Shown here: piece after piece, positions 1 to 64,000 of the stretch
Layout of the letters: every line of letters begins with the position of its first letter
Numbering within the stretch: position 1 is the stretch's first letter
DNA from: Achromobacter spanius
GTDB lineage: Bacteria > Pseudomonadota > Gammaproteobacteria > Burkholderiales > Burkholderiaceae_B
Length of the DNA stretch: 64,000 nucleotides
Direction: 5' to 3'
NCBI RefSeq assembly: GCF_002812705.1
Contig: NZ_CP025030.1
Location: 6,138,001-6,202,000, forward strand
Program-made: the position numbers and the translations under genes
The notes under the pieces: generated by a model
Told to the model about the DNA's origin: nothing
Database searches by the model: none
What the model saw: only the letters and a program-made list of their open reading frames with translations

Positions 1-476
1 GCATCCTGCGCCCGTTCGGCGCTGCCCACGCGCAGGATCTCGGCCGCCGCCACGCCTTCCGGGTACGGCAGGTTGCTCTGCACCACCATCACGTGGCGCA
101 GCGGAATGGTGAACATCACGCCCAACATGCCGCCCGCGGCGCAAATGCCCAGCGTCTGCCAGAACGGAAAGCCCTGCCAGTGGCCCATCATGACCAGCGC
201 CGGCAGGATGAAGATGATGGCCGACAGCGTGCCGGCCGCCGAGGCCTGCGTCTGCACCATATTGTTTTCGAGGATGTTGGCGTCCTTGAACAGGCGCAAC
301 ACCGACATCGAGATGACCGCCGCCGGAATGGCGGACGAAAACGTCAGGCCCACCTTCAGCCCCAGGAAGACGTTCGAGGCCGTGAAGATCACGGTAATCA
401 GGGCGCCCAGCAAAATGCCCCGGAACGTCAGTTCCGGTAGCGTGACGTTTGCCGGGACGCTGACGGGTTGAGTCAT
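1..476 (-). CDS. OPT/YSL-family oligopeptide transporter, N-terminal part (cut by window edge)
   Basis: The reading frame begins with ATG at 476 on the minus strand and runs off the left edge, so only about 158 N-terminal residues are visible. After a short polar N-terminus there are hydrophobic stretches (around LLGALITVIFTASNVFLGL) and the segment LKVGLTFSSAIPAAVISMSV. These match the start of OPT-family membrane transporters, which carry small peptides or metal chelates across the inner membrane. A later stretch, LPYPEGVAAAEILR, is also typical of bacterial OPT proteins. It is divergent from the dehydrogenase gene at 695. Substrate cannot be told. Confidence 0.8.
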   Translation of the reverse strand, partial: MTQPVSVPANVTLPELTFRGILLGALITVIFTASNVFLGLKVGLTFSSAIPAAVISMSVLRLFKDANILENNMVQTQASAAGTLSAIIFILPALVMMGHWQGFPFWQTLGICAAGGMLGVMFTIPLRHVMVVQSNLPYPEGVAAAEILRVGSAERAQD

Positions 477-694
477 TGAAGTCTCCCGTTGTGAATGCGA
501 ATAAACCGCGCATTCTAGCGCTTCGGCGTCCACCCAGTGGTCACCACGAGTAAGCGTCGCTTGGCCGCAGAAGCTGCCGGCAAGGGAAACATCGGCAAAA
601 GATTATGCTGAAATCCCCGGCGTCTCCCTGTGAATTTGATGACTCATGCCACCCACACAGGTCTAGCATTGAGCGATAACAGGAGACAACACCC
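477..694. other. Divergent intergenic region, no clear element
   Basis: This 218-bp gap separates two divergent genes and should hold both promoters. I see an AGGAG ribosome-binding site just before the ATG at 695, but no convincing promoter pair, palindrome or terminator. Confidence 0.5.
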
Positions 695-3382
695 ATGCGC
701 GACGCGAGCCACCCCGCCCCCGGCCCTCACACCGGGTCTGACGCCGACCCCACGGAAACCGCCGAATGGCGCGACGCCTTGCAGTCGCTGCTTGAGGCCG
801 ATGGCGCCGAGCGCGCGGGCTATGTGCTGGACAGCGTGCTGGGGCACGCCGCGTCCCTGGGGCTGCGCGCCAACAGCCAGACGCGCACCGCCTACCTGAA
901 CACGATTCCCGCCAGCCAGGAGCCGCCTTTTCCTGGCAACCTGGCCGTGGAAGAACGCATCGCCCGCATCAACCGCTGGAACGCCTTGGCCATGGTGGTG
1001 CGGGCCAACCAGGCGCACGGCGAGCTGGGCGGCCACATCGCCAGCTATGCCTCCGCCGCCGACCTGTTTGAAGTGGGCTTCAACCACTTCTTCCGCGCGC
1101 AATCGGCCGATGGCCCCGGCGACCTGGTCTACATGCAGCCGCACTCCGCGCCCGGCGTGTACGCCCGCGCCTTTCTTGAAGGCTTCCTGGGCGAAGATGA
1201 CCTGGCGCATTTCCGCCAGGAAATCACGGCTACCGGGCGCGGCCTGCGCGGGCTGTCGTCCTACCCCCATCCGTGGTTGATGCCTGATTTCTGGCAGTTC
1301 CCGACGGGGTCCATGGGCATCGGCCCCATCAACGCGATTTATCAGGCGCGCTTCATGCGCTATCTGGAGCACCGCTCGCTGGCACCCGCCAGCGACCGCA
1401 AGGTCTGGGGTATTTTTGGCGACGGCGAAATGGACGAGCCGGAATCCATCGCCGCCCTGACGCTTGCCGCGCGCGAGAAGCTCGACAACCTGGTGTTCGT
1501 CGTCAACTGCAACCTGCAACGGCTGGACGGCCCGGTGCGCGGCAACGGCCGCATCATCGACGAACTGGAAACGCTGTACGCGGGCGCCGGCTGGAACGTG
1601 ATCAAGCTGGTGTGGGGCAGCGACTGGGACGCCCTGCTTGCCCGCGACGCCAATGGCGCGCTGGCCCGCGCCTTCTCCAATACCGTCGACGGCCAATTCC
1701 AGACCTTCGCCGCCAACGATGGTGCGTTCAATCGCGCGCATTTTTTCAATCAGCACCCCGAGCTGGCCGCGCTGGTGGCGGACTGGACCGACGAAGCCAT
1801 CGACCGCCTGCACCGAGGCGGCCACGACATGGTGAAGATCCATGCCGCCTATCACCGTGCGGCCAAGCACAGCGGCCAGCCCACCGTGATCCTGGCGCAA
1901 ACGAAAAAGGGCTTTGGCATGGGCGCGGCAGGCCAGGGCAAGATGACGACGCACCAGCAGAAAAAGCTGGACGACGAAGCCTTGCTGGCCTTTCGCGACC
2001 GCTTCGCCCTGCCGATCTCGGACGCCGACTGCCTGGCGCTGAAGTTCTACCGCCCCGCCGAAGACAGCGCCGAGCTGCGCCACCTGCAGGCACGTCGCGC
2101 CGCACTCGGCGGCCACATTCCCCGCCGCCGCACCGAAGCCCCGCGCCTTACCCCGCCCCCCGCCGAACACTGGGCGCGCTTCGCGCTGACGGCCAGCGGC
2201 AAGGAAATGTCGTCGACCATGGCCATCGTGCGCATGCTTACCGCGCTGCTCAAGGACGGCACCGTGGGCCCGCGCATTGTGCCCATCGTGGCCGACGAGG
2301 CCCGCACCTTCGGCATGGCCAACCTGTTCCGCCAGATCGGTATCTATTCGGCGCAAGGCCAGTTGTATGAACCCGAGGACATCGGCTCGGTGCTGTACTA
2401 CCGGGAAGCGCGCGACGGCCAGATTCTGGAGGAAGGCATTACCGAAGCCGGCGCGATTTCATCGTGGACGGCGGCCGGCACCAGCTATTCGGTCAATGGC
2501 CTGCCGATGCTGCCGTTCTATATCTATTACTCGATGTTCGGCTTCCAACGCATCGGCGACCTGATCTGGGCCGCCGCCGACCAGCGCACCCGTGGCTTTT
2601 TGATCGGCGCCACCTCCGGGCGCACGACGTTGGGCGGCGAAGGGCTGCAACACCAGGACGGCTCCAGCCACATCATGGCCGCCGCCGTGCCGAACTGCCG
2701 CGCTTACGATCCGGCCTATGCCTACGAGGTTGCCGTCATCGTCGAACACGGCATGCGCCGCATGCTGGACGAGCAGCATGACGAATTCTTCTACCTGACC
2801 GTCACCAACGAAAACCTGGCGCAGCCCGACATGCCCGCCGACGACGGCGTCAGCGCAGGCATCCTGCGCGGCATGTACCGCCTGCGGCCTGCGCGCAAGC
2901 AGGCAGACGTCCGCTTGCTGGGCGCGGGCCCCATGCTGCGCGAGGCCGAAATCGCCGCCGAGCGGCTGCGCGAGCAATACGGCGTGGACGCCGAGGTCTG
3001 GAGCGTCACCAGCTTTTCCGAACTGGCCCGCGACGGCCGCGAAGCCGAACGCGCCCGCGTGCTGGGCCTGGACACCGCCAGCGACGCGGACTGGGTTCGC
3101 ACCTGCCTGGGCGACAGCGACGCCCCGGTCATCGCCGCCACCGACTACGTGCGCGCCGTGCCCGAACAGATCCGCGCCTGGGTCCCGGCCCCGTATCGCA
3201 CCTTGGGCACCGATGGCTTTGGCCGCAGCGACACCCGCGCGCAACTGCGCGACTTCTTCGAAGTCAGCGCCGACTGGATCACGCTCTACGCGCTGGACAG
3301 CCTGGGCCGACAAACAGACGCCGACAAGCTGCGCAACAAGCTGAACACCCGCACCCGCAAAACCCCACCGTGGAACTCGTAG
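695..3382 (+). CDS. Homodimeric pyruvate dehydrogenase E1-type 2-oxoacid dehydrogenase (AceE/MdeB family)
   Basis: This 895-residue protein has the full length of the homodimeric, thiamine-diphosphate-dependent E1 family that decarboxylates 2-oxoacids. The ThDP motif is visible as GDGEMDEPES near residue 242, followed about 28 residues later by NCNLQR. FNHFFRA, SPGVYARAFLEG and GLSSYPHP also match AceE. The start is ATG 695 with AGGAG upstream. No E2 (aceF) or E3 (lpd) gene lies beside it, unlike the main pyruvate dehydrogenase operon. It is therefore probably a second E1 paralogue of the kind annotated as MdeB. Whether it prefers pyruvate or 2-oxobutyrate/2-oxoglutarate cannot be read from sequence. 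Its TAG stop lies inside a dispersed palindromic repeat. Confidence 0.9.
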   Translation: MRDASHPAPGPHTGSDADPTETAEWRDALQSLLEADGAERAGYVLDSVLGHAASLGLRANSQTRTAYLNTIPASQEPPFPGNLAVEERIARINRWNALAMVVRANQAHGELGGHIASYASAADLFEVGFNHFFRAQSADGPGDLVYMQPHSAPGVYARAFLEGFLGEDDLAHFRQEITATGRGLRGLSSYPHPWLMPDFWQFPTGSMGIGPINAIYQARFMRYLEHRSLAPASDRKVWGIFGDGEMDEPESIAALTLAAREKLDNLVFVVNCNLQRLDGPVRGNGRIIDELETLYAGAGWNVIKLVWGSDWDALLARDANGALARAFSNTVDGQFQTFAANDGAFNRAHFFNQHPELAALVADWTDEAIDRLHRGGHDMVKIHAAYHRAAKHSGQPTVILAQTKKGFGMGAAGQGKMTTHQQKKLDDEALLAFRDRFALPISDADCLALKFYRPAEDSAELRHLQARRAALGGHIPRRRTEAPRLTPPPAEHWARFALTASGKEMSSTMAIVRMLTALLKDGTVGPRIVPIVADEARTFGMANLFRQIGIYSAQGQLYEPEDIGSVLYYREARDGQILEEGITEAGAISSWTAAGTSYSVNGLPMLPFYIYYSMFGFQRIGDLIWAAADQRTRGFLIGATSGRTTLGGEGLQHQDGSSHIMAAAVPNCRAYDPAYAYEVAVIVEHGMRRMLDEQHDEFFYLTVTNENLAQPDMPADDGVSAGILRGMYRLRPARKQADVRLLGAGPMLREAEIAAERLREQYGVDAEVWSVTSFSELARDGREAERARVLGLDTASDADWVRTCLGDSDAPVIAATDYVRAVPEQIRAWVPAPYRTLGTDGFGRSDTRAQLRDFFEVSADWITLYALDSLGRQTDADKLRNKLNTRTRKTPPWNS

Positions 3383-3616
3383 GATGGGTGGAGCGCGATA
3401 GACCGGTGAAAAAAACCCCACTATCAATCGCGCGAAACCCATCAAGCACCGGTGGAATTCTTGAACAGAGCAGCCACAGCTTTCTTGCCTATTGCGTCTG
3501 TCGCTCAGCCACAGCTTTCTTGCCTATTGCGTCTGTCGCTCAGCCGCTGCTTGATGGGTTTCGCGCGGTCCGCACCGTGTTCTTGTGCCGGCCATCGCGC
3601 GCTACACCCATCCTAC
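3379..3616. repeat. Nested palindromic element A (GTAGGATGGGTG ... CACCCATCCTAC)
   Basis: The outer ends GTAGGATGGGTG (3379-3390) and CACCCATCCTAC (3605-3616) are perfect inverted repeats. A second, inner pair is a perfect 20-bp inverted repeat at 3429-3448 and 3548-3567 (CGCGCGAAACCCATCAAGCA and its complement). The core carries a short tandem duplication. The TAG at 3380-3382 inside the left end is the stop codon of the upstream dehydrogenase. Related copies lie at 20176, 34268, 34540, 36032 and, as a half copy, 48201. Confidence 0.85.
3471..3540. repeat. 35-bp tandem duplication in core of element A
   Basis: Two identical 35-bp units occupy 3471-3505 and 3506-3540, each containing CTTTCTTGCCTATTGCGTCT. 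They lie between the inner arms of palindromic element A. Confidence 0.9.
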
Positions 3617-3905
3617 GATTCGATGGGCGCCGATCACCCGACCGATGGGAACCGATCGCCCATCCCCCGGGAGCCGATCATCTGACCGATGGAGAACCCG
3701 TCGCCACATAAACATAATCCGACCCGTTCTTGATCAAACGCGCCTGATCGCTGCACTGCAACAACCAAGCGTCCGCGCTTTCTGGTGAAATACGGGTGTT
3801 CCCTAAGCATTTCGCAAAGAAACCGGCGGGCCGCGAGCCCGCCGCTTGTCATTCGTTTTTCATCCCGTTTTCTTTCTCAGTTAGTGCCTCAGAGGCCCCG
3901 ATCCC
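3617..3905 (+). promoter_or_regulatory. maeB upstream region with imperfect direct repeats and a leader hairpin
   Basis: This stretch holds two imperfect direct repeats of about 29 bp (3625-3653 and 3669-3698, sharing the words GCCGATCA and GACCGATGG). A GC-rich hairpin follows, with arms GGCGGGC (3825-3831) and GCCCGCC (3837-3843), about 60 bp before the maeB start. The hairpin precedes a short T run (3855-3859), so it could be a weak terminator or attenuator. No clear promoter hexamers were found. Confidence 0.4.
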
Positions 3906-6203
3906 ATGGACGAAACTCTTACCAAAATGGCGTTGGATTACCACGCCTATCCCACTCCCGGCAAAATCTCGGTCGTCCCGACCAAGACCTTGGCCAACCA
4001 GGACGACCTGTCCTTGGCCTACTCCCCCGGCGTGGCGGCCGCTTGCATGGCCATCTTCGACCAGGGCGATGACGCCGCGTCCAAGTACACCTCGCGCGGC
4101 AACCTGGTGGGCGTGATCACCAACGGCACCGCCGTCCTGGGCCTGGGCAACATCGGGCCGCTGGCCGCCAAGCCGGTCATGGAAGGCAAGGGCTGCCTGT
4201 TCAAGAAGTTTGCCGGCATCGACGTGTTCGACATCGAACTGGCCGAGAACGACCCCGACAAGCTGGTCGACATCATCGCGGCGCTGGAGCCCACGCTGGG
4301 CGGCGTCAACCTGGAAGACATCAAGGCGCCCGAGTGCTTCTACATTGAAAAGAAGCTGCGCGAGCGCATGAAGATCCCCGTCTTCCATGACGACCAGCAC
4401 GGCACCGCCATCATTTCGTCGGCCGCCATCCTGAATGGCCTGAAGGTCGTGAACAAGGACATCGGCTCGGTCAAGCTGGCTTGCTCGGGCGCCGGCGCTG
4501 CCGCCATCGCCTGCCTGGACCTGCTGGTTCACCTGGGCGTCAAACGCGAGAACATCTTCGTGGTGGACTCGCGCGGCGTCATCTGGGATGGCCGCGATGA
4601 AAACATGGAAGCCAACAAGAAGCGCTACGCGCAAAAGACCGACGCGCGCACGCTGGCCGATGTCGTCAACGGCGCCGACGTGTTCCTGGGCTGCTCGACC
4701 TCTGGCGTGCTGACGGGCGACATGGTCAAGACCATGGCCGACCGCCCGCTGATCCTGGCGCTGGCCAACCCCGAACCGGAAATCCGCCCCGAAGTGGCCA
4801 AGGCCGCCCGCCCGGATTGCATCATTGCCACCGGCCGTTCGGACTACCCGAACCAGGTCAACAACGTGCTGTGCTTCCCCTTCATCTTCCGCGGCGCCAT
4901 GGATGCCGGCGCCTCGCGCATCACGGAAGAAATGAAGCTGGCTTGCGTGAAAGCCATCGCCGAACTGGCGCAAGCCGAGCAGAACGATGAAGTGGCCCGC
5001 GCCTACGCCGGCCAGGAACTGTCGTTCGGCCCCGACTACATCATCCCCAAGCCCTTCGACCCGCGCCTGATCTTCCAGATTGCGCCGGCCGTGGCCCAAG
5101 CCGCTGCTGATTCCGGCGTGGCTGCCCGCCCCATCGAAGACATCGAAGCCTATCGCCAGAAGCTGATGGGCTTTGTGTACCACTCGGGCCAACTGATGCG
5201 TCCGCTGTTCGCCCAGGCCAAGAAGGCGCCCAAGCGCGTCATCTATGCCGACGGCGAAGACGAGCGCGTGCTGCGCGCCGTGCAGACCGTGGTTGACGAA
5301 AAGCTGGCCCGCCCGATTCTGATCGGCCGTCCGTCGGTTATCGAAATGCGCATCACCAAGGCCGGCCTGCGCCTGGTGGCCGGCGAGCATTTCGAAATCG
5401 TGGATCCGGAAGACGACGAGCGCTTCAACGAAACCTGGACCGCGTACTACCAGTTGAAGGGCCGCGAAGGCGTGACGCCGGCCATCGCCAAGGCGATGAT
5501 CCGCAAGCACAACACGCTGATCGGCGCGATGCTGCTGCGTCGCGGCGACGCCGACGCGCTGCTGTGCGGCGTGGCCAGCAAGTACGACAACCAGCTCAAG
5601 TATGTCGACGAAATCATCGGCAAGAAGGAAGGCCAGACCTACGCCGCCCTGAACGTGCTGATGCTGCCTGACCAGACGCTGTTCGTCACCGACACCCACG
5701 TCAACGAAAATCCGACGTCGGAAGAAGTGGCCAACATCACCATCCAGGCCGCCGATGAAATGCTGCGCTTTGGCGTGGTGCCCAAGATTGCCCTGCTGTC
5801 GCATTCGAACTTCGGCAGCCGCGTCACGGAATCGTCGAAGAAAATGGCCGCCGCCAGCAAGCTGGTGCAGGAACGCGCGCCCGACCTGGAAGTGGACGGC
5901 GAAATGCACGCCGACGCCGCCTTGTCGGAAAAGATCCGTGTGCTGGCCTACCCGGACAGCACGCTCAAGGGTCGCGCCAACCTGCTGGTCATGCCGAACC
6001 TGGACACCGGCAACATCACGTACAACATGCTGAAGATGACGGGCAGCAATGGCGTCGCGATGGGTCCCATCCTGCTGGGCGCCGCGCGCCCCGTGCACAT
6101 CCTGACGACCAGCGCCACCGTGCGCCGCATCATCAACATGACGGCCCTGGCCGTGGTGGATGCACAGCAGGAAGCCGCCGACGCCGCCAAGAAGCGCCGT
6201 TGA
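3906..6203 (+). CDS. maeB: NADP-dependent malic enzyme with C-terminal phosphotransacetylase-like domain
   Basis: This 765-residue protein converts malate to pyruvate and CO2 with reduction of NADP, in the cytoplasm. The first roughly 430 residues are the malic enzyme part ([16 protein letters not shown] near the start, then SPGVAAAC and FHDDQHGTA). A Rossmann region around [17 protein letters not shown] binds the cofactor. The last roughly 330 residues (from [16 protein letters not shown]) form the phosphotransacetylase-like regulatory domain found in the large MaeB type. Length agrees with this family. The start is ATG 3906; translation begins [11 protein letters not shown] strong terminator follows. 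Confidence 0.95.
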
Positions 6204-6224
6204 TCACGCGCTTGTCTTGACGCC

Positions 6225-6252
6225 AAAGGCGCCCTTCGGGGCGCCTTTTTTC
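6225..6252 (+). terminator. Rho-independent terminator of maeB
   Basis: Arms AAGGCGCCC and GGGCGCCTT close around a TTCG tetraloop and are followed by a run of T residues, 22 bp after the maeB stop codon. Confidence 0.9.
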
Positions 6253-6357
6253 ATGGCGCATTTTCTTGCCGCCGAAGCCGTATTTTCCTGTCGATTGATC
6301 GACGCCGCTCCACAGGCCGGTGGTAAAACCATGCTTGACCTTTTTCCTGGAGACGAC

Positions 6358-6810
6358 ATGTTGGCCGATGCCCTATACGCCTGGTTCCACTACCTGGCGA
6401 TCTTTGTAATGGTGGTGGTGCTGACCGCCGAAGCCGTGCTGCTGCGCCCCGACCTGAGCGCCAGTGGCGTGAAGCGCCTGGTGATCTACGACCGCCTGTA
6501 TGGCGTCAGCGCCGTGCTGGTGCTGATCACCGGGCTATTGCGACTGACCCAGGGCGCGAAGGGCGCGGCCTTCTATATGAGCAGCCCGTGGTTTCACGCC
6601 AAGATCACGCTGTTCGTCATCATCGCGCTCTGTTCGATCCCGCCCACGCTGGCCGTCTTCCGCTGGGCAAAGCAGGCGCGTCAGCAAGCCGGTTTCGTAC
6701 CCACGTTGCCCGAGATCAAGCGCGTGCGCCGCTGGGTGATGATCGAAGCGCACCTGTTCATTTTCCTGCCGCTCTTCGCAGTACTGATGGCACGCCACAT
6801 CAGCGTGTAG
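6358..6810 (+). CDS. DUF2214 family integral membrane protein
   Basis: This protein of 150 residues has about four hydrophobic segments: WFHYLAIFVMVVVLTAEAVL, a segment around SAVLVLITGLLRL, one around ITLFVIIALCSIPPTLAVF, and a C-terminal LFIFLPLFAVLMA. It resembles the DUF2214 family, whose function is unknown. I chose ATG 6358 because GGAGA precedes it and the first membrane helix starts directly after; the frame is open further upstream but passes through the maeB terminator. It is convergent with the LysR gene. Confidence 0.75.
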   Translation: MLADALYAWFHYLAIFVMVVVLTAEAVLLRPDLSASGVKRLVIYDRLYGVSAVLVLITGLLRLTQGAKGAAFYMSSPWFHAKITLFVIIALCSIPPTLAVFRWAKQARQQAGFVPTLPEIKRVRRWVMIEAHLFIFLPLFAVLMARHISV

Positions 6811-6816
6811 CGCCAG

Positions 6817-6835
6817 CGCACCGTTCAACGGTGCT
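6817..6835. terminator. Small hairpin between convergent genes
   Basis: Arms GCACCG (6818-6823) and CGGTGC (6829-6834) flank a 5-nt loop between the converging DUF2214 and LysR genes. There is no T run, so a role as terminator is only suggested by position. Confidence 0.35.
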
Positions 6836-7751
6836 AGCCACCGTTCAGCACGGGCGCCTGCCAGCCTTGCGCCAGGCATTCAATCAGATAGTCGACGAAT
6901 GCCCTGGCCCTGGCCGGCAGCAAGCGCGTTTCGGTCACGACATGCACGGGAAACGGTCCCACCGTCCAGTCGGGCAACACGCGGCGCAAAGCGCCTGATT
7001 GCACAAGCTCGGTCTGGTCTCCGCCCAGCGCGGCGATACCCGCGCCCAACATCGCCAAGCGCCGCGCCATGCCGGCTTCATTGACCGAAAACCGGCTACC
7101 GGGCACAACGCTGATCTGCTCGCTCCCGCGAGCCAGCGGCCAACGGGTGGGTGCGCCATTGGCCTGGGCGCGAAACCCGATGCATTCGTGCGCCGACAAT
7201 TCCCCGGGATGCTCGGGCGCCCCATGCGCCGCCAGATAGGCCTCGGACGCGTATAGATGAACGTTCAGGGCGCCCAGGCAACGCGCGATGCGCGACGAAT
7301 CCGGCAGTTCACCAATCTTGATCGTCAGGTCGCACGGGTCGGCCACGCGATCCACATGTTCCAGGCTCGCCAGGTTCACGTGGAAAGCCACATCCGGATA
7401 CCGACGCGAGAACCTCAGGAATATATCGGCCATGACATCGGTGGCAAAGGCGGCCGGCATGTTCACGCGCAGCAGCCCGGACGGTGTCGCGGTCAAGGCT
7501 TGCAGTTCTTCATGCGCCACCTCGGCCTCTTGCACGATGCGCAGGCAGCGCTCCAGATACAGTTCGCCCGCGCCAGTCAGTTCAACCTTGCGGGTGCTGC
7601 GGTTCAGCAGGCTCAGGCCTACCGAACGCTCCAATTGCGCTACGCGGCGCGACAGCGTTGATTTCGGCAGCCCCAGCACGGCCGCCGCGCGGCTGAAGCT
7701 GCGGGCCTTGGCTACCTCTGCAAACAGCTCCATGCTGTGCAGGCTTCTCAC
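6834..7751 (-). CDS. LysR family transcriptional regulator
   Basis: The N-terminus carries the LysR winged helix-turn-helix (MELFAEVAKARSFSRAAAVL then PKSTLSRRVAQLE), followed by the usual inducer-binding domain of about 200 residues. These proteins bind DNA as tetramers and respond to small molecules. Start choice is open: GTG 7751 gives the usual short lead into the helix; GTG 7772, GTG 7814 and ATG 7733 are alternatives and none has a strong ribosome-binding site. It lies downstream of the unknown membrane protein gene on the same strand, so its target is unclear. Confidence 0.85.
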   Translation of the reverse strand: MRSLHSMELFAEVAKARSFSRAAAVLGLPKSTLSRRVAQLERSVGLSLLNRSTRKVELTGAGELYLERCLRIVQEAEVAHEELQALTATPSGLLRVNMPAAFATDVMADIFLRFSRRYPDVAFHVNLASLEHVDRVADPCDLTIKIGELPDSSRIARCLGALNVHLYASEAYLAAHGAPEHPGELSAHECIGFRAQANGAPTRWPLARGSEQISVVPGSRFSVNEAGMARRLAMLGAGIAALGGDQTELVQSGALRRVLPDWTVGPFPVHVVTETRLLPARARAFVDYLIECLAQGWQAPVLNGG

Positions 7752-7888
7752 GACACTCTCATCCGGCGTCACTCCGTTAACGGCTTGACCGGCGCAACAC
7801 CGCCGCCGGCACACCGCATTGTCGGAACAGACTTTTAAGAATTTCTTAACGCGCGCCGCAAGCGCGAACGCGCAAATGCATCATGCCG

Positions 7889-9010
7889 CTATGGACAGCG
7901 CGCCCGCGCGGGCGGCTTGGGCTCCTCGTCGCCGACAGTGAAGGTCGCAAATTTAAAGACGCCGACTTCCTCGTTCTTCACAATGCCGGCCAGCGTGCCA
8001 TCGAACGCCTGCATGACCGACATGCCCTCGGGCACGTCGGCATGGCCGTCATTCCTGGCCACCTGCCCGGCCGCCGGGCTGAACACCAGCACGCCGGGAA
8101 AGGCTTCGCGTTGCCCATCGATCACGCGCCGGATGGTCTTGACCTGCGTGCCCTCGGCATAGTCAAAGCCGCCCCGCCGCGCGCGGCAGGCAAGCTCGGC
8201 GTCGCTGACTCGCAGCAAGCGCCGTTCGGCATCCAGGTATAGCCGGGGCTCGCTCAACATCAGCCCAAACACCTGCACCGCCACGGGATCCTTGACGTCG
8301 ATGCGCCAGCGGTCCGGGTCGGTCGAGCCGTCCACATAGACCGTGCCGTTCGAGCCGTACAGCACCGAGCCCGCATGGATCGCAACGCCGTCGATCTCGT
8401 TGCCGCTACCCAGCCGACACTGGCTCAAGGCCTTCATCGCCCCGTCGGGCTCGGTATCGAATTCGATGTCATGCGTGCTGTCGCAGCGCCATCCCAGCAC
8501 CGCCTGGTCGCCCTGGCCGGTCAGGATGACGCTACGCGGATACCGGCGAATTAGCGCGTACGTGTCCTTTTCGTATTCAGTGTCCAGATAGCGGCGTACC
8601 CGCATGGCCTGCACGCCGAAGACGGAAGTGGGCGCCGGAAATTCGGCCTCGACGTACGTTTCCAACTGCCCTTCGTCTTGCAGTTTCAGCCGCGTGCCGG
8701 CGGGCATGGCCACGCCGCCCACGGTGCTTGCTTGTTCCAGCGTCACGTTGCGCGCCGCCTCGGCCCGCTCGCTCTCGCGCTCAACCTGCCAGACAATGGT
8801 GTGCACCCACGCGAAGAAGGCAAAGGGCACCGCCAACACCACGAACAGCGCGGCCGACGTCTTCCAGTACTTGCGGACCGTGCGGCGATGGCCGGCGCTG
8901 ACGGCCAGCATCAGGCCCCAAGCAGCCAGCACGACGCCGGCAAGCAAGCCCAGCGAAAGCAACAGGTAGAAATTGGCTGATGGCAATGAAACGGGAATCA
9001 TGGGCAGCAT
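7889..9010 (-). CDS. Unrecognised membrane-anchored protein
   Basis: I do not recognise this 373-residue protein. It begins with two hydrophobic segments (around FYLLLSLGLLAGVVLAAWGL and AALFVVLAVPFAFFAWVHTI). A soluble part of roughly 290 residues follows, probably periplasmic or cytoplasmic depending on helix orientation. A coiled-coil-like stretch VERESERAEAARNVTLEQA follows the second helix. No enzyme motif is apparent. The C-terminus ends in a Lys/Pro/Arg-rich tail. It lies between the gltA terminator and the LysR gene. Confidence 0.6.
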   Translation of the reverse strand: MLPMIPVSLPSANFYLLLSLGLLAGVVLAAWGLMLAVSAGHRRTVRKYWKTSAALFVVLAVPFAFFAWVHTIVWQVERESERAEAARNVTLEQASTVGGVAMPAGTRLKLQDEGQLETYVEAEFPAPTSVFGVQAMRVRRYLDTEYEKDTYALIRRYPRSVILTGQGDQAVLGWRCDSTHDIEFDTEPDGAMKALSQCRLGSGNEIDGVAIHAGSVLYGSNGTVYVDGSTDPDRWRIDVKDPVAVQVFGLMLSEPRLYLDAERRLLRVSDAELACRARRGGFDYAEGTQVKTIRRVIDGQREAFPGVLVFSPAAGQVARNDGHADVPEGMSVMQAFDGTLAGIVKNEEVGVFKFATFTVGDEEPKPPARARCP

Positions 9011-9054
9011 GATATCCGCATTGCCGCCGACTCATAGCTGCCCTTGCGCAGGCA

Positions 9055-9080
9055 ACAAAAAACCGCCCGAAGGCGGTTTC
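9055..9080 (-). terminator. Rho-independent terminator of the sdh-gltA operon
   Basis: Read on the minus strand, arms AAACCGCC and GGCGGTTT close around a 4-nt loop and are followed by a T run, about 30 bp after the gltA stop codon. Confidence 0.9.
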
Positions 9081-9111
9081 TTGTCATTCACTTGCCGAAA
9101 GGAAAAGCGGA

Positions 9112-10422
9112 TTAACGCTTGTCCATCGGGGGCACGTCGCGGGTGACCGAACCCGTGAAGAGCTGGCGCGGACGGCCGATCTTGTAGTCGGGATCCGACA
9201 GCATTTCGTTCCACTGGGCAATCCAGCCCACCGTGCGGGCCAGCGCGAAGATGGCCGTGAACAGCGAGGTCGGGATGCCGATGGCGCGCTGGACGATACC
9301 CGAGTAGAAGTCCACGTTCGGGTACAGCTTGCGCTGGACGAAGTACGGATCCGACAGGGCGATGCGTTCCAGTTCCATGGCCAGCTTGAACAGCGGGTCG
9401 TTTTCCAGGCCCAGGGCCGAGAGCACTTCCTTGCAGGTTTCCTGCATCAGCTTGGCGCGCGGGTCGTAGTTCTTGTAGACGCGGTGGCCAAAGCCCATCA
9501 GGCGCACGCCCGAGTTCTTGTCCTTGACCTTCTCCATGAACTCACCGACCTTGTCGATGCCGCCGTTGGCTTGCAGCTCTTCCAGCATTTGCAGGCAAGC
9601 TTCGTTGGCGCCGCCGTGAGCCGGGCCCCACAGGCAAGCCACGCCGGCCGAGATGGCGGCAAACGGGTTGGTGCCCGACGAACCGCACAGGCGCACGGTG
9701 GAGGTCGATGCGTTTTGCTCGTGGTCGGCGTGCAGGATGAAGATGCGGTCCAGCGCGCGTTCAACGACTTCATTGACCTTGTAGTCTTCGCACGGCGTGG
9801 CGAACATCATGCGCAGGAAGTTGCCCGTGTAGGACAGGTCGTTCTGCGGATAGATGAACGGTTGGCCTTGCGAGTACTTGTACGCCATCGCAACCAGCGT
9901 CGGCATCTTGGCGATCAGGCGGATGGCCGAGATGTGGCGATGCTGCGGGTTCGTGATGTCGGTGGAGTCGTGGTAGAACGCGGACAGCGCGCCAACCAGA
10001 CCCGTCAGCACGGCCATCGGGTGCGCGTCGCGGCGGAAGCCACGCAGGAAGAAGTGCAGTTGCTCGTTGACCATCGTGTGATGGGTCACTTGCGAGTCGA
10101 AGTCGGCCTTCTGTTCCTGGTTCGGCAGATCGCCGTTCAGGATCAGGTAGCAGATGTCCATGAAGTCGCAGTTGACGGCCAATTGCTCGATGGGGAAGCC
10201 GCGGTACAGCAGTTCGCCCTTGTCGCCGTCGATGTACGTGATGCCCGACTCGCAAGCCGCGGTGGACATGAAGCCGGGGTCAAACGTAAACATGCCCGTC
10301 TGGCCATACAGCTTGCGGATGTCGATCACATCCGGACCGACCGTGCCCTTGTAGACAGGGAACTCAATGGGTGCGCTGCCATCCGAGAAGGATAGAGTGG
10401 CTTTTTTGTCAGACAGGTTCAT
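9112..10422 (-). CDS. gltA: Citrate synthase
   Basis: This protein of 436 residues condenses oxaloacetate and acetyl-CoA to citrate, the first step of the TCA cycle. It has the length and sequence of the hexameric gram-negative type ([20 protein letters not shown], then the catalytic-histidine region [15 protein letters not shown] and [14 protein letters not shown]). I start at ATG 10422 (MNLSDKK), which has GAGAGGAA at good spacing; a GTG five codons upstream overlaps that site. It is the last gene of the sdhCDAB-sdhE-gltA cluster and is followed by a strong terminator. Confidence 0.97.
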
Positions 10423-10442
10423 GTTTATTCCTCTCACATTAA

Positions 10443-10703
10443 TCAGAGTGCGCGCATCTGGCCAATAATGCCCCGAAGCCTGGGGGTGTCCAGGTCGCCT
10501 TCGAGTTCCTTGCGGGCCAGCAGCAGGTCGAGAAGATCGTTGTCTCCCATCTCGAAAAGCTGGGTCAATGCGGCCACATCATCATCGGTAAGTTCGGCCT
10601 CGTAAGCGTCAAGATACCGAGTGATGATCAAGTCGTTTTCGAGCAGGCCGCGGCGCGCCCGCCAACGCAGACGCGCCCGCTCCAGTTCAGTTAGCCTGCT
10701 CAT
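10443..10703 (-). CDS. sdhE: Succinate dehydrogenase FAD assembly factor SdhE
   Basis: This small protein of 86 residues belongs to the SdhE/SDHAF2 family, which promotes covalent flavinylation of SdhA. The conserved RGxxE region is visible as [11 protein letters not shown] near residue 16, with the family pattern [13 protein letters not shown] further on. Its place between sdhB and gltA supports the call. Confidence 0.92.
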
Positions 10704-10740
10704 CGTTACACCATAAAAACAAAAGTCTTCACACTAGAAA

Positions 10741-11457
10741 CTAGACCGTGCGGCGAACCATCAGTTCCTTGATCTTGCCGATTGCCTTGGTCGGGTTCAG
10801 CCCCTTGGGACAGACGTCGACGCAGTTCATGATGGTGTGGCAACGGAACAAGCGGTACGGATCTTCCAGGTTGTCCAGACGCTCGCCGGTGGCTTCGTCG
10901 CGGCTGTCCGCGATGAAACGATAGGCTTGCAGCAGGCCGGCCGGGCCGACGAACTTGTCCGGGTTCCACCAGAAAGACGGGCAGGAAGTGGAACAGCACG
11001 CGCACAGGATGCACTCGTACAGGCCGTCCAATTCTTCGCGTGCCTCGGGCGACTGCAGGCGCTCTTTTTCGGGCGGCGGCGCGTCGTTGATGAGGTACGG
11101 ACGAATCGAGTGGTACTGGTTGAAGAAGTGCGTCATGTCCACGATCAGGTCGCGGATGACGGGCAGGCCCGGCAGCGGACGCAGAACGATGGGTTCCTTC
11201 AATTCGCGCAGGTTCGTCGTGCAGGCCAGACCGTTCTTGCCGTTGATGTTCATGGCGTCCGAACCGCACACGCCTTCACGGCACGAGCGGCGCAGGGCCA
11301 GGCTGTCATCGACGTCGTTCTTGATGCGCACCAGCGCATCAAGCAGCATCTTGTCGGTAGGCTGGAGTTCAACGTCCAGCTTCTGCATGTACGGGCGCTC
11401 GTCCTTGTCCGGATCGTAGCGGTAGATTTCGAACTTGACGATTCTCTTGGTGCTCAT
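10741..11457 (-). CDS. sdhB: Succinate dehydrogenase iron-sulfur subunit
   Basis: This subunit of 238 residues passes electrons from the flavoprotein to ubiquinone in complex II. Cysteine clusters for the three iron-sulfur centres are all visible: [14 protein letters not shown] with a later Cys for the 2Fe-2S centre, [16 protein letters not shown] for the 4Fe-4S centre, and [17 protein letters not shown] for the remaining ligands. It lies 18 bp after sdhA on the same strand. Confidence 0.97.
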
Positions 11458-11475
11458 AATGGGCTCTATCCGGAC

Positions 11476-13242
11476 TTAGAAGGTACGCGCCTTGGGCGGG
11501 AAGGACTCAACGGTGAGCGGCTTCATCTGCACAGGCTTGTAATCCAGGCGGCTGCCTTCGGAATACCACAGCGTGTGCTTCAGCCAGTTCTCGTCGTCGC
11601 GCGTCGGGTGGTCGTCCAGCGCGTGAGCGCCACGGCTTTCCGTACGGGCAGCGGCCGACTTGATCGTGGCGCGGGCCACTTCGGTCATGTTGGCCAGTTC
11701 CAGCGCTTCGACGCGCGCGGTGTTGAACACCTTGGACTTGTCCTTGAAGTAGATGTTGTCGGCGGTTTTGGCCAGATCTTCGATCTGGGTCACGCCTTCG
11801 TTCAGCAGTTCCAGCGTGCGGAACACGCCGCAGTGGCGCTGCATCGAGAAGCGGATGGCATTGCCGACGTCTTGCGTCTTTTCGCCCGACGTGCGCGATT
11901 CCAACTTGTTCACGCGGTCCAGCGAGAATTCCACGGCTTGCTTCGGCAGTTCCTGGTGCGCACGCTGGCGCTCCGGGTGCGAATTCACGATGTGGTTGCC
12001 GGTGGCGCGGCCGAACACGATCAGGTCCAGCAGCGAGTTCGTGCCCAGGCGGTTGGCGCCGTGCACCGACACCGCGGCGCATTCGCCGATGGCGTACAGG
12101 CCGTTGACGACCTTGTTCTCGCCGTTTTCGCGCGAGAGCACCTGGCCGTGGTAGTTGGCCGGAATGCCGCCCATCTGGTAGTGAATGGTCGGGACGACGG
12201 GGATCGGTTCCTTGATCGGGTCGACGTTGCCGAACTTGATGGCAATTTCGCGGATCGAGGGCAGACGCTTGTTAATGACGTCGGCGCCCAGGTGGTCCAG
12301 CTTCAGCACAACGTAGCTGCCGTCCGGACCGCAACCGCGGCCTTCCTTGATTTCCTGGTCCATCGAGCGGGACACGAAGTCACGCGGGGCCAAGTCTTTC
12401 AGCGTGGGCGCATAGCGCTCCATGAAGCGTTCGCCATCCTTGTTCAACAGGATGCCGCCTTCGCCACGCACGCCTTCGGTGATCAGCACGCCCGCGCCGG
12501 CCACGCCGGTCGGGTGGAATTGCCAGAACTCCATGTCTTGCAGCGGGATGCCCGCGCGCGCCGCCATGCCCAGGCCGTCACCGGTGTTGATGAAGGCGTT
12601 GGTGGAAGCGGCCCAGATACGGCCGGCGCCGCCGGTGGCCAGCACCGTGGTCTTGGCTTCCAGGATGTAGATTTCGCCCGTTTCCATTTCCAGGGCGGTC
12701 ACGCCGACAACGTCGCCGGCTTCGTTGCGCAGCAGGTCCAGCGCCATCCATTCGACGAAAAACTGGGTGCGCGCGGCAACGTTGCGCTGGTAGAGCGTGT
12801 GCAACAGCGCGTGGCCGGTGCGGTCGGCGGCGGCACAGGCGCGCTGCACGGGCTTTTCACCGAAGTTGGCGGTGTGGCCGCCGAACGGACGCTGGTAGAT
12901 CGTGCCGTCGGGGTTGCGGTCAAACGGCATGCCGAAGTGCTCGAGCTCGTACACGGCGTTCGGCGCTTCACGGCACATGAATTCGATGGCGTCCTGGTCG
13001 CCCAGCCAATCCGACCCCTTGACGGTGTCGTACATGTGCCAGTACCAGTTGTCTTCGCTCATGTTGCCCAGCGAGGCGCTCACGCCGCCCTGTGCGGCAA
13101 CGGTGTGCGAACGCGTGGGGAACACTTTGGACAGCACGGCAACGGACAGCCCCGCTTGGGACAGTTGCAGCGAACAACGCATGCCGGCTCCACCGGCGCC
13201 AACGACCACCACATCAAACTGGCGGCGCGGCAAGGATTTCAT
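11476..13242 (-). CDS. sdhA: Succinate dehydrogenase flavoprotein subunit
   Basis: This subunit of 588 residues oxidises succinate to fumarate with covalently bound FAD. The FAD-binding start FDVVVVGAGGAGMRCSLQL and the histidine region SHTVAAQGGVSASLGN (site of flavin attachment) are clear. PTIHYQMGGIP and HGANRLGTNSLLDL are typical of the family. I start at ATG 13242 (MKSLPRRQ); a GTG at 13254, four codons upstream, is possible and would nearly touch the sdhD stop. It is part of sdhCDAB. Confidence 0.97.
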   Translation of the reverse strand: MKSLPRRQFDVVVVGAGGAGMRCSLQLSQAGLSVAVLSKVFPTRSHTVAAQGGVSASLGNMSEDNWYWHMYDTVKGSDWLGDQDAIEFMCREAPNAVYELEHFGMPFDRNPDGTIYQRPFGGHTANFGEKPVQRACAAADRTGHALLHTLYQRNVAARTQFFVEWMALDLLRNEAGDVVGVTALEMETGEIYILEAKTTVLATGGAGRIWAASTNAFINTGDGLGMAARAGIPLQDMEFWQFHPTGVAGAGVLITEGVRGEGGILLNKDGERFMERYAPTLKDLAPRDFVSRSMDQEIKEGRGCGPDGSYVVLKLDHLGADVINKRLPSIREIAIKFGNVDPIKEPIPVVPTIHYQMGGIPANYHGQVLSRENGENKVVNGLYAIGECAAVSVHGANRLGTNSLLDLIVFGRATGNHIVNSHPERQRAHQELPKQAVEFSLDRVNKLESRTSGEKTQDVGNAIRFSMQRHCGVFRTLELLNEGVTQIEDLAKTADNIYFKDKSKVFNTARVEALELANMTEVARATIKSAAARTESRGAHALDDHPTRDDENWLKHTLWYSEGSRLDYKPVQMKPLTVESFPPKARTF

Positions 13243-13257
13243 GACAGAGACCACGGC

Positions 13258-13641
13258 TTAAATGCTCCAGAGGATTTGCGCGAAGTAAACGACCGTACCG
13301 ATCAGCCAGAGGATCGTCAGCACTTGCAGCAGCAGGCGCAGGCCCACCGGCTTGACGTAGTCCATCCAGATGTCGCGCACGCCAATCCAGGCATGCCAGG
13401 CCAACGCAATGAATGCAAGGGAGGCCAGGATCTGGCCAACCGGAATGAAGCCCACGTAGAAATTGAACAGCTTGACCCAGTGTTCATACGTGAAGGCAGG
13501 CATCATCAAGATGCCAACGAGCAGCACCAGCGTATACACGGCCATGATGACGGCGGTGATGCGCTGAATGATGAAATCCATGACGCCATAGTGCGCGCCG
13601 ACGACCAGGCGCTTGGGTCCGTAGTTTTTAGCGGCGGCCAT
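13258..13641 (-). CDS. sdhD: Succinate dehydrogenase membrane anchor subunit
   Basis: This protein of 127 residues has three hydrophobic helices and the conserved pattern HAWIGVRDIWMDYVKP, typical of SdhD. With SdhC it anchors the enzyme and forms the heme b and quinone site. It abuts sdhC with no spacer (stop of sdhC at 13642, start at 13641), which suggests translational coupling. Confidence 0.93.
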   Translation of the reverse strand: MAAAKNYGPKRLVVGAHYGVMDFIIQRITAVIMAVYTLVLLVGILMMPAFTYEHWVKLFNFYVGFIPVGQILASLAFIALAWHAWIGVRDIWMDYVKPVGLRLLLQVLTILWLIGTVVYFAQILWSI

Positions 13642-14058
13642 TTACAGCACTCCGAACAGTTTGAGACCGAACACCAGCGTCAGCGCCAGGCTGACACCGA
13701 AAACCACGCCGGCGCTTTTCTTGGCCGACAGCTTGTCGATACCGATGTGCAGGTCAAGCAGCAGGTAGCGGATGCCGGCACAGAAGTGATGCAGGTAGCC
13801 CCAGACGAGGACCAGGAAAACAAGCTTGACGATCGGGTTGGCCGCGATGGAGGCGATCCAGGCGAACGTTTGCGGTGCGGCCACGCTTGCTGCGAACAGC
13901 GGCACGATGACCAAGGGCAAACAGAGGAACAGCAAAATGCCGCTGATGCGGTGCAGGATGGACAGCTTGCCGGCCAGGGGCAGGCGATAGGAGAACGCAA
14001 CTTGGGCAAGCCCAATATTGCGAAACTGCGGACGTGGCTTGGCAGCGGTGTCGGACAT
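13642..14058 (-). CDS. sdhC: Succinate dehydrogenase cytochrome b556 subunit
   Basis: This protein of 138 residues has three membrane helices. The signature HRISGILLFLCLPL and the heme-ligand region GYLHHFCAGIRYLLLDLHIG identify SdhC. It is the first structural gene of the sdh operon and has a good candidate promoter within 110 bp upstream. Confidence 0.95.
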   Translation of the reverse strand: MSDTAAKPRPQFRNIGLAQVAFSYRLPLAGKLSILHRISGILLFLCLPLVIVPLFAASVAAPQTFAWIASIAANPIVKLVFLVLVWGYLHHFCAGIRYLLLDLHIGIDKLSAKKSAGVVFGVSLALTLVFGLKLFGVL

Positions 14059-14130
14059 GACGGCCTCGGTGTTTCTGAACTAGGGAATCGTGACGGCGAA
14101 AGTGCCGTGGCCCTTTCGGGCAAACACGCT

Positions 14131-14160
14131 ATTATCGCCCAGAGATTGGGTTGGTATCAA
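14131..14160 (-). promoter_or_regulatory. Candidate sigma-70 promoter of sdhC
   Basis: On the minus strand TTGATA (14160-14155) and GATAAT (14136-14131) are separated by 18 bp, in the gap between the GntR regulator gene and sdhC. This would let sdh-gltA be expressed apart from the regulator. Confidence 0.6.
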
Positions 14161-14179
14161 ATCGTAGTTAAAAAGCTCA

Positions 14180-14959
14180 TCAATTCAGACTATTGCGGTA
14201 GTGGTATCGATCGGTCAAGTACAAACCCCGGCGGATTTCCATGGGGCGGTCACCATAGGTGTAAGACACCCGATCTACCTGCAACAACGGCGTGCCGGCG
14301 GAAACATTAAGCAGCGGACAGACTTCGGCCGGCGCGATCACCGCGCGCAGCTTCTCGTCCGCGCGCACCATGCTCACGCCGAACTCGGATTCAAACAGAC
14401 CATAGAGCGGCGCCTTGTTGGCGGTCAGCAGTTCTAGGGTGAGTCCACGGAAAATGGAACCGGGCAGCCAGATGTCGTCCACCACGGTAGGTGTCTGCCC
14501 CATGGACAGCAGGCGGCGGATCATCACGACGGTTTCGCCGGCCCGAAGGTCCAGGGCGCGCGCGATCTCGGCGGGCGCGCGCAGGCGCCGGCATTCCAGG
14601 ATGCGGCTTTCCGCGCGGCCGGCCTCGCCTTCTTCATCGGCGGCCAGGCGCAGAAAACGGTAGCGCACGCGGGCTTCGTGGTGGGTGGCGACAAAGGTGC
14701 CCTTGCCTTGGCGACGCAGCAGCATGTGCTCGGCGGCCAACTCATCAACCGCCTTGCGCACCGTACCCTGGCTGACCTGAAAACGGGCAGCCAGATCGAT
14801 TTCGCTGGGGATGAGTTCACCGGGCTTCCATTCCCCGCGCTCAAGGCTTTGAACGAGCAGATCCTTGATCTGGCGATAGAGCGGACTGAAAGCGGCTCCC
14901 TCGCCCGTTGAACGGGCGGCGCGTGTGCGTAAGGAGGTTTCGGGCCGAGGCTCTGCCAT
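14180..14959 (-). CDS. GntR family regulator (HutC subfamily) next to TCA genes
   Basis: This protein of 259 residues has a GntR winged helix (SPLYRQIKDLLVQSLERGEW, then SEIDLAARFQVSQGTVRKAV) followed by a UTRA ligand-binding domain of about 150 residues. These repressors bind palindromes and respond to a metabolite. I start at ATG 14959 (MAEPRPETS), with AGAAGA upstream; further ATGs upstream in frame are less likely. It is transcribed away from mdh and toward sdhC, so it is a good candidate regulator of both. A palindrome in its upstream region is described separately. Confidence 0.88.
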   Translation of the reverse strand: MAEPRPETSLRTRAARSTGEGAAFSPLYRQIKDLLVQSLERGEWKPGELIPSEIDLAARFQVSQGTVRKAVDELAAEHMLLRRQGKGTFVATHHEARVRYRFLRLAADEEGEAGRAESRILECRRLRAPAEIARALDLRAGETVVMIRRLLSMGQTPTVVDDIWLPGSIFRGLTLELLTANKAPLYGLFESEFGVSMVRADEKLRAVIAPAEVCPLLNVSAGTPLLQVDRVSYTYGDRPMEIRRGLYLTDRYHYRNSLN

Positions 14960-15305
14960 GGATCTTCTTGAAAGTGTCATGTTCATCCGGATGATGGGAG
15001 GGCGGCGCAAACAAGATGCAAACGGGATGCAAACCCACATCCAAAATGCGCTGTCAGGGGGCACAAGATGCCGGGCTGCAACGCATTCGAATAAACGCTC
15101 TATTGTGGCATATCGGGCCAGACGCTGTCCAACGTCTTATGTCTTATATAAGATAGAAGAGCGTTTGACGCCCCCTGGAAATCGTTCTAGGATTCACGGC
15201 TGTCAGGGCCCCGCGCCGGCTTGCTTGTGCGCGCTGTTTTTGATGCCCCAACGATTACACTGATTGGTGAGATTTTTTCTCGCCAAACCATTACGGAGAA
15301 CGTCC
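14960..15305. promoter_or_regulatory. Divergent control region between GntR gene and mdh
   Basis: This 346-bp gap has no gene. It contains the palindrome TCTTATATAAGA at 15142-15153, preceded by a direct copy of GTCTTAT (15134-15140). The word GATGCAAAC occurs twice near 15016-15032. The palindrome is a candidate operator for the adjacent GntR protein. GGAGA lies just before the mdh start. Confidence 0.55.
15142..15153. promoter_or_regulatory. Palindrome TCTTATATAAGA, candidate GntR operator
   Basis: A perfect 12-bp palindrome about 150 bp upstream of mdh and 190 bp upstream of the divergent GntR gene. Its size and symmetry suit a GntR-family dimer; binding is inferred from position only. 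Confidence 0.55.
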
Positions 15306-16295
15306 ATGTCCAAGCCTGCCTTGCGTGTCGCCGTCACCGGCGCCGCCGGCCAAATCGGTTACGCACTGCTATTCCGCATCGCCTCCGGCGAAATGCTGGG
15401 TAAAGATCAACCCGTCATCCTGCAACTGCTGGAAATCCCCGACGAGAAAGCGCAAAAGGCCCTGAAGGGCGTCATCATGGAATTGGATGACTGCGCCTTC
15501 CCGCTGCTGCAGGAAGTGACCGCCCACAGCGACCCCCGCACCGCCTTCAAGGACGCCGACGTGGCCCTGCTGGTTGGCGCCCGTCCGCGCGGCCCCGGCA
15601 TGGAGCGCAAGGACCTGCTGTCCGTCAACGCCCAGATCTTCACGGCGCAGGGCAAGGCCCTGAACGACGTGGCCAGCCGCAACGTCAAGGTCCTGGTGGT
15701 GGGCAACCCCGCCAACACCAACGCCTACATCGCCATGAAGTCGGCACCGGACCTGCCGGCAAAGAACTTCACCGCCATGCTGCGCCTGGACCACAACCGC
15801 GCCCTGTCGCAGTTGTCGGCCAAGTCGGGCAAGCCGGTTGCCGACATCGAAAACCTGATCGTCTGGGGCAACCACTCGCCCACGATGTACCCGGATTTCC
15901 GTTTCGCCACCGTCGGCGGCGAGTCGCTCACCAAGCTCATCAACGATGACGCCTGGAACCGCGACACGTTCATCCCCACCGTCGGCAAGCGCGGCGCCGC
16001 CATCATCGAAGCCCGTGGCCTGTCCTCGGCCGCTTCGGCCGCCAACGCCGCCATCGACCACGTCCGCGACTGGGTCCTGGGCAGCAACGGCAAGTGGGTC
16101 ACGATGGGCGTTCCGTCGGACGGCTCGTATGGCATTCCGGAAGGCATCATCTACGGCGTGCCGGTCACGACCGAAAACGGTGAATACAAGCGTGTCGAAG
16201 GCCTGGAAATCGATGCCTTCTCGCGCGAGCGCCTGGACTTCACGCTGAAAGAGCTGCTGGAAGAGCGCGACGGCGTCAAGGACCTGCTGAAGTAA
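15306..16295 (+). CDS. mdh: Malate dehydrogenase
   Basis: This protein of 329 residues interconverts malate and oxaloacetate with NAD. It is the cytoplasmic type with the nucleotide-binding start [20 protein letters not shown], substrate arginines in [13 protein letters not shown], and [13 protein letters not shown]. The catalytic region is [15 protein letters not shown] start at ATG 15306 (MSKPALRV), preceded by GGAGA. It is followed by its own terminator, so it is probably a single-gene unit facing away from sdh. Confidence 0.97.
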
Positions 16296-16309
16296 GCAGC
16301 GCTTGAAAC

Positions 16310-16346
16310 AGAATTGGGCCCGTTGATGCGGGCCCAATTCTTCTGT
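16310..16346 (+). terminator. Terminator of mdh
   Basis: A perfect 12-bp stem, GAATTGGGCCCG (16311-16322) with CGGGCCCAATTC (16329-16340), has a 6-nt loop and a T-rich tail, 15 bp after the stop codon. Confidence 0.85.
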
Positions 16347-16473
16347 GTAGCGATCATGCCGAAACATACACCTGTCTCTTGGCCCGGCCGCGCCGGGATT
16401 GTCGCGTAGGGGACAGATTTATATTCCGGACCCGCGATAAGGTCGTGGGCTAGCCATAAGAACGGAGACCTCC

Positions 16474-17364
16474 ATGTCCAGACCCGAATCGCCCGGCGCC
16501 CTCTTCCGCCGCGCCCTTGCCGAAGAAAGCCCGCTGCAGATCATCGGCGCCATCAACGCCAACCACGCGCTGCTCGCCAAGCGCGCCGGCTACCGCGCCA
16601 TCTACCTGTCGGGCGGCGGCGTCGCGGCCGGCTCGCTGGGCTTGCCCGATCTGGGCATCAACACCATGGACGACGTGCTGACCGACGTGCGCCGCATCAC
16701 CGACGTGTGCGACGTGCCGCTGGTGGTGGACATCGATACCGGCTTCGGCCCGTCGGCGTTCAACATCGCCCGCACCGTCAAGAGCCTGATCAAGTTCGGC
16801 GCGGCCGCCTGCCACATCGAAGACCAGGTCGGCGCCAAGCGCTGCGGCCATCGTCCGGGCAAGGAAATCGTCACTACCGAAGAAATGGCCGACCGCGTCA
16901 AGGCCGCGGCCGATGCGCGCACCGACAGCGATTTCTACCTGATCGCCCGCACCGACGCCATTGCGTCGCACGGCGTGGACGCCGCGATCGAACGCGCGCT
17001 GGCCTGCGTGGAAGCCGGCGCCGACGCCATCTTCGCCGAAGCCGCCTACGACCTGCCCACCTATGACCGTTTTGTCAAAGCCGTGAAGGTGCCGGTGCTG
17101 GCCAACATCACCGAGTTCGGCAAGACGCCTCTGTTCAGCGTTGAAGAGCTCAAGAGCGTGGGCGTGGGCATGGTGCTGTACCCGCTGTCGGCCTTCCGCG
17201 CCATGAACAAGGCCGCCGAAGCCGTCTACACCGCCATTCGCCGCGACGGCCACCAGAAAAACGTGGTGGACCTGATGCAGACGCGCGACGAGCTGTACGA
17301 CCGCATCGGCTATCACGAATTCGAGTCCAAACTGGATGCGCTCTTCCAGAAGGGCAAAGCGTAA
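16474..17364 (+). CDS. prpB: 2-methylisocitrate lyase
   Basis: This protein of 296 residues splits 2-methylisocitrate into pyruvate and succinate, the last step of propionate breakdown by the methylcitrate cycle. The isocitrate lyase family catalytic motif KRCGHR is visible near residue 123, with the metal-site region [17 protein letters not shown] upstream. The start ATG 16474 has GGAGA at good spacing. prpC and prpD follow in order. No prpR or prpE lies in this window. Confidence 0.95.
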
Positions 17365-17460
17365 TCCGCTGCGCCTTCGGTATCCGGCGCCGCGACACCC
17401 TCGCGGCGCCATGCTAGTTCCCCATTGCATCGACCACAGCGAAAGGAAAGGAGTAGAGAC

Positions 17461-18654
17461 ATGAGCACGGCTCCCAAAAAGCAAGAAGCCAAGCCGGATG
17501 CCAAGCCGGAAGAAAAAGCCGGTTTTAAACCCAAGAAGTCCGTTGCCCTGTCGGGCGTGGTCGCGGGCAACACCGCGCTGTGCACCGTCGGCCGCAGCGG
17601 CAACGACCTGCACTACCGTGGCTACGACATCCTGGACATCGCCCACACCAGCGAGTTCGAGGAAATTGCCCACCTGCTGGTCCACGGCAAGCTGCCCAAC
17701 AAGGCCGAACTGGCCGCGTACAAGCAAAAGCTGAAGAGCCTGCGCGGCCTGCCCGCCCAATTGCAAGTGGCGCTGGAAGCGCTGCCGGCATCCAGCCACC
17801 CCATGGACGTGATGCGCACCGCCGTGTCGGTGCTGGGCTGCGTGCTGCCTGAAAAAGACGACCACAACACTCCGGGCGCGCGCGACATCGCCGACCGCCT
17901 GATGGCCAACCTGGGGTCGGCCCTGCTGTACTGGTACCACTACAGCCACAACGGCCACATGATCGACGTGCAAACCGATGACGACAGCATTGGCGGCCAC
18001 TTCCTGCACTTGCTGCACGGCGAAAAGCCCAGCGACGAATGGGTCAAGGCGATGCACATCTCCTTGAACCTGTACGCCGAGCACGAGTTCAATGCGTCGA
18101 CCTTCACCGCGCGCGTCATCGCCGGCACGGGCTCGGACATGTTCTCGTCGATTGCCGGCGCCATCGGCGCGCTGCGCGGCCCCAAGCACGGCGGCGCCAA
18201 CGAAGTGGCGTTCGACGTGCAAAAGCGCTATGACACGCCGGACGAAGCCGAAGCCGACATCCGCCGCCGCGTCGAGGCCAAGGAAGTCATCATCGGCTTT
18301 GGCCACCCCGTCTACACCGTGTCCGACCCGCGCAACAAGGTCATCAAGGACGTGGCCAAGAAGCTGTCCAAGAAGGCCGGCAGCACCAAGATGTTCGACA
18401 TCGCCGAACGCCTGGAAACGGTCATGTGGGACATCAAGAAGATGTTCCCGAACCTGGACTGGTTCTCGGCCGTCAGCTATCACATGATGGGCGTGCCCAC
18501 CGCCATGTTCACCCCGCTGTTCGTCATCGCGCGCACGGCGGGTTGGTCGGCCCACATCATTGAGCAGCGCATCGACAACAAGATCATCCGCCCCACCGCC
18601 AACTACGTCGGCCCGGAAGATCAGAAGTTCGTGCCGCTGGACAAGCGCAAGTAA
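17461..18654 (+). CDS. prpC: 2-methylcitrate synthase
   Basis: This 397-residue enzyme condenses propionyl-CoA with oxaloacetate. It has the citrate synthase fold with catalytic histidines in [13 protein letters not shown] and [10 protein letters not shown] and the region [12 protein letters not shown]. Sequence and context separate it from gltA at 9112. The start is ATG 17461 with AAAGGAG upstream. The first 25 residues are rich in Lys, Glu and Pro and form an extension not needed by the core fold. Confidence 0.95.
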
Positions 18655-18730
18655 GGCGGCCCGCAACCAGAACGAGAACAAGGCGCGGCATGGCCACCTG
18701 TATTCACTTCTTTACCAAGGAGGGTTCGCA

Positions 18731-20179
18731 ATGTCCGCCCCAATCTCAAACGTACGTCCCGATCCCGATCAGGTCCTGGTCGATATCGCGGACTACGTTC
18801 TTAACTACGAGATCAAGAGCAGCCTGGCGTACGAGACTGCACGCAACTGCCTGATCGACACGCTGGGCTGCGGCCTGGAAGCGCTGGAATACCCGGCGTG
18901 CAAGAAGCTGCTGGGGCCGATCGTGCCTGGCACCGTAGTGCCCCACGGCGCCAAGGTGCCCGGCACGTCGTTCCAGCTTGACCCCGTGCAGGCCGCGTTC
19001 AACATCGGCACGATGATCCGATGGCTGGATTTCAACGACACCTGGCTGGCCGCCGAATGGGGCCACCCGTCCGACAATCTGGGCGGCATCCTGGCCACGG
19101 CCGATTGGCTGTCGCGCACGGCTGTCACTGCCGGCAAGCCCCCGCTGACCATGCGTGACGTGCTGACCAGCATGATCAAGGCGCATGAAATCCAGGGTTG
19201 CATCGCGCTGGAAAATTCCTTCAACAAGGTCGGCCTGGACCACGTGGTGCTGGTCAAGGTGGCGTCCACCGCCGTGGTGGCGCAGATGCTGGGCCTGGAC
19301 CGCGATGAAGTCATCAACGCCGTGTCACTGGCCTGGGTCGACGGCCAAAGCCTGCGCACGTATCGCCACGCGCCGAACACCGGCAGCCGCAAAAGCTGGG
19401 CCGCGGGCGACGCCACCAGTCGCGCCGTGCGCCTGGCACTGATCGCGAAAACCGGAGAAATGGGCTACCCGTCGGTGCTTAGCGCCAAGACCTGGGGCTT
19501 TTACGACGTGCTCTTCAAGGGGCAGCCGTTCAAGTTCCAGCGGCCGTATGGCAGCTACGTGATGGAGAACGTACTGTTCAAGATCTCGTTCCCGGCGGAA
19601 TTCCATTCGCAGACCGCCGTGGAATGCGCCATGAACATCCACGCGAAGCTCAACGCGCTGGGCAAAAGCGCGGACGACATCAAGGCCATCACGATCCGCA
19701 CGCATGAAGCGTGCATCCGCATCATCGACAAGAAGGGCCCGCTGAACAACCCCGCCGACCGCGACCACTGCATCCAGTACATGGTGGCGGTGCCCGTGCT
19801 GTTCGGCCGTTTGACCGCCGGCGACTACGAGGATGACGTCGCGCGCGACCCGCGCATCGACATCCTGCGCGACAAGATCGTCTGCGTGGAAGACCCCGCC
19901 TACACCCGCGACTACCACGACCCGGACAAGCGCTCGATCGCCAACGCGCTGACGGTGGAATTCAACGACGGCTCAAAGCTGGACGAAATCGTCTGCGAAT
20001 ACCCCATCGGCCACAAGCGCCGCCGCGCCGACGGCATCCCGTTGCTGGAAGCCAAGTTCCGCACCAATCTGGCCCGCATGTTCGCGGCCAAGCAGCAACG
20101 CCGCATCCTGGACGTGTCTCTGGACCAAAAAGCGCTGGAAGCCATGCCGGTCCACGAATACGTGGACCTGTACACGTAG
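18731..20179 (+). CDS. prpD: 2-methylcitrate dehydratase (MmgE/PrpD family)
   Basis: This 482-residue protein dehydrates 2-methylcitrate to 2-methyl-cis-aconitate. The family signature is visible in [20 protein letters not shown] near residue 100. Its presence after prpBC without acnD/prpF indicates the cofactor-independent PrpD version of the pathway. The start is ATG 18731 with AGGAGGG upstream. The stop TAG at 20177-20179 lies within the left end of palindromic element B. Confidence 0.94.
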
Positions 20180-20419
20180 GATGGGTGAAGCGCGCGCGAA
20201 CGCTTGCAATGGCGCAATTGCCGAACGCGCGCAACCCATGCGGAACCGGCGCGGGAATCTGTAGGAGGTTCTTGCGGAGGAAGCCTAGTGGGGTTCTTGC
20301 GGCGGCCGCCTAGTCGGGTTCTTGCGGCGGCCCCCTTGTCGTTCACCGTTGCTTGATGGGTTGCGCGCGTTCGGCATTCAGGTTCTTGCGGCGGACTGGG
20401 CGCGCTGCACCCATCCTAC
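20176..20419. repeat. Nested palindromic element B
   Basis: The outer arms are GTAGGATGGGTG (20176-20187) and CACCCATCCTAC (20408-20419). The inner arms are a perfect 21-bp inverted repeat at 20219-20239 and 20356-20376, containing CGCGCGCAACCCAT and its complement. The core holds 25-bp tandem repeats. The TAG at 20177-20179 is the prpD stop codon. Confidence 0.85.
20266..20340. repeat. 25-bp tandem repeat, three units, in core of element B
   Basis: Units at 20266-20290, 20291-20315 and 20316-20340 share GGTTCTTGCGG followed by a variable GGN-rich half ending in CTAGTG, CTAGTC or CTTGTC. Confidence 0.85.
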
Positions 20420-20466
20420 CTATGGCAGCGGCCTTACAATGCGGCTTTCCTCGACGGAGGCTTGCC

Positions 20467-20895
20467 ATGGGCATGCTTTGGGTCAAGACCTTTCACATTG
20501 TTTTTATCGCTTCCTGGTTTGCCGGATTGTTCTATCTGCCGCGCATTTTCGTGAACCTGGCGCAGCAATCGGACGCTTCCGTCCAGGCAACCCTGCTGGG
20601 CATGGCGCGCCGGCTGTACCGCTTCACCACCATTCTGGCCGTGGTCGCCGTTGTGTTCGGCATGTGGCTGTACCTGGGCTACCGCATCGGTGTGGGTCCG
20701 GGCAACGGCTGGATGCACGCCAAACTCTTTTTCGTCTTGCTCGTCATCGGCTACCATCACGCCTGTGGCTTGATGCTGCGCAAGTTCGAACAAGGCAAAA
20801 ACACCCGTTCGCACAAGTTCTATCGCTGGTTCAACGAAGTTCCCGTCTTGCTGCTCTTGGTGGTGGTGGCGCTGGTCGTCGTCAAACCCTTCTGA
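20467..20895 (+). CDS. hemJ: HemJ-type protoporphyrinogen IX oxidase (CopD/UPF0093 membrane protein)
   Basis: This 142-residue membrane protein oxidises protoporphyrinogen IX to protoporphyrin IX in heme synthesis. The family N-terminus VKTFHIVFIASWFAGLFYLP with its conserved histidine is clear, and about four hydrophobic helices follow. YHHACGLMLRKFEQG and SHKFYRWFNEVPVLLLL match the rest of the family. The start ATG 20467 has GGAGG 6 bp upstream. It directly follows palindromic element B. Confidence 0.88.
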   Translation: MGMLWVKTFHIVFIASWFAGLFYLPRIFVNLAQQSDASVQATLLGMARRLYRFTTILAVVAVVFGMWLYLGYRIGVGPGNGWMHAKLFFVLLVIGYHHACGLMLRKFEQGKNTRSHKFYRWFNEVPVLLLLVVVALVVVKPF

Positions 20896-20929
20896 TTCCC
20901 CCTACCTTTGCACATTCGCCAGGATTCGT

Positions 20930-22813
20930 ATGTCCTCTGATGACAAGGACCGCCCGCGCAAGACGCTGACGATCAAAAAAACGGCGCGCGACGCCCATGC
21001 CGAAGAAGCGCCCAAGCGCACCCGCACCGGCGCCCGCGCCAGGCTGGTCGCGCAGATCTCGCGCACCAAAGAAAACGTAGAACGCCAAAAGGATCCTGAA
21101 GGCTACCAACGCCGTCAGGAAGAAGAGGCGCGCCGCAAGCCGGGCGCTGGCGCGCGCGGCCAGTACGAGCGCGGGCAACCGAGCCGTGGCGAAGGTCGTG
21201 GCGCTGCCAGCCGAGGCTCGGCTGAACGGGGTACGTCCGAACGCGGGGGATCTGCACGGGGTGGCTCCGAACGGGGTGGCTCTGATCGTGCTGGCTCCGA
21301 ACGTGGCAGTTCTGATCGTGGCAACTCCGAACGTGGCCGGTTCGATCGCGGTCAGCCCGCCCGTGGGCGTTCCGACGACTCGCGCCGCGACGCCGCGCCC
21401 AGCGCCCGTTCAGGCCGTCCGCCGCAACGCGCGCCGCGCCTCGATGACCAGTACATTGCGCCGGCCACGCCGGTGGGCCGCTTCTACGACCCGTTTGAAG
21501 ATGACGGCCCCGCTCCCGATTTCCAGGCCGAACCGCCCGAGCACACCCCGGAACCTGAATTCACCGAAGCGCGCGACGATTACGCCGACGCGCCGCGCGA
21601 TGACTATCAAGACCGCGCCCCGCGTGTCGAAACCCGCAGCCGCCGCCCGCGCGAAACCCGCCAGGCGGAAGTGTTCACGGTGTTCGCCCCCTGCCCGCAA
21701 GGCCTGGAAGAAGCCCTGACAGCCGAAATGCAGGCACTGGGCTACGACGACGCCCAAGCCGGCCGAGCCGGTTGCTCGTTCACGGCCGACTGGGCAGGCG
21801 TGCAGCGCGCCAATTTGTATTCGCGCCTGGCCACCCGCATTCTGGTGCAGGTGGCGCACGCCGAAATCTCGCATGAAGACGATATCCTGGACCTGGCCCG
21901 CGACACCCCCTGGGAACGCTGGTTCGGCGCCGAACAGACGCTGCGCGTGGACACCTCGGCCATCAAGAGCCCGGTGCAGAGCTTGCAGTACTGCAACCTG
22001 CGCGCCAAGGACGGCATCTGCGACCGCCTGCGCGAGCTGGAGGGCGAACGCCCCAGCATCGATACGGTGCGCCCGGACGCGCGCGTCCACCTGTTCCTGA
22101 CCGGCCATACGGCCACGCTGTACCTGGACACGTCGGGCGAATCGCTGTTCAAGCGCGGCTGGCGCCTGGACAAGGGCGAAGCGCCGCTGCGTGAAAACCT
22201 GGCGGCCGGCATGCTGGCCCTGGCCGGCTGGGACCCCGCCGCGCCGCTGCTGGATCCGTTCTGCGGGTCGGGCACCATCCTGATCGAAGCGGCCTGGATT
22301 GCGCTTGGCGTACCTCCCGGCATTTCGCGCCCGTTCGGTTTTGAACGGCTGCGCGACCACGACGCCTACCGCTGGCGCGACCTGAAGGACGATGCCCGTT
22401 CGCGCATCCTGCCGCAGTTGGACGCGCCGTTGGTGGGCTACGACCTGGACCCGCAAGCCATTGAATTCGCTCAGAACAACGCCGAGCGCGCCTGGCTGAC
22501 GGCCGATTCGATCCGCTTTGAAGTCGGCGACGCCCGCCAGCTGACGGCGCCCGCCGACCACGGCTGGATCGTCACCAACCCGCCCTATGGCGAGCGCATG
22601 CTGACCGAACAGGACGCCGACTTGTGGCGCGACTGGGCCGCCTGCCTGAAACGCAATTTCGCGGGCTGGCAGTTGCACGTCATCACCAGCGACATGACGT
22701 TGCCCAACCAGATGCGCTTGAAGCCCAAGCGCCGCGTACCGTTGTACAACGGTGCGCTGGACTGCCGCCTCTTCGGCTTCGAGCTGGTTGCCGCCGGCTA
22801 CCGCGACGCCTGA
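20930..22813 (+). CDS. THUMP-domain class I RNA methyltransferase (RlmL N-half-like) with RG-repeat extension
   Basis: Residues from about 243 match the THUMP plus methyltransferase half of RlmL, the 23S rRNA G2445 N2-methyltransferase: a THUMP region beginning FAPCPQGLEEALTAE, the SAM site DPFCGSGTILIEAAW near residue 442, and the catalytic NPPYGERM near residue 549. The first roughly 240 residues are an extension: a lysine-rich start, then about eleven five-residue units of the type SERGG/SDRGN (roughly residues 93-150), then an acidic, proline-rich linker. Such arginine-glycine tracts often bind RNA. The RlmK half of E. coli RlmKL is absent. Confidence 0.88.
   Translation: MSSDDKDRPRKTLTIKKTARDAHAEEAPKRTRTGARARLVAQISRTKENVERQKDPEGYQRRQEEEARRKPGAGARGQYERGQPSRGEGRGAASRGSAERGTSERGGSARGGSERGGSDRAGSERGSSDRGNSERGRFDRGQPARGRSDDSRRDAAPSARSGRPPQRAPRLDDQYIAPATPVGRFYDPFEDDGPAPDFQAEPPEHTPEPEFTEARDDYADAPRDDYQDRAPRVETRSRRPRETRQAEVFTVFAPCPQGLEEALTAEMQALGYDDAQAGRAGCSFTADWAGVQRANLYSRLATRILVQVAHAEISHEDDILDLARDTPWERWFGAEQTLRVDTSAIKSPVQSLQYCNLRAKDGICDRLRELEGERPSIDTVRPDARVHLFLTGHTATLYLDTSGESLFKRGWRLDKGEAPLRENLAAGMLALAGWDPAAPLLDPFCGSGTILIEAAWIALGVPPGISRPFGFERLRDHDAYRWRDLKDDARSRILPQLDAPLVGYDLDPQAIEFAQNNAERAWLTADSIRFEVGDARQLTAPADHGWIVTNPPYGERMLTEQDADLWRDWAACLKRNFAGWQLHVITSDMTLPNQMRLKPKRRVPLYNGALDCRLFGFELVAAGYRDA
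21210..21370 (+). repeat. In-frame 15-bp repeats encoding Ser-X-Arg-Gly-X units
   Basis: Roughly eleven imperfect 15-bp units such as TCCGAACGGGGTGGC and TCTGATCGTGGCAAC lie in the methyltransferase gene and encode five-residue SERGG/SDRGN-like repeats. Repeat number may vary between strains. Confidence 0.8.
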
Positions 22814-22821
22814 ACGCACTC

Positions 22822-22858
22822 GGCCCGGACGTTTCTCGCCCGGGCCTACCTCCCCTTT
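22822..22858 (+). terminator. Probable terminator after the RNA methyltransferase gene
   Basis: Arms GGCCCGG (22822-22828) and CCGGGCC (22840-22846) flank an 11-nt loop, followed after a few bases by a C/T-rich tail. The T run is weak. Confidence 0.45.
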
Positions 22859-22991
22859 TCGGGCTTGCCACCACGTTGTAAAAGCGCCGCAACATCGCGC
22901 CCGTATCTTTGCTTATGGTGCCCCGACGCTCGGATTTGGGGCATTATCAGCACCAAGGTGTTGCCACATTGCACCAGCTTGCATCCGCCAC

Positions 22992-23029
22992 TTGCACAGG
23001 CCCAGGGTTAACCCCTATAATTCGGGTTA
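22992..23029 (+). promoter_or_regulatory. Strong sigma-70 promoter with operator-like inverted repeat over the -10 box
   Basis: TTGCAC (22992-22997) and the perfect consensus TATAAT (23016-23021) are 18 bp apart. An inverted repeat, TAACCC (23009-23014) and GGGTTA (23024-23029), brackets the -10 box, and GGGTTAACCC (23005-23014) is itself a palindrome. A repressor bound there would block the promoter. Confidence 0.7.
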
Positions 23030-23071
23030 TCCCTAGTAGCTAAACAACTGAGCAAGCCCGTGGAGGCTATT

Positions 23072-23260
23072 GTGATCAACCCGAACAACACCATCCGCCT
23101 GACCGACGAACTCGAGCGCCAACTGATGCTCCAGGCAATTGAAGAACAATTCCGTCCGCACCCGATGCGGGCGTTGGCCGCAGGCCTGCGTAAGCTGGCC
23201 CACGGCGTGAAGGCCCTGGCCGGCAAGACGAGCGCCAAGAACGCGCACTCCGCCGCCTGA
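23072..23260 (+). CDS. Small protein of 62 residues, function unknown
   Basis: The GTG at 23072 is preceded by GGAGG at ideal spacing; the in-frame GTG at 23060 overlaps that ribosome-binding site and is unlikely. The protein reads INPNNTIRLTDELERQLM in its first half, with an amphipathic helix-like stretch. It ends in a basic, Ala/Lys-rich tail (HGVKALAGKTSAKNAHSAA). No membrane segment or known motif is visible. A consensus promoter in front and two hairpin terminators behind indicate a single, probably well expressed transcript. Confidence 0.7.
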   Translation: MINPNNTIRLTDELERQLMLQAIEEQFRPHPMRALAAGLRKLAHGVKALAGKTSAKNAHSAA

Positions 23261-23306
23261 AGCTTCACCCGGGCCTGAGTTCGCGGCCCGAACGATTTTC
23301 CCCTTG

Positions 23307-23326
23307 GGGGCTGCATAGCCCCTTTT
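23307..23326 (+). terminator. First of two tandem terminators after the 62-residue gene
   Basis: Arms GGGGCT (23307-23312) and AGCCCC (23317-23322) close on a GCAT loop, followed by TTTT. Confidence 0.7.
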
Positions 23327-23330
23327 ATAG

Positions 23331-23358
23331 ACCCGCCCTTACCGGCGGGTTTTTTTTT
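23331..23358 (+). terminator. Second, stronger terminator after the 62-residue gene
   Basis: Arms ACCCGCC (23331-23337) and GGCGGGT (23344-23350) are followed by nine T residues. Confidence 0.9.
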
Positions 23359-23376
23359 GTCGGATAATGCCGACCC

Positions 23377-23895
23377 ATGACGACCGACGCCTACCTCGAC
23401 CAGACTCCCAATCGGCTGCGCCGATTCGCCTGCATGATGTATGAAGCCGTGCTGCTGTTCGGCGTCGTGTTCCTGGCCGGCTACCTGCTGGACACGCTGA
23501 CCCAAAGCAAGAACGCGCTGGAGCTGCGTCCGGCCCGGCAAGCGTGGTTGTTCGTCGCCATTGGCGCCTACTTCGTGCTGTGCTGGCGCCGCCGTGGGCA
23601 GACGCTGCCCATGAAAACCTGGAACATCAGACTGGTGGACCGCGACGGCAACACCCCGAAAATGCCCCGCCTGATCCTGCGCTACGTCTTGGTCTGGCCG
23701 CTGGTGCTGGCCGGCGCGGCCGTCGTGTGGGGCGCCGCCAGCCTGACCGGCTGGCCGTCGGTCGACATGTTCATCGTTGCCGCCCCCTTCACGATCTTTA
23801 TCTGGTCCTGGTTCGACCCTGAAGGCCAGTTCCTGCATGACCGGCTGCTTGGCACCCGGCTGCGCAACGCGCCTGGACGCCAGAAGGCCTCCTAG
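23377..23895 (+). CDS. RDD family membrane protein
   Basis: This 172-residue protein carries the RDD signature: an Arg near the start of the first helix (NRLRRFACMMYEAVLLFGVV), an Asp after it (GYLLDTL), and DPEGQFLHDRLLGTRL at the end. It has about four hydrophobic segments. RDD proteins are membrane proteins of mostly unknown role; some have been linked to ion transport. It starts just after the tandem terminators, so it has its own promoter that I could not identify. Confidence 0.85.
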   Translation: MTTDAYLDQTPNRLRRFACMMYEAVLLFGVVFLAGYLLDTLTQSKNALELRPARQAWLFVAIGAYFVLCWRRRGQTLPMKTWNIRLVDRDGNTPKMPRLILRYVLVWPLVLAGAAVVWGAASLTGWPSVDMFIVAAPFTIFIWSWFDPEGQFLHDRLLGTRLRNAPGRQKAS

Positions 23896-23991
23896 ACGCC
23901 GCAGGGCGAAGGCAGCGCCGGGGGCAGCCGTCACAACAGCGTCACGATAACTTCACACGCCCGTCATGGCCGGCTGGTCTCATTCCCAGAC

Positions 23992-24864
23992 ATGACGACA
24001 GCCCACATGGAAGCGACCGTGAACGAAATCCGCCCCGCACACTGGCGTGCCCTCTGGATTTCCGACATACACCTGGGCACTGCCGGGTGCAAGGCGGAAT
24101 TCCTGCTCGATTTCCTGGACCACAACGATTCGGACACCCTGTATCTGGTGGGCGACATTGTGGACGGCTGGCAACTTCGCAAGCACTGGCATTGGCCGCG
24201 CGCCCATAACGACGTCATCCAGCGCATCTTGCGCAAGGCCCGCAACGGTACGCGGGTGGTGTTCATTCCCGGCAACCATGACGAGTTCGCGCGTGAATTC
24301 GCGGGCTACGCATTTGGCGACATTGAAATCCTGGACGAAGACGTGCACGTCACAGCCAAGGGATTGCGCCTGCTGGTGCTGCACGGCGACCAGTTCGACG
24401 GCGTGATCCAGCACAGCCGCTGGCTGGCGCATCTGGGCGACGGCCTCTACCAACTGGCCTTGTGGATCAACCACCATTTCAACCGGCTGCGGCACCGATT
24501 GGGCCTGCACTACTGGTCGCTGTCGCAGTATTTGAAGCACAAGGTCAAGAACGCGGTGTCCTTCATCACGGATTTTGAAGAGGCACTGGCGGGCGAGGCG
24601 CGCCGGCGCGGGCTGGACGGTGTCGTGTGCGGCCACATCCACAAGGCCGAGCTGCGTGATGTCAACGGCATTCTGTATTGCAATGACGGCGACTGGGTGG
24701 AAAGTCTGTCGGCCCTGGCGGAAACCCACGACGGCCAATTACAACTGCTGGACTGGGCCGCCATCCAGGCCGAACGGCAGACCGACCCTTCTGCCCGCCC
24801 TCCGCGTTCGCTATCGCTTCCTGCCCTGCCGTCTGCCCTGCGCCGCCAAGGCAAACACCCGTGA
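23992..24864 (+). CDS. LpxH-like UDP-2,3-diacylglucosamine diphosphatase family metallophosphoesterase
   Basis: This 290-residue protein has all metal-binding motifs of the calcineurin-like fold: SDIHLGT, GDIVDGW, GNHDE, LHGDQFDG and CGHIHKAE. The spacing resembles the LpxH/YbbF group, which cleaves UDP-2,3-diacylglucosamine in lipid A synthesis. It is longer than E. coli LpxH (about 240) and has inserted helices around NHHFNRLRHRLGLHYWSLSQ, so it may be a paralogue acting on another phosphate ester. The C-terminus ends in a Pro/Ser/Arg-rich tail. Confidence 0.75.
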   Translation: MTTAHMEATVNEIRPAHWRALWISDIHLGTAGCKAEFLLDFLDHNDSDTLYLVGDIVDGWQLRKHWHWPRAHNDVIQRILRKARNGTRVVFIPGNHDEFAREFAGYAFGDIEILDEDVHVTAKGLRLLVLHGDQFDGVIQHSRWLAHLGDGLYQLALWINHHFNRLRHRLGLHYWSLSQYLKHKVKNAVSFITDFEEALAGEARRRGLDGVVCGHIHKAELRDVNGILYCNDGDWVESLSALAETHDGQLQLLDWAAIQAERQTDPSARPPRSLSLPALPSALRRQGKHP

Positions 24865-24993
24865 TAACCCGAATGCGTCCCCATTACGCAACGGGGATAT
24901 TGCAGTTCACGGCCCTCTAGGTCATGCTTGCATCTGAGCCAACGGGCGAGCCGGTCCGTTCACGCAGCTGCAACATGCTTACAACATAGGGCC

Positions 24994-26799
24994 ATGAACG
25001 ACCAATATCAGGCGCTCTACCAATCATTCCGCTGGCTGGTTCCCACCCAGTTCAACATCGCGGAAGCGTGCTGCCACCGCTGGGCATCCAGTAGTCCGGA
25101 TGCGCGGCGCATCGCCATCTACTACGAAGACGAATCCGGCAACCGCGAGGTCTGGACCTATGCCCGCCTGGCCGAAGCCGTCAATCAACTGGCCAACGGC
25201 CTGGTGAAGATGGGCGTGGGCCGGGGCGACCGCGTCGGTGTGGTGCTGGGGCAACGGCCGGAAACGGTTGTGGCCCACATGGCCATCTACACCGTTGGGG
25301 GCGTTGTGCTGCCCTTGTCGGCATTGTTCGGCCCCGAGGCGCTGGAAAGCCGCCTGCGCGACTCTGAAACGCGAGTCGTCATCGTGGACCACGCCTCCAG
25401 CGCCAACCTGCTGGCGGTAAGCGACAACTGCCCCCACCTGCAGCAGATCATCGGAATCGGATTCGCAGACGAGCGCGTGCTGCCCTGGCGCAGCCTGCTG
25501 GCCCGCCAGCCCAACGAATTCAAGGCCATTGCGACCCGCTCGTCGGACCCCGCCATCCTGCTCTACACGTCAGGCACCACCGGCGCGCCCAAGGGGGCGC
25601 TGCTGCCGCATAGCGTGCTGATCGGCAACCTGCCGGGCTTCGTGGCCTCGCAAGACTGGTTTCCCAAGCCCGCTGACGTGTTCTGGTCACCCGCCGACTG
25701 GGCCTGGACCGGCGGCATGATGGATGCGCTGCTGCCCACCCTGTATTTCGGCCATCCCATCGTGGGCACGCGCGGCCGCTTTTCGCCCGAGCGCGCGTTC
25801 GAGCTCATGGAACGCTACCAGGTCACCAACACCTTCCTCTTCCCCACCGCCCTGAAGATGATGATGAAGGCGGTGCCTGAACCCCGCAATCACTACAAGC
25901 TGGCGCTGCGCTCCATCATGAGCGCGGGCGAAAGCGTGGGCGAGACCGTTTTTGGCTGGTGCCAGTCGGCCTTGGGCGTGACGCCCAACGAGATGTTCGG
26001 CCAGACCGAAATGAACTACGTGGTGGGCAATAGCCAGAAGCGCTGGCCTGCCCGCGCGGGCAGCATGGGCCGCCCGTATCCCGGCCACCAGGTCGCGGTG
26101 CTGAACGATGCCGGACAAGCGGTGGCGCCGGGCGAAACCGGAGAGATCGCGGTCAACCGGCTGGATATCCACGGCTATCCGGACCCGGTCATGTTCCTGG
26201 GCTACTGGCGCAATGAAGCCGCCACCCAGGCCAAGTTCAAAGGCGACTGGTGCCTGACGGGCGACCTGGCCACCGTCGATGCGGATGGCTATCTCTGGTA
26301 TGCCGGCCGCGCCGACGACGTTTTCAAGTCGGCCGGTTATCGCATCGGCCCAGGAGAAATCGAAAGTTGCCTGATCGGGCATCCGGCCGTGGCCAACGCT
26401 GCCGTGGTACCCAAGCCGGATGCCGAGCGCGGTGCGCTGGTCAAGGCCTATGTCGTGCTGACGCCCGAGTTCGCCCAGCGCGACCGCGCCGACGTCATCG
26501 AAAACCTGCAGGAACATGTGCGTGAGCGCCTGGCGCCCTACGAATATCCGAAGGAGATCGAGTTCGTCGACGAATTGCCGATGACCACCACCGGTAAGAT
26601 TCAACGCCGTATCCTGCGCCTGCGCGAAGAAGAACGCGCGCGTGCCATGCCCGCGCCTGCCGCGGTTGCGCCTGCCCCTGCCGTACCTACCCCGGCTGCG
26701 CCCTCCCTGGCTCCGGCCGCAGAGCAAGCCGCGGACGTGGCGCCCGCCCAGCCGGCACCATCTTCCCCACCGGGCCCAGAAAAACTATCGGAGACCTAG
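24994..26799 (+). CDS. AMP-dependent acyl-CoA synthetase (acetyl-CoA synthetase-like)
   Basis: This 601-residue protein activates a carboxylic acid to its CoA thioester through an acyl-AMP. The P-loop-like motif YTSGTTGAPKG lies near residue 190, the motif TGDLATVDADGYLWYAGRAD near 422 and the C-terminal lysine motif TTTGKIQRRIL near 530. It resembles short and medium chain synthetases, but the substrate cannot be set. The last roughly 50 residues are an Ala/Pro-rich tail outside the fold. The start ATG 24994 has only a weak AGGG site. It ends 3 bp before the gamma-carbonic anhydrase gene, so the two are probably translated together. Confidence 0.88.
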   Translation: MNDQYQALYQSFRWLVPTQFNIAEACCHRWASSSPDARRIAIYYEDESGNREVWTYARLAEAVNQLANGLVKMGVGRGDRVGVVLGQRPETVVAHMAIYTVGGVVLPLSALFGPEALESRLRDSETRVVIVDHASSANLLAVSDNCPHLQQIIGIGFADERVLPWRSLLARQPNEFKAIATRSSDPAILLYTSGTTGAPKGALLPHSVLIGNLPGFVASQDWFPKPADVFWSPADWAWTGGMMDALLPTLYFGHPIVGTRGRFSPERAFELMERYQVTNTFLFPTALKMMMKAVPEPRNHYKLALRSIMSAGESVGETVFGWCQSALGVTPNEMFGQTEMNYVVGNSQKRWPARAGSMGRPYPGHQVAVLNDAGQAVAPGETGEIAVNRLDIHGYPDPVMFLGYWRNEAATQAKFKGDWCLTGDLATVDADGYLWYAGRADDVFKSAGYRIGPGEIESCLIGHPAVANAAVVPKPDAERGALVKAYVVLTPEFAQRDRADVIENLQEHVRERLAPYEYPKEIEFVDELPMTTTGKIQRRILRLREEERARAMPAPAAVAPAPAVPTPAAPSLAPAAEQAADVAPAQPAPSSPPGPEKLSET

Positions 26800-26802
26800 G
26801 CA

Positions 26803-27324
26803 ATGCCGATTTACCAGCTTGACGACCTGATTCCCCACATTGACCCTGCCGCCTATGTCGCCGACAGCGCCGACATCATCGGCAACGTCACGTTGGAAGC
26901 CGACGTCAGCATCTGGTCGCACGTATCGATCCGGGGCGACAACGACGCCATCCTGATCCGCCGTGGCACCAATATCCAGGAATCCAGCGTCCTGCACGTG
27001 GACAGTGGCTGTCCCATGACGATCGGTCCGAACGTCACCGTGGGCCATCAAGCCATGCTGCATGGCTGCACCATCCACGAAGGCGCGCTGGTGGGCATGC
27101 AGGCCATCGTGCTGAACAATGCCGTGATCGGCCGGAATTGCCTGATCGGCGCGGGCGCGATCATCCCCGAAGGTCGGGTCATTCCAGACAACTCGCTGGT
27201 GATCGGAATCGGCAAAGTGGTGCGCGAACTGTCGGAAGAAGAAATCGACAATTTGCACAAAAACACCGCCCATTACGTGGCGCGCGGCCAACACTACAAG
27301 ACGGCGCTCAAACGCTTGGCCTGA
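26803..27324 (+). CDS. Gamma-type carbonic anhydrase family protein (left-handed beta helix)
   Basis: This 173-residue protein shows hexapeptide-repeat pattern throughout (for example ADIIGNVTLEADVSIWSHV and AVIGRNCLIGAGAII). The metal-binding histidines lie at VLHVDSG and VGHQAMLHGC. It belongs to the YrdA/CaiE group related to gamma-carbonic anhydrase. Activity of this group is often untested. It follows the acyl-CoA synthetase with a 3-bp gap. Confidence 0.88.
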   Translation: MPIYQLDDLIPHIDPAAYVADSADIIGNVTLEADVSIWSHVSIRGDNDAILIRRGTNIQESSVLHVDSGCPMTIGPNVTVGHQAMLHGCTIHEGALVGMQAIVLNNAVIGRNCLIGAGAIIPEGRVIPDNSLVIGIGKVVRELSEEEIDNLHKNTAHYVARGQHYKTALKRLA

Positions 27325-27397
27325 GCCTACCGGGCGGGGCCCGAAGCCCTGCTGGCGACGCGGGAATTGGGCCGCCTGATCGGCTAAGATTCCCCCC

Positions 27398-28327
27398 ATG
27401 ACCGATCAGCTGAAAAAATACCTTACCGAAGACCGCAGCGTCCGCATCCAGGCCGTGCGCCTGGACGCGACCTGGAAGGCCGTCCAGGCCAACCATGACT
27501 ATCCGCCCGCCATTACACACCTGCTGGGCGAACTGGTCGCCGCGTCCACCCTGCTTGCCGCCAACATCAAATTTGATGGCTCGCTGGTGCTGCAGATCCA
27601 GGGCGACGGCCCCATCGCCTTGCTGGTGGTGGAATGTCGTTCCGACTTGAGCCTGCGCGCCACCGTCAAGGTGCGCGAAGGCCACGAAGTGCCTGCCGAC
27701 GGCACCATGCAAAGCCTGCTTAACCCGGGCGGCAACGGCCGCTTCATCGTGGTGCTGGACCCGCAGCGCAAGCTGCCCGGCCAGCAAACCTACCAGGGCA
27801 TCGTCCCGCTGGAAGGCGAGACGGTGGCGCAGGCGCTGCAGCACTACATGAAGGCTTCCGAACAGCTCGACACGCGCTTGTGGCTGGCCGCCGACGCCGA
27901 CCATGCCGCGGGCATGCTCGTGCAGCGCCTGCCTTTCCACGGCGGCACCGATGCGCCGCTGTTGACGGAGCAAGCGGCGGCCGACACCTGGGATCGCGTC
28001 GTGGCATTGGCCAGCACGCTCAAGCGCGACGAAGTGCTGGAAGCCGACATCGACACGTTGATCCATCGCCTGTTCTGGGAAGACACCCTGCTGGCATTCG
28101 ACCCGGTAGCCGTGCGCTGGCATTGCCCTTGCACGCGCGAGCGCGTGGCCAGCATGCTGCGTTCGCTGGGCGAAGAGGAAGTCAACAGCGTCCTGGCCGA
28201 GCGCGGCCAGGTCGATGTGTCCTGCGACTTCTGCGGCAAGCCGTACAAGTTCGATGCCGTCGACTGCGCCACGCTGTTCTCGCCCAACCAACCCCCGGCC
28301 GACGACGCGCCTCCCACGGTGCACTGA
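27398..28327 (+). CDS. hslO: Redox-regulated molecular chaperone Hsp33
   Basis: This 309-residue cytoplasmic holdase chaperone is switched on by oxidation. The zinc-binding cysteine pairs are visible near the C-terminus: WHCPCTRERV and then CDFCGKPYKFD, the CxC and CxxC pattern of Hsp33. The N-terminal half matches the family (LLAANIKFDGSLVLQIQGDG). Length is usual for the family. Confidence 0.96.
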   Translation: MTDQLKKYLTEDRSVRIQAVRLDATWKAVQANHDYPPAITHLLGELVAASTLLAANIKFDGSLVLQIQGDGPIALLVVECRSDLSLRATVKVREGHEVPADGTMQSLLNPGGNGRFIVVLDPQRKLPGQQTYQGIVPLEGETVAQALQHYMKASEQLDTRLWLAADADHAAGMLVQRLPFHGGTDAPLLTEQAAADTWDRVVALASTLKRDEVLEADIDTLIHRLFWEDTLLAFDPVAVRWHCPCTRERVASMLRSLGEEEVNSVLAERGQVDVSCDFCGKPYKFDAVDCATLFSPNQPPADDAPPTVH

Positions 28328-28392
28328 TAGTGCCGAGTCCCGCCACGCGGGACGTTTCCATCACACCGGATTGTCCGTATCGACAGGCGGTC

Positions 28393-29145
28393 ATGCCCGC
28401 GCCACACTGCGCAGCCATGACCGCCTTTTTCTTTGCGCCGCGTCAGCGCGGCACCGCCTCCATTGAATTCGCCGTGGCTGGCGCCATGGTGTTGCTGCTG
28501 GGCCTGCTGGGCGTGGAGGCCGCACGCTGGCAGGCCGTGCGCCACATGGCGCACGTAGCGCTGATGGAGGCGGCGCGCGCGGGGGCGACCGCCCACGGCG
28601 ACCCCATCCCCATGCGCGACGCCTTTCTGCAAGGTCTGTTGCCCTTGCATGCCAGCGCCCAGGGCGAAGCAGGCGCCTGGCGGCAACTGGCGCGCGTGCA
28701 CGCTGAGCGCGTTGCGTCCGCAGACCTGACGCCATGGCGCATTGAAGTGCTGCGGCCCGACGCCCGCGCCTTTCGCGAGCATCGCCGCGCCGGGCTGAAT
28801 GTGCCCGCGGCGCCAGGCCGGCGTGCCATCGACAATGATTACCAGGATCTGCAACACGCGCGCAGGCCCCCACGGCCCGGTGGCCCCAGCATTTTTGAAG
28901 CCAACACCTTGGCGCTGCGCCTGACCTATCTGCACAAGCCGTGGCTGGCGCCCGTGCGCGCCGTATTGGCAACGCTGGGCCGCAACGATGTCAGCTACGC
29001 GGGCGTGGCCCGCCAGCATGGCTTGCTGCCGATTCAGATTGAACTGGAAATAGAAATGCACTCACATCCCGTCGATTGGACGGGAAGCGGGCAATACCCT
29101 GCGGAGATCGTGGCGGGCGCATGCCGCAAGGCCCGCTGCCACTGA
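28393..29145 (+). CDS. Orphan TadE-like pilus assembly protein
   Basis: This protein of about 250 residues begins with RQRGTASIEFAVAGAMVLLL, the TadE/TadG pattern: a short basic start, a conserved Glu, and one membrane helix. A long extracytoplasmic part follows. TadE-like minor pseudopilins are normally encoded in tad clusters, but none of those genes is present here. The start may be ATG 28393 or ATG 28417; neither has a strong ribosome-binding site. It is convergent with ftsB, with an 8-bp gap. Confidence 0.7.
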   Translation: MPAPHCAAMTAFFFAPRQRGTASIEFAVAGAMVLLLGLLGVEAARWQAVRHMAHVALMEAARAGATAHGDPIPMRDAFLQGLLPLHASAQGEAGAWRQLARVHAERVASADLTPWRIEVLRPDARAFREHRRAGLNVPAAPGRRAIDNDYQDLQHARRPPRPGGPSIFEANTLALRLTYLHKPWLAPVRAVLATLGRNDVSYAGVARQHGLLPIQIELEIEMHSHPVDWTGSGQYPAEIVAGACRKARCH

Positions 29146-29153
29146 CAGTGGTG

Positions 29154-29555
29154 TCAGTGTCTTGGGGGAGTGCCTGCCGCGTTGACAGGTGGCTTGGCGG
29201 CCGCCGCGCTGCCGCGCGCGGGCGTCGCCGGCTTGGCGGCTGCGCCGGTCGCCACCGAGGCGCCGACGGCGGGCGGCGGCACATTCTGCGGCAGAACGTG
29301 AACGAACACTTCACCTTCGCGCATCATGCCCAGTTCACCGCGCGCACGCTCTTCGATGGCCCCGGTGCCCCCTTCAAGATCGCGCACTTCAGCTTCCAGC
29401 GCCGAATTGCGCGCGCGCAGGCCTTCATTGGTCTCGCGCTGCTCGGCCACTTGGCGTTGCAGATCCCAGACCTTGAACCAGCCTCCCTTACCCAGCCACA
29501 GCGGATATTGGATCAAGCCGACCAGCACGAACAGCACCAGGAACAACAGGCGCAT
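29154..29555 (-). CDS. ftsB: Cell division protein FtsB
   Basis: This 133-residue inner membrane protein of the divisome has one N-terminal helix ([20 protein letters not shown]), the family pattern [16 protein letters not shown] and a coiled coil ([20 protein letters not shown]). With FtsL and FtsQ it recruits and activates the septal synthase. The C-terminal roughly 35 residues are an Ala/Pro-rich extension, longer than in E. coli. It follows eno, the usual order. Confidence 0.93.
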
Positions 29556-29626
29556 ACGCGAGAACCCTCAGAGCAGTCGTGGCGCGGATGCGGTGGCGGC
29601 GCCAGGCGCTGCCACCGCGCTTCCCA

Positions 29627-31202
<1,576 letters not shown>

Positions 31203-31402
31203 GGGGTTCCTTCAGAGCAGTGGCGTTGAAAGGGGGACGCCGGATACGGCAAAGCCGCCAGTGTCGCCCAAGGCGGTCTGGCGACGCATATCCGATGCTA
31301 ATTGGTTGTATCCGAAAGCAGCGCCGCCGCATAGGGCGGCGCTGGGGGACAGGGCCGCGGCCCCGAGGATCCGCTTACGGAACTCGAGACCGCGAACCCG
31401 CA
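31203..31402 (-). other. Spacer between pyrG and the DUF1330 gene
   Basis: This 200-bp gap has no credible gene. On the minus strand it carries a GC-rich hairpin with arms AGCGCCGCC and GGCGGCGCT (about 31328-31350). kdsA, which sits here in several betaproteobacteria, is absent. Confidence 0.5.
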
Positions 31403-33105
<1,703 letters not shown>

Positions 33106-33273
33106 GCCGGGAGGCGGAAGTTATTTGGGTTTTCCCCTAGCGATGACGAGTAACATTTGGCAGCACTCAAATAGTCCCCGCGGCACGGCGCTTGCACGTG
33201 GGCTGACAGCGCCGTGATATGTTCGATCCCTAATTTTCAGCTGCTGTTTTTTCTCAACACTCGTCCCTCGCCG

Positions 33274-34263
33274 ATGATCCCTTCCGCCCGATCCCCCACC
33301 TCGCTTGCCTGGCGCCTGGCGCTTGTCGCCATCATCGTGCGCCTGGTCTACGCCGCGCTGGTGCAAAGCTACACGATGCTGGGCCTGCCCCAGTCCGAAC
33401 AGATGCGCGAGATGTATGGCCAGCCTCAGTATCTGATGCCGATGCTGACCAACATCTTGGCGTCCGCCGTCATGGTCGCGCTGACGGTATGGGGCACGAT
33501 GCACGGCTGGCTGCGCCGCCACGACACCACTGCGGTGGACGAACCGCGCAAGCTGTTCGGCACCTTCATCGCCTTGCAGTTGATCTATACCCTGATGGTT
33601 TCGGCCGCCACCGCCTACCTGCATAACGTCGGAATGCTGTTCATCATGGCGCAACGCGACGCGCTGACCGAGCGGTTCGGCATCGACCTGGCCGGGCAGT
33701 TCCTGGCCATGGGCGTGCTCTTCCGGATCGTGGCCATCGTGTTGGAAATCCTTGGCATGTTCCTGGCGGTGCGCATCGCCGCCTGGACAGTGCAACGCAC
33801 GGGGCCCGCGGGCGCGCCCGCCTACGATCGGCGCCACGCGGCCTGGAACACCGGCCTGACCGTGCTGGCCTGGCAGTTGACCGTATCGATCGCCCTGGGC
33901 GGCTACCTGCAAATGATGTTTCTGAATGCCGACTGGCCGTCTTTCGTGTTGGGATACCTGGTCCTGCCCGCGCTGCTGTTGGTGCTGTGCACGCTGGTTT
34001 GCCTGAACATCCTGCCGCGCCAACTGGGCGCAGTGGGGCCGGGGCGGGCTGTGGTCCACGGCACGATTGTGTTCTGGCTGGCGCAGGCGGCAGGCATCGG
34101 CATCGCCTACCTGGCCATCCAGTCGATGAGCTGGAGCCAACTGATACGCGCGGCGCAATCCATCGGCGCGGCCGTGGCGGCACTGGCAATCTATGCCGCG
34201 CTGTTGGCCTTGGGATGCATCCTCGGCAAGCTGGCGCTGTATCGCCGCGCCCACGCCACGTAG
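33274..34263 (+). CDS. Unrecognised polytopic membrane protein
   Basis: I do not recognise this protein of about 329 residues. It has about eight hydrophobic segments spaced through its length (for example SLAWRLALVAIIVRLVYAAL, NILASAVMVALTVWG, LVLPALLLVLCTLVCLNIL, AAVAALAIYAALLALGCILG). A signal-like run precedes the loop QSEQMREMYGQPQYLMPM. I chose ATG 33274; a GTG at 33214 is also in frame and neither has a clear ribosome-binding site. Palindromic element C1 begins 5 bp after its stop. Confidence 0.65.
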   Translation: MIPSARSPTSLAWRLALVAIIVRLVYAALVQSYTMLGLPQSEQMREMYGQPQYLMPMLTNILASAVMVALTVWGTMHGWLRRHDTTAVDEPRKLFGTFIALQLIYTLMVSAATAYLHNVGMLFIMAQRDALTERFGIDLAGQFLAMGVLFRIVAIVLEILGMFLAVRIAAWTVQRTGPAGAPAYDRRHAAWNTGLTVLAWQLTVSIALGGYLQMMFLNADWPSFVLGYLVLPALLLVLCTLVCLNILPRQLGAVGPGRAVVHGTIVFWLAQAAGIGIAYLAIQSMSWSQLIRAAQSIGAAVAALAIYAALLALGCILGKLALYRRAHAT

Positions 34264-34267
34264 GCTC

Positions 34268-34518
34268 GTAGGATGGGTGAAGCGCGCACGGCTGGGGACC
34301 AGTGAATTGCCACATGCCGCGCGCAACCCATCGGGCGGTGCGGCGTTCTTGCGGTGGGACGGTGCGGCTTTCTTGCGATGAGGCGGTGCGGCGTTCTTGC
34401 GATGAGGCGGTGCGACTTTCTTGCCTTGGGCCGCTGAAGTGCCGCCGTTGCTTGATGGGTTGCGCGCGTTGGGCTGTTTCTTTCTTGCCATGGGCCTGCC
34501 GCGCTACACCCATCCTAC
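34268..34518. repeat. Nested palindromic element C1 (first of three in tandem)
   Basis: Outer arms GTAGGATGGGTG (34268-34279) and CACCCATCCTAC (34507-34518); inner arms GCGCGCAACCCATC (about 34319-34332) and GATGGGTTGCGCGC (34454-34467). It starts five bases after the stop codon of the upstream membrane protein gene. The core contains a 24-bp tandem repeat. Confidence 0.85.
34337..34432. repeat. 24-bp tandem repeat, four units, in core of element C1
   Basis: Units at 34337-34360, 34361-34384, 34385-34408 and 34409-34432 follow the pattern GGTGCGGCGTTCTTGCGATG with a variable end. Units 2 and 3 differ at one base. The neighbouring copies C2 and C3 have only one such unit. Confidence 0.9.
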
Positions 34519-34664
34519 GGGCGCACGCAACGTCCGATCGTAGGATGGGTGAAGCGCGCGCGGCTGGGGGCCAGTGAATTGCCGCATGCCGCGCGTAACC
34601 CATCGGGCGATGCGACGTTCTTGCAATGGGCCGCTGAAGTGCCGCCGTTGCTTGATGGGTTGCG

Positions 34665-34670
34665 CGCGTT
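34665..34670. repeat. Target site duplication, left copy (CGCGTT)
   Basis: CGCGTT directly precedes the left end of the insertion sequence and recurs directly after the right end at 35956-35961. Confidence 0.85.
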
Positions 34671-34720
34671 TGTATGGCCCGGGGACATGGGTAACGGGTG
34701 TTCGGGGACATAGGTAACAC
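34671..34720 (+). repeat. Left inverted end of the insertion sequence
   Basis: Begins TGTATGGCCCGGGGACATGG and carries a second related word, TGTTCGGGGACATAGGTAAC, 29 bp in. Confidence 0.88.
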
Positions 34721-34758
34721 TTCTAGCATCACGGTATGGTCGTTTTTAGGAGCGAGCG

Positions 34759-35892
34759 ATGCCGTGGAAGGAGTCAAGCCTTATGTCCTGCCGAATGGAG
34801 TTCGTTCAGCTTGCCCTGCAACCGGGCAGCAATGTGCGGGAGCTTTGCCGGCGTTTCGATATCAGCGCCAAGACCGCATACAAGTGGTTGGGCCGCTACG
34901 AGCAGAACGGCCAGGCTGGGTTGCAAGATCTGTCTCGCAGACCAGGCAATAGTCCTGGGCGCACGTGTGAGCAAATCGAAGCGCAGGTGATCGACCTGCA
35001 CAAGCGTTACCCGTACTGGGGGCCTCGCAAGTTGCGGGCGCTGCTTGGGCCGACTACGGCGCCCGCGCCCAGTACCATCTCGGCAATTTTGCGACGACAT
35101 GGCTATCGGGTCCAAGGCGAGGACTCGAACGTCGGGCTGGCGAACCAGCGCTTTGAGCATGAGGCGCCAAACCTGTTGTGGCAGATGGACTTCAAGGGGC
35201 ACTTTGCCCTGACAGACGCGCGTCAGGGACGGTGCCATCCGCTGACGCTATTGGACGATCACTCACGCTACGCCCTGTGCATCCAGGCTTGTGGCGATGA
35301 GCGCAGCAAAACTGTGCAGCAGCACCTGAAGGCCGTATTTCGCCGTTACGGATTGCCCGAACGGATCACCGCGGACAACGGCCCATCCTGGGCATCGGTG
35401 CGCGGCCTGGGGCTGACAGGCCTGGAGGTTTGGCTCATGCGGCTGGGTGTGCGTATCAGCCACAGTCGCCCTCATCATCCGCAAACCCAAGGCAAGCTAG
35501 AACGCCTGCATCGAACGCTCAAGCGCGAGTTGATCCAGGCCCGGGGGTTTAGCAGTCTGCTGGACTGCCAGCAAGCCATGGATCAGTGGCGTGAACAGTA
35601 CAACCACGTCCGGCCCCACCAGGCGTTGGGGCAGATGCCGCCCCTGTCGAGATATAGACCTAGCCCTCGTCGCTATCCTGCCTCGTTGCCTCCGATCGAA
35701 TACGAGCCGGGCGATCGAGTGCTCAAGGTCAGGACCAAAGGGCAGATCATTGTGAACGGACGCGTCGTCTTCGTCGGAGAGGGAATGGCGGGTCTGCCTG
35801 TCGCGGTCAGACCCTCCTCGCAAGACGGCGTGCTTGATGTCGTCTTCCTGTACAAAATTGTTCAACAGATCGACCTCAGAGCACCCCAATAG
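34759..35892 (+). CDS. IS481-family DDE transposase
   Basis: This 377-residue protein has an N-terminal helix-turn-helix (GSNVRELCRRFDISAKTAYK) and an rve integrase core. The three catalytic acids are visible: Asp in NLLWQMDFKGHF, Asp in RITADNGPSW, and Glu in QTQGKLERLHRTLKREL. The C-terminal integrase-associated region contains YNHVRPHQALGQMPP. The frame is intact, with no shift, and the start ATG 34759 follows GAGCGAG. Confidence 0.93.
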   Translation: MPWKESSLMSCRMEFVQLALQPGSNVRELCRRFDISAKTAYKWLGRYEQNGQAGLQDLSRRPGNSPGRTCEQIEAQVIDLHKRYPYWGPRKLRALLGPTTAPAPSTISAILRRHGYRVQGEDSNVGLANQRFEHEAPNLLWQMDFKGHFALTDARQGRCHPLTLLDDHSRYALCIQACGDERSKTVQQHLKAVFRRYGLPERITADNGPSWASVRGLGLTGLEVWLMRLGVRISHSRPHHPQTQGKLERLHRTLKRELIQARGFSSLLDCQQAMDQWREQYNHVRPHQALGQMPPLSRYRPSPRRYPASLPPIEYEPGDRVLKVRTKGQIIVNGRVVFVGEGMAGLPVAVRPSSQDGVLDVVFLYKIVQQIDLRAPQ

Positions 35893-35905
35893 GATAAAAA
35901 CCTAT

Positions 35906-35955
35906 GTGTTACCCATGTCCCCGAACATGTGTCACCCATGTCCCCGGTCCATACA
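35906..35955 (-). repeat. Right inverted end of the insertion sequence
   Basis: Read on the minus strand from 35955 it begins TGTATGGACCGGGGACATGG, matching the left end at 44 of 50 positions. Confidence 0.88.
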
Positions 35956-35961
35956 CGCGTT
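35956..35961. repeat. Target site duplication, right copy (CGCGTT)
   Basis: Second copy of the 6-bp sequence that precedes the left end of the insertion sequence. Confidence 0.85.
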
Positions 35962-36031
35962 GGGCTGTTTCTTTCTTGCCATGGGCCTGGCGCGCTTCAC
36001 CCATCCTACCGGGTGCGCGCAACGTCCGATC

Positions 36032-36210
36032 GTAGGATGGGTGAAGCGCGCGCGGCTGGGGGCCAGTGAATTGCCGCATGCCGCGCGCAACCCATCGGGC
36101 GATGCGGTGTTCTTGCAATGGGCCGTTGACGCGCGACCGTTGCTTGATGGGTTGCGCGCGGTTCACGCCTGTTTGTTTCTGGCGTTCCTGCCGCGCTTCA
36201 CCCATCCTAC
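36032..36210. repeat. Nested palindromic element C3 (third in tandem)
   Basis: Outer arms GTAGGATGGGTG (36032-36043) and CACCCATCCTAC (36199-36210). It is separated from C2 by a 22-bp spacer ending CAACGTCCGATC, which also separates C1 from C2. The stop codon of the convergent peptidase gene lies 11 bp beyond its right end. Confidence 0.85.
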
Positions 36211-36221
36211 GTGGGTCGTGG

Positions 36222-38018
36222 CTATGCGTTCAGCAGCGCCGTGCTGCGTTCCAGCCACGCCAACGCTTCGCCTTCCACCAAAGGTGACAGGCGGTCGAAG
36301 ACCGTCTTGTGATAATCGTTCAGCCAGGCGATCTCGTCGGCGCGCAGCAGCGATACTTCGATGCAGCGCGTGTCGATCGGGCACAGCGTCAAGGTTTCAA
36401 AGCACAGGAATTCGCCCAGCTCGGACGTCAGCCAACTGCGGTTGGCGACCAGGTTTTCGATGCGCACGCCCCAACGGCCCGGGCGGTAGATGCCCGGTTC
36501 GTTCGACGTGATCATGCCCGGCTCCATCGCCGTATGCGGCCCCGGCATGGCGCGGTAGGAAATCACCTGCGGGCCTTCGTGCACATTCAGGAAGTAGCCC
36601 ACGCCGTGGCCGGTGCCATGGCCGTATTCCGCACCGCCTTCCCAGATGGGGGCACGCGCAATCGCATCCAGCATGGGCGACGGCGTGCCGCGCGGGAAGG
36701 ACGCGCGCGACAGCGCGATCATGCCCTTGAGCACCAGCGTGAAATCCACTTTCTGGTCGGCGCTGGGGGTGCCCACCGCGACCACGCGCGTGATATCCGT
36801 CGTGCCGCCCAGGTACTGGCCGCCCGAGTCGATCAGCAGCAGGCCATCGCCTTCGATGGTGGCGTGCGATTCCGGCGTGGCGCGGTAATGCGGCATGGCG
36901 CCATTGGCATTGAAACCGGCAATGGTGGCGAAGCTGGGGCACACGTAGGCCGGGCGGCGTGCACGGGCGGCGGTGATCTGCTCGTCTATCGTCAGTTCGG
37001 TAATGGTTTCCTTGCCCAGCGCGCCTTCGAACCACGAGAAGAATTCGCACAGCGCCGCGCCGTCCTGCGCCATCGCTTGCCGTACATGGGCCAGTTCGGC
37101 ATCGGTCTTGCGCGACTTCAGCAAGGTCGACGGGTTGATCGCTTCAATGCGCGGCACCGCCGGATCCATGGCATGAAACACTCCGCAGGTGACGCGCGCC
37201 GGATCAATCAGCAGCTTTTGGTCGAGTTCCAGCGAAGCCAGGGCGTCCGCGGCCTGCGCATACGCGGCCACTTCGACGCCATCGGCGGCCAGCGTGGCGC
37301 GCAGTGCGTCGTCGATCTTGCCGTCCGCCACGAACAGCGTGGCGTGGTCCAGGCCGATCAGCGCATGGCCAACGAACACCGGGTTGTAATCCACGTCCGC
37401 GCCGCGCAGGTTCAGCAGCCAGGCGATGTCGTCCACGGTGCAAATGAAATGCACGTCGGCGCCGTGCGCGCGCATGGCGTCACGCACCTGCGCCAGCTTG
37501 TCGGCGCGGGCCACGCAGGCCTCGGGCGCGACGTGTTCATAGATCTTCGCGTCGGGCAGGCCGGCGCGGTCGGTCCAGATGTCGTCCAGCAGGTCCGCGC
37601 GGATTTCCAGCGTGGCGCCGGACGTGGCGGCGGCGGCCGACAAGGCGCGGAACGCCCCCAGGCCCAGCACCTGCCCATCGACGCCGATGACGTCGCCCGC
37701 GCGCGTATTGGCGGCCAGCCAGTCGACATGGCCCGGCGTGGACGCCAGCGCGATCTTCATCAGTTGCACGCCGGTACCGGCCAGTTGCGCCTCGGCCTGC
37801 ACCCAATAGCGACTGTCCACCCACAGGCCGGCGAAGTCGGCCGTGACGACCAGCGTGCCGACCGACCCCGTGAAGCCCGACAGCCAGCGCCGCCCCTGCC
37901 AGCGCGCCGGCAGATACTCGGACAGGTGCGGGTCCGAGGACGGAACGATATAGGCGGACAAACCGCGGCGGCTCATGGCCTGCCGCAATTGGGCGATACG
38001 GGCGTCGGTGCTAGACAT
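36222..38018 (-). CDS. Aminopeptidase P family (M24B) X-Pro aminopeptidase
   Basis: This 598-residue cytoplasmic metallopeptidase removes an N-terminal residue preceding proline. It has two N-terminal creatinase-like domains and a C-terminal pita-bread domain. The metal ligands are visible: both Asp in LLIDSGGQYLGGTTDITRVV, His in GHGTGHGVGYFLNVHEGP, and Glu in ITSNEPGIYRPGRWGVRIEN. Length matches the long, eukaryote-like type rather than E. coli PepP (about 440). It is the last gene of the peptide operon, 14 bp after dppA. Confidence 0.92.
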   Translation of the reverse strand: MSSTDARIAQLRQAMSRRGLSAYIVPSSDPHLSEYLPARWQGRRWLSGFTGSVGTLVVTADFAGLWVDSRYWVQAEAQLAGTGVQLMKIALASTPGHVDWLAANTRAGDVIGVDGQVLGLGAFRALSAAAATSGATLEIRADLLDDIWTDRAGLPDAKIYEHVAPEACVARADKLAQVRDAMRAHGADVHFICTVDDIAWLLNLRGADVDYNPVFVGHALIGLDHATLFVADGKIDDALRATLAADGVEVAAYAQAADALASLELDQKLLIDPARVTCGVFHAMDPAVPRIEAINPSTLLKSRKTDAELAHVRQAMAQDGAALCEFFSWFEGALGKETITELTIDEQITAARARRPAYVCPSFATIAGFNANGAMPHYRATPESHATIEGDGLLLIDSGGQYLGGTTDITRVVAVGTPSADQKVDFTLVLKGMIALSRASFPRGTPSPMLDAIARAPIWEGGAEYGHGTGHGVGYFLNVHEGPQVISYRAMPGPHTAMEPGMITSNEPGIYRPGRWGVRIENLVANRSWLTSELGEFLCFETLTLCPIDTRCIEVSLLRADEIAWLNDYHKTVFDRLSPLVEGEALAWLERSTALLNA

Positions 38019-38032
38019 GGGGGATGGAATCC

Positions 38033-38878
38033 TTAGCGCAACATGAAAGACATGGCGGCCAGGCTGTTCAGCGTGCGGACGGCCGACTGCATGCTATCCA
38101 CGGTGAATCGCAAGGTGACGCCGTCCACGCGTTCCAGCGTGGGCCACATGCAGAACAGGTCGGCCAATGCCGCGCTCTGCGTCTGCAACCGGCATTCTAT
38201 AGGGGCGGCAATGCGGAAAGGAACGGATTTCACCTCGCCGGAAGCGGAGGCCCCTTGCTTCAGCTTGCACACGGCAGTTTCGGCGGCGGCGGCAATGGCA
38301 CGGCGCGATGCCGTCGGCGACAAGGTCACCCCACTGCCCTGGCCATGGGCCACTTTGGTCTGCACCCATTCGGCGCCGGGGAACGTGTCGCGCGTTTCCG
38401 AGATGAACACGTCGTCGCCCGTCGCCAAGATCACCGGCACGCCCATTTCGCCGGCCAGCGCGCCGTACAGGCCCGCTTCACCCAGCTCCATGCCGTTGAT
38501 GAACACGCGCGCGAACGCAAAGCTGTTGATCGTGTGCGCCAGGATGCCTCGGCCTTGCGAGCGCGAGTGGTAGCCGATCATGAAGACGGCGTCGCAGCCC
38601 TCTTCCAGCCCGCCCATCATGCCCAGGTAGCGCGGCTTGCCCAGCACCAGGCGGGCACGCTCGTCCAGACCGTCGGGCAGCAGGTTGCGAAAGCCGCCAT
38701 GCGAGTCATTGACCAGGATCTCGTCGGCGCCGCCCGCGAATGCGCCTTGTACGGCCGCGTTGGCCTCGGCCGTCATCCAGGCGCGGGCGCGCTCGTACTC
38801 GCCATTGCCGGCGCGGACCTGCTCGGGGTGGAAGACGCCGGCGACGCCTTCGATATCGGTGGAAATCAGGATCTTCAT
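38033..38878 (-). CDS. dppA: DppA-type D-aminopeptidase (M55 family)
   Basis: This 281-residue zinc peptidase is related to Bacillus subtilis DppA, which cleaves peptides with N-terminal D-residues such as D-Ala-D-Ala. Starting at ATG 38878 (MKILISTDIEG) the residues Asp8, Glu10, His60, His104 and His115 fall at the positions known for zinc binding and catalysis in DppA (ISTDIEGVAGV, NDSHGG, IGYHSRSQ, LAHT). That supports this start over a longer frame. It lies 20 bp after the P1-family peptidase and 14 bp before the M24B peptidase. Confidence 0.9.
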   Translation of the reverse strand: MKILISTDIEGVAGVFHPEQVRAGNGEYERARAWMTAEANAAVQGAFAGGADEILVNDSHGGFRNLLPDGLDERARLVLGKPRYLGMMGGLEEGCDAVFMIGYHSRSQGRGILAHTINSFAFARVFINGMELGEAGLYGALAGEMGVPVILATGDDVFISETRDTFPGAEWVQTKVAHGQGSGVTLSPTASRRAIAAAAETAVCKLKQGASASGEVKSVPFRIAAPIECRLQTQSAALADLFCMWPTLERVDGVTLRFTVDSMQSAVRTLNSLAAMSFMLR

Positions 38879-38898
38879 GGAATCAGCCTTCAAGGAAT

Positions 38899-39993
38899 TC
38901 AGAATGCGGTGTCGGACAGCCATTGGCGCCATTGCGGCGCGGCTTCGCGGATGGCCGCGCGGTGATGGCCGTCGCGCCCGGTGACGGCATCAGCCCGCCA
39001 CAGCGCGGCGATGATGGCCTGCTCGCAGGCCTCGGCGGCCGCTTCGAACAGCGGGTCGATACGGGTTTCATGCAGCATCGCCACGGCCGGCATGGGCTGC
39101 TCGGCTAGTTGCGGCACGGTGTAGGCGGTGGAAAATGCCAGCGCGATGTCGCCGCTGCCATGGCCGAACACCGAGCCCGTGCGCGCCAGGCCCGCGCCCG
39201 CGCGCAGCGACAAGCGTCGCAGTTGGCGCGCATCCAGCGGCGCATCAGTGGCCAGCAACAGGATGATCGAACCCTTCTCCGGCACGATCGCGGCATTCTC
39301 GCCTTGCTGCGCCAGCCCACGGTCCAACTGATCCGCCAGCCGACGGCCGAACGGGCGGCCCGCCACGGTCAGATTGGGCAGGCGGCCGAAGTTTGCCAGC
39401 ACCAGCGCGCCGACGGTGTAACGCAAGCCGGGCTGGATGGACGCCACGCGGGATGCTGAACCGATGCCGCCTTTGAACGAAAAGCACGACATGCCGCGCC
39501 CCGCGCCTACTGCCCCTTGCGCAAACGATTTGGCGGCGCTGGCATAGGCGTCGGCGTAATGCGCTTCCTGCACGGACAGCGCCTGGATGTCGTTCAAGTA
39601 ACCGTCATTGCACTCGAAGACCAACGGGTTCACGGTGGCCATGCCGCGCCCGATCTCGGGGTTGGCCGCGATGGCTTGCCGGATCTGCGCATTGGCCACG
39701 TTGCCCACGCCAAAGGTGTTGGTCAGCGCGATGGGCGTTTCCAGCACACCCAGCTCTTGCACCTGGATCAGGCCGGTACTTTTGCCGAAGCCGTTCAGCA
39801 CCGTCGCGGCGGCGGGCACTTTGTCCAGATAAGGGTCGCCGCCATGTGGACGCACGACGGTGACGCCGGTCTGTTGCGCACCGTCTGCCAACGTGCAGTG
39901 CCCGACGGTGACGTCACCGACGTCGCAAATCGAATCCAACGGTCCCGACGGCAGCACGCCGATGCGGGGAAGGTCCAGCGCTTGTTTGTCCAT
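38899..39993 (-). CDS. P1 family peptidase (DmpA/BapA-like beta- or D-aminopeptidase)
   Basis: This protein of 364 residues belongs to the self-cleaving DmpA family, which includes L-aminopeptidase D-amidase/D-esterase and beta-peptidyl aminopeptidases. The precursor should split before the nucleophilic serine in EKGSIILLLATDAPL (Gly241-Ser242), close to the DmpA site. The alpha-chain motif GRGMSCFSFKGGIGSASR and the opening DLPRIGVLPSGPLDSICDVG fit the family. I start at ATG 39993; a TTG four codons earlier is possible. Specificity for beta- or D-residues is inferred from relatives. Confidence 0.88.
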   Translation of the reverse strand: MDKQALDLPRIGVLPSGPLDSICDVGDVTVGHCTLADGAQQTGVTVVRPHGGDPYLDKVPAAATVLNGFGKSTGLIQVQELGVLETPIALTNTFGVGNVANAQIRQAIAANPEIGRGMATVNPLVFECNDGYLNDIQALSVQEAHYADAYASAAKSFAQGAVGAGRGMSCFSFKGGIGSASRVASIQPGLRYTVGALVLANFGRLPNLTVAGRPFGRRLADQLDRGLAQQGENAAIVPEKGSIILLLATDAPLDARQLRRLSLRAGAGLARTGSVFGHGSGDIALAFSTAYTVPQLAEQPMPAVAMLHETRIDPLFEAAAEACEQAIIAALWRADAVTGRDGHHRAAIREAAPQWRQWLSDTAF

Positions 39994-40074
39994 GGTTTTC
40001 GCCAAGGTCCTTAATGCAAAACGCCGCCGCCCTTCGTTCAGGAGCGACGGCGAGATGTACAGCCCCCACGCCGC

Positions 40075-40112
40075 GCCCCTTCGGGGCTAGCAGCCCCCCC
40101 GGAGGGGGCTGC
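40075..40112. repeat. Two adjacent GC-rich hairpins inside the peptide operon
   Basis: Hairpin 1 is GCCCC-TTC-GGGGC (40075-40087); hairpin 2 has arms GCAGCCCCC (40090-40098) and GGGGGCTGC (40104-40112). They lie between the last permease gene and the P1 peptidase gene without a T run. They could slow exonucleases or attenuate transcription into the peptidase genes. Confidence 0.6.
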
Positions 40113-40147
40113 CCGGCGGCGGGGCCTTTTCTATTTACTTGTGCTTA

Positions 40148-41047
40148 TCACTTGCGATCGATCTTCGGATCGAGCGCGTCGCGCAAGCCGTCGCCCAGCA
40201 GGTTGAAGGCCAGCACCGTCAGGAAGATCGCCAGCGCCGGGAAAATGGCCACGTGCGGGGCGATCACCATGTCGGCGCGCGCTTCGTTCAGCATGGCGCC
40301 CCACTCCGGCGTGGGAGGCGATGCGCCCATGCCCAGGAACGACAAGCTGGCAGCGGTGATGATCGACGTGCCGATACGCATCGTGCCGTACACCACGATC
40401 GGCGAGATCGTGCCGGGCAGGATGTGGCGCATGATGATCGTCCAGTCGGATGCGCCCACGCTCTTGACCGCTTCGACATAGGTCATCTGCTTGATCGACA
40501 GCGTGTTGCCGCGCACCAGGCGGGCAAACGCCGGCACGCTGAACACGGCCACGGCCACGATCACGTTGATCATGCTGGAACCCAGCACGGCCACCACGCC
40601 GATGGCCAGCAGCATGCCCGGGAATGCCAGCAGCACGTCCGAGATGCGCATCGTGATGCGTTCCCACCAGCCTTCGTAGTAGCCGGCCATCAAGCCCATG
40701 AAGGTACCCACGATTGCGCCCATGGCCACCGACAGGAAGCCCGCGGCCAGCGAGATCCGCGCGCCCATGACGATGCGGCTGAAGATGTCGCGGCCCAGCG
40801 AATCCACGCCCAGCCAGTGGGTCAGCGACGGGCCGGCGTTCAGCGCGTCGTAGTCGAAGAAGTTCTCGGCGTCGAAGGGCACGATCCACGGCGCGAAGGC
40901 CGCAACCACCACCAGCAACAGCACGAAGATGCCGGCGCCCACGCCCAGCTTCTGCTTCTTGAATTTGCGCCAGAACTCGGTGGCGGGCGTGCGCACGTCG
41001 TTCTTCGGAACGGCGGCAATAGTCGTGGCGGGTGTCGTATTGCTCAT
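40148..41047 (-). CDS. gsiD: Peptide/glutathione ABC transporter permease (GsiD/DppC-like)
   Basis: This 299-residue inner membrane permease has an N-terminal hydrophobic anchor, [20 protein letters not shown] typical of the DppC group, and the EAA loop [21 protein letters not shown] that contacts the ATPase. It ends with [18 protein letters not shown] start at ATG 41047 (MSNTTPA), 7 bp after gsiC. Substrate is assigned by similarity of the whole iaaA-gsiABCD order to the E. coli glutathione importer. Confidence 0.88.
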
Positions 41048-41054
41048 GGCCGCC

Positions 41055-41975
41055 TCACTTGTAACGGATGCTGGGATTGATGACGCCATAGAGCACGTCG
41101 ACAATCAGGTTGATCAAAATGAATTCCAGCGAGAACAGCAGCACAAGGCCCTGAATCACCGGATAGTCGCGTTGGGTCACGGCGTCAACCAGCAGGCGGC
41201 CAAGGCCGGGCCAGTTGAAGACGGTTTCCACCACGATCGAGCCGCCCAGCAAGAAGCCGAATTGCAGGCCCATCATGGTGACGACCGGAATCAGCGCATT
41301 GCGCAGCGCATGCTTGATGATGACGCGGCGCTCGGTCAGCCCCTTGGCGCGGGCGGTGCGCACGAAGTCTTCCTGGATGACTTCCACGAACGACGCCCGG
41401 GTAAAGCGCGCCATGACGGCGGCTACCGCGGCGCCCAGCGTGATGGACGGCAAGATGTAGTGTTGCCAGGTTGAGGCGCCCACGGTCGGCAGCCAACCCA
41501 GATTCACGGAAAACACCTGCATCAGCATCATGCCCAGCGCGAACGCGGGGAAAGAAATGCCTGACACCGCCAGTGTCATGCCAAGACGGTCGGGCCAGCG
41601 ATTGCGCCAGACCGCCGAGACAATGCCGATGATCATGCCGAAGGTCACTGACCACGCCATGCTGGCGAGCGTCAGCCACAGCGTGGGCATGAAGCGGTCG
41701 GAAATTTCGGTCGAGACGGGGCGCTTGGTACGCAGCGAGGTACCCAGGTCGCCTTGCAGCATGTTGCTGAAGTAGCGCACGAACTGCTGCGGCAGAGGCA
41801 GATCCAGCCCAAGTTCCTTGCGCACGAGCTCAACGGTTTGCTGGTCGGCCTCCTGGCCCGCGGCCAGCCGCGCCGGGTCGCCCGGAAGCATGTGCACAAA
41901 CAGGAACACGACCACGGCTACCAGCAGCAGCGTGGGGATCATGCCCAGAAGACGTTTGACGATGTAGGTCAGCAT
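41055..41975 (-). CDS. gsiC: Peptide/glutathione ABC transporter permease (GsiC/DppB-like)
   Basis: This 306-residue permease starts [20 protein letters not shown], has the family motif LPGDPARL, and carries the EAA loop [20 protein letters not shown] followed by [10 protein letters not shown]. Six helices are apparent. It pairs with the downstream GsiD-like protein. Confidence 0.9.
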
Positions 41976-42032
41976 TGAAATTCCTGCAACATCGGCGGGG
42001 ACACCGCGCCCCCGCCGAATGTGGCCTTACAA

Positions 42033-42046
42033 GGGCCCGAAGGCCC
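42033..42046. repeat. Short hairpin between gsiB and gsiC
   Basis: GGGCC-CGAA-GGCCC, without a T run, follows the binding-protein gene. Such hairpins often protect the 3' end of binding-protein mRNA so that it is made in excess of the permeases. Confidence 0.4.
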
Positions 42047-42064
42047 CGAGAGTGACTGCTAGGT

Positions 42065-43609
42065 TTACTGCTTCAGGTCGATGTCGCCGAACCAGAACGA
42101 GGTGTCCGGTTCCACGTACACGCCCGACAGGTTCTTCGACTTCACATACAGGTTGTTCTGGGTCACCAGGAAGGCCCACGGGGCGTCCTTCCAGATGGTT
42201 TCCTGAACGTTCTTGTAGATTTCCGTCTTCTTCGCGCGATCGGTCGTGGCCAGGGCTTCTTGAACGCCGGCGTCAACCGTCTTGTTCGAGTAGTACGACA
42301 CGTTGTTCAGCACCGGCGGGAAAGCGGCGGTGGTCAGCAACGGACGCAGGCCCCAGTCGGCTTCACCGGTCGAGGACGACCAGCCGGCGTAGTACATGCG
42401 AACCTTGGCGTCTTCCGGCTTTTGCACTTGCTGCACACGCTGACCCGATTCCAGCACTTCAACCTGCACCTTGATGCCGACTTGCGCCAGTTGCTGCTGC
42501 AGGAACTGAACCACCTTCACCGAGGTGCCGTCGTTATAGGCGGACCACAGCGTGCTTTCGAAGCCGTTGGGGTAGCCGGCTTCGGCCAGCAGGGCCTTGG
42601 CCTTCTTCAGGTCATACGGCCACGGGCCGGTCTTGTGGGCAAAGTCCACGCCCTTGGGCACCACGCCGTCAACGACGGTGGCATAGCCCGAGAAAGCGAC
42701 CTTGGCCAGGGCTTCCTTGTTGATGGCGTAGTTGATGGCTTCGCGCACCTTGACGTTGTCGAACGGCTTTTGCTGCGTGTTCATCGACAGGTAGCGGGCC
42801 ATGATCGAGTTCTGGTGATCGACCACGTCCAGCTTGTCGTTCTTCTTCAGCACGGCGGCTTGTTCGAACGGCACCGGGAAAGCGAACTGCGCTTCGCCCG
42901 TCTGCACCACGGCGGCGCGGGTGTTGTTGTCGGTCACGGTACGGAAGGTCAGCGTGTCGACCTTCGGGTAGCCCTTCTTCCAGTAGCCGTCGAACTTCTT
43001 GACCTTCAGGTATTCAGCCGGCTTCCATTCGACGAATTCGAACGGGCCGGTGCCCACCGGGTGGAAACCGATTTCCTTGCCGTACTTGGCCAGGGCGGCC
43101 GGCGAGATCATCATGGCGGCCGGGTGGGCCAGCGCGTTGATGAAGGCCGAGAACGGCTTCTTCAACGTGATCTTGATGGTCATCGGGTCAACCACTTCGG
43201 TCTTGTCGATGACGCTGAACTGGATGTAGCGCGACAGGCGGTTGTCCGGATTGGCCGGACGATCGAAGTTGATCTTGACCGCTTCGGCGTTGAAGTCGGT
43301 GCCGTCGTGGAACTTCACGCCGGGACGCAGCTTGAACGTGTAGACCAGGCCGTCTTCGCTGACGCTGTAGTCGGTGGCCAGCACCTTCTGGATCTTCAGG
43401 TCTTTGTCGAACTCGAACAGGCCTTCGTAGTAGGCCTTGCCGGCAGCCTGGTTCAGGGTGCTGTTGGTGTTGTACGGATCAAGCGTTTCCAGTGCGATGG
43501 AGACGGCAAACGTCACGTCCTTGGACGCATGCGCCAACGGCGAAGTGAGCACGCCGAAGGCCACCGCGGCGGCGGCCATCAGCTTGGTGGGGCGCAAAAC
43601 TTTCATCAT
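42065..43609 (-). CDS. gsiB: Periplasmic peptide/glutathione-binding protein (GsiB-like)
   Basis: This 514-residue solute-binding protein (family 5) has a signal peptide with hydrophobic core LMAAAAVAFGVLTSPLAHA and likely cleavage before SKDVTF. Family features are visible in KLRPGVKFHDGTDFNAEAVK and FHPVGTGPFEFVEWK. The start ATG 43609 has AGGAG at good spacing. It delivers substrate to the GsiCD permease. Confidence 0.9.
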   Translation of the reverse strand: MMKVLRPTKLMAAAAVAFGVLTSPLAHASKDVTFAVSIALETLDPYNTNSTLNQAAGKAYYEGLFEFDKDLKIQKVLATDYSVSEDGLVYTFKLRPGVKFHDGTDFNAEAVKINFDRPANPDNRLSRYIQFSVIDKTEVVDPMTIKITLKKPFSAFINALAHPAAMMISPAALAKYGKEIGFHPVGTGPFEFVEWKPAEYLKVKKFDGYWKKGYPKVDTLTFRTVTDNNTRAAVVQTGEAQFAFPVPFEQAAVLKKNDKLDVVDHQNSIMARYLSMNTQQKPFDNVKVREAINYAINKEALAKVAFSGYATVVDGVVPKGVDFAHKTGPWPYDLKKAKALLAEAGYPNGFESTLWSAYNDGTSVKVVQFLQQQLAQVGIKVQVEVLESGQRVQQVQKPEDAKVRMYYAGWSSSTGEADWGLRPLLTTAAFPPVLNNVSYYSNKTVDAGVQEALATTDRAKKTEIYKNVQETIWKDAPWAFLVTQNNLYVKSKNLSGVYVEPDTSFWFGDIDLKQ

Positions 43610-43675
43610 TGCAACTCCTGGTTCCAAATTGGAATTAGGGGGTTTGGTGGAAGAAAAACGAGTACGACAACGGAA

Positions 43676-45562
<1,887 letters not shown>

Positions 45563-45601
45563 CTTTATTAATCCCCAAAATCAAAACAGAACCCGCCACG
45601 C

Positions 45602-46582
45602 TTATCGGTAGATAGCAGTGACCGGCTTTTCGCCAACGCGGGCGTAACCCCGATACATGCCTTCCGTGTTGAACGGCAAGGCCACATTGCCCTGGGCGTC
45701 AACGGCCACCAGGCCGCCCTTGCCGCCGATGGTGGGCAGTTTTTCCATTACGACGCGGTCCGCGGCTTCTTGCAGCGACGCCCCGCAATACTCCATCTGG
45801 GCCGCAACGTCATACGCGGCAACCATGCGGATGAACATCTCGCCGGTACCCGTGGTGGATACGGCGCAAGTCTTGTTGCTGGCGTAGGTGCCCGCGCCGA
45901 TCATGGGCGCGTCGCCGACGCGGCCGACCTGCTTGTTGGTGATGCCGCCGGTTGACGTGGCCGCGGCCAGATTGCCCTCTGCATCCACGGCCACCGCGCC
46001 CACCGTGCCGAACTTCTTGTCGGCGTCCAGCGGGTCGGCCGGCGCGGGCTGGCCGCGCGCAACCATGGCTTGACCATCGTGGTCCAGCACGGCGGCGTCC
46101 GGCGTTTCGCGCTGCACACGCAGCAATTGTTCGCGGCGAGCCTCGGTCGAGAAGTACGACGGGTCAACGATTTCCAGGCCTTCGGCCTTGGCGAAGGCTT
46201 CGGCGCCCTCGCCCACGAAGAACACGTGCTTGCTGTTTTCCATGACACGGCGCGCCAAGAACACCGGGTTGCGCACGCAGTTCACGTTGGCGATGGCGCC
46301 CGAACGCAGCGTGGCGCCGTCCATGATGGAGGCGTCCAATTCATGCGTGGCCGCGCTGGTGAACACGGCGCCGTGGCCGGCGTTGAACAAGGGGCAGTCT
46401 TCCAGCAGGCGCACGGCTTCGGTCACGGCGTCCAGGGCGCTGCCGCCACGGGCCAGCACGGCCTGGCCGGCCGTCAGAATGGACTCCAGGGCGGCCAGGT
46501 ATTCCTGTTCTTTCTCGGGCGACATGGCCGCGCGGGACATCGCGCCGGCGCCACCGTGAATGGCAATCACGGGTTGAATCAT
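45602..46582 (-). CDS. iaaA: Isoaspartyl peptidase / L-asparaginase (Ntn hydrolase)
   Basis: This 326-residue type III asparaginase splits beta-aspartyl dipeptides. The precursor cleaves itself before Thr193 in KKFGTVGAVAVD, making that threonine the nucleophile. IHGGAGAM at the start and STTGTGEMFIR later are family marks. Its ATG overlaps the regulator's TGA by 4 bp (ATGA), so the two are translationally coupled. In E. coli the same gene precedes gsiABCD. Confidence 0.93.
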   Translation of the reverse strand: MIQPVIAIHGGAGAMSRAAMSPEKEQEYLAALESILTAGQAVLARGGSALDAVTEAVRLLEDCPLFNAGHGAVFTSAATHELDASIMDGATLRSGAIANVNCVRNPVFLARRVMENSKHVFFVGEGAEAFAKAEGLEIVDPSYFSTEARREQLLRVQRETPDAAVLDHDGQAMVARGQPAPADPLDADKKFGTVGAVAVDAEGNLAAATSTGGITNKQVGRVGDAPMIGAGTYASNKTCAVSTTGTGEMFIRMVAAYDVAAQMEYCGASLQEAADRVVMEKLPTIGGKGGLVAVDAQGNVALPFNTEGMYRGYARVGEKPVTAIYR

Positions 46583-47454
46583 CGTTTACCTACTCCATGG
46601 ATAAGCCACGGCATCACGGACTGGGTCACCCCAGCGGCTGCCGCAACGGAATTCTCGGCCCGATAGGCCACCGCGGCGGACAGGGCTTCGATCAAGCCCA
46701 GCGCGGCGGTTTCGGAATTTGGGATCAACTGGCGCGCCGAATACGCATACAACACCACGGACGCGGTGGGCGCCAGGGGCGACGTGGGCTTGTCGGTCAG
46801 CACCAGTACCGGCACGCCGGCTTGCTTGGCGGCGGCGGCCAGCGTCACGGTGTCGGCCAGATAGCGGGGGAAACCAATGGCAATGACCAGGTCCTTGGCG
46901 GTCATGCGCGACATCTGCCGCGCCGCGTGCGACACGCCGCCCGGCCCGGCCAGCGATTCGACGGAACGCAGGTGCATGCACAGGCCGCGCTGCAGCAGGC
47001 CGGCCAGGAAACCGCTGGCGCCGAAGCCGATGATGAAGACGCGCTCGGCGGCCAGGATGGATTGCACCGCCTGTTCACAGGCGCCCGAGTCCAGCGCCTG
47101 CAAATTGCGCTGGGCGTTGCGGATGTCTTCTTCAAGCGTGGCGGCAAAGATCTGCACGGCGCTGGCGGAATGCGCCAATTCGGTGCGCAGCTTTTCCACG
47201 GGTTCCAGCGCGGCTTCGAATCCGCGCGCCAGCTCGGCACGAAACTGCGGGTAGCCCGGCAAGTCCAGGGCACGCGCAAAGCGGTTCGCCGTCGCCACCG
47301 ACACCCCGACCGCCACGGCGAATTCGTCGACGGTCATGGTGGCCACGCGGAACTGATGTGCCAGCACGTACTCGGCCATCTTGTGCTGAGTCCGGCTCAG
47401 CGCGGGCTGAGCCCGGGCGATCCGATCAGCGATCGACAGTACGGCCTTGTTCAT
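46579..47454 (-). CDS. MurR/RpiR family transcriptional regulator of the peptide operon
   Basis: This 291-residue protein has an RpiR helix-turn-helix (TVDEFAVAVGVSVATANRFA) and a SIS sugar-isomerase-like domain (ERVFIIGFGASGFLAGLLQ to the LVIAIGFPRY region). RpiR proteins usually sense phosphosugars; a member in front of peptidase genes would fit amino sugar or muropeptide signals. I start at ATG 47454 (MNKAVLS); the ribosome-binding site is weak. It overlaps iaaA by 4 bp and is the first gene of the operon. Confidence 0.88.
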   Translation of the reverse strand: MNKAVLSIADRIARAQPALSRTQHKMAEYVLAHQFRVATMTVDEFAVAVGVSVATANRFARALDLPGYPQFRAELARGFEAALEPVEKLRTELAHSASAVQIFAATLEEDIRNAQRNLQALDSGACEQAVQSILAAERVFIIGFGASGFLAGLLQRGLCMHLRSVESLAGPGGVSHAARQMSRMTAKDLVIAIGFPRYLADTVTLAAAAKQAGVPVLVLTDKPTSPLAPTASVVLYAYSARQLIPNSETAALGLIEALSAAVAYRAENSVAAAAGVTQSVMPWLIHGVGKR

Positions 47455-47483
47455 CTTTTTGGGGTGCGTCTTAGCGGGTGTTG

Positions 47484-47501
47484 GTGTAAATCTGTTTACA
47501 C
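47484..47501. promoter_or_regulatory. Palindrome GTGTAAA-N4-TTTACAC, candidate RpiR operator
   Basis: A perfect 7-bp inverted repeat with a 4-bp spacer lies 30 bp upstream of the RpiR gene start. It would suit autoregulation and control of the whole downstream operon. A second small palindrome, GGGTATACCC, lies near 47539-47548. Confidence 0.6.
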
Positions 47502-47635
47502 GCAAATTTTAAATAAGAAAATTCCTTTTCATACTCAGGGTATACCCGTGAATTTATGTAACGGTGGACGAAAAGAAACGGGGCCGGTTTGAGGTACGCT
47601 ATCGGCGCCTCTTTTTCTTCCCTTGGAATGCCGCA

Positions 47636-48088
47636 ATGCCCGATTGGATCTGCAAGCCCCACCAGGAACTGACCGTTGCCGAGATCTACTCGATTCTCCA
47701 GCTACGCACGGAAGTGTTTGTCGTTGAGCAGGAATGCATCTTTCAGGACATCGACGGGAAGGATCTGGTCGGGCAGACCTCGCACTTGATGGCTTGGCAG
47801 GGAGATCAGTTGGCTGCGTATTGCCGCATTCTTGATCCGTCACTGAATAAGAACGGTGATATTGAGATTGGCCGGGTCATCAGCGCGCCCTGGACGCGCG
47901 GCCAGGGGCTGGGGCATGAGTTGATTCGCCATGCGATGGCGGAAGTGCGCCGGCGCTGGCCGGGTCGTGCGATGTACCTGGGGGCGCAGGCCCGGCTGCG
48001 GGCTTACTACGGCGGGCACGGGTTTGTGGAAGTGACCGAGGAATATATCGAGGACGGGATTCCGCACGTGGGGATGCGGTTGGGGTGA
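47636..48088 (+). CDS. ElaA-like GNAT N-acetyltransferase
   Basis: This 150-residue protein matches the ElaA group of GNAT acetyltransferases: LRTEVFVVEQECIFQDIDGKD near the start, the acetyl-CoA site RVISAPWTRGQGLGHELIRH, and LRAYYGGHGFVEVTEEYIEDG near the end. The acceptor is unknown. The start ATG 47636 (MPDWICKP) matches the family's start; the frame is open further upstream. It is convergent with scoB. Confidence 0.88.
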   Translation: MPDWICKPHQELTVAEIYSILQLRTEVFVVEQECIFQDIDGKDLVGQTSHLMAWQGDQLAAYCRILDPSLNKNGDIEIGRVISAPWTRGQGLGHELIRHAMAEVRRRWPGRAMYLGAQARLRAYYGGHGFVEVTEEYIEDGIPHVGMRLG

Positions 48089-48109
48089 CGCGGGGGCTGC
48101 TGCAGGGTG

Positions 48110-48137
48110 AAAAAAAACGTTCCCTTGGGAGCGTTTT
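48110..48137. terminator. Bidirectional terminator between the GNAT gene and scoB
   Basis: An 11-bp stem (AAAACGTTCCC with GGGAGCGTTTT, one G-T pair) has a 2-nt loop, an A run before it and T residues after, so it can act on both strands. Confidence 0.7.
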
Positions 48138-48200
48138 GCAGGTACGCGCCCACTGGGAGCGCTTGTTGGTTTTTGCGGGGCTAGACGGGTTGCTTGTTGC

Positions 48201-48272
48201 GTTGCTTGATGGGTTGCGCGCGATCGGCACTTTTGTTTTTGCCTTGAGGTTCGCGCGCTTCACCCATCCTAC
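48201..48272. repeat. Half palindromic element D
   Basis: Only the right half of the element family is present: GTTGCTTGATGGGTTGCGCG (48201-48220) and the outer end CACCCATCCTAC (48261-48272), which fold into a hairpin. Read on the minus strand, the TAG at 48271-48269 in the outer end is the scoB stop codon. Confidence 0.8.
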
Positions 48273-48919
48273 AGGGCCGAAACGTCTAGCTTGGCCAGGG
48301 TTTTGGACTGGATTTCATCGACCGTAACGCCTGGCGCCGTTTCCAGCAGTTTCAGGCCATTTTCCGTGACTTCCATCACGCCCAGGTCGGTGATGATCAG
48401 GTCGACCACCCCTACGCCGGTCAGCGGCAGGTTGCATTCCGGCAGCAGCTTGATGTCTTCGGTGCCGTCCTTCTTCTTGGCCACGTGTTCCATCAGGACC
48501 ACGACGCGGCCAACGCCGGCCACCAGGTCCATCGCGCCGCCCATGCCCTTGACCATTTTGCCGGGAATCATCCAGTTGGCCAGGTCGCCCTTTTCGGACA
48601 CCTGCATCGCGCCCAGGATGGCCAGGTTGATCTTGCCGCCGCGGATCATTGCAAACGAATCGGCGGACGAGAAGATCGACGAGCCCGGCAGCGTCGTCAC
48701 CGTCTGCTTGCCGGCGTTGATCAGGTCAGCGTCGACTTCGGCGTCGGTGGGAAACGGGCCGATGCCCAGCAGGCCGTTCTCGGATTGCAGCCACACCTCA
48801 ACACCCTTGGGCACGTGGTTGGCCACCAGGGTCGGCAGGCCGATACCCAGGTTCACATAAAAACCGTCTTGCAGCTCGCGCGCGGCGCGCGCCGCCATTT
48901 CATCGCGGGACCATGCCAT
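48269..48919 (-). CDS. scoB: 3-oxoacid CoA-transferase subunit B
   Basis: This 216-residue beta subunit moves CoA from succinyl-CoA to acetoacetate. The catalytic glutamate lies in [33 protein letters not shown] and [15 protein letters not shown] also match the family. It follows scoA by 12 bp. Its stop codon is contributed by palindromic element D. Confidence 0.93.
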
Positions 48920-48931
48920 GTCGTCTTCTCC

Positions 48932-49630
48932 TTAGGCCGGGCGAGTGGTGCGTTGTTCGATGCGCTTTTCCGGCGTCGTGTTCAGCACGATCCGTTGCAC
49001 ATAGATGCCGGGCAGGTGGATCTGATCGGGATCCAGGCTGCCGGTGTCAACGATCTGTTCAACCTCAACCACCGTGAACTTGCCGGCCATGGCGACGTTC
49101 GGGTTGAAGTTGCGGGCCGTCTTGCGGAACACCAGGTTGCCGCTGCGGTCGGCGATGTGCGCCTTGACCAGCGACACGTCCGGCGTCAGCGAACGTTCCA
49201 TCACGTATTGCTGGCCGTCGAACTCGCGGATTTCCTTGCCGTCGGCCACGATGGTGCCCACGCCGGTGCGGGTGAAAAAGGCGGGAATGCCCGCGCCGCC
49301 GGCGCGCAGCTTCTCGGCCAGCGTGCCCTGCGGGGTGAACTCAAGCTCGAGTTCGCCCGACAGGTACTGGCGTTCGAATTCCTTGTTTTCGCCCACGTAG
49401 GACGCGATCATCTTGCGTACCTGGCGCGTGTTCAGCAGTTGGCCCAAGCCAAAGCCGTCGACGCCCGCATTGTTGCTGACGCAGGTCAGGTCCTTCACGC
49501 CTGAATCCCGCAGCGCGGCGATCAGGGCCTCGGGAATACCGCAAAGGCCGAAACCGCCCACGGCGATCATCTGACCGTCCTTGACGATGCCTGCCAGCGC
49601 CTCCTGGGCGCTTGCAAAAACCTTGTCCAT
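48932..49630 (-). CDS. scoA: 3-oxoacid CoA-transferase subunit A
   Basis: This 232-residue alpha subunit has the CoA-transferase I glycine motif [19 protein letters not shown] and [17 protein letters not shown]. With scoB it forms succinyl-CoA:3-ketoacid CoA-transferase used in acetoacetate breakdown. AGGAG stands before the ATG. Confidence 0.93.
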
Positions 49631-49885
49631 CGCTCCAACTCCTAGTTAAGGTCTAACCGAAGAGAGCCCGCCCCGCCGCTTGCGCGGTGTGTCCCATGGG
49701 GGAACAAGAAAATCGGGGTGAGCCTTGTTTTTCCTTGGAGCGCGGCTGCCGGCGTCGGCCCCAGACGGCATCGCTACACTGCCCGATGTCTCTGGGTCGC
49801 GGCGCCGAGGGTGGCGCGCCCCTTTAGTTCTCGTGATTTTGCGCTTGATTTTAACGGCATGACGGGCGATTCCGCGCCCCTAATC

Positions 49886-50338
49886 TCAAGCGGCCGCCTG
49901 AAATTGCGTGGCCATCTGCGCCAGCACTTCGGGCGGCCACGGTGCGGACGTATTGGCCACGTAGTCCATCCAGACTAGCACGTTGCGCCCGCGCGCATAG
50001 GGGCCGGCGTCGTCGCCGACCTTCTCCAGCAAGAGCTCGAATTCGGCGCTGGAACGGCCGATGCGCGTGACCTTGTGGATGACCCGGACCGTGGCTGGGT
50101 ACGTCAGCGGGCGCAGAAAATCGCAGGAGGCGTGGGCCAGGATGGCGCCGTTGTCGGCGGGCAGCTCGAAGCCCGCGTCATACAGGATCTGCATGCGGGC
50201 CTCTTCCATGAGGCGGAAATACAGCGTGTTGTTCAGATGATTCAAGGCGTCTGAGTCGCCCCAACGCAAAGGCAATTCCACCTGATGGGTATCGCCCACC
50301 GCCAGAATCCGCGCAGACAGATTGTCCGGGTTCACCAA
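49886..50338 (-). CDS. Hotdog-fold acyl-CoA thioesterase (4HBT family)
   Basis: This 150-residue protein matches the 4-hydroxybenzoyl-CoA thioesterase/YbgC type: VELPLRWGDSDALNHLNNTLYFRLMEEAR holds the conserved Asp near the N-terminal strand and the long helix. The substrate is unknown; position between scoAB and ETF-QO hints at fatty acid or ketone metabolism. The preceding 255 bp up to scoA show no clear element. Confidence 0.85.
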   Translation of the reverse strand: MVNPDNLSARILAVGDTHQVELPLRWGDSDALNHLNNTLYFRLMEEARMQILYDAGFELPADNGAILAHASCDFLRPLTYPATVRVIHKVTRIGRSSAEFELLLEKVGDDAGPYARGRNVLVWMDYVANTSAPWPPEVLAQMATQFQAAA

Positions 50339-50448
50339 TTACTCCTGAAGGCTAAAAGAAATACGAAGGCGTACACGGCCTCCGCCTGCAATACAATCGC
50401 CGATAATACTTCCAGCCAAATATGGAATACATACGGGGAGCTTTGCAA

Positions 50449-52095
50449 ATGTCTGAACGCGAGTCGATGGAATATGACGTGGTCGTGGTTGGCGGTGGAC
50501 CCGCCGGCTTGGCCACCGCAATCCGTCTAAAGCAGCTGGCCGCTGAAAAGAATCAGGAAATCGGCGTATGCGTCCTGGAGAAAGGCGCGGAACTGGGTGC
50601 ACACATCCTGTCCGGCGCCGTCATGGACCCGCTGGCGCTGACCGAACTTATCCCCGATTGGAAAGAAAAAGGCGCACCGCTGACCGTGCCGGTCACGCAG
50701 GACAAGTTCATGTTCCTGTCCCAGACCGGCGCGCGCACCACGCCAAACTGGATGCTGCCGCCCTGTTTCCACAACGAGGGCAACTACATCGTCCGCCTGG
50801 GCGACGTCGTCAAATGGATGGGCGAGCAAGCCGAGGCGCTGGGCGTGGACATCTTCCCCGGCTTTGCCGCGGTTGAAGTGCTGTACGACGAAAACGGCGC
50901 CGTGCGCGGCGTGGCCACCGGCGACATGGGCGTGGCCCGCGACGGTTCGCACACCGACCACTACCAGCCCGGCATGGAACTGCATGCCCGCTACACCGTG
51001 TTCGGCGAAGGCTCGCGCGGCCAACTGGGCCGCCAACTGATCGAACGCTTCAAGCTGGACGACGGCCGCAACCCGCAGTCCTACGGCATCGGCATCAAGG
51101 AAATGTGGGAAGTCGACCCGGCGCAATCCAAGCCCGGTCTCGTCATCCACACGGCCGGCTGGCCGCTGGATTCCGACACCTACGGCGGTTCGTTCCTGTA
51201 CCACCTGGACAACAACCTGGTGGCCGTGGGCATGATCGTCGGCCTGGATTACGCCAACCCCTGGCTGTCGCCGTTCGACGAATTCCAACGCTACAAGACG
51301 CACCCCGCCATCCGCGGCACGTTCGAAGGCGGCAAGCGCATTGCCTACGGCGCGCGCGCCATCACGGCGGGCGGCCTGATGTCCTTGCCCAAGCTGACGT
51401 TCCCGGGCGGCGTGCTGGTCGGCTGCGAAGCCGGCTTCCTGAATGCGTCCCGCATCAAGGGCAGCCATGCCGCCATCAAGTCGGGCAAGATGGCCGCCGA
51501 AGCCGCGTTCGACGCCCTGCTGGCCGACCGCCGCCAGGACGAACTGGCCGCGTATCCGAAGGCTTTCGAAAGTTCGTGGCTGCACGCGGAATTGAACAAG
51601 GCGCGCAACTTCAAGCAGTGGTTCAAGAAGGGCCGCACCATCGCCACGTTGATGACGGGCGTGGAGCAACTGCTGCTCAAGGGCAAGATGCCCTGGACCC
51701 TGCGCCACAACAAGCCCGACCACGCCTGTCTGCAACCGGCGTCCGAATGCGCGCGCATCGACTACCCGAAGCCCGATGGCAAGCTCACCTTCGACAAGCT
51801 CAGCTCGGTGTTCATTTCGAACACCAACCACGAAGAGAACGAGCCCATCCACCTGACCTTGAAGGACCCGTCCGTGCCGGTGCAGGTGAACCTGGCCAAG
51901 TACGGCGGCCCGGAATCGCGTTACTGCCCGGCCGGCGTGTACGAGTTCATCAAGGACGACCACGGCGAGGACCGCTTGCAAATCAACGCGCAAAACTGCG
52001 TGCACTGCAAGACTTGCGACATTAAAGACCCCACCCAGAACATCGTCTGGGTCGCCCCGCAAGGCGGCGAAGGGCCGGTCTACAGCGGCATGTAA
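50449..52095 (+). CDS. Electron transfer flavoprotein-ubiquinone oxidoreductase
   Basis: This 548-residue membrane-associated enzyme passes electrons from acyl-CoA dehydrogenases via ETF to ubiquinone. It has the FAD-binding start YDVVVVGGGPAGLATAIRL and a C-terminal 4Fe-4S site: RYCPAGVYEF followed by NCVHCKTCDIKDPTQNI. I start at ATG 50449 (MSERESM) with GGGGAG upstream; an ATG nine codons earlier is possible. Length matches the family. Confidence 0.95.
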   Translation: MSERESMEYDVVVVGGGPAGLATAIRLKQLAAEKNQEIGVCVLEKGAELGAHILSGAVMDPLALTELIPDWKEKGAPLTVPVTQDKFMFLSQTGARTTPNWMLPPCFHNEGNYIVRLGDVVKWMGEQAEALGVDIFPGFAAVEVLYDENGAVRGVATGDMGVARDGSHTDHYQPGMELHARYTVFGEGSRGQLGRQLIERFKLDDGRNPQSYGIGIKEMWEVDPAQSKPGLVIHTAGWPLDSDTYGGSFLYHLDNNLVAVGMIVGLDYANPWLSPFDEFQRYKTHPAIRGTFEGGKRIAYGARAITAGGLMSLPKLTFPGGVLVGCEAGFLNASRIKGSHAAIKSGKMAAEAAFDALLADRRQDELAAYPKAFESSWLHAELNKARNFKQWFKKGRTIATLMTGVEQLLLKGKMPWTLRHNKPDHACLQPASECARIDYPKPDGKLTFDKLSSVFISNTNHEENEPIHLTLKDPSVPVQVNLAKYGGPESRYCPAGVYEFIKDDHGEDRLQINAQNCVHCKTCDIKDPTQNIVWVAPQGGEGPVYSGM

Positions 52096-52125
52096 ATCCC
52101 GACCAGGGTTGTTGGATACCCTGCC

Positions 52126-52153
52126 TCAAGGCGCCTTCCGGGGCGCCTTTTTC
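52126..52153 (+). terminator. Terminator after ETF-QO
   Basis: Arms AAGGCGCC (52128-52135) and GGCGCCTT (52142-52149) are followed by T residues. Confidence 0.85.
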
Positions 52154-52171
52154 ACGAACCAAGGCGGCATC

Positions 52172-53035
52172 ATGACTGAACGCGTACTTCTCATTGGCTG
52201 TGGCGACCTTGGCCAGCGCGTGGCCCGGCGCTTCCTGGCGCGTGGCGACCAGGTGACCGCGCTGCGCCGCCACCCGCCCGCCGACGACAGCGGCATTCAA
52301 TGGCTGCAAGGCGACATCACTCGCGCGGACACCCTGCCCGCGCTGCCCGAAGGCGTCACGCGGCTGATCCATCTGCCCGCCCCCGGTGGGCGCGACCCGG
52401 CCTTGTATCGCGGCGTCTTCATCGATGGCTTGCAGAACGTACTGAACGTGTTGGATACGTTGCAGTTGAAGCGCGTGGTGTTAGTGTCATCCAGCGCCGT
52501 GTATGGCGAACACCATGGCGACTGGGTCACCGAAGATACGCCGCCCGCGCCACAAGGCTTCAACGGCCAGATTCTGCTTGAAGCAGAAGCCGCGCTGGCC
52601 GCGCGCGGTCTGTCGTCTACCGCGCTGCGGTTGGCCGGACTGTACGGACCCGGCCGACTGCAATTGATCGAGCGCCTGCGCAGCGGCGCGGCAGGCGCGC
52701 CGACGCAGCCTGAACATTGGGCCAACCGTATCCACATCGACGACGCGGCAGCCGCCGTGGTGCACCTGGCGCTGTTGCCCAAGGTTGAACCGGTTTATAT
52801 CGGGTGCGACGACACACCGCTGCCGCTGCGCACGCTCTACGCCGAGCTCGCTGCCATGATTGGCGCGCCCGCGCCGCGTGTCGCCCCTGCCCCGGCGAAT
52901 GTGGGCAGCAAGAAGCTCAGTAACGGGCGGCTGCGCGCCAGCGGCCTCACGCTGCAATGGCCGGATTCACGCCAGGGTTACGCGGCGCTGCTGGCGGACG
53001 CTGGCGCCCGCCTGCCCGGCACGTCGCGGGCATAG
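52172..53035 (+). CDS. NAD(P)-dependent epimerase/SDR-like protein (YeeZ-type)
   Basis: This 287-residue protein has an N-terminal Rossmann motif VLLIGCGDLGQRVARRFLAR, a central SSSAVYGEHHGDW with the active-site-like Ser and Tyr, and an NRIHIDDAAAAVVHLAL region typical of extended short-chain dehydrogenases. Function is unknown; the E. coli relative YeeZ is uncharacterised. ATG 52172 follows AAGG and lies just after the terminator. Confidence 0.8.
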   Translation: MTERVLLIGCGDLGQRVARRFLARGDQVTALRRHPPADDSGIQWLQGDITRADTLPALPEGVTRLIHLPAPGGRDPALYRGVFIDGLQNVLNVLDTLQLKRVVLVSSSAVYGEHHGDWVTEDTPPAPQGFNGQILLEAEAALAARGLSSTALRLAGLYGPGRLQLIERLRSGAAGAPTQPEHWANRIHIDDAAAAVVHLALLPKVEPVYIGCDDTPLPLRTLYAELAAMIGAPAPRVAPAPANVGSKKLSNGRLRASGLTLQWPDSRQGYAALLADAGARLPGTSRA

Positions 53036-53106
53036 TTCGGCCGGCATCGAATCGTTGCATGCCCGGGAGGCAGATACTGGCAGCCGGATCTCCTACCGGC
53101 CACGCC

Positions 53107-53589
53107 ATGCTTCCCGCCCATCCCCTGCTTGCCGTCACGCACGACGACCCCTACCCCTACTACGCCGCGCTAGCGCGCGAGAAGCCCCTGTACCGAGAGG
53201 ACGCGCCAGGCCTTTGAGTCGCCTGCCACCCTGACACGATCACGGCCGTGGTGCGCAATCCAGCTGCGCGCGTCCGTCCGCCATCGGAACCTGTGCCGCG
53301 CGCCCTGCACGCCGATAGCGCTGCGCAGATTGCCGCGTTCCTGTCCGCCCTGCCCACCACCGCCAATGTGGACCAGAGAGCCGCCGGACATGCCGCTGCC
53401 GACGCGCTGCAACGCCGCCTGGAATCCTTCCTGCTTGCCGCCGACGCCGACGCGATCGTCGACCACGTCATCCGCCACGATCCGCCCCTGCACAACACGC
53501 GGCGGTTCCTGGCATCCCGTTTCCGGTACCGACCGCTGCCCAATGCACGCGTGCCGCAGTTTGCGTTTTCAAAGGAACCCAACCCATGA
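53107..53589 (+). pseudogene. Eroded cytochrome P450 gene
   Basis: One frame across 53107-53589 reads as pieces of a bacterial cytochrome P450. The start HPLLAVTHDDPYPYYAAL is followed by an in-frame TGA (53215-53217) where the family usually has Trp (GL-stop-VACHPDTITAVVRNPA). It continues through RVRPPSEPVPRAL to the late motifs HDPPLHNTRRFLA and RYRPLPNARVPQF. The total is 160 codons instead of about 400: the I-helix, ExxR and the heme Cys loop are deleted. The frame ends in a 4-bp overlap with the next gene. It cannot make a working P450. Confidence 0.75.
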
Positions 53590-53930
53590 TTGCCGTGATA
53601 TTCGAAGTCGAACCCGCCAATGGCAACCCCGGTCCTTATCTGCACATTGCCGCCGGCTTGATCGACGAGCTCAAGACCATAGATGGCTTCATCTCGGTGG
53701 AGCGCTTTCAAAGCCTGAGCACGCCGGGCAAACTGCTGTCCCTGTCGTTCTGGCGCGATGAAGACGCCGTGAAGAGCTGGCGCTCGCTGGAGTCGCATCG
53801 CCGCGCCCAGGAAGCGGGACGCGGCGGTGTATTCCAGAACTATCGGCTGCGCGTAGCGCACGTGCTGCGCGACTATGGCATGAACGCGCGCGACGAAGCG
53901 CCCGCCGACAGCCGCAGCCGGCACGGCTGA
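53586..53930 (+). CDS. Antibiotic biosynthesis monooxygenase (ABM) domain protein
   Basis: This 114-residue protein matches the ABM ferredoxin-like fold (MIAVIFEVEPANGNPGPYLH, ELKTIDGFISVERFQSL, LLSLSFWRDEDAVKSWRSLE, HRRAQEAGR). Such proteins are small oxygenases or of unknown role. Its ATG overlaps the stop of the eroded P450 frame (ATGA), so the two were probably one operon. It is convergent with the ABC ATPase gene, with a 4-bp gap. Confidence 0.8.
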   Translation: MIAVIFEVEPANGNPGPYLHIAAGLIDELKTIDGFISVERFQSLSTPGKLLSLSFWRDEDAVKSWRSLESHRRAQEAGRGGVFQNYRLRVAHVLRDYGMNARDEAPADSRSRHG

Positions 53931-53934
53931 CGCG

Positions 53935-55752
53935 TCAGGCGGCTACCGTTTCGGCCAACGCCAAGCCGGCTGCCAGCGCAACGCGATGCGTGGCGCCGGA
54001 TGCCGGCACTGCCGTCATGGCGGGTGCGGCCACGTCCGCGCCGAGGGACGGATCAAAGTAGTCCGCATCGGGGCGGCGCGTGCCGGCAGGCAGGTCGCGC
54101 ACTTGCACACGGAATCCTTCCGCCGCACTGCCGCGCAATTCGGGCACGGCCTGCAATAGCCGGCGCGTGTACGGATGCGTCGGATGATCGAACACCTCGT
54201 CGCGCGATCCTTCTTCGACGATATGCCCGCGCAGCATCACGACCACGCGGTCGGCGATCTGCTCGACCACGCCCAGGTCATGGGAAATCAGCAGACACGC
54301 AAAGCCATAGGAACGCTGCAAGGACATCAGCGTTTCCAGAACCTGCTTCTGCACGGTCACGTCCAGCGCCGACACGGGTTCATCCGCGATGATCACTTCT
54401 GGCCGCATCACCAGCGCCCGCGCAATGGCGACGCGCTGGCGTTGCCCGCCCGACAACTCATGCGCATAGCGCTCGGCATAGCCGTCGCCCAACCCCACAT
54501 CGTGCAACGCCTGATCCACGCGCTGTTGCCGCGCATCTGGCGTGATGCCCGCTTCCAATCTCAGCCCCTCGCCCACCAGCGCGCCGATGGTCATGCGGGG
54601 ATCGAGCGACGAATACGGATCCTGAAACACCATCTGAATGCGGCGGCGCGCCGTGCGCCAGATGCCGCCCTCGCCACCCGGCGGCAACGCTTGCCCATCC
54701 AGCGCAATGCGCCCCTGCGCCTGCGGCACCAGGCCCAGTATCGACATCATGACGGTCGTCTTGCCGCTGCCCGATTCGCCAACAATGGCCAACGTTTCGC
54801 CCGGAGCCACCTGGAAGCTCGCCTGATGCACCGCGCGCACGAAACGCTTGCGGCGCCAGCCACCGCGCACGGCGTAGTCGATGGCCAGTTGGTCCACCTG
54901 CAAGATCGGCGCACCCGTGACGGGCGCGCGCGCCGGACCGCGCTTTGGCAGCGCATCCAGCAGGCTCAAGGTGTACGGGTCCGCCGGACGCGACAGCACT
55001 TGCGACACATCGCCCATTTCCACCGCACGGCCTCGGCACATCACCAGCACGCGCTGCGTGTACGCGGCCACCAGCGCCAGGTTGTGGCTGATGAAGATCA
55101 GCGCCGTGCCTTGCTCGCGCGTCAGCTCGACCATCAGGTCCAGCACTTCCTTTTGCACGACGCAGTCCAGCGCGGTGGTGGGTTCATCGGCGATCAGCAG
55201 GCGTGGCTTGAGCAGCATGACGCCCGCCAGCAGGATGCGTTGCCGCATGCCGCCCGAGAACTCGTGGGGATACCGCTTCATGCAATCGCGCGCATCGCGC
55301 ACCCGTACGCGTTCAAGCATCTGAACGGCCGCATCCCACGCCGCGCTGCGCGTCATGCTCCGGCGCAGGACCAGCGCTTCGATCAGCTGTTCGCCCACGC
55401 GGAATGCGGGGTTCAAGGACACCATGGGCTCCTGGAACACCATGCCGATACCGGTGCCACGCGTGGTCTGCCAATCGCCCGCACTTTGCGGCAGCACGTC
55501 GCGGCCGTCGAACAATGCCCGCCCGTTAGTGATGCGCGCGGCATCCGGCAACAGGCCCAACAACGCCTTGCCGATCAACGTTTTTCCGCTGCCGGATTCG
55601 CCCACGATGGACAGCGATTCGCCGGCCTGAAGATCGAAGGACACGCGGTTCACCACCGGTGCGTTATCGCGCTTGCCGGGAAAGCGGATTTCCAGATCGC
55701 GCACCGACAACAGGGGCGCGGCGCCGGCCGGGGAATGATCAGGCGCGTTCAT
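53935..55752 (-). CDS. Peptide-type ABC transporter, fused double ATPase
   Basis: This 605-residue protein has two ATPase domains: Walker A GESGSGKTLIGK and GESGSGKTTVM, signatures FSGGMRQRILLAGVM and LSGGQRQRVAIARAL, and Walker [13 protein letters not shown] and VIIADEPVSALD. Oligopeptide-type C-terminal extensions follow each domain. It is the last gene of the C45 operon. ATG 55752 overlaps the permease stop (ATGA), so I reject the longer frame. Confidence 0.92.
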   Translation of the reverse strand: MNAPDHSPAGAAPLLSVRDLEIRFPGKRDNAPVVNRVSFDLQAGESLSIVGESGSGKTLIGKALLGLLPDAARITNGRALFDGRDVLPQSAGDWQTTRGTGIGMVFQEPMVSLNPAFRVGEQLIEALVLRRSMTRSAAWDAAVQMLERVRVRDARDCMKRYPHEFSGGMRQRILLAGVMLLKPRLLIADEPTTALDCVVQKEVLDLMVELTREQGTALIFISHNLALVAAYTQRVLVMCRGRAVEMGDVSQVLSRPADPYTLSLLDALPKRGPARAPVTGAPILQVDQLAIDYAVRGGWRRKRFVRAVHQASFQVAPGETLAIVGESGSGKTTVMMSILGLVPQAQGRIALDGQALPPGGEGGIWRTARRRIQMVFQDPYSSLDPRMTIGALVGEGLRLEAGITPDARQQRVDQALHDVGLGDGYAERYAHELSGGQRQRVAIARALVMRPEVIIADEPVSALDVTVQKQVLETLMSLQRSYGFACLLISHDLGVVEQIADRVVVMLRGHIVEEGSRDEVFDHPTHPYTRRLLQAVPELRGSAAEGFRVQVRDLPAGTRRPDADYFDPSLGADVAAPAMTAVPASGATHRVALAAGLALAETVAA

Positions 55753-56585
55753 GCCATCACCCCTCGCATGCGCGGATCCAGGCGGTCGCGCACTGCATCG
55801 CCCAACAGATTGATGCCCAGCAGGCTTAGCGAAATCATCGTGCCCGGAAACAACGCCAGCCAGATCGCCTGGTCCATGGCGTTGCGGCTTTCGGACAGCA
55901 TGCCGCCCCACGTCGCTAACGGTGGCGGCACGCCCAACCCCAGGAAGGACAAGGCGCTTTCAGCCAGCAACGCCGACCCGAAGATGGACGTTGCGAAGAT
56001 CAGCAGCGGCGCCAAGCAGTTGGGCAGCACGTGGCGGAACACCGTCCACAAACCGCCATGCCCGGAGGCGCGCGAGGCAATGACGAAGTCCCGCTGCCGC
56101 AGCGACAGCGCCGCGCCGCGCGCAATGCGCGAGACGGATGGCGAATACGCCAGGCCCAGCGCAAGTACCACGCCCCACTTGGATGGGCCCAGCACCGTCA
56201 TGATGCCCAGCGCCAGCAATAACCCGGGAAACGCCATCATGGAATCGACCAGCACGCTGATGCCCCGATCCACCCAGCCGCCCGCATAACCCGCCGCCAC
56301 GCCGATGGTTGTGCCCAGCGCCAACGCCAGCAGCACCGAGAACACGCTGACCGCCACGCTGACGCCCGCGCCCGCCATCAGGCGCGACAAGACGTCGCGG
56401 CCGAACTCATCGGTGCCCAGCCAATATTCGGCCGACGGCGGCGAAAAGCGCGCCAGCAGATCGCCTTCCAGCGGATCGTGCGGCGTATACACCAACCCCA
56501 CCAGCGCCATCAGCACCACGCCCGCCACCAGGGCGCCGCCCACGACGGCATTGGTATGTTTGAAACCCGCTTTGAAACCCGTCAT
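55749..56585 (-). CDS. Peptide-type ABC transporter permease (DppC-like)
   Basis: This 278-residue permease shows YWLGTDEFGRDVLSRLMAG, the ATPase-contact loop FVIASRASGHGGLWTVFRHV followed by LPNCLAPLL, and ends LLGDAVRDRLDPRMRGVMA. It overlaps the ATPase gene by 4 bp and follows the other permease by 7 bp. Confidence 0.9.
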   Translation of the reverse strand: MTGFKAGFKHTNAVVGGALVAGVVLMALVGLVYTPHDPLEGDLLARFSPPSAEYWLGTDEFGRDVLSRLMAGAGVSVAVSVFSVLLALALGTTIGVAAGYAGGWVDRGISVLVDSMMAFPGLLLALGIMTVLGPSKWGVVLALGLAYSPSVSRIARGAALSLRQRDFVIASRASGHGGLWTVFRHVLPNCLAPLLIFATSIFGSALLAESALSFLGLGVPPPLATWGGMLSESRNAMDQAIWLALFPGTMISLSLLGINLLGDAVRDRLDPRMRGVMA

Positions 56586-56592
56586 GACGTTC

Positions 56593-57537
56593 CTATTGAA
56601 GCTTCACGCGCGGATCGAACAGCGGATACAGCAGATCCACCACCAGATTGACCGCCACGTACAACAACGCAATAAACAGCAGGCAGCCCTGCACCACCGG
56701 ATAGTCCCGCGCATAGATGCTTTCCACCAGCAGCCGGCCGATGCCCGGCAAGGTGAAGACGGTTTCTATCACCGCAGCGCCCGACAGCAGATGACCCAGC
56801 ATCAGGCCGATGACCGTGAGCGTGGGACCGAAGGAATTGGGCAACACGTGCCGCAGCATCACGCGCTTTTCAGGCAGGCCCTTGGCGCGCGCGTGCGCCA
56901 CGTACTCCAGCCGCAGCGTTTCGATGGTGCTGGCGCGCATCATCCGCGTGATCGCGGCGATCTCGGTCAACACGATCGCGCATACCGGCAGCACCAGATA
57001 CTTCAACGCGCCCACACCGCCTTGCGCCATCGACTCGAAGCCATACACGGGCAACCAGTTCAGCTTCACCCCAAACAGCCAGATCAGCAGGATGCCGACC
57101 CAGAAGCTGGGCATGGACACAAACAAAATCGAGGTGGACACGATGGCCGTATCCGCGCGCCGGTTTTGTCGCCACGCCGCGATCATGCCGGCGGGAATGG
57201 CCACCAGGCAGGCCAGCAACGTTGCCGTCAACACTACCTGCGCCGTTACCGCGAAATGCGTCAGGACCAGATGCATGACGGGTTCGCGGCGCGCGATGGA
57301 CATGCCCAGGTCGCCATGCAGCGCATTGCCGACCCAGATCAGGAACTGTTCGCCCACAGGGCGATCCAGGCCCAGTGCGTGGCGCATTTCGGCCAGCAGC
57401 GCGGGGTTGTCGATGTCGCCCAGCATCAGCGATGCGGGGTCGCCGGGAATGGCGCGGATCATGCCAAAGACCAGCACCGTCACCACGATGATCGTAGGCA
57501 CCGCCGCCGCGATGCGCTTGGTTAGATAGCCCAGCAC
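56593..57537 (-). CDS. Peptide-type ABC transporter permease (DppB-like)
   Basis: This 314-residue permease starts MLGYLTKRIAAAVPTIIVVT, has AIPGDPASLMLGDID, and the loop YVAHARAKGLPEKRVMLRHV with LPNSFGPTLTVIG. It follows the binding-protein gene by 6 bp. Confidence 0.9.
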   Translation of the reverse strand: MLGYLTKRIAAAVPTIIVVTVLVFGMIRAIPGDPASLMLGDIDNPALLAEMRHALGLDRPVGEQFLIWVGNALHGDLGMSIARREPVMHLVLTHFAVTAQVVLTATLLACLVAIPAGMIAAWRQNRRADTAIVSTSILFVSMPSFWVGILLIWLFGVKLNWLPVYGFESMAQGGVGALKYLVLPVCAIVLTEIAAITRMMRASTIETLRLEYVAHARAKGLPEKRVMLRHVLPNSFGPTLTVIGLMLGHLLSGAAVIETVFTLPGIGRLLVESIYARDYPVVQGCLLFIALLYVAVNLVVDLLYPLFDPRVKLQ

Positions 57538-57543
57538 GGCGCC

Positions 57544-59127
57544 TCAGTTCTTGGTGACGTTGAAGAAACGCGGCTTGCGCAGCGGCCAGCCGGTAAAGCC
57601 ATGAAGCCGGCTCGATACGACGACGTAGCCGGGCTTGTTGTAGTACATCAGCAGCGGCGTATCGCGCAGCATCAGCGCGTGCAGCTTGTCGAACGCCTGC
57701 TTGCGCGGAGCCGTGTCCGACTGGGCCTCGATGCCTTCAAGAATGGCCGCGGCCTCAGGGCTTTCCCATTGCGCCATAGGTGTCTTGGACTTGTCGCCGA
57801 CCACGTCGCGATACATCAGCGCGGGCTCGGTGCGCGCCGAATACGCAAAAGCCATCAACTGAAACTTGCCTTCGCGAAAGTTCGTGACCTGCGTGCCCCA
57901 TTCCAGCATGTCCAGCTCGGTCTTGATGCCGGCCTTGTTCAGCAACTGCTGGGTGACCACCGCCACGCGGTACAGGTAGGGATAGCGCTTGTTGGCCTGC
58001 AACTTCAGCGTTTCGCCACGGTAATTGGCGGCCTGCAACAGGCGCTTGACCTCGTTCAGGTTCTTTTCGTAACCCGCCTTGTCGGCCTCGGAGTAGTACA
58101 CGCTTGCCGTCGGCACCAGCGACGGGTTGTACGCCGCCTGACCGTTGTTCAACGCGCGGGCGATGGCGGAGAAGTCCAGCGCCAGCGCGATGGCGCGGCG
58201 CATGTTCACGTCGGACAGAAGCGGCGCGCGCGTCTGCATCAACAGGTTGACGGTGTCCAGCCCTTGCTCGGTGATGATGGACCAGCGCGGATCCTTCGCC
58301 GGCAGGTTGTCTTCGTCGGCGTTGTAGGCATCGACCTGGCCGGCCATCAGCGCGGCCTTTTGCGCGGCGGCGTCCGGAATCACCACAAAGCGCACGTTGG
58401 CCGACGCCACCTTCTTGCCGGCCATGCCGCTGGCCGCTTCGCTACGCGGCGCATAGCCGGCATACGGCGTCAGCAGCACGTATTGTTCCTTCTTCCATTC
58501 GGCCAGCACGTACGGGCCGGTGCCGACGGGCTTGATCCACTTGCCGTCGGTGTCGACGCTTTTCGGGCTGAGCACCGGCATCGGACATTGCACGCTGGCC
58601 ATCTGGTCCAGGAACAACGCATAGGGCGCATCCAGCGTGAACACCACGGTGACAGGGTCCGGCGTTTGCACGTCGACCACCTTGGCGCCCTTGCTGCCGT
58701 CGTAAAGATTCTTGCAGGCGTATTCGGACTGCGCGCCGGTCAGGTAGCCGTACGTCCATTTGACGTCGCTTGACGTCATCGGCGAGCCATCGTGGAAAGT
58801 CACGCCCTGGCGCAGCTTGAAAGTGTAGCTGCGCTTGTCGTCGGACAGCGTCCAGCTGTCGGCCAGCATCGGGCCCACGCTCATGTCCGCGCGCAGCGCG
58901 ACCAGCGATTCGACCACGTGAGCCAGCACGTTGTCGGTAGACGTGTTGCGCGAGCGGCCGCCGGGCATGGACGTGGGCGTGCCCGAGCCTTCGGCGTAGC
59001 GGATCTCGGGCAGCGGCGATGGCACCGGAGTTTGGGTTTGGGTCAGCCCCGGCAGGCCCGTCAAGGCGCCGGCCAGAGCGGCGGATAACAGCAGCGCGCG
59101 CTTGCCGCGCAAGACTTTCGACGTCAT
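57544..59127 (-). CDS. Periplasmic solute-binding protein, family 5
   Basis: This 527-residue protein has a signal peptide (KRALLLSAALAGALTGLPGL) and the family features FKLRQGVTFHDGSPMTSSDV and VGTGPYVLAEWKKEQ. It captures the ligand for the linked permeases. The operon enzyme suggests an N-acylated amino compound or peptide, which is inference. Confidence 0.9.
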   Translation of the reverse strand: MTSKVLRGKRALLLSAALAGALTGLPGLTQTQTPVPSPLPEIRYAEGSGTPTSMPGGRSRNTSTDNVLAHVVESLVALRADMSVGPMLADSWTLSDDKRSYTFKLRQGVTFHDGSPMTSSDVKWTYGYLTGAQSEYACKNLYDGSKGAKVVDVQTPDPVTVVFTLDAPYALFLDQMASVQCPMPVLSPKSVDTDGKWIKPVGTGPYVLAEWKKEQYVLLTPYAGYAPRSEAASGMAGKKVASANVRFVVIPDAAAQKAALMAGQVDAYNADEDNLPAKDPRWSIITEQGLDTVNLLMQTRAPLLSDVNMRRAIALALDFSAIARALNNGQAAYNPSLVPTASVYYSEADKAGYEKNLNEVKRLLQAANYRGETLKLQANKRYPYLYRVAVVTQQLLNKAGIKTELDMLEWGTQVTNFREGKFQLMAFAYSARTEPALMYRDVVGDKSKTPMAQWESPEAAAILEGIEAQSDTAPRKQAFDKLHALMLRDTPLLMYYNKPGYVVVSSRLHGFTGWPLRKPRFFNVTKN

Positions 59128-59148
59128 GGAATGGTCTCCTGGCGCGGC

Positions 59149-60255
59149 TTAGAACAGCCGGTATTCAACAAAATTGCGGCCTTCATAGGGCTTGCGCGCG
59201 ATCCACATCACGCCGCTTTCCGGCTCCATCAGCGTGGTGGCCACAGTGGCCGAAATGCTGTCGAAGCTGGCCGGCTTGGGCGAACGCAGTACGCCGTCGG
59301 GCGCGGCGAAATCATCGGCCAGGATGCGTTTGACGGCATCCCAGCCCACCTTGCCGCCCTGGCGCGCAAGCATGTCCTCGACGCGTCGTTGGCGATAAAT
59401 GGAATCGGGGTTGGCGGCCAGGCCCTTGTCGAACAGCTTGGCGCGCGCGGGCGGGCTGATCCAGTGGTTGGCATGTACCAACAGGCCGTCCTGCGGTGTG
59501 ATCCAGAAGATTTCGTCCGGCGCGCATTCCAGGTCCACGGCTTCGCCCTGGGCCTGGGCCAACATCAGGTTGTTGGAACAGAAGCGGCGCGACGCCCACA
59601 GCACTTTCATGGCGTTGCAGATGTTGGCGGCTTCCAGCATCTTGCGGCGCACCAGCACCAGCGGCACCTGCGCGGGCCGTTGATAGTCTTGCTCGCACGA
59701 CAGGAAATTGCCGGACAGCGATACGCCCGCACTGTTGAAACCATGGCGCGCCAGGCTGCCGGCCTCGGTGAACATCAACAGGTCGGGGCCATCGTCGCGG
59801 CGCATGCGCACGACGATGCCGGTGTCCACGCATTCCTCACGCCAGTCCCAGTTGTGGGCGTGCATCAACTTGCCGTCGGCGCTGGCCTCGGGCAGCACGA
59901 CCAGGCCGGTGCAGCCGTCGTCCAGCCCCTTGCGGGCGCGGCCCAGTTCGGCATGGCCGAACATCATTTCAGTGCGGCAGTTGATTACCACCACGTCTTC
60001 CAGCGATTGTCCGGCGCCGTCGGCGATGCCGCGCAGTTCTTCCAGGTAGGCGGCGTCGTAGTCTCCCACCACCGGCACCATGGCAGCGGCCAGTTCCTTC
60101 AGGCGGGTGGCGTCCACGCCACGGCGTTCCAGCTGCCCCCGATACAAGGCCACACTGCGCGCCACGTGCTCCGGCACCGCCGAGCCATGCTGGCGGCCGC
60201 GTTCATAAGGACTGCCCTGGACGTCGACCAGGGGAAACGGGGTAGGCATCGTCAC
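59149..60255 (-). CDS. C45 family autoproteolytic acyltransferase/amidohydrolase
   Basis: This 368-residue Ntn hydrolase belongs to the family of Penicillium isopenicillin N acyltransferase. The precursor should cleave before Cys115 in LDDGCTGLVV, which becomes the nucleophile. The opening GSPYERGRQHG, EELRGIADGAG and LMHAHNWDWREE match the family. It probably hydrolyses an amide bond between an acyl group and an amine. The start is GTG 60255 (GGAG about 10 bp upstream) or ATG 60249. It heads the operon with the ABC importer. Confidence 0.85.
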   Translation of the reverse strand: MTMPTPFPLVDVQGSPYERGRQHGSAVPEHVARSVALYRGQLERRGVDATRLKELAAAMVPVVGDYDAAYLEELRGIADGAGQSLEDVVVINCRTEMMFGHAELGRARKGLDDGCTGLVVLPEASADGKLMHAHNWDWREECVDTGIVVRMRRDDGPDLLMFTEAGSLARHGFNSAGVSLSGNFLSCEQDYQRPAQVPLVLVRRKMLEAANICNAMKVLWASRRFCSNNLMLAQAQGEAVDLECAPDEIFWITPQDGLLVHANHWISPPARAKLFDKGLAANPDSIYRQRRVEDMLARQGGKVGWDAVKRILADDFAAPDGVLRSPKPASFDSISATVATTLMEPESGVMWIARKPYEGRNFVEYRLF

Positions 60256-60319
60256 GCTAGCAAAACTCCGGGTAGGGCCGAACGGCGGCCTGGATGATAC
60301 GGTCAGAATCGACGATCAA

Positions 60320-60333
60320 ATTTTGTACTAATA
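60320..60333 (+). promoter_or_regulatory. Shared 14-bp motif ATTTTGTACTAATA, candidate GntR operator
   Basis: Lies between the divergent C45 operon and GntR gene. It overlaps the palindrome TACTAATATAGTA (60326-60338). A 13-of-14 match in the opposite direction lies upstream of the aminotransferase gene at 61423-61436. Confidence 0.6.
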
Positions 60334-60441
60334 TAGTAAAAAGTTCAATATTAGGGTTTGCCCGAATCGGATTCAAAAGCGACGTCGCTCCGGTACCATT
60401 GCCCTACGATCCCTGCCCGCCCTTTTTCCCTCTGACGCGCC

Positions 60442-61326
60442 ATGCCCCCCGCCGCTACCGCCCGCCCTACTCCGCTGCAAGTCGACCTGGCGCGACACAT
60501 CGCCGAAGACATCGTGGCGCGGCGGCACGAGCCCGGCGCACACCTGTCGGAAGAAACACTGGCGGCGGCTTACGAGGTGTCGCGCACCCCGGTACGCGGC
60601 GCGCTGCGCCTGCTGGCTGCTCAAGGCTTGATCACGCATCGGCCAAACAGCGGCTATACCGTGTCCGACCATGCGGCGGCGGCGCCCCACCCGGCCATTG
60701 AAGGGGCCGGCCCCACGCAGGAAGAGCTGACACGCCAGCTGATCGATGACCGCGCGTCCCGCCAACTGCCCGAGACCTTTACCGAACGCGATCTGTTGCA
60801 GCGCTATGACGCGCCGCGCAGTGTGCTGGCCAAGACCTTGCTGCAATTGTCGGCCGATGGCCTGATCGAGAAACGCAAGGGGCATGGCTGGCAGTTTGCC
60901 CCGTCGCTGGAAAGCGCCGACGCGCTGAACGAAAGCTATCGTTTCCGCATGACGGTGGAATGCGCCGGGCTGCTGGAGCCGACCTTTCGCGTGGACAAGC
61001 CGGCGCTGGCGCGCATGCGTGCCGCGCATGAAGCCCTGATCCAACGTAACGACGCCGACATTTCGGCCACTGAATTTTTTGGCCTGAATGCATCATTCCA
61101 CGAGCTCCTGGCCCGCTTTTCCGGCAACCGCTACATCCTGCAAGCGGTGCAGCAGCAAAACCATCTGCGCCGGCTCGAAGAACACGCCGCTTTCTATCGC
61201 GACGCGCGTTTCGTCAATTCCAGCAACGAGCACCTGCAAATCATCGACGCACTGGAATCCGGCGACCAGGAATGGGCGTCGCAATTGATGCGCCGCCACC
61301 TGAAAGCGTCGCTCCAAGCCTCCTGA
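60442..61326 (+). CDS. GntR family regulator (FCD type) with a second predicted winged helix
   Basis: This 294-residue protein has a normal GntR winged helix at about residues 14-75 (SEETLAAAYEVSRTPVRGAL). A second winged-helix-like segment lies at about 94-152 (FTERDLLQRYDAPRSVLAKT, then LSADGLIEKRKGHGWQF). An FCD-type helical ligand domain covers about 163-290 (FGLNASFHELLARFSGN). GntR proteins usually have one DNA-binding domain. It lies between the C45 operon and the aminotransferase gene and is likely to control both. Confidence 0.85.
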   Translation: MPPAATARPTPLQVDLARHIAEDIVARRHEPGAHLSEETLAAAYEVSRTPVRGALRLLAAQGLITHRPNSGYTVSDHAAAAPHPAIEGAGPTQEELTRQLIDDRASRQLPETFTERDLLQRYDAPRSVLAKTLLQLSADGLIEKRKGHGWQFAPSLESADALNESYRFRMTVECAGLLEPTFRVDKPALARMRAAHEALIQRNDADISATEFFGLNASFHELLARFSGNRYILQAVQQQNHLRRLEEHAAFYRDARFVNSSNEHLQIIDALESGDQEWASQLMRRHLKASLQAS

Positions 61327-61346
61327 CGCGGACACCTCCGCCTGCA

Positions 61347-61366
61347 CCCGCCCCGCCCGGGGCGGG
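61347..61366. terminator. GC-rich hairpin after the GntR gene
   Basis: Arms CCCGCCCCG and CGGGGCGGG are nearly contiguous and lie 20 bp after the stop codon. No T run follows, so termination is uncertain. Confidence 0.4.
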
Positions 61367-61422
61367 CCGGCGCACGGCTGCCCAAGCAGGCTGATCAATG
61401 GTCCATATTGTATTTATAGAAG

Positions 61423-61436
61423 TATTAATACAAAAT
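61423..61436 (-). promoter_or_regulatory. Second copy of the shared motif (ATTTTGTATTAATA)
   Basis: Read on the minus strand it matches the motif at 60320-60333 with one change. It forms the right arm of an inverted repeat (TTGTATT ... AATACAA, left arm about 61408-61414), about 40 bp before the aminotransferase start. Confidence 0.6.
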
Positions 61437-61473
61437 AGATGAACCTGAACTCTCCTTGAAGCAGGATCGTCCC

Positions 61474-62799
61474 ATGTCCACGTCTCCCTCCACCCTTTCC
61501 CAAACCGACGCCTATTGGATGCCGTTTACCGCCAACCGGCGGGTCAAGCGCAACCCGGTGCTGTTCACCGCCGCCGAAGGCATGCACTACATCCGACCGG
61601 ATGGCCGCCGCGTCCTGGACGGCATCGCCGGCCTGTGGTGCGTGAACGCGGGCCATCGCCGCCCGGAAATCGTGGAGGCCATCGCGCGCACCGCCCATGA
61701 ACTGGACTACGCGCCGTCGTTCCAGATGAGCCATCCCCTGGCCTTTGAACTGGCGGACGCGTTATGCGCCGAGGCGCCCGACGGCGTTTCCAATGTGTTC
61801 TTTTCCAACTCGGGCTCGGAAGCGGTGGACACCGCGCTGAAGATTGCGTTGGGCTATCACCGGGCGCGCGGCCAAGGGCAGCGCGTACGGCTGATCGGGC
61901 GCGAACGCTCGTATCACGGCGTTGGGTTCGGCGGGCTGTCCGTGTCGGGCATCGGCGGGCACCGCAAACCCTTTGGCAATCTGCTGCCCTATGTGGACCA
62001 CCTGCCCCACACCTATGACCGCCAGCAAATGGCGTACACGCGCGGTCAGCCGGATTGGGGCGCGCACCTGGCCGACACGCTGGAGCGCATTGTGGCGCTG
62101 CACGACGCCTCAACCATCGCGGCCGTCATCGTCGAACCGGTGGCCGGTTCAACCGGCGTGATCGTGCCGCCGCGCGGCTATCTGCAGCGGCTGCGCAAGA
62201 TCTGCGATGCGCACGGCATCCTGTTGATTTTCGATGAGGTGATCTGCGCTTTCGGACGCATCGACGGCGCATTCGCGTCGCCCTATTTCGGCGTCAAGCC
62301 CGACATCATCACCAGCGCCAAGGGGCTGACCAACGGCGCGATTCCGATGGGCGCAACGCTGGTGCAGCAACACGTGTACGACGCTTTCATGCAAGGCCCG
62401 GAAAGCGCCATCGAGCTATCGCACGGCTACACGTATTCGGGCCACCCCGTGGCCTGCGCGGCGGGCTTGGCGACCCTGGACATCTGCCGTCGCGAGGGCT
62501 TGTTCCAACGCAGCCAGGAACTGGCGCATTACTGGGAAGACGCCGCGCACAGTCTGAAGGGGCTGCCGCATGTGGTCGATATCCGCAACATCGGTCTGCT
62601 GGCCGCCATTGAACTGGCGCCGCTGGAGGGTCAGCCAGGCCAGCGCGCCTATGCGGTGCACAACGCCTGCCTGGAACGCGGATGCCTGATCCGATCGGCG
62701 GGTGACACGATGCTGCTGTCGCCCCCGCTTATCATTGAACGCGCCCAGATCGACGAGCTGTTTTCGGTGCTGGCGGACGTGCTGCGCGCGGGCGCCTGA
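61474..62799 (+). CDS. Class III PLP-dependent aminotransferase (omega-amino acid:pyruvate type)
   Basis: This 441-residue enzyme matches beta-alanine/omega-amino acid:pyruvate aminotransferases: DAYWMPFTANRRVKRNP at the start, GLWCVNAGHRRPEIV, FFSNSGSEAVDTALKIAL, the cofactor Asp in LLIFDEVICAFGR and the PLP lysine in DIITSAKGLTNGAIP. I start at ATG 61474 (MSTSPST) with AGGA upstream. It follows the GntR gene on the same strand but has its own operator-like site, so it may be transcribed separately. Confidence 0.92.
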   Translation: MSTSPSTLSQTDAYWMPFTANRRVKRNPVLFTAAEGMHYIRPDGRRVLDGIAGLWCVNAGHRRPEIVEAIARTAHELDYAPSFQMSHPLAFELADALCAEAPDGVSNVFFSNSGSEAVDTALKIALGYHRARGQGQRVRLIGRERSYHGVGFGGLSVSGIGGHRKPFGNLLPYVDHLPHTYDRQQMAYTRGQPDWGAHLADTLERIVALHDASTIAAVIVEPVAGSTGVIVPPRGYLQRLRKICDAHGILLIFDEVICAFGRIDGAFASPYFGVKPDIITSAKGLTNGAIPMGATLVQQHVYDAFMQGPESAIELSHGYTYSGHPVACAAGLATLDICRREGLFQRSQELAHYWEDAAHSLKGLPHVVDIRNIGLLAAIELAPLEGQPGQRAYAVHNACLERGCLIRSAGDTMLLSPPLIIERAQIDELFSVLADVLRAGA

Positions 62800-62827
62800 A
62801 GCTGCCCGCTGCCCCTCTCGACCGCGA

Positions 62828-63838
62828 TCAGGCCAGGTGGCGCGCCACCGCCTGAACCACCCGCTGGACGTCGTCGGCCGACACGTCCAGGTGCGTGACC
62901 AGGCGCGTGGGGCCGCCGTAGACGGCGCGCATCTGGATGCCTTCCTTGCCCAGCGCTTCGGTCAGCGACTCGCATCGCGCCGGCTCGAACTCCACGAACA
63001 ACATGTTCGTGTCCTGGCTCAGCACCTTCACACCCGGAATACCCCGCAAGCCTTCGGCCAGCGCACGGGCGTTCTCGTGGTCATCGGCCAGGCGCGCAAC
63101 ATGATGCTCCAGCGCATACAGGCAGGCAGCGGCCAGCACGCCCGACTGGCGCAAGCCGCCGCCCAGCACCTTGCGCCAGCGGTACGCGCGGGCGATCAAC
63201 TCCTTGCTGCCCACCAACACCGATCCCACCGGCGCGCCCAAGCCTTTTGAAAAGCAGATGGATACCGAATCGAAGGGCTGACACATGTCGACCAGCGGCT
63301 TGCCACTGGCCGCCGCCGCGTTGAACACGCGCGCGCCGTCCAGGTGGGTCGCCAAGCCTTGCTTGCGCGCCCAATCCGTGGCGGCCTGGATGTAGCCGGC
63401 CGGAATCAGCTTGCCGTGAAAGGTGTTTTCCAAGGCCAGCAAACGGGTGCGGGCAAAGTGGGGATCGCCCTGGGGCTTGACCGCCGCCGCCAACTTCTCC
63501 AGCGGCAGCGAGCCGTCTTCGGCGTGTTCGATGGGCTGGGGCTGGATGCTGCCCAGCACGGCCGCTCCACCACCTTCGTACTTGTAGGTGTGCGCCAGTT
63601 GCCCCACCAGGTATTCATCGCCACGGTCGCAATGGGCCATCAATGCGGCCAGATTGCTTTGCGTGCCGGACGGAAAGAACAGCCCCGCCGCCTTGCCGGC
63701 GCGTTCGGCCACGGCCGCCTGAAGCTGAATCACGGTCGGGTCGTCGCCCATCACGTCGTCACCCAGGGGGGCGGAAACCATGGCCTGCAACATGGCGGGC
63801 GTGGGCCGTGTGACGGTGTCGCTGCGCAGATCGATCAT
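62828..63838 (-). CDS. ltaE: Low-specificity L-threonine aldolase
   Basis: This 336-residue PLP enzyme splits L-threonine or L-allo-threonine to glycine and acetaldehyde. MIDLRSDTVTRPTPAM and GDDVMGDDPTV at the start are diagnostic, LALENTFHGKLIP and THLDGARVFNAA follow, and the PLP lysine is in SICFSKGLGAPVGS. It is convergent with the aminotransferase gene. Confidence 0.93.
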   Translation of the reverse strand: MIDLRSDTVTRPTPAMLQAMVSAPLGDDVMGDDPTVIQLQAAVAERAGKAAGLFFPSGTQSNLAALMAHCDRGDEYLVGQLAHTYKYEGGGAAVLGSIQPQPIEHAEDGSLPLEKLAAAVKPQGDPHFARTRLLALENTFHGKLIPAGYIQAATDWARKQGLATHLDGARVFNAAAASGKPLVDMCQPFDSVSICFSKGLGAPVGSVLVGSKELIARAYRWRKVLGGGLRQSGVLAAACLYALEHHVARLADDHENARALAEGLRGIPGVKVLSQDTNMLFVEFEPARCESLTEALGKEGIQMRAVYGGPTRLVTHLDVSADDVQRVVQAVARHLA

Positions 63839-63889
63839 TGGAAAATCCTTGATGGGGAGTAAGAAGATCGGGAAGGTGAACGCGGAGTG

Positions 63890-64000
63890 TCAGGTGCTGC
63901 GGGCAGCCGGGGCGGCGGGCGCGGCCCGGCTCACGACGAAGATGCCCGCCAGGATCAGGGCCATGCCGCCCAGTTCAACCAGCGAGGGGCGCTCGGACAG
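63890..64000 (-). CDS. C-terminal end of a DMT/EamA-type transporter (cut by window edge)
   Basis: The last 36 residues of a protein entering from the right edge read SERPSLVELGGMALILAGIF followed by a short Ala/Pro tail. This is the typical final helix of EamA/DMT family transporters (xERPxxxExxGxxLIxxGv). Only this end is visible, so the call is tentative. Confidence 0.55.
   Translation of the reverse strand: MSERPSLVELGGMALILAGIFVVSRAAPAAPAARST

Follow-up and report, generated by a model that had tools for sequence, protein, structure and literature searches.

The repeat that supplies stop codons to several genes in a 64,000-nucleotide stretch of the Achromobacter spanius genome (the window, meaning that whole stretch) is a GTAG-tagged bacterial REP hairpin of about 65 nt, which occurs either singly or in head-to-head BIME pairs. 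In our view, to which we give a probability of roughly two in three, it belongs to a family of REPs and REP-associated transposases (RAYTs) in which the boundary GTAG frequently falls on a stop codon, and it is not a dedicated termination device. Such a REP would often take over a GTA(A/G) stop already present at the end of a gene, leaving the protein unchanged and the stop as TAG, whether or not it was TAG before. In fewer cases, an open reading frame (ORF) that has lost its stop would extend to the REP and terminate at its TAG. ORFs that enter in the other two frames, with longer extensions, are all but absent. On this view the overlap mainly follows from the positions open to the GTAG of a REP.

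Anatomy and Distribution of the Repeat

The unit begins with its outer tetranucleotide GTAG, which includes an amber codon, and continues with a 7-bp stem (GATGGGT/ACCCATC), a small internal loop, a 5-bp stem (GCGCG/CGCGC) and a variable loop. The 6.43-Mb genome holds 309 exact copies of GTAGGATGGGT (153 forward and 156 reverse) versus 5 of the reversed control, and the window itself contains 11 exact copies of GTAGGATGGG, with the paired ends and alternating orientation of a BIME. When sites were gathered by stem and GCGCG alone, with GTAG not required, the 5' tetranucleotide was GTAG in 257 and GCAG in 3 of the 260 sites. The closing arm ACCCATC lay at most 90 nt away in 246 of 268 sites, and 242 of these 246 units measured 63-66 nt. 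The upper 5-bp stem, again not required for collection, was paired in 215-216 of 216 unique units; pairing of the lower stem in this set is by construction and hence no test of the palindrome. One REP folded as DNA gave a z of -2.3, and an Rfam search returned nothing at gathering scores.

Three genes of the window, with names assigned by NCBIfam, take their stop from the GTAG of a REP, as the sequence-only reading had stated. The 2-oxoacid dehydrogenase E1 gene (695-3382) stops at TAG 3380-3382 in a 65-nt REP (3379..3443, plus strand), which an inverted REP (3553..3616, minus strand) completes into a BIME of 3379-3616. Similarly, prpD (18731-20179) stops at TAG 20177-20179 in a plus-strand REP whose last stem base is changed (20176..20240), and an inverted REP at 20355..20419 (minus) closes the BIME 20176-20419. 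The scoB gene (48269-48898) ends at TAG 48271-48269 of the minus strand in a single REP (48208..48272, minus). Two further cases had been described as lying close to a stop, and both hold. A plus-strand REP (34268..34332) lies 4 nt past the TAG stop 34261-34263 of gene 33274-34263, and an inverted REP start motif (36201..36210, minus) ends at 36210, at a distance of 11 nt from the TAG stop (36224-36222) that closes a minus-strand M24 peptidase gene. Between them are an inverted start motif at 34509..34518 (minus), part of a compound array, and a start motif at 34540..34549 (plus), after which the BIME is interrupted by an IS481-family element; on the other side of this element is the start motif of an inverted REP at 36000..36009 (minus), followed by a REP start motif at 36032..36041 (plus).

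That the element acts in the 3' untranslated region or in termination, as had been suggested, may be so, but nothing at these genes showed it. By eye, no intrinsic-terminator T-run follows the REP hairpins of E1, prpD and scoB, and a terminator scan covering loops of 3-8 only, and blind to the REP hairpin, gave one weak match, in the linker of the prpD BIME, at chance level.

The RAYT Gene and the Probable Mode of Spread

The home genome encodes a RAYT at C1:2810381-2810851, with REPs adjoining it at 2811032-2811297 (2.81 Mb). It matches NF047646 (E 1.9e-50) and is 75% identical to the RAYT of genome G016, which also adjoins a REP array and itself matches the TnpA-REP 4er8 (E 1.3e-35); the RAYT translation contains DHLHMIW, which we take to be an HUH-like motif. 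A search with Pfam PF01797 found no match in the genome, not even in the home RAYT. This blank was a failure of sensitivity, since a relative's RAYT, used as a query, located the home copy, and the idea of a missing transposase was rejected. Within the genus, 8 of the 9 REP-rich genomes carry a close relative of this RAYT, as against 0 of the 34 REP-poor ones (Fisher 6e-8), a distribution that makes the genus well suited to tests of how targets are chosen. One genome, G014, has 132 copies of the motif and no RAYT was found in it. Most likely, the REP has been spread by the genome's own RAYT, acting as an HUH-type, single-strand transposase of the TnpA-REP kind.

A very improbable alternative is that the repeat is a MITE with terminal inverted repeats, inserting at TA with TA duplication in the style of IS630/Tc1. 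Such an origin would account for GTAGGATGGGT...ACCCATCCTAC at both BIME ends with a TA at each, and TA is common to TAA and TAG stops. However, scoB has a single REP with no second end, a G precedes TA in 260 of 260 sites, which goes beyond a TA rule, the units are nearly fixed in length, and a matching RAYT is present. At locus 359475, the best-aligned empty site, there is no clear target duplication; the other sites are too diverged.

Stop Codon Overlap across the Genome

The genome-wide counts come from sampled stretches amounting to 1.229 Mb (19% of the genome) that hold 268 of the 309 exact motif copies; gene ends were taken from a purpose-made gene finder, not from annotation, and 5 of the 268 sites were dropped because their stretch contained no gene end on the same strand. 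A same-strand site lay at most 300 nt from 116 gene ends. Taking the closest site per gene, 27 of these ends stop at the TAG inside GTAGGATGGGT and none lies beyond the TAG offset, while any other offset from -60 to +60 accounts for at most 3. The 32 offsets from -31 to 0 together hold 21 gene ends, and relative to this local density the spike at the TAG offset has a Poisson P of 6e-34. The excess over nearby random positions is thus real.

Only one of the 268 sites falls inside a called gene, a weak 72-codon call that enters in another frame and stops 20 nt into the repeat; the other 267 are outside. The ORFs that reach a REP are distributed 27, 0 and 0 among the TAG frame and the other two (closest site; p 1.3e-13), or 27:0:1 with the weak call included. 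An ORF entering in one of the other two frames would be lengthened by a median of 38 or 24 codons.

The sequence-only reading had asserted that chance placement would not produce such coincidences. This is correct when the comparison is with random positions, but not when it is with random GTAG tetramers: the numbers on the stop, up to 31 nt and 32-300 nt after it are 26:20:66 for REPs and 66:30:105 for noncoding GTAG outside REPs (chi-square p 0.20), counts that differ in kind (the closest REP per gene, all tetramers) and between which the p value means that no difference was found. Between stops and spacers, REP ends divide in much the same way as plain GTAG tetramers, and a dedicated stop-seeking element was rejected on this ground. 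Around other RAYT genes, among 233 recurrent GTAG palindromes at 80 loci (genes being defined as the longest ORFs of at least 150 codons), 7 lie at +1; no other offset within 60 has more than 4, and one palindrome lies beyond +1.

The same figures bear on the proposal that a hairpin right at the stop is kept by selection for tuning the translation or the mRNA decay of the upstream gene. Work cited in the available part of PMC12306157 indicates that translation is reduced by REPs less than 16 nt away from a stop, and here the REP is on the stop or within 15 nt of it at 41 of 116 gene ends. But REPs lie at stops no more often than ordinary GTAG tetramers do, so that no extra selection for stop position is needed, and close species differ in whether a given REP is fused to its gene. 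We regard such selection as improbable.

Stops in Relatives Lacking the Motif

After removal of 2067551, which has a weak gene score, 26 of the 27 stop-overlap genes were compared with three motif-free relatives (G035, G018 and G007). In 21 of the 26 the stop falls at the same codon in at least one relative. The stop context is GTAR in 17/26 genes of G035, 17/26 of G018 and 8/18 of G007 (where 18 of the 26 genes were counted), versus 198/983 gene ends of the home genome (p 7e-7, 7e-7 and 0.017). The excess is weaker in G007. In five genes all three relatives agree in their stop context, which is GTAG in one gene and GTAA in four; among the latter, that of scoB lies one codon later.

In G035, the stop is TAA in 10 of 19 same-codon element genes versus 4 of 42 same-codon control genes with TAG at home (p 5e-4), and the older stop would therefore often have been GTAA and not GTAG. 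Two fairly clean non-stop sites have neither: 1348203 reads GACA in G018 and GTGA in G035, and 359475 reads GAAT in G035. A strict GTAG target is consequently unsupported, and was rejected.

Some of these apparently older stops may themselves be remains of REPs. A profile with a loose cut of 4 bits detects decayed REPs in register at 2 of 26 genes in G018 (10.1 and 7.9 bits), and a crude similarity score past the stop is raised in G035 (p 0.002) and G018 (p 4e-5), not in G007 (p 0.47). The profile found 0/26 in G035, 0/18 in G007 and 0/272 among controls, and a search for decayed REPs in 390 kb of G035 gave nothing above shuffled or reversed sequence; decayed REPs were rejected as the source of all the same-codon stops. 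Taken as a whole, the sequences of the relatives provide evidence that many REP-overlapped stops probably predate the REP, and the earlier proposal that the element inserts at stop codons is thereby supported in part.

Fused and Unfused States between Species

Of the 21 gene ends whose REP lies at offsets -31 to 0, 15 were sought in relatives; placement had gaps at 1276610 (in G035 and G018) and 6354199 (in G036), and at two loci of G036 there was no REP motif near. At 827535, G036 has TAA plus a spacer where the home genome and G038 are fused; at 45849 it is G038 that has TAA plus a spacer, the home genome and G036 being fused; and at 521407, G036 is fused and the other two are not. At 6354199, unfused at home, the gene of G038 has lost its own stop and its ORF runs 9 codons further to the TAG of the REP. 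The idea that the element captures the 3' ends of genes is thus borne out at this one locus, the three others having the same REP fused in some species and unfused in others. Spacers also vary among orthologous copies (home/G038/G036), being -16/-37/-8 at 2380849 and -30/-44/-8 at 4336460.

These differences are what would be expected if a REP lands anywhere downstream of a gene and the ORF is later fused to it, either by small deletions, some of them between GTA repeats, or because the stop is lost. All in-phase fusions would share one TAG as their end and so produce the spike, and selection would remove the out-of-phase fusions. We consider such erosion of the spacer a serious possibility, short of even odds. 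However, on its own it predicts neither the shared codon in most of the genes nor the GTAR excess in the relatives, and the motif-free relatives point to fusion as the possibly older state at 45849 and 521407.

A tentative and rather unlikely form of the insertion hypothesis is that RAYT-driven insertion takes an existing GTA(R) as its landing sequence, GTAA and GTAG stops being preferred as harmless sites. If so, TAA would be rewritten to TAG, the protein would remain intact and a hairpin would be placed directly behind the stop. As to the main reading, the anatomy, the RAYT and its co-occurrence with REPs, the phase bias, the same-codon stops and the fused and unfused states are shown; movement of the REP by this RAYT, use or matching of an existing GTA(R) at insertion, the sequence of events at most loci and a possible influence on translation are matters that we infer. 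Stop codons serve here as a ruler, since the coding frame marks the end that the host gene had prior to the REP's arrival.

Comparison with Known Systems

How REPs reach new sites is described as an open question in the available part of PMC8266576. The stop-overlap class makes the question of target choice answerable by means of strain-level empty sites. In the open papers searched, we found no description of the GTAG REP family of this genome, and a query with TAGGATGGGT gave none on this repeat among the matches listed.

Paired REPs are the mobile unit of REPINs. The BIMEs described here are likewise paired REPs, and the overlap with stops is found here for single REPs as well.

That GTAG REPs supply TAG stops was already published in 2013: the accessible text of Di Nocera, De Gregorio and Rocco (2013, PMC3733652) states that GTAG REP termini often supply the TAG stop to flanking ORFs. 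The new elements here are the same-codon stops and the GTAR excess in motif-free relatives. Our repeat resembles those REPs, as far as that text describes them, in its GTAG tag, palindrome, intergenic location, dimers and proximity to gene 3' ends; it differs in size, with 65 nt in all and a loop that takes up about 30 nt, where theirs measure 20-40 bp. As in the REPtrons and RAYTs portrayed in the available parts of Nunvar (2010, PMC2817692) and Corneloup (2021, PMC8266576), a RAYT gene related to the E. coli TnpA-REP (4er8) adjoins REPs with a conserved GTAG. The stem has an irregular zone, like group 2 of the latter paper, which also places cleavage at a CT or CA adjoining the REP. Finally, the E. 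coli REPs treated in the accessible portion of the RepRanger paper (PMC12306157) also lie within 15 nt of stops, but, unlike them, the REP of this genome contains the stop itself.

Anatomy of the Repeat

The repeat is a REP hairpin that starts with GTAGGATGGGT, and GTAGGATGGG occurs 11 times in the window. An exact pattern search of the 6.43-Mb Achromobacter spanius genome found 309 copies of the motif (153 forward and 156 reverse) versus 5 of a reversed control pattern. The complementary arm ACCCATC lies no more than 90 nt after the motif in 246 of the 268 sites studied, and 242 of the 246 units with this closing arm are 63–66 nt long. Each is built in the order GTAG, 7-bp stem, internal loop, 5-bp stem and variable loop. 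The 7-bp stem was demanded when the units were collected and its presence is no test of the structure; the 5-bp stem, which was no collection criterion, is paired in 215 or 216 of the 216 unique units. When units were found by their stem, with the tag not required, the preceding tag was GTAG in 257 and GCAG in 3 of 260.

The base 5' of GTAG is C at 189 of 260 sites in the stretches from this genome, and this C may mark the insertion joint. The repeat at scoB is a single unit; those at the 2-oxoacid dehydrogenase E1 gene and prpD are head-to-head pairs with a linker, the arrangement known as a BIME. By eye, no T-run follows the hairpin at these three genes. Tandem REP or BIME arrays of near-constant spacing lie in the genome (C1) at 736434–737071 (~105 nt), 768987–769461 (~115 nt) and 2760106–2760810 (~231 nt).

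An IS481-family element (window 34671–35955, transposase 34759–35892) lies inside a REP unit; it has 50-nt inverted ends and, judged by eye, the 6-bp repeat CGCGTT on either side. The same IS end is found inside a REP at 827.5 kb of the genome, and a REP array of the REP-rich relative G036 holds IS ends with a 98–99% match. These three occurrences suggest that the IS481-family element may favour these REPs as sites; REPs as IS targets are the subject of a published paper (PMC1525189).

Overlap with Stop Codons

The sequence-only reading had placed three stop codons, those of E1, prpD and scoB, within the repeat's GTAG, and the positions are correct. Its further claim, that chance would not place them so, was examined in 1.229 Mb of sequence containing 268 of the 309 sites, with genes called by a codon-phase model (1073 calls). 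When only the closest same-strand site within 300 nt was counted for each gene, 116 gene ends qualified. In 27 of these the stop is the repeat's TAG, any other offset from -60 to +60 holding 0–3, and none lies further inside the repeat. Counted per site, one weak 72-codon call (score 12.2) crosses a repeat and ends 20 nt within it, and 267 of the 268 sites are clear of called genes. Reading into the repeat at the 27 loci in either of the other phases would meet a stop after a median of 38 or 24 codons. The phases thus divide 27:0:0, or 27:0:1 if the weak call is included, a marked bias (27/27 against an expectation of one third each, P = 1.3e-13).

The overlap is properly judged against GTAG tetramers and not against random bases. 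Of the noncoding GTAG tetramers that belong to no REP, 66 fall at stops, 30 within the next 31 nt and 105 at 32–300 nt; the corresponding figures for REP ends are 26, 20 and 66, although the counts are not quite alike, the closest REP per gene being set against all tetramers. No difference between the distributions was detected (chi-square P = 0.20; Fisher test on the first two bins, P = 0.19). The claim of nonrandom placement holds against random positions and finds no support against GTAG tetramers. A tetramer ending in TAG that lies near gene ends and outside coding sequence will often be a stop, so the excess requires no preference for stop codons over and above the GTAG.

Age of the Stop Codons

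Comparison with related genomes indicates that many of these stops predate the repeat. The 3' ends of 26 stop-overlap genes were looked up in the REP-rich relatives G038 and G036 and in G035, G018 and G007, three relatives that lack the exact motif; for 21 of the 26, at least one motif-free relative stops at the same codon position. These same-codon stops are TAA 10, TAG 8 and TGA 1 in G035 (19/26 genes), TAG 10, TAA 5 and TGA 4 in G018 (19/26), and TAA 5, TAG 3 and TGA 3 in G007 (11/18). In G035, TGA ends 147 of 253 same-codon control genes versus 1 of the 19 element genes (P = 4e-6), and TAA ends 10 of the 19 versus 4 of 42 same-codon, repeat-less controls that have TAG in A. spanius (P = 5e-4); the TAA-to-TAG difference thus accompanies the repeat. 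The stop context is GTAA or GTAG in 17/26 genes of G035, 17/26 of G018 and 8/18 of G007, compared with 198/983 gene ends of A. spanius. For the five genes without a same-codon relative, the motif-free relatives extend 1, 2 or 16 codons further or, at 2092604, stop 5 codons earlier.

A change of the protein C-terminus relative to orthologues was seen for prpD and not for E1. At prpD (6158176), whose repeat is common to G038 and G036, the gene is one codon longer in each of the motif-free relatives, with LYVI in place of LYT, so that the C-terminus did change. E1 (6141379), compared in G035 and G018, has its stop at an unchanged position in both, each with a TAG of its own. The motif-free relatives end scoB (6186272) one codon later, in GTAA; G036 has no repeat at this gene and the same last residues as A. 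spanius, followed by CTG TAA, versus CTG TAG plus the repeat in A. spanius and G038.

At 2 of the 26 G018 loci a decayed REP lies in register with the stop, and a crude similarity score is raised in G035 and G018, a warning that some relatives may once have carried the repeat. The two decayed REPs are at genes 45849 and 691031 (loci L176 and L240); G018 lacks a close REP-associated transposase (RAYT) as well as the exact motif, and its REPs perhaps decayed after loss of the transposase.

At four loci (827535, 45849, 521407 and 6354199) one REP touches the reading frame in one species and is separated from it in another. Among these, the order of events is clear only at 6354199, where A. spanius, G035 and G018 share a stop codon that G038 has lost; the G038 frame runs on for 9 codons and ends at the TAG of the REP. 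For 521407 and 45849, comparison with the motif-free relatives gives a hint that fusion may be the older state. The distance from stop to REP differs widely among the three close species A. spanius, G038 and G036. The best two non-stop empty sites (1348203 and 359475) show a G at the junction but no GTA, which argues against a strict target rule; most others are too diverged.

The Associated Transposase

The Pfam Y1_Tnp model has no match in the A. spanius genome. In another genome of the genus, G016, a weak match adjoins an array with seven GTAGGATGGGT motifs; the protein belongs to the REP-associated tyrosine transposases by its match to NF047646 (E = 1.9e-55) and also matches the solved TnpA-REP structure 4er8 (E = 1.3e-35). 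With this protein as query, the A. spanius RAYT was located at C1:2810381–2810851, with REPs directly upstream. Relatives of at least 64% identity are found in A. spanius itself (G000), G008 (with one internal TGA), G016, G020, G023, G036, G038 and G039, that is, in 8 of the 9 genomes with at least 59 motif copies and in none of the 34 with at most 7; matches of 24–30% identity, in 8 genomes both rich and poor, were left out of this count. The exception, G014, has 132 motif copies in an assembly of ~60 contigs; no RAYT was found in it, and the gene may have been lost recently or lie in an assembly gap.

Comparison with Known Elements

Among the best 80 of 575 distant RAYT neighbourhoods, 63 contain a recurrent GTAG palindrome, versus 0 of 200 random windows of G035. 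There, 7 of 233 recurrent GTAG sites, in 7 records, lie at the TAG offset, with at most 4 at any other offset within 60 and one reading frame ending further inside; the stop-overlap habit is thus not confined to this genus. No description of this particular REP family was found in the open literature searched. The element is nonetheless of a known kind with a published stop-overlap habit, and for GTAG REPs the extension of that habit beyond one genus is already in print (PMC3733652). What is added here is a better null, the location of the RAYT and a comparison that places many of the stops before the repeat.
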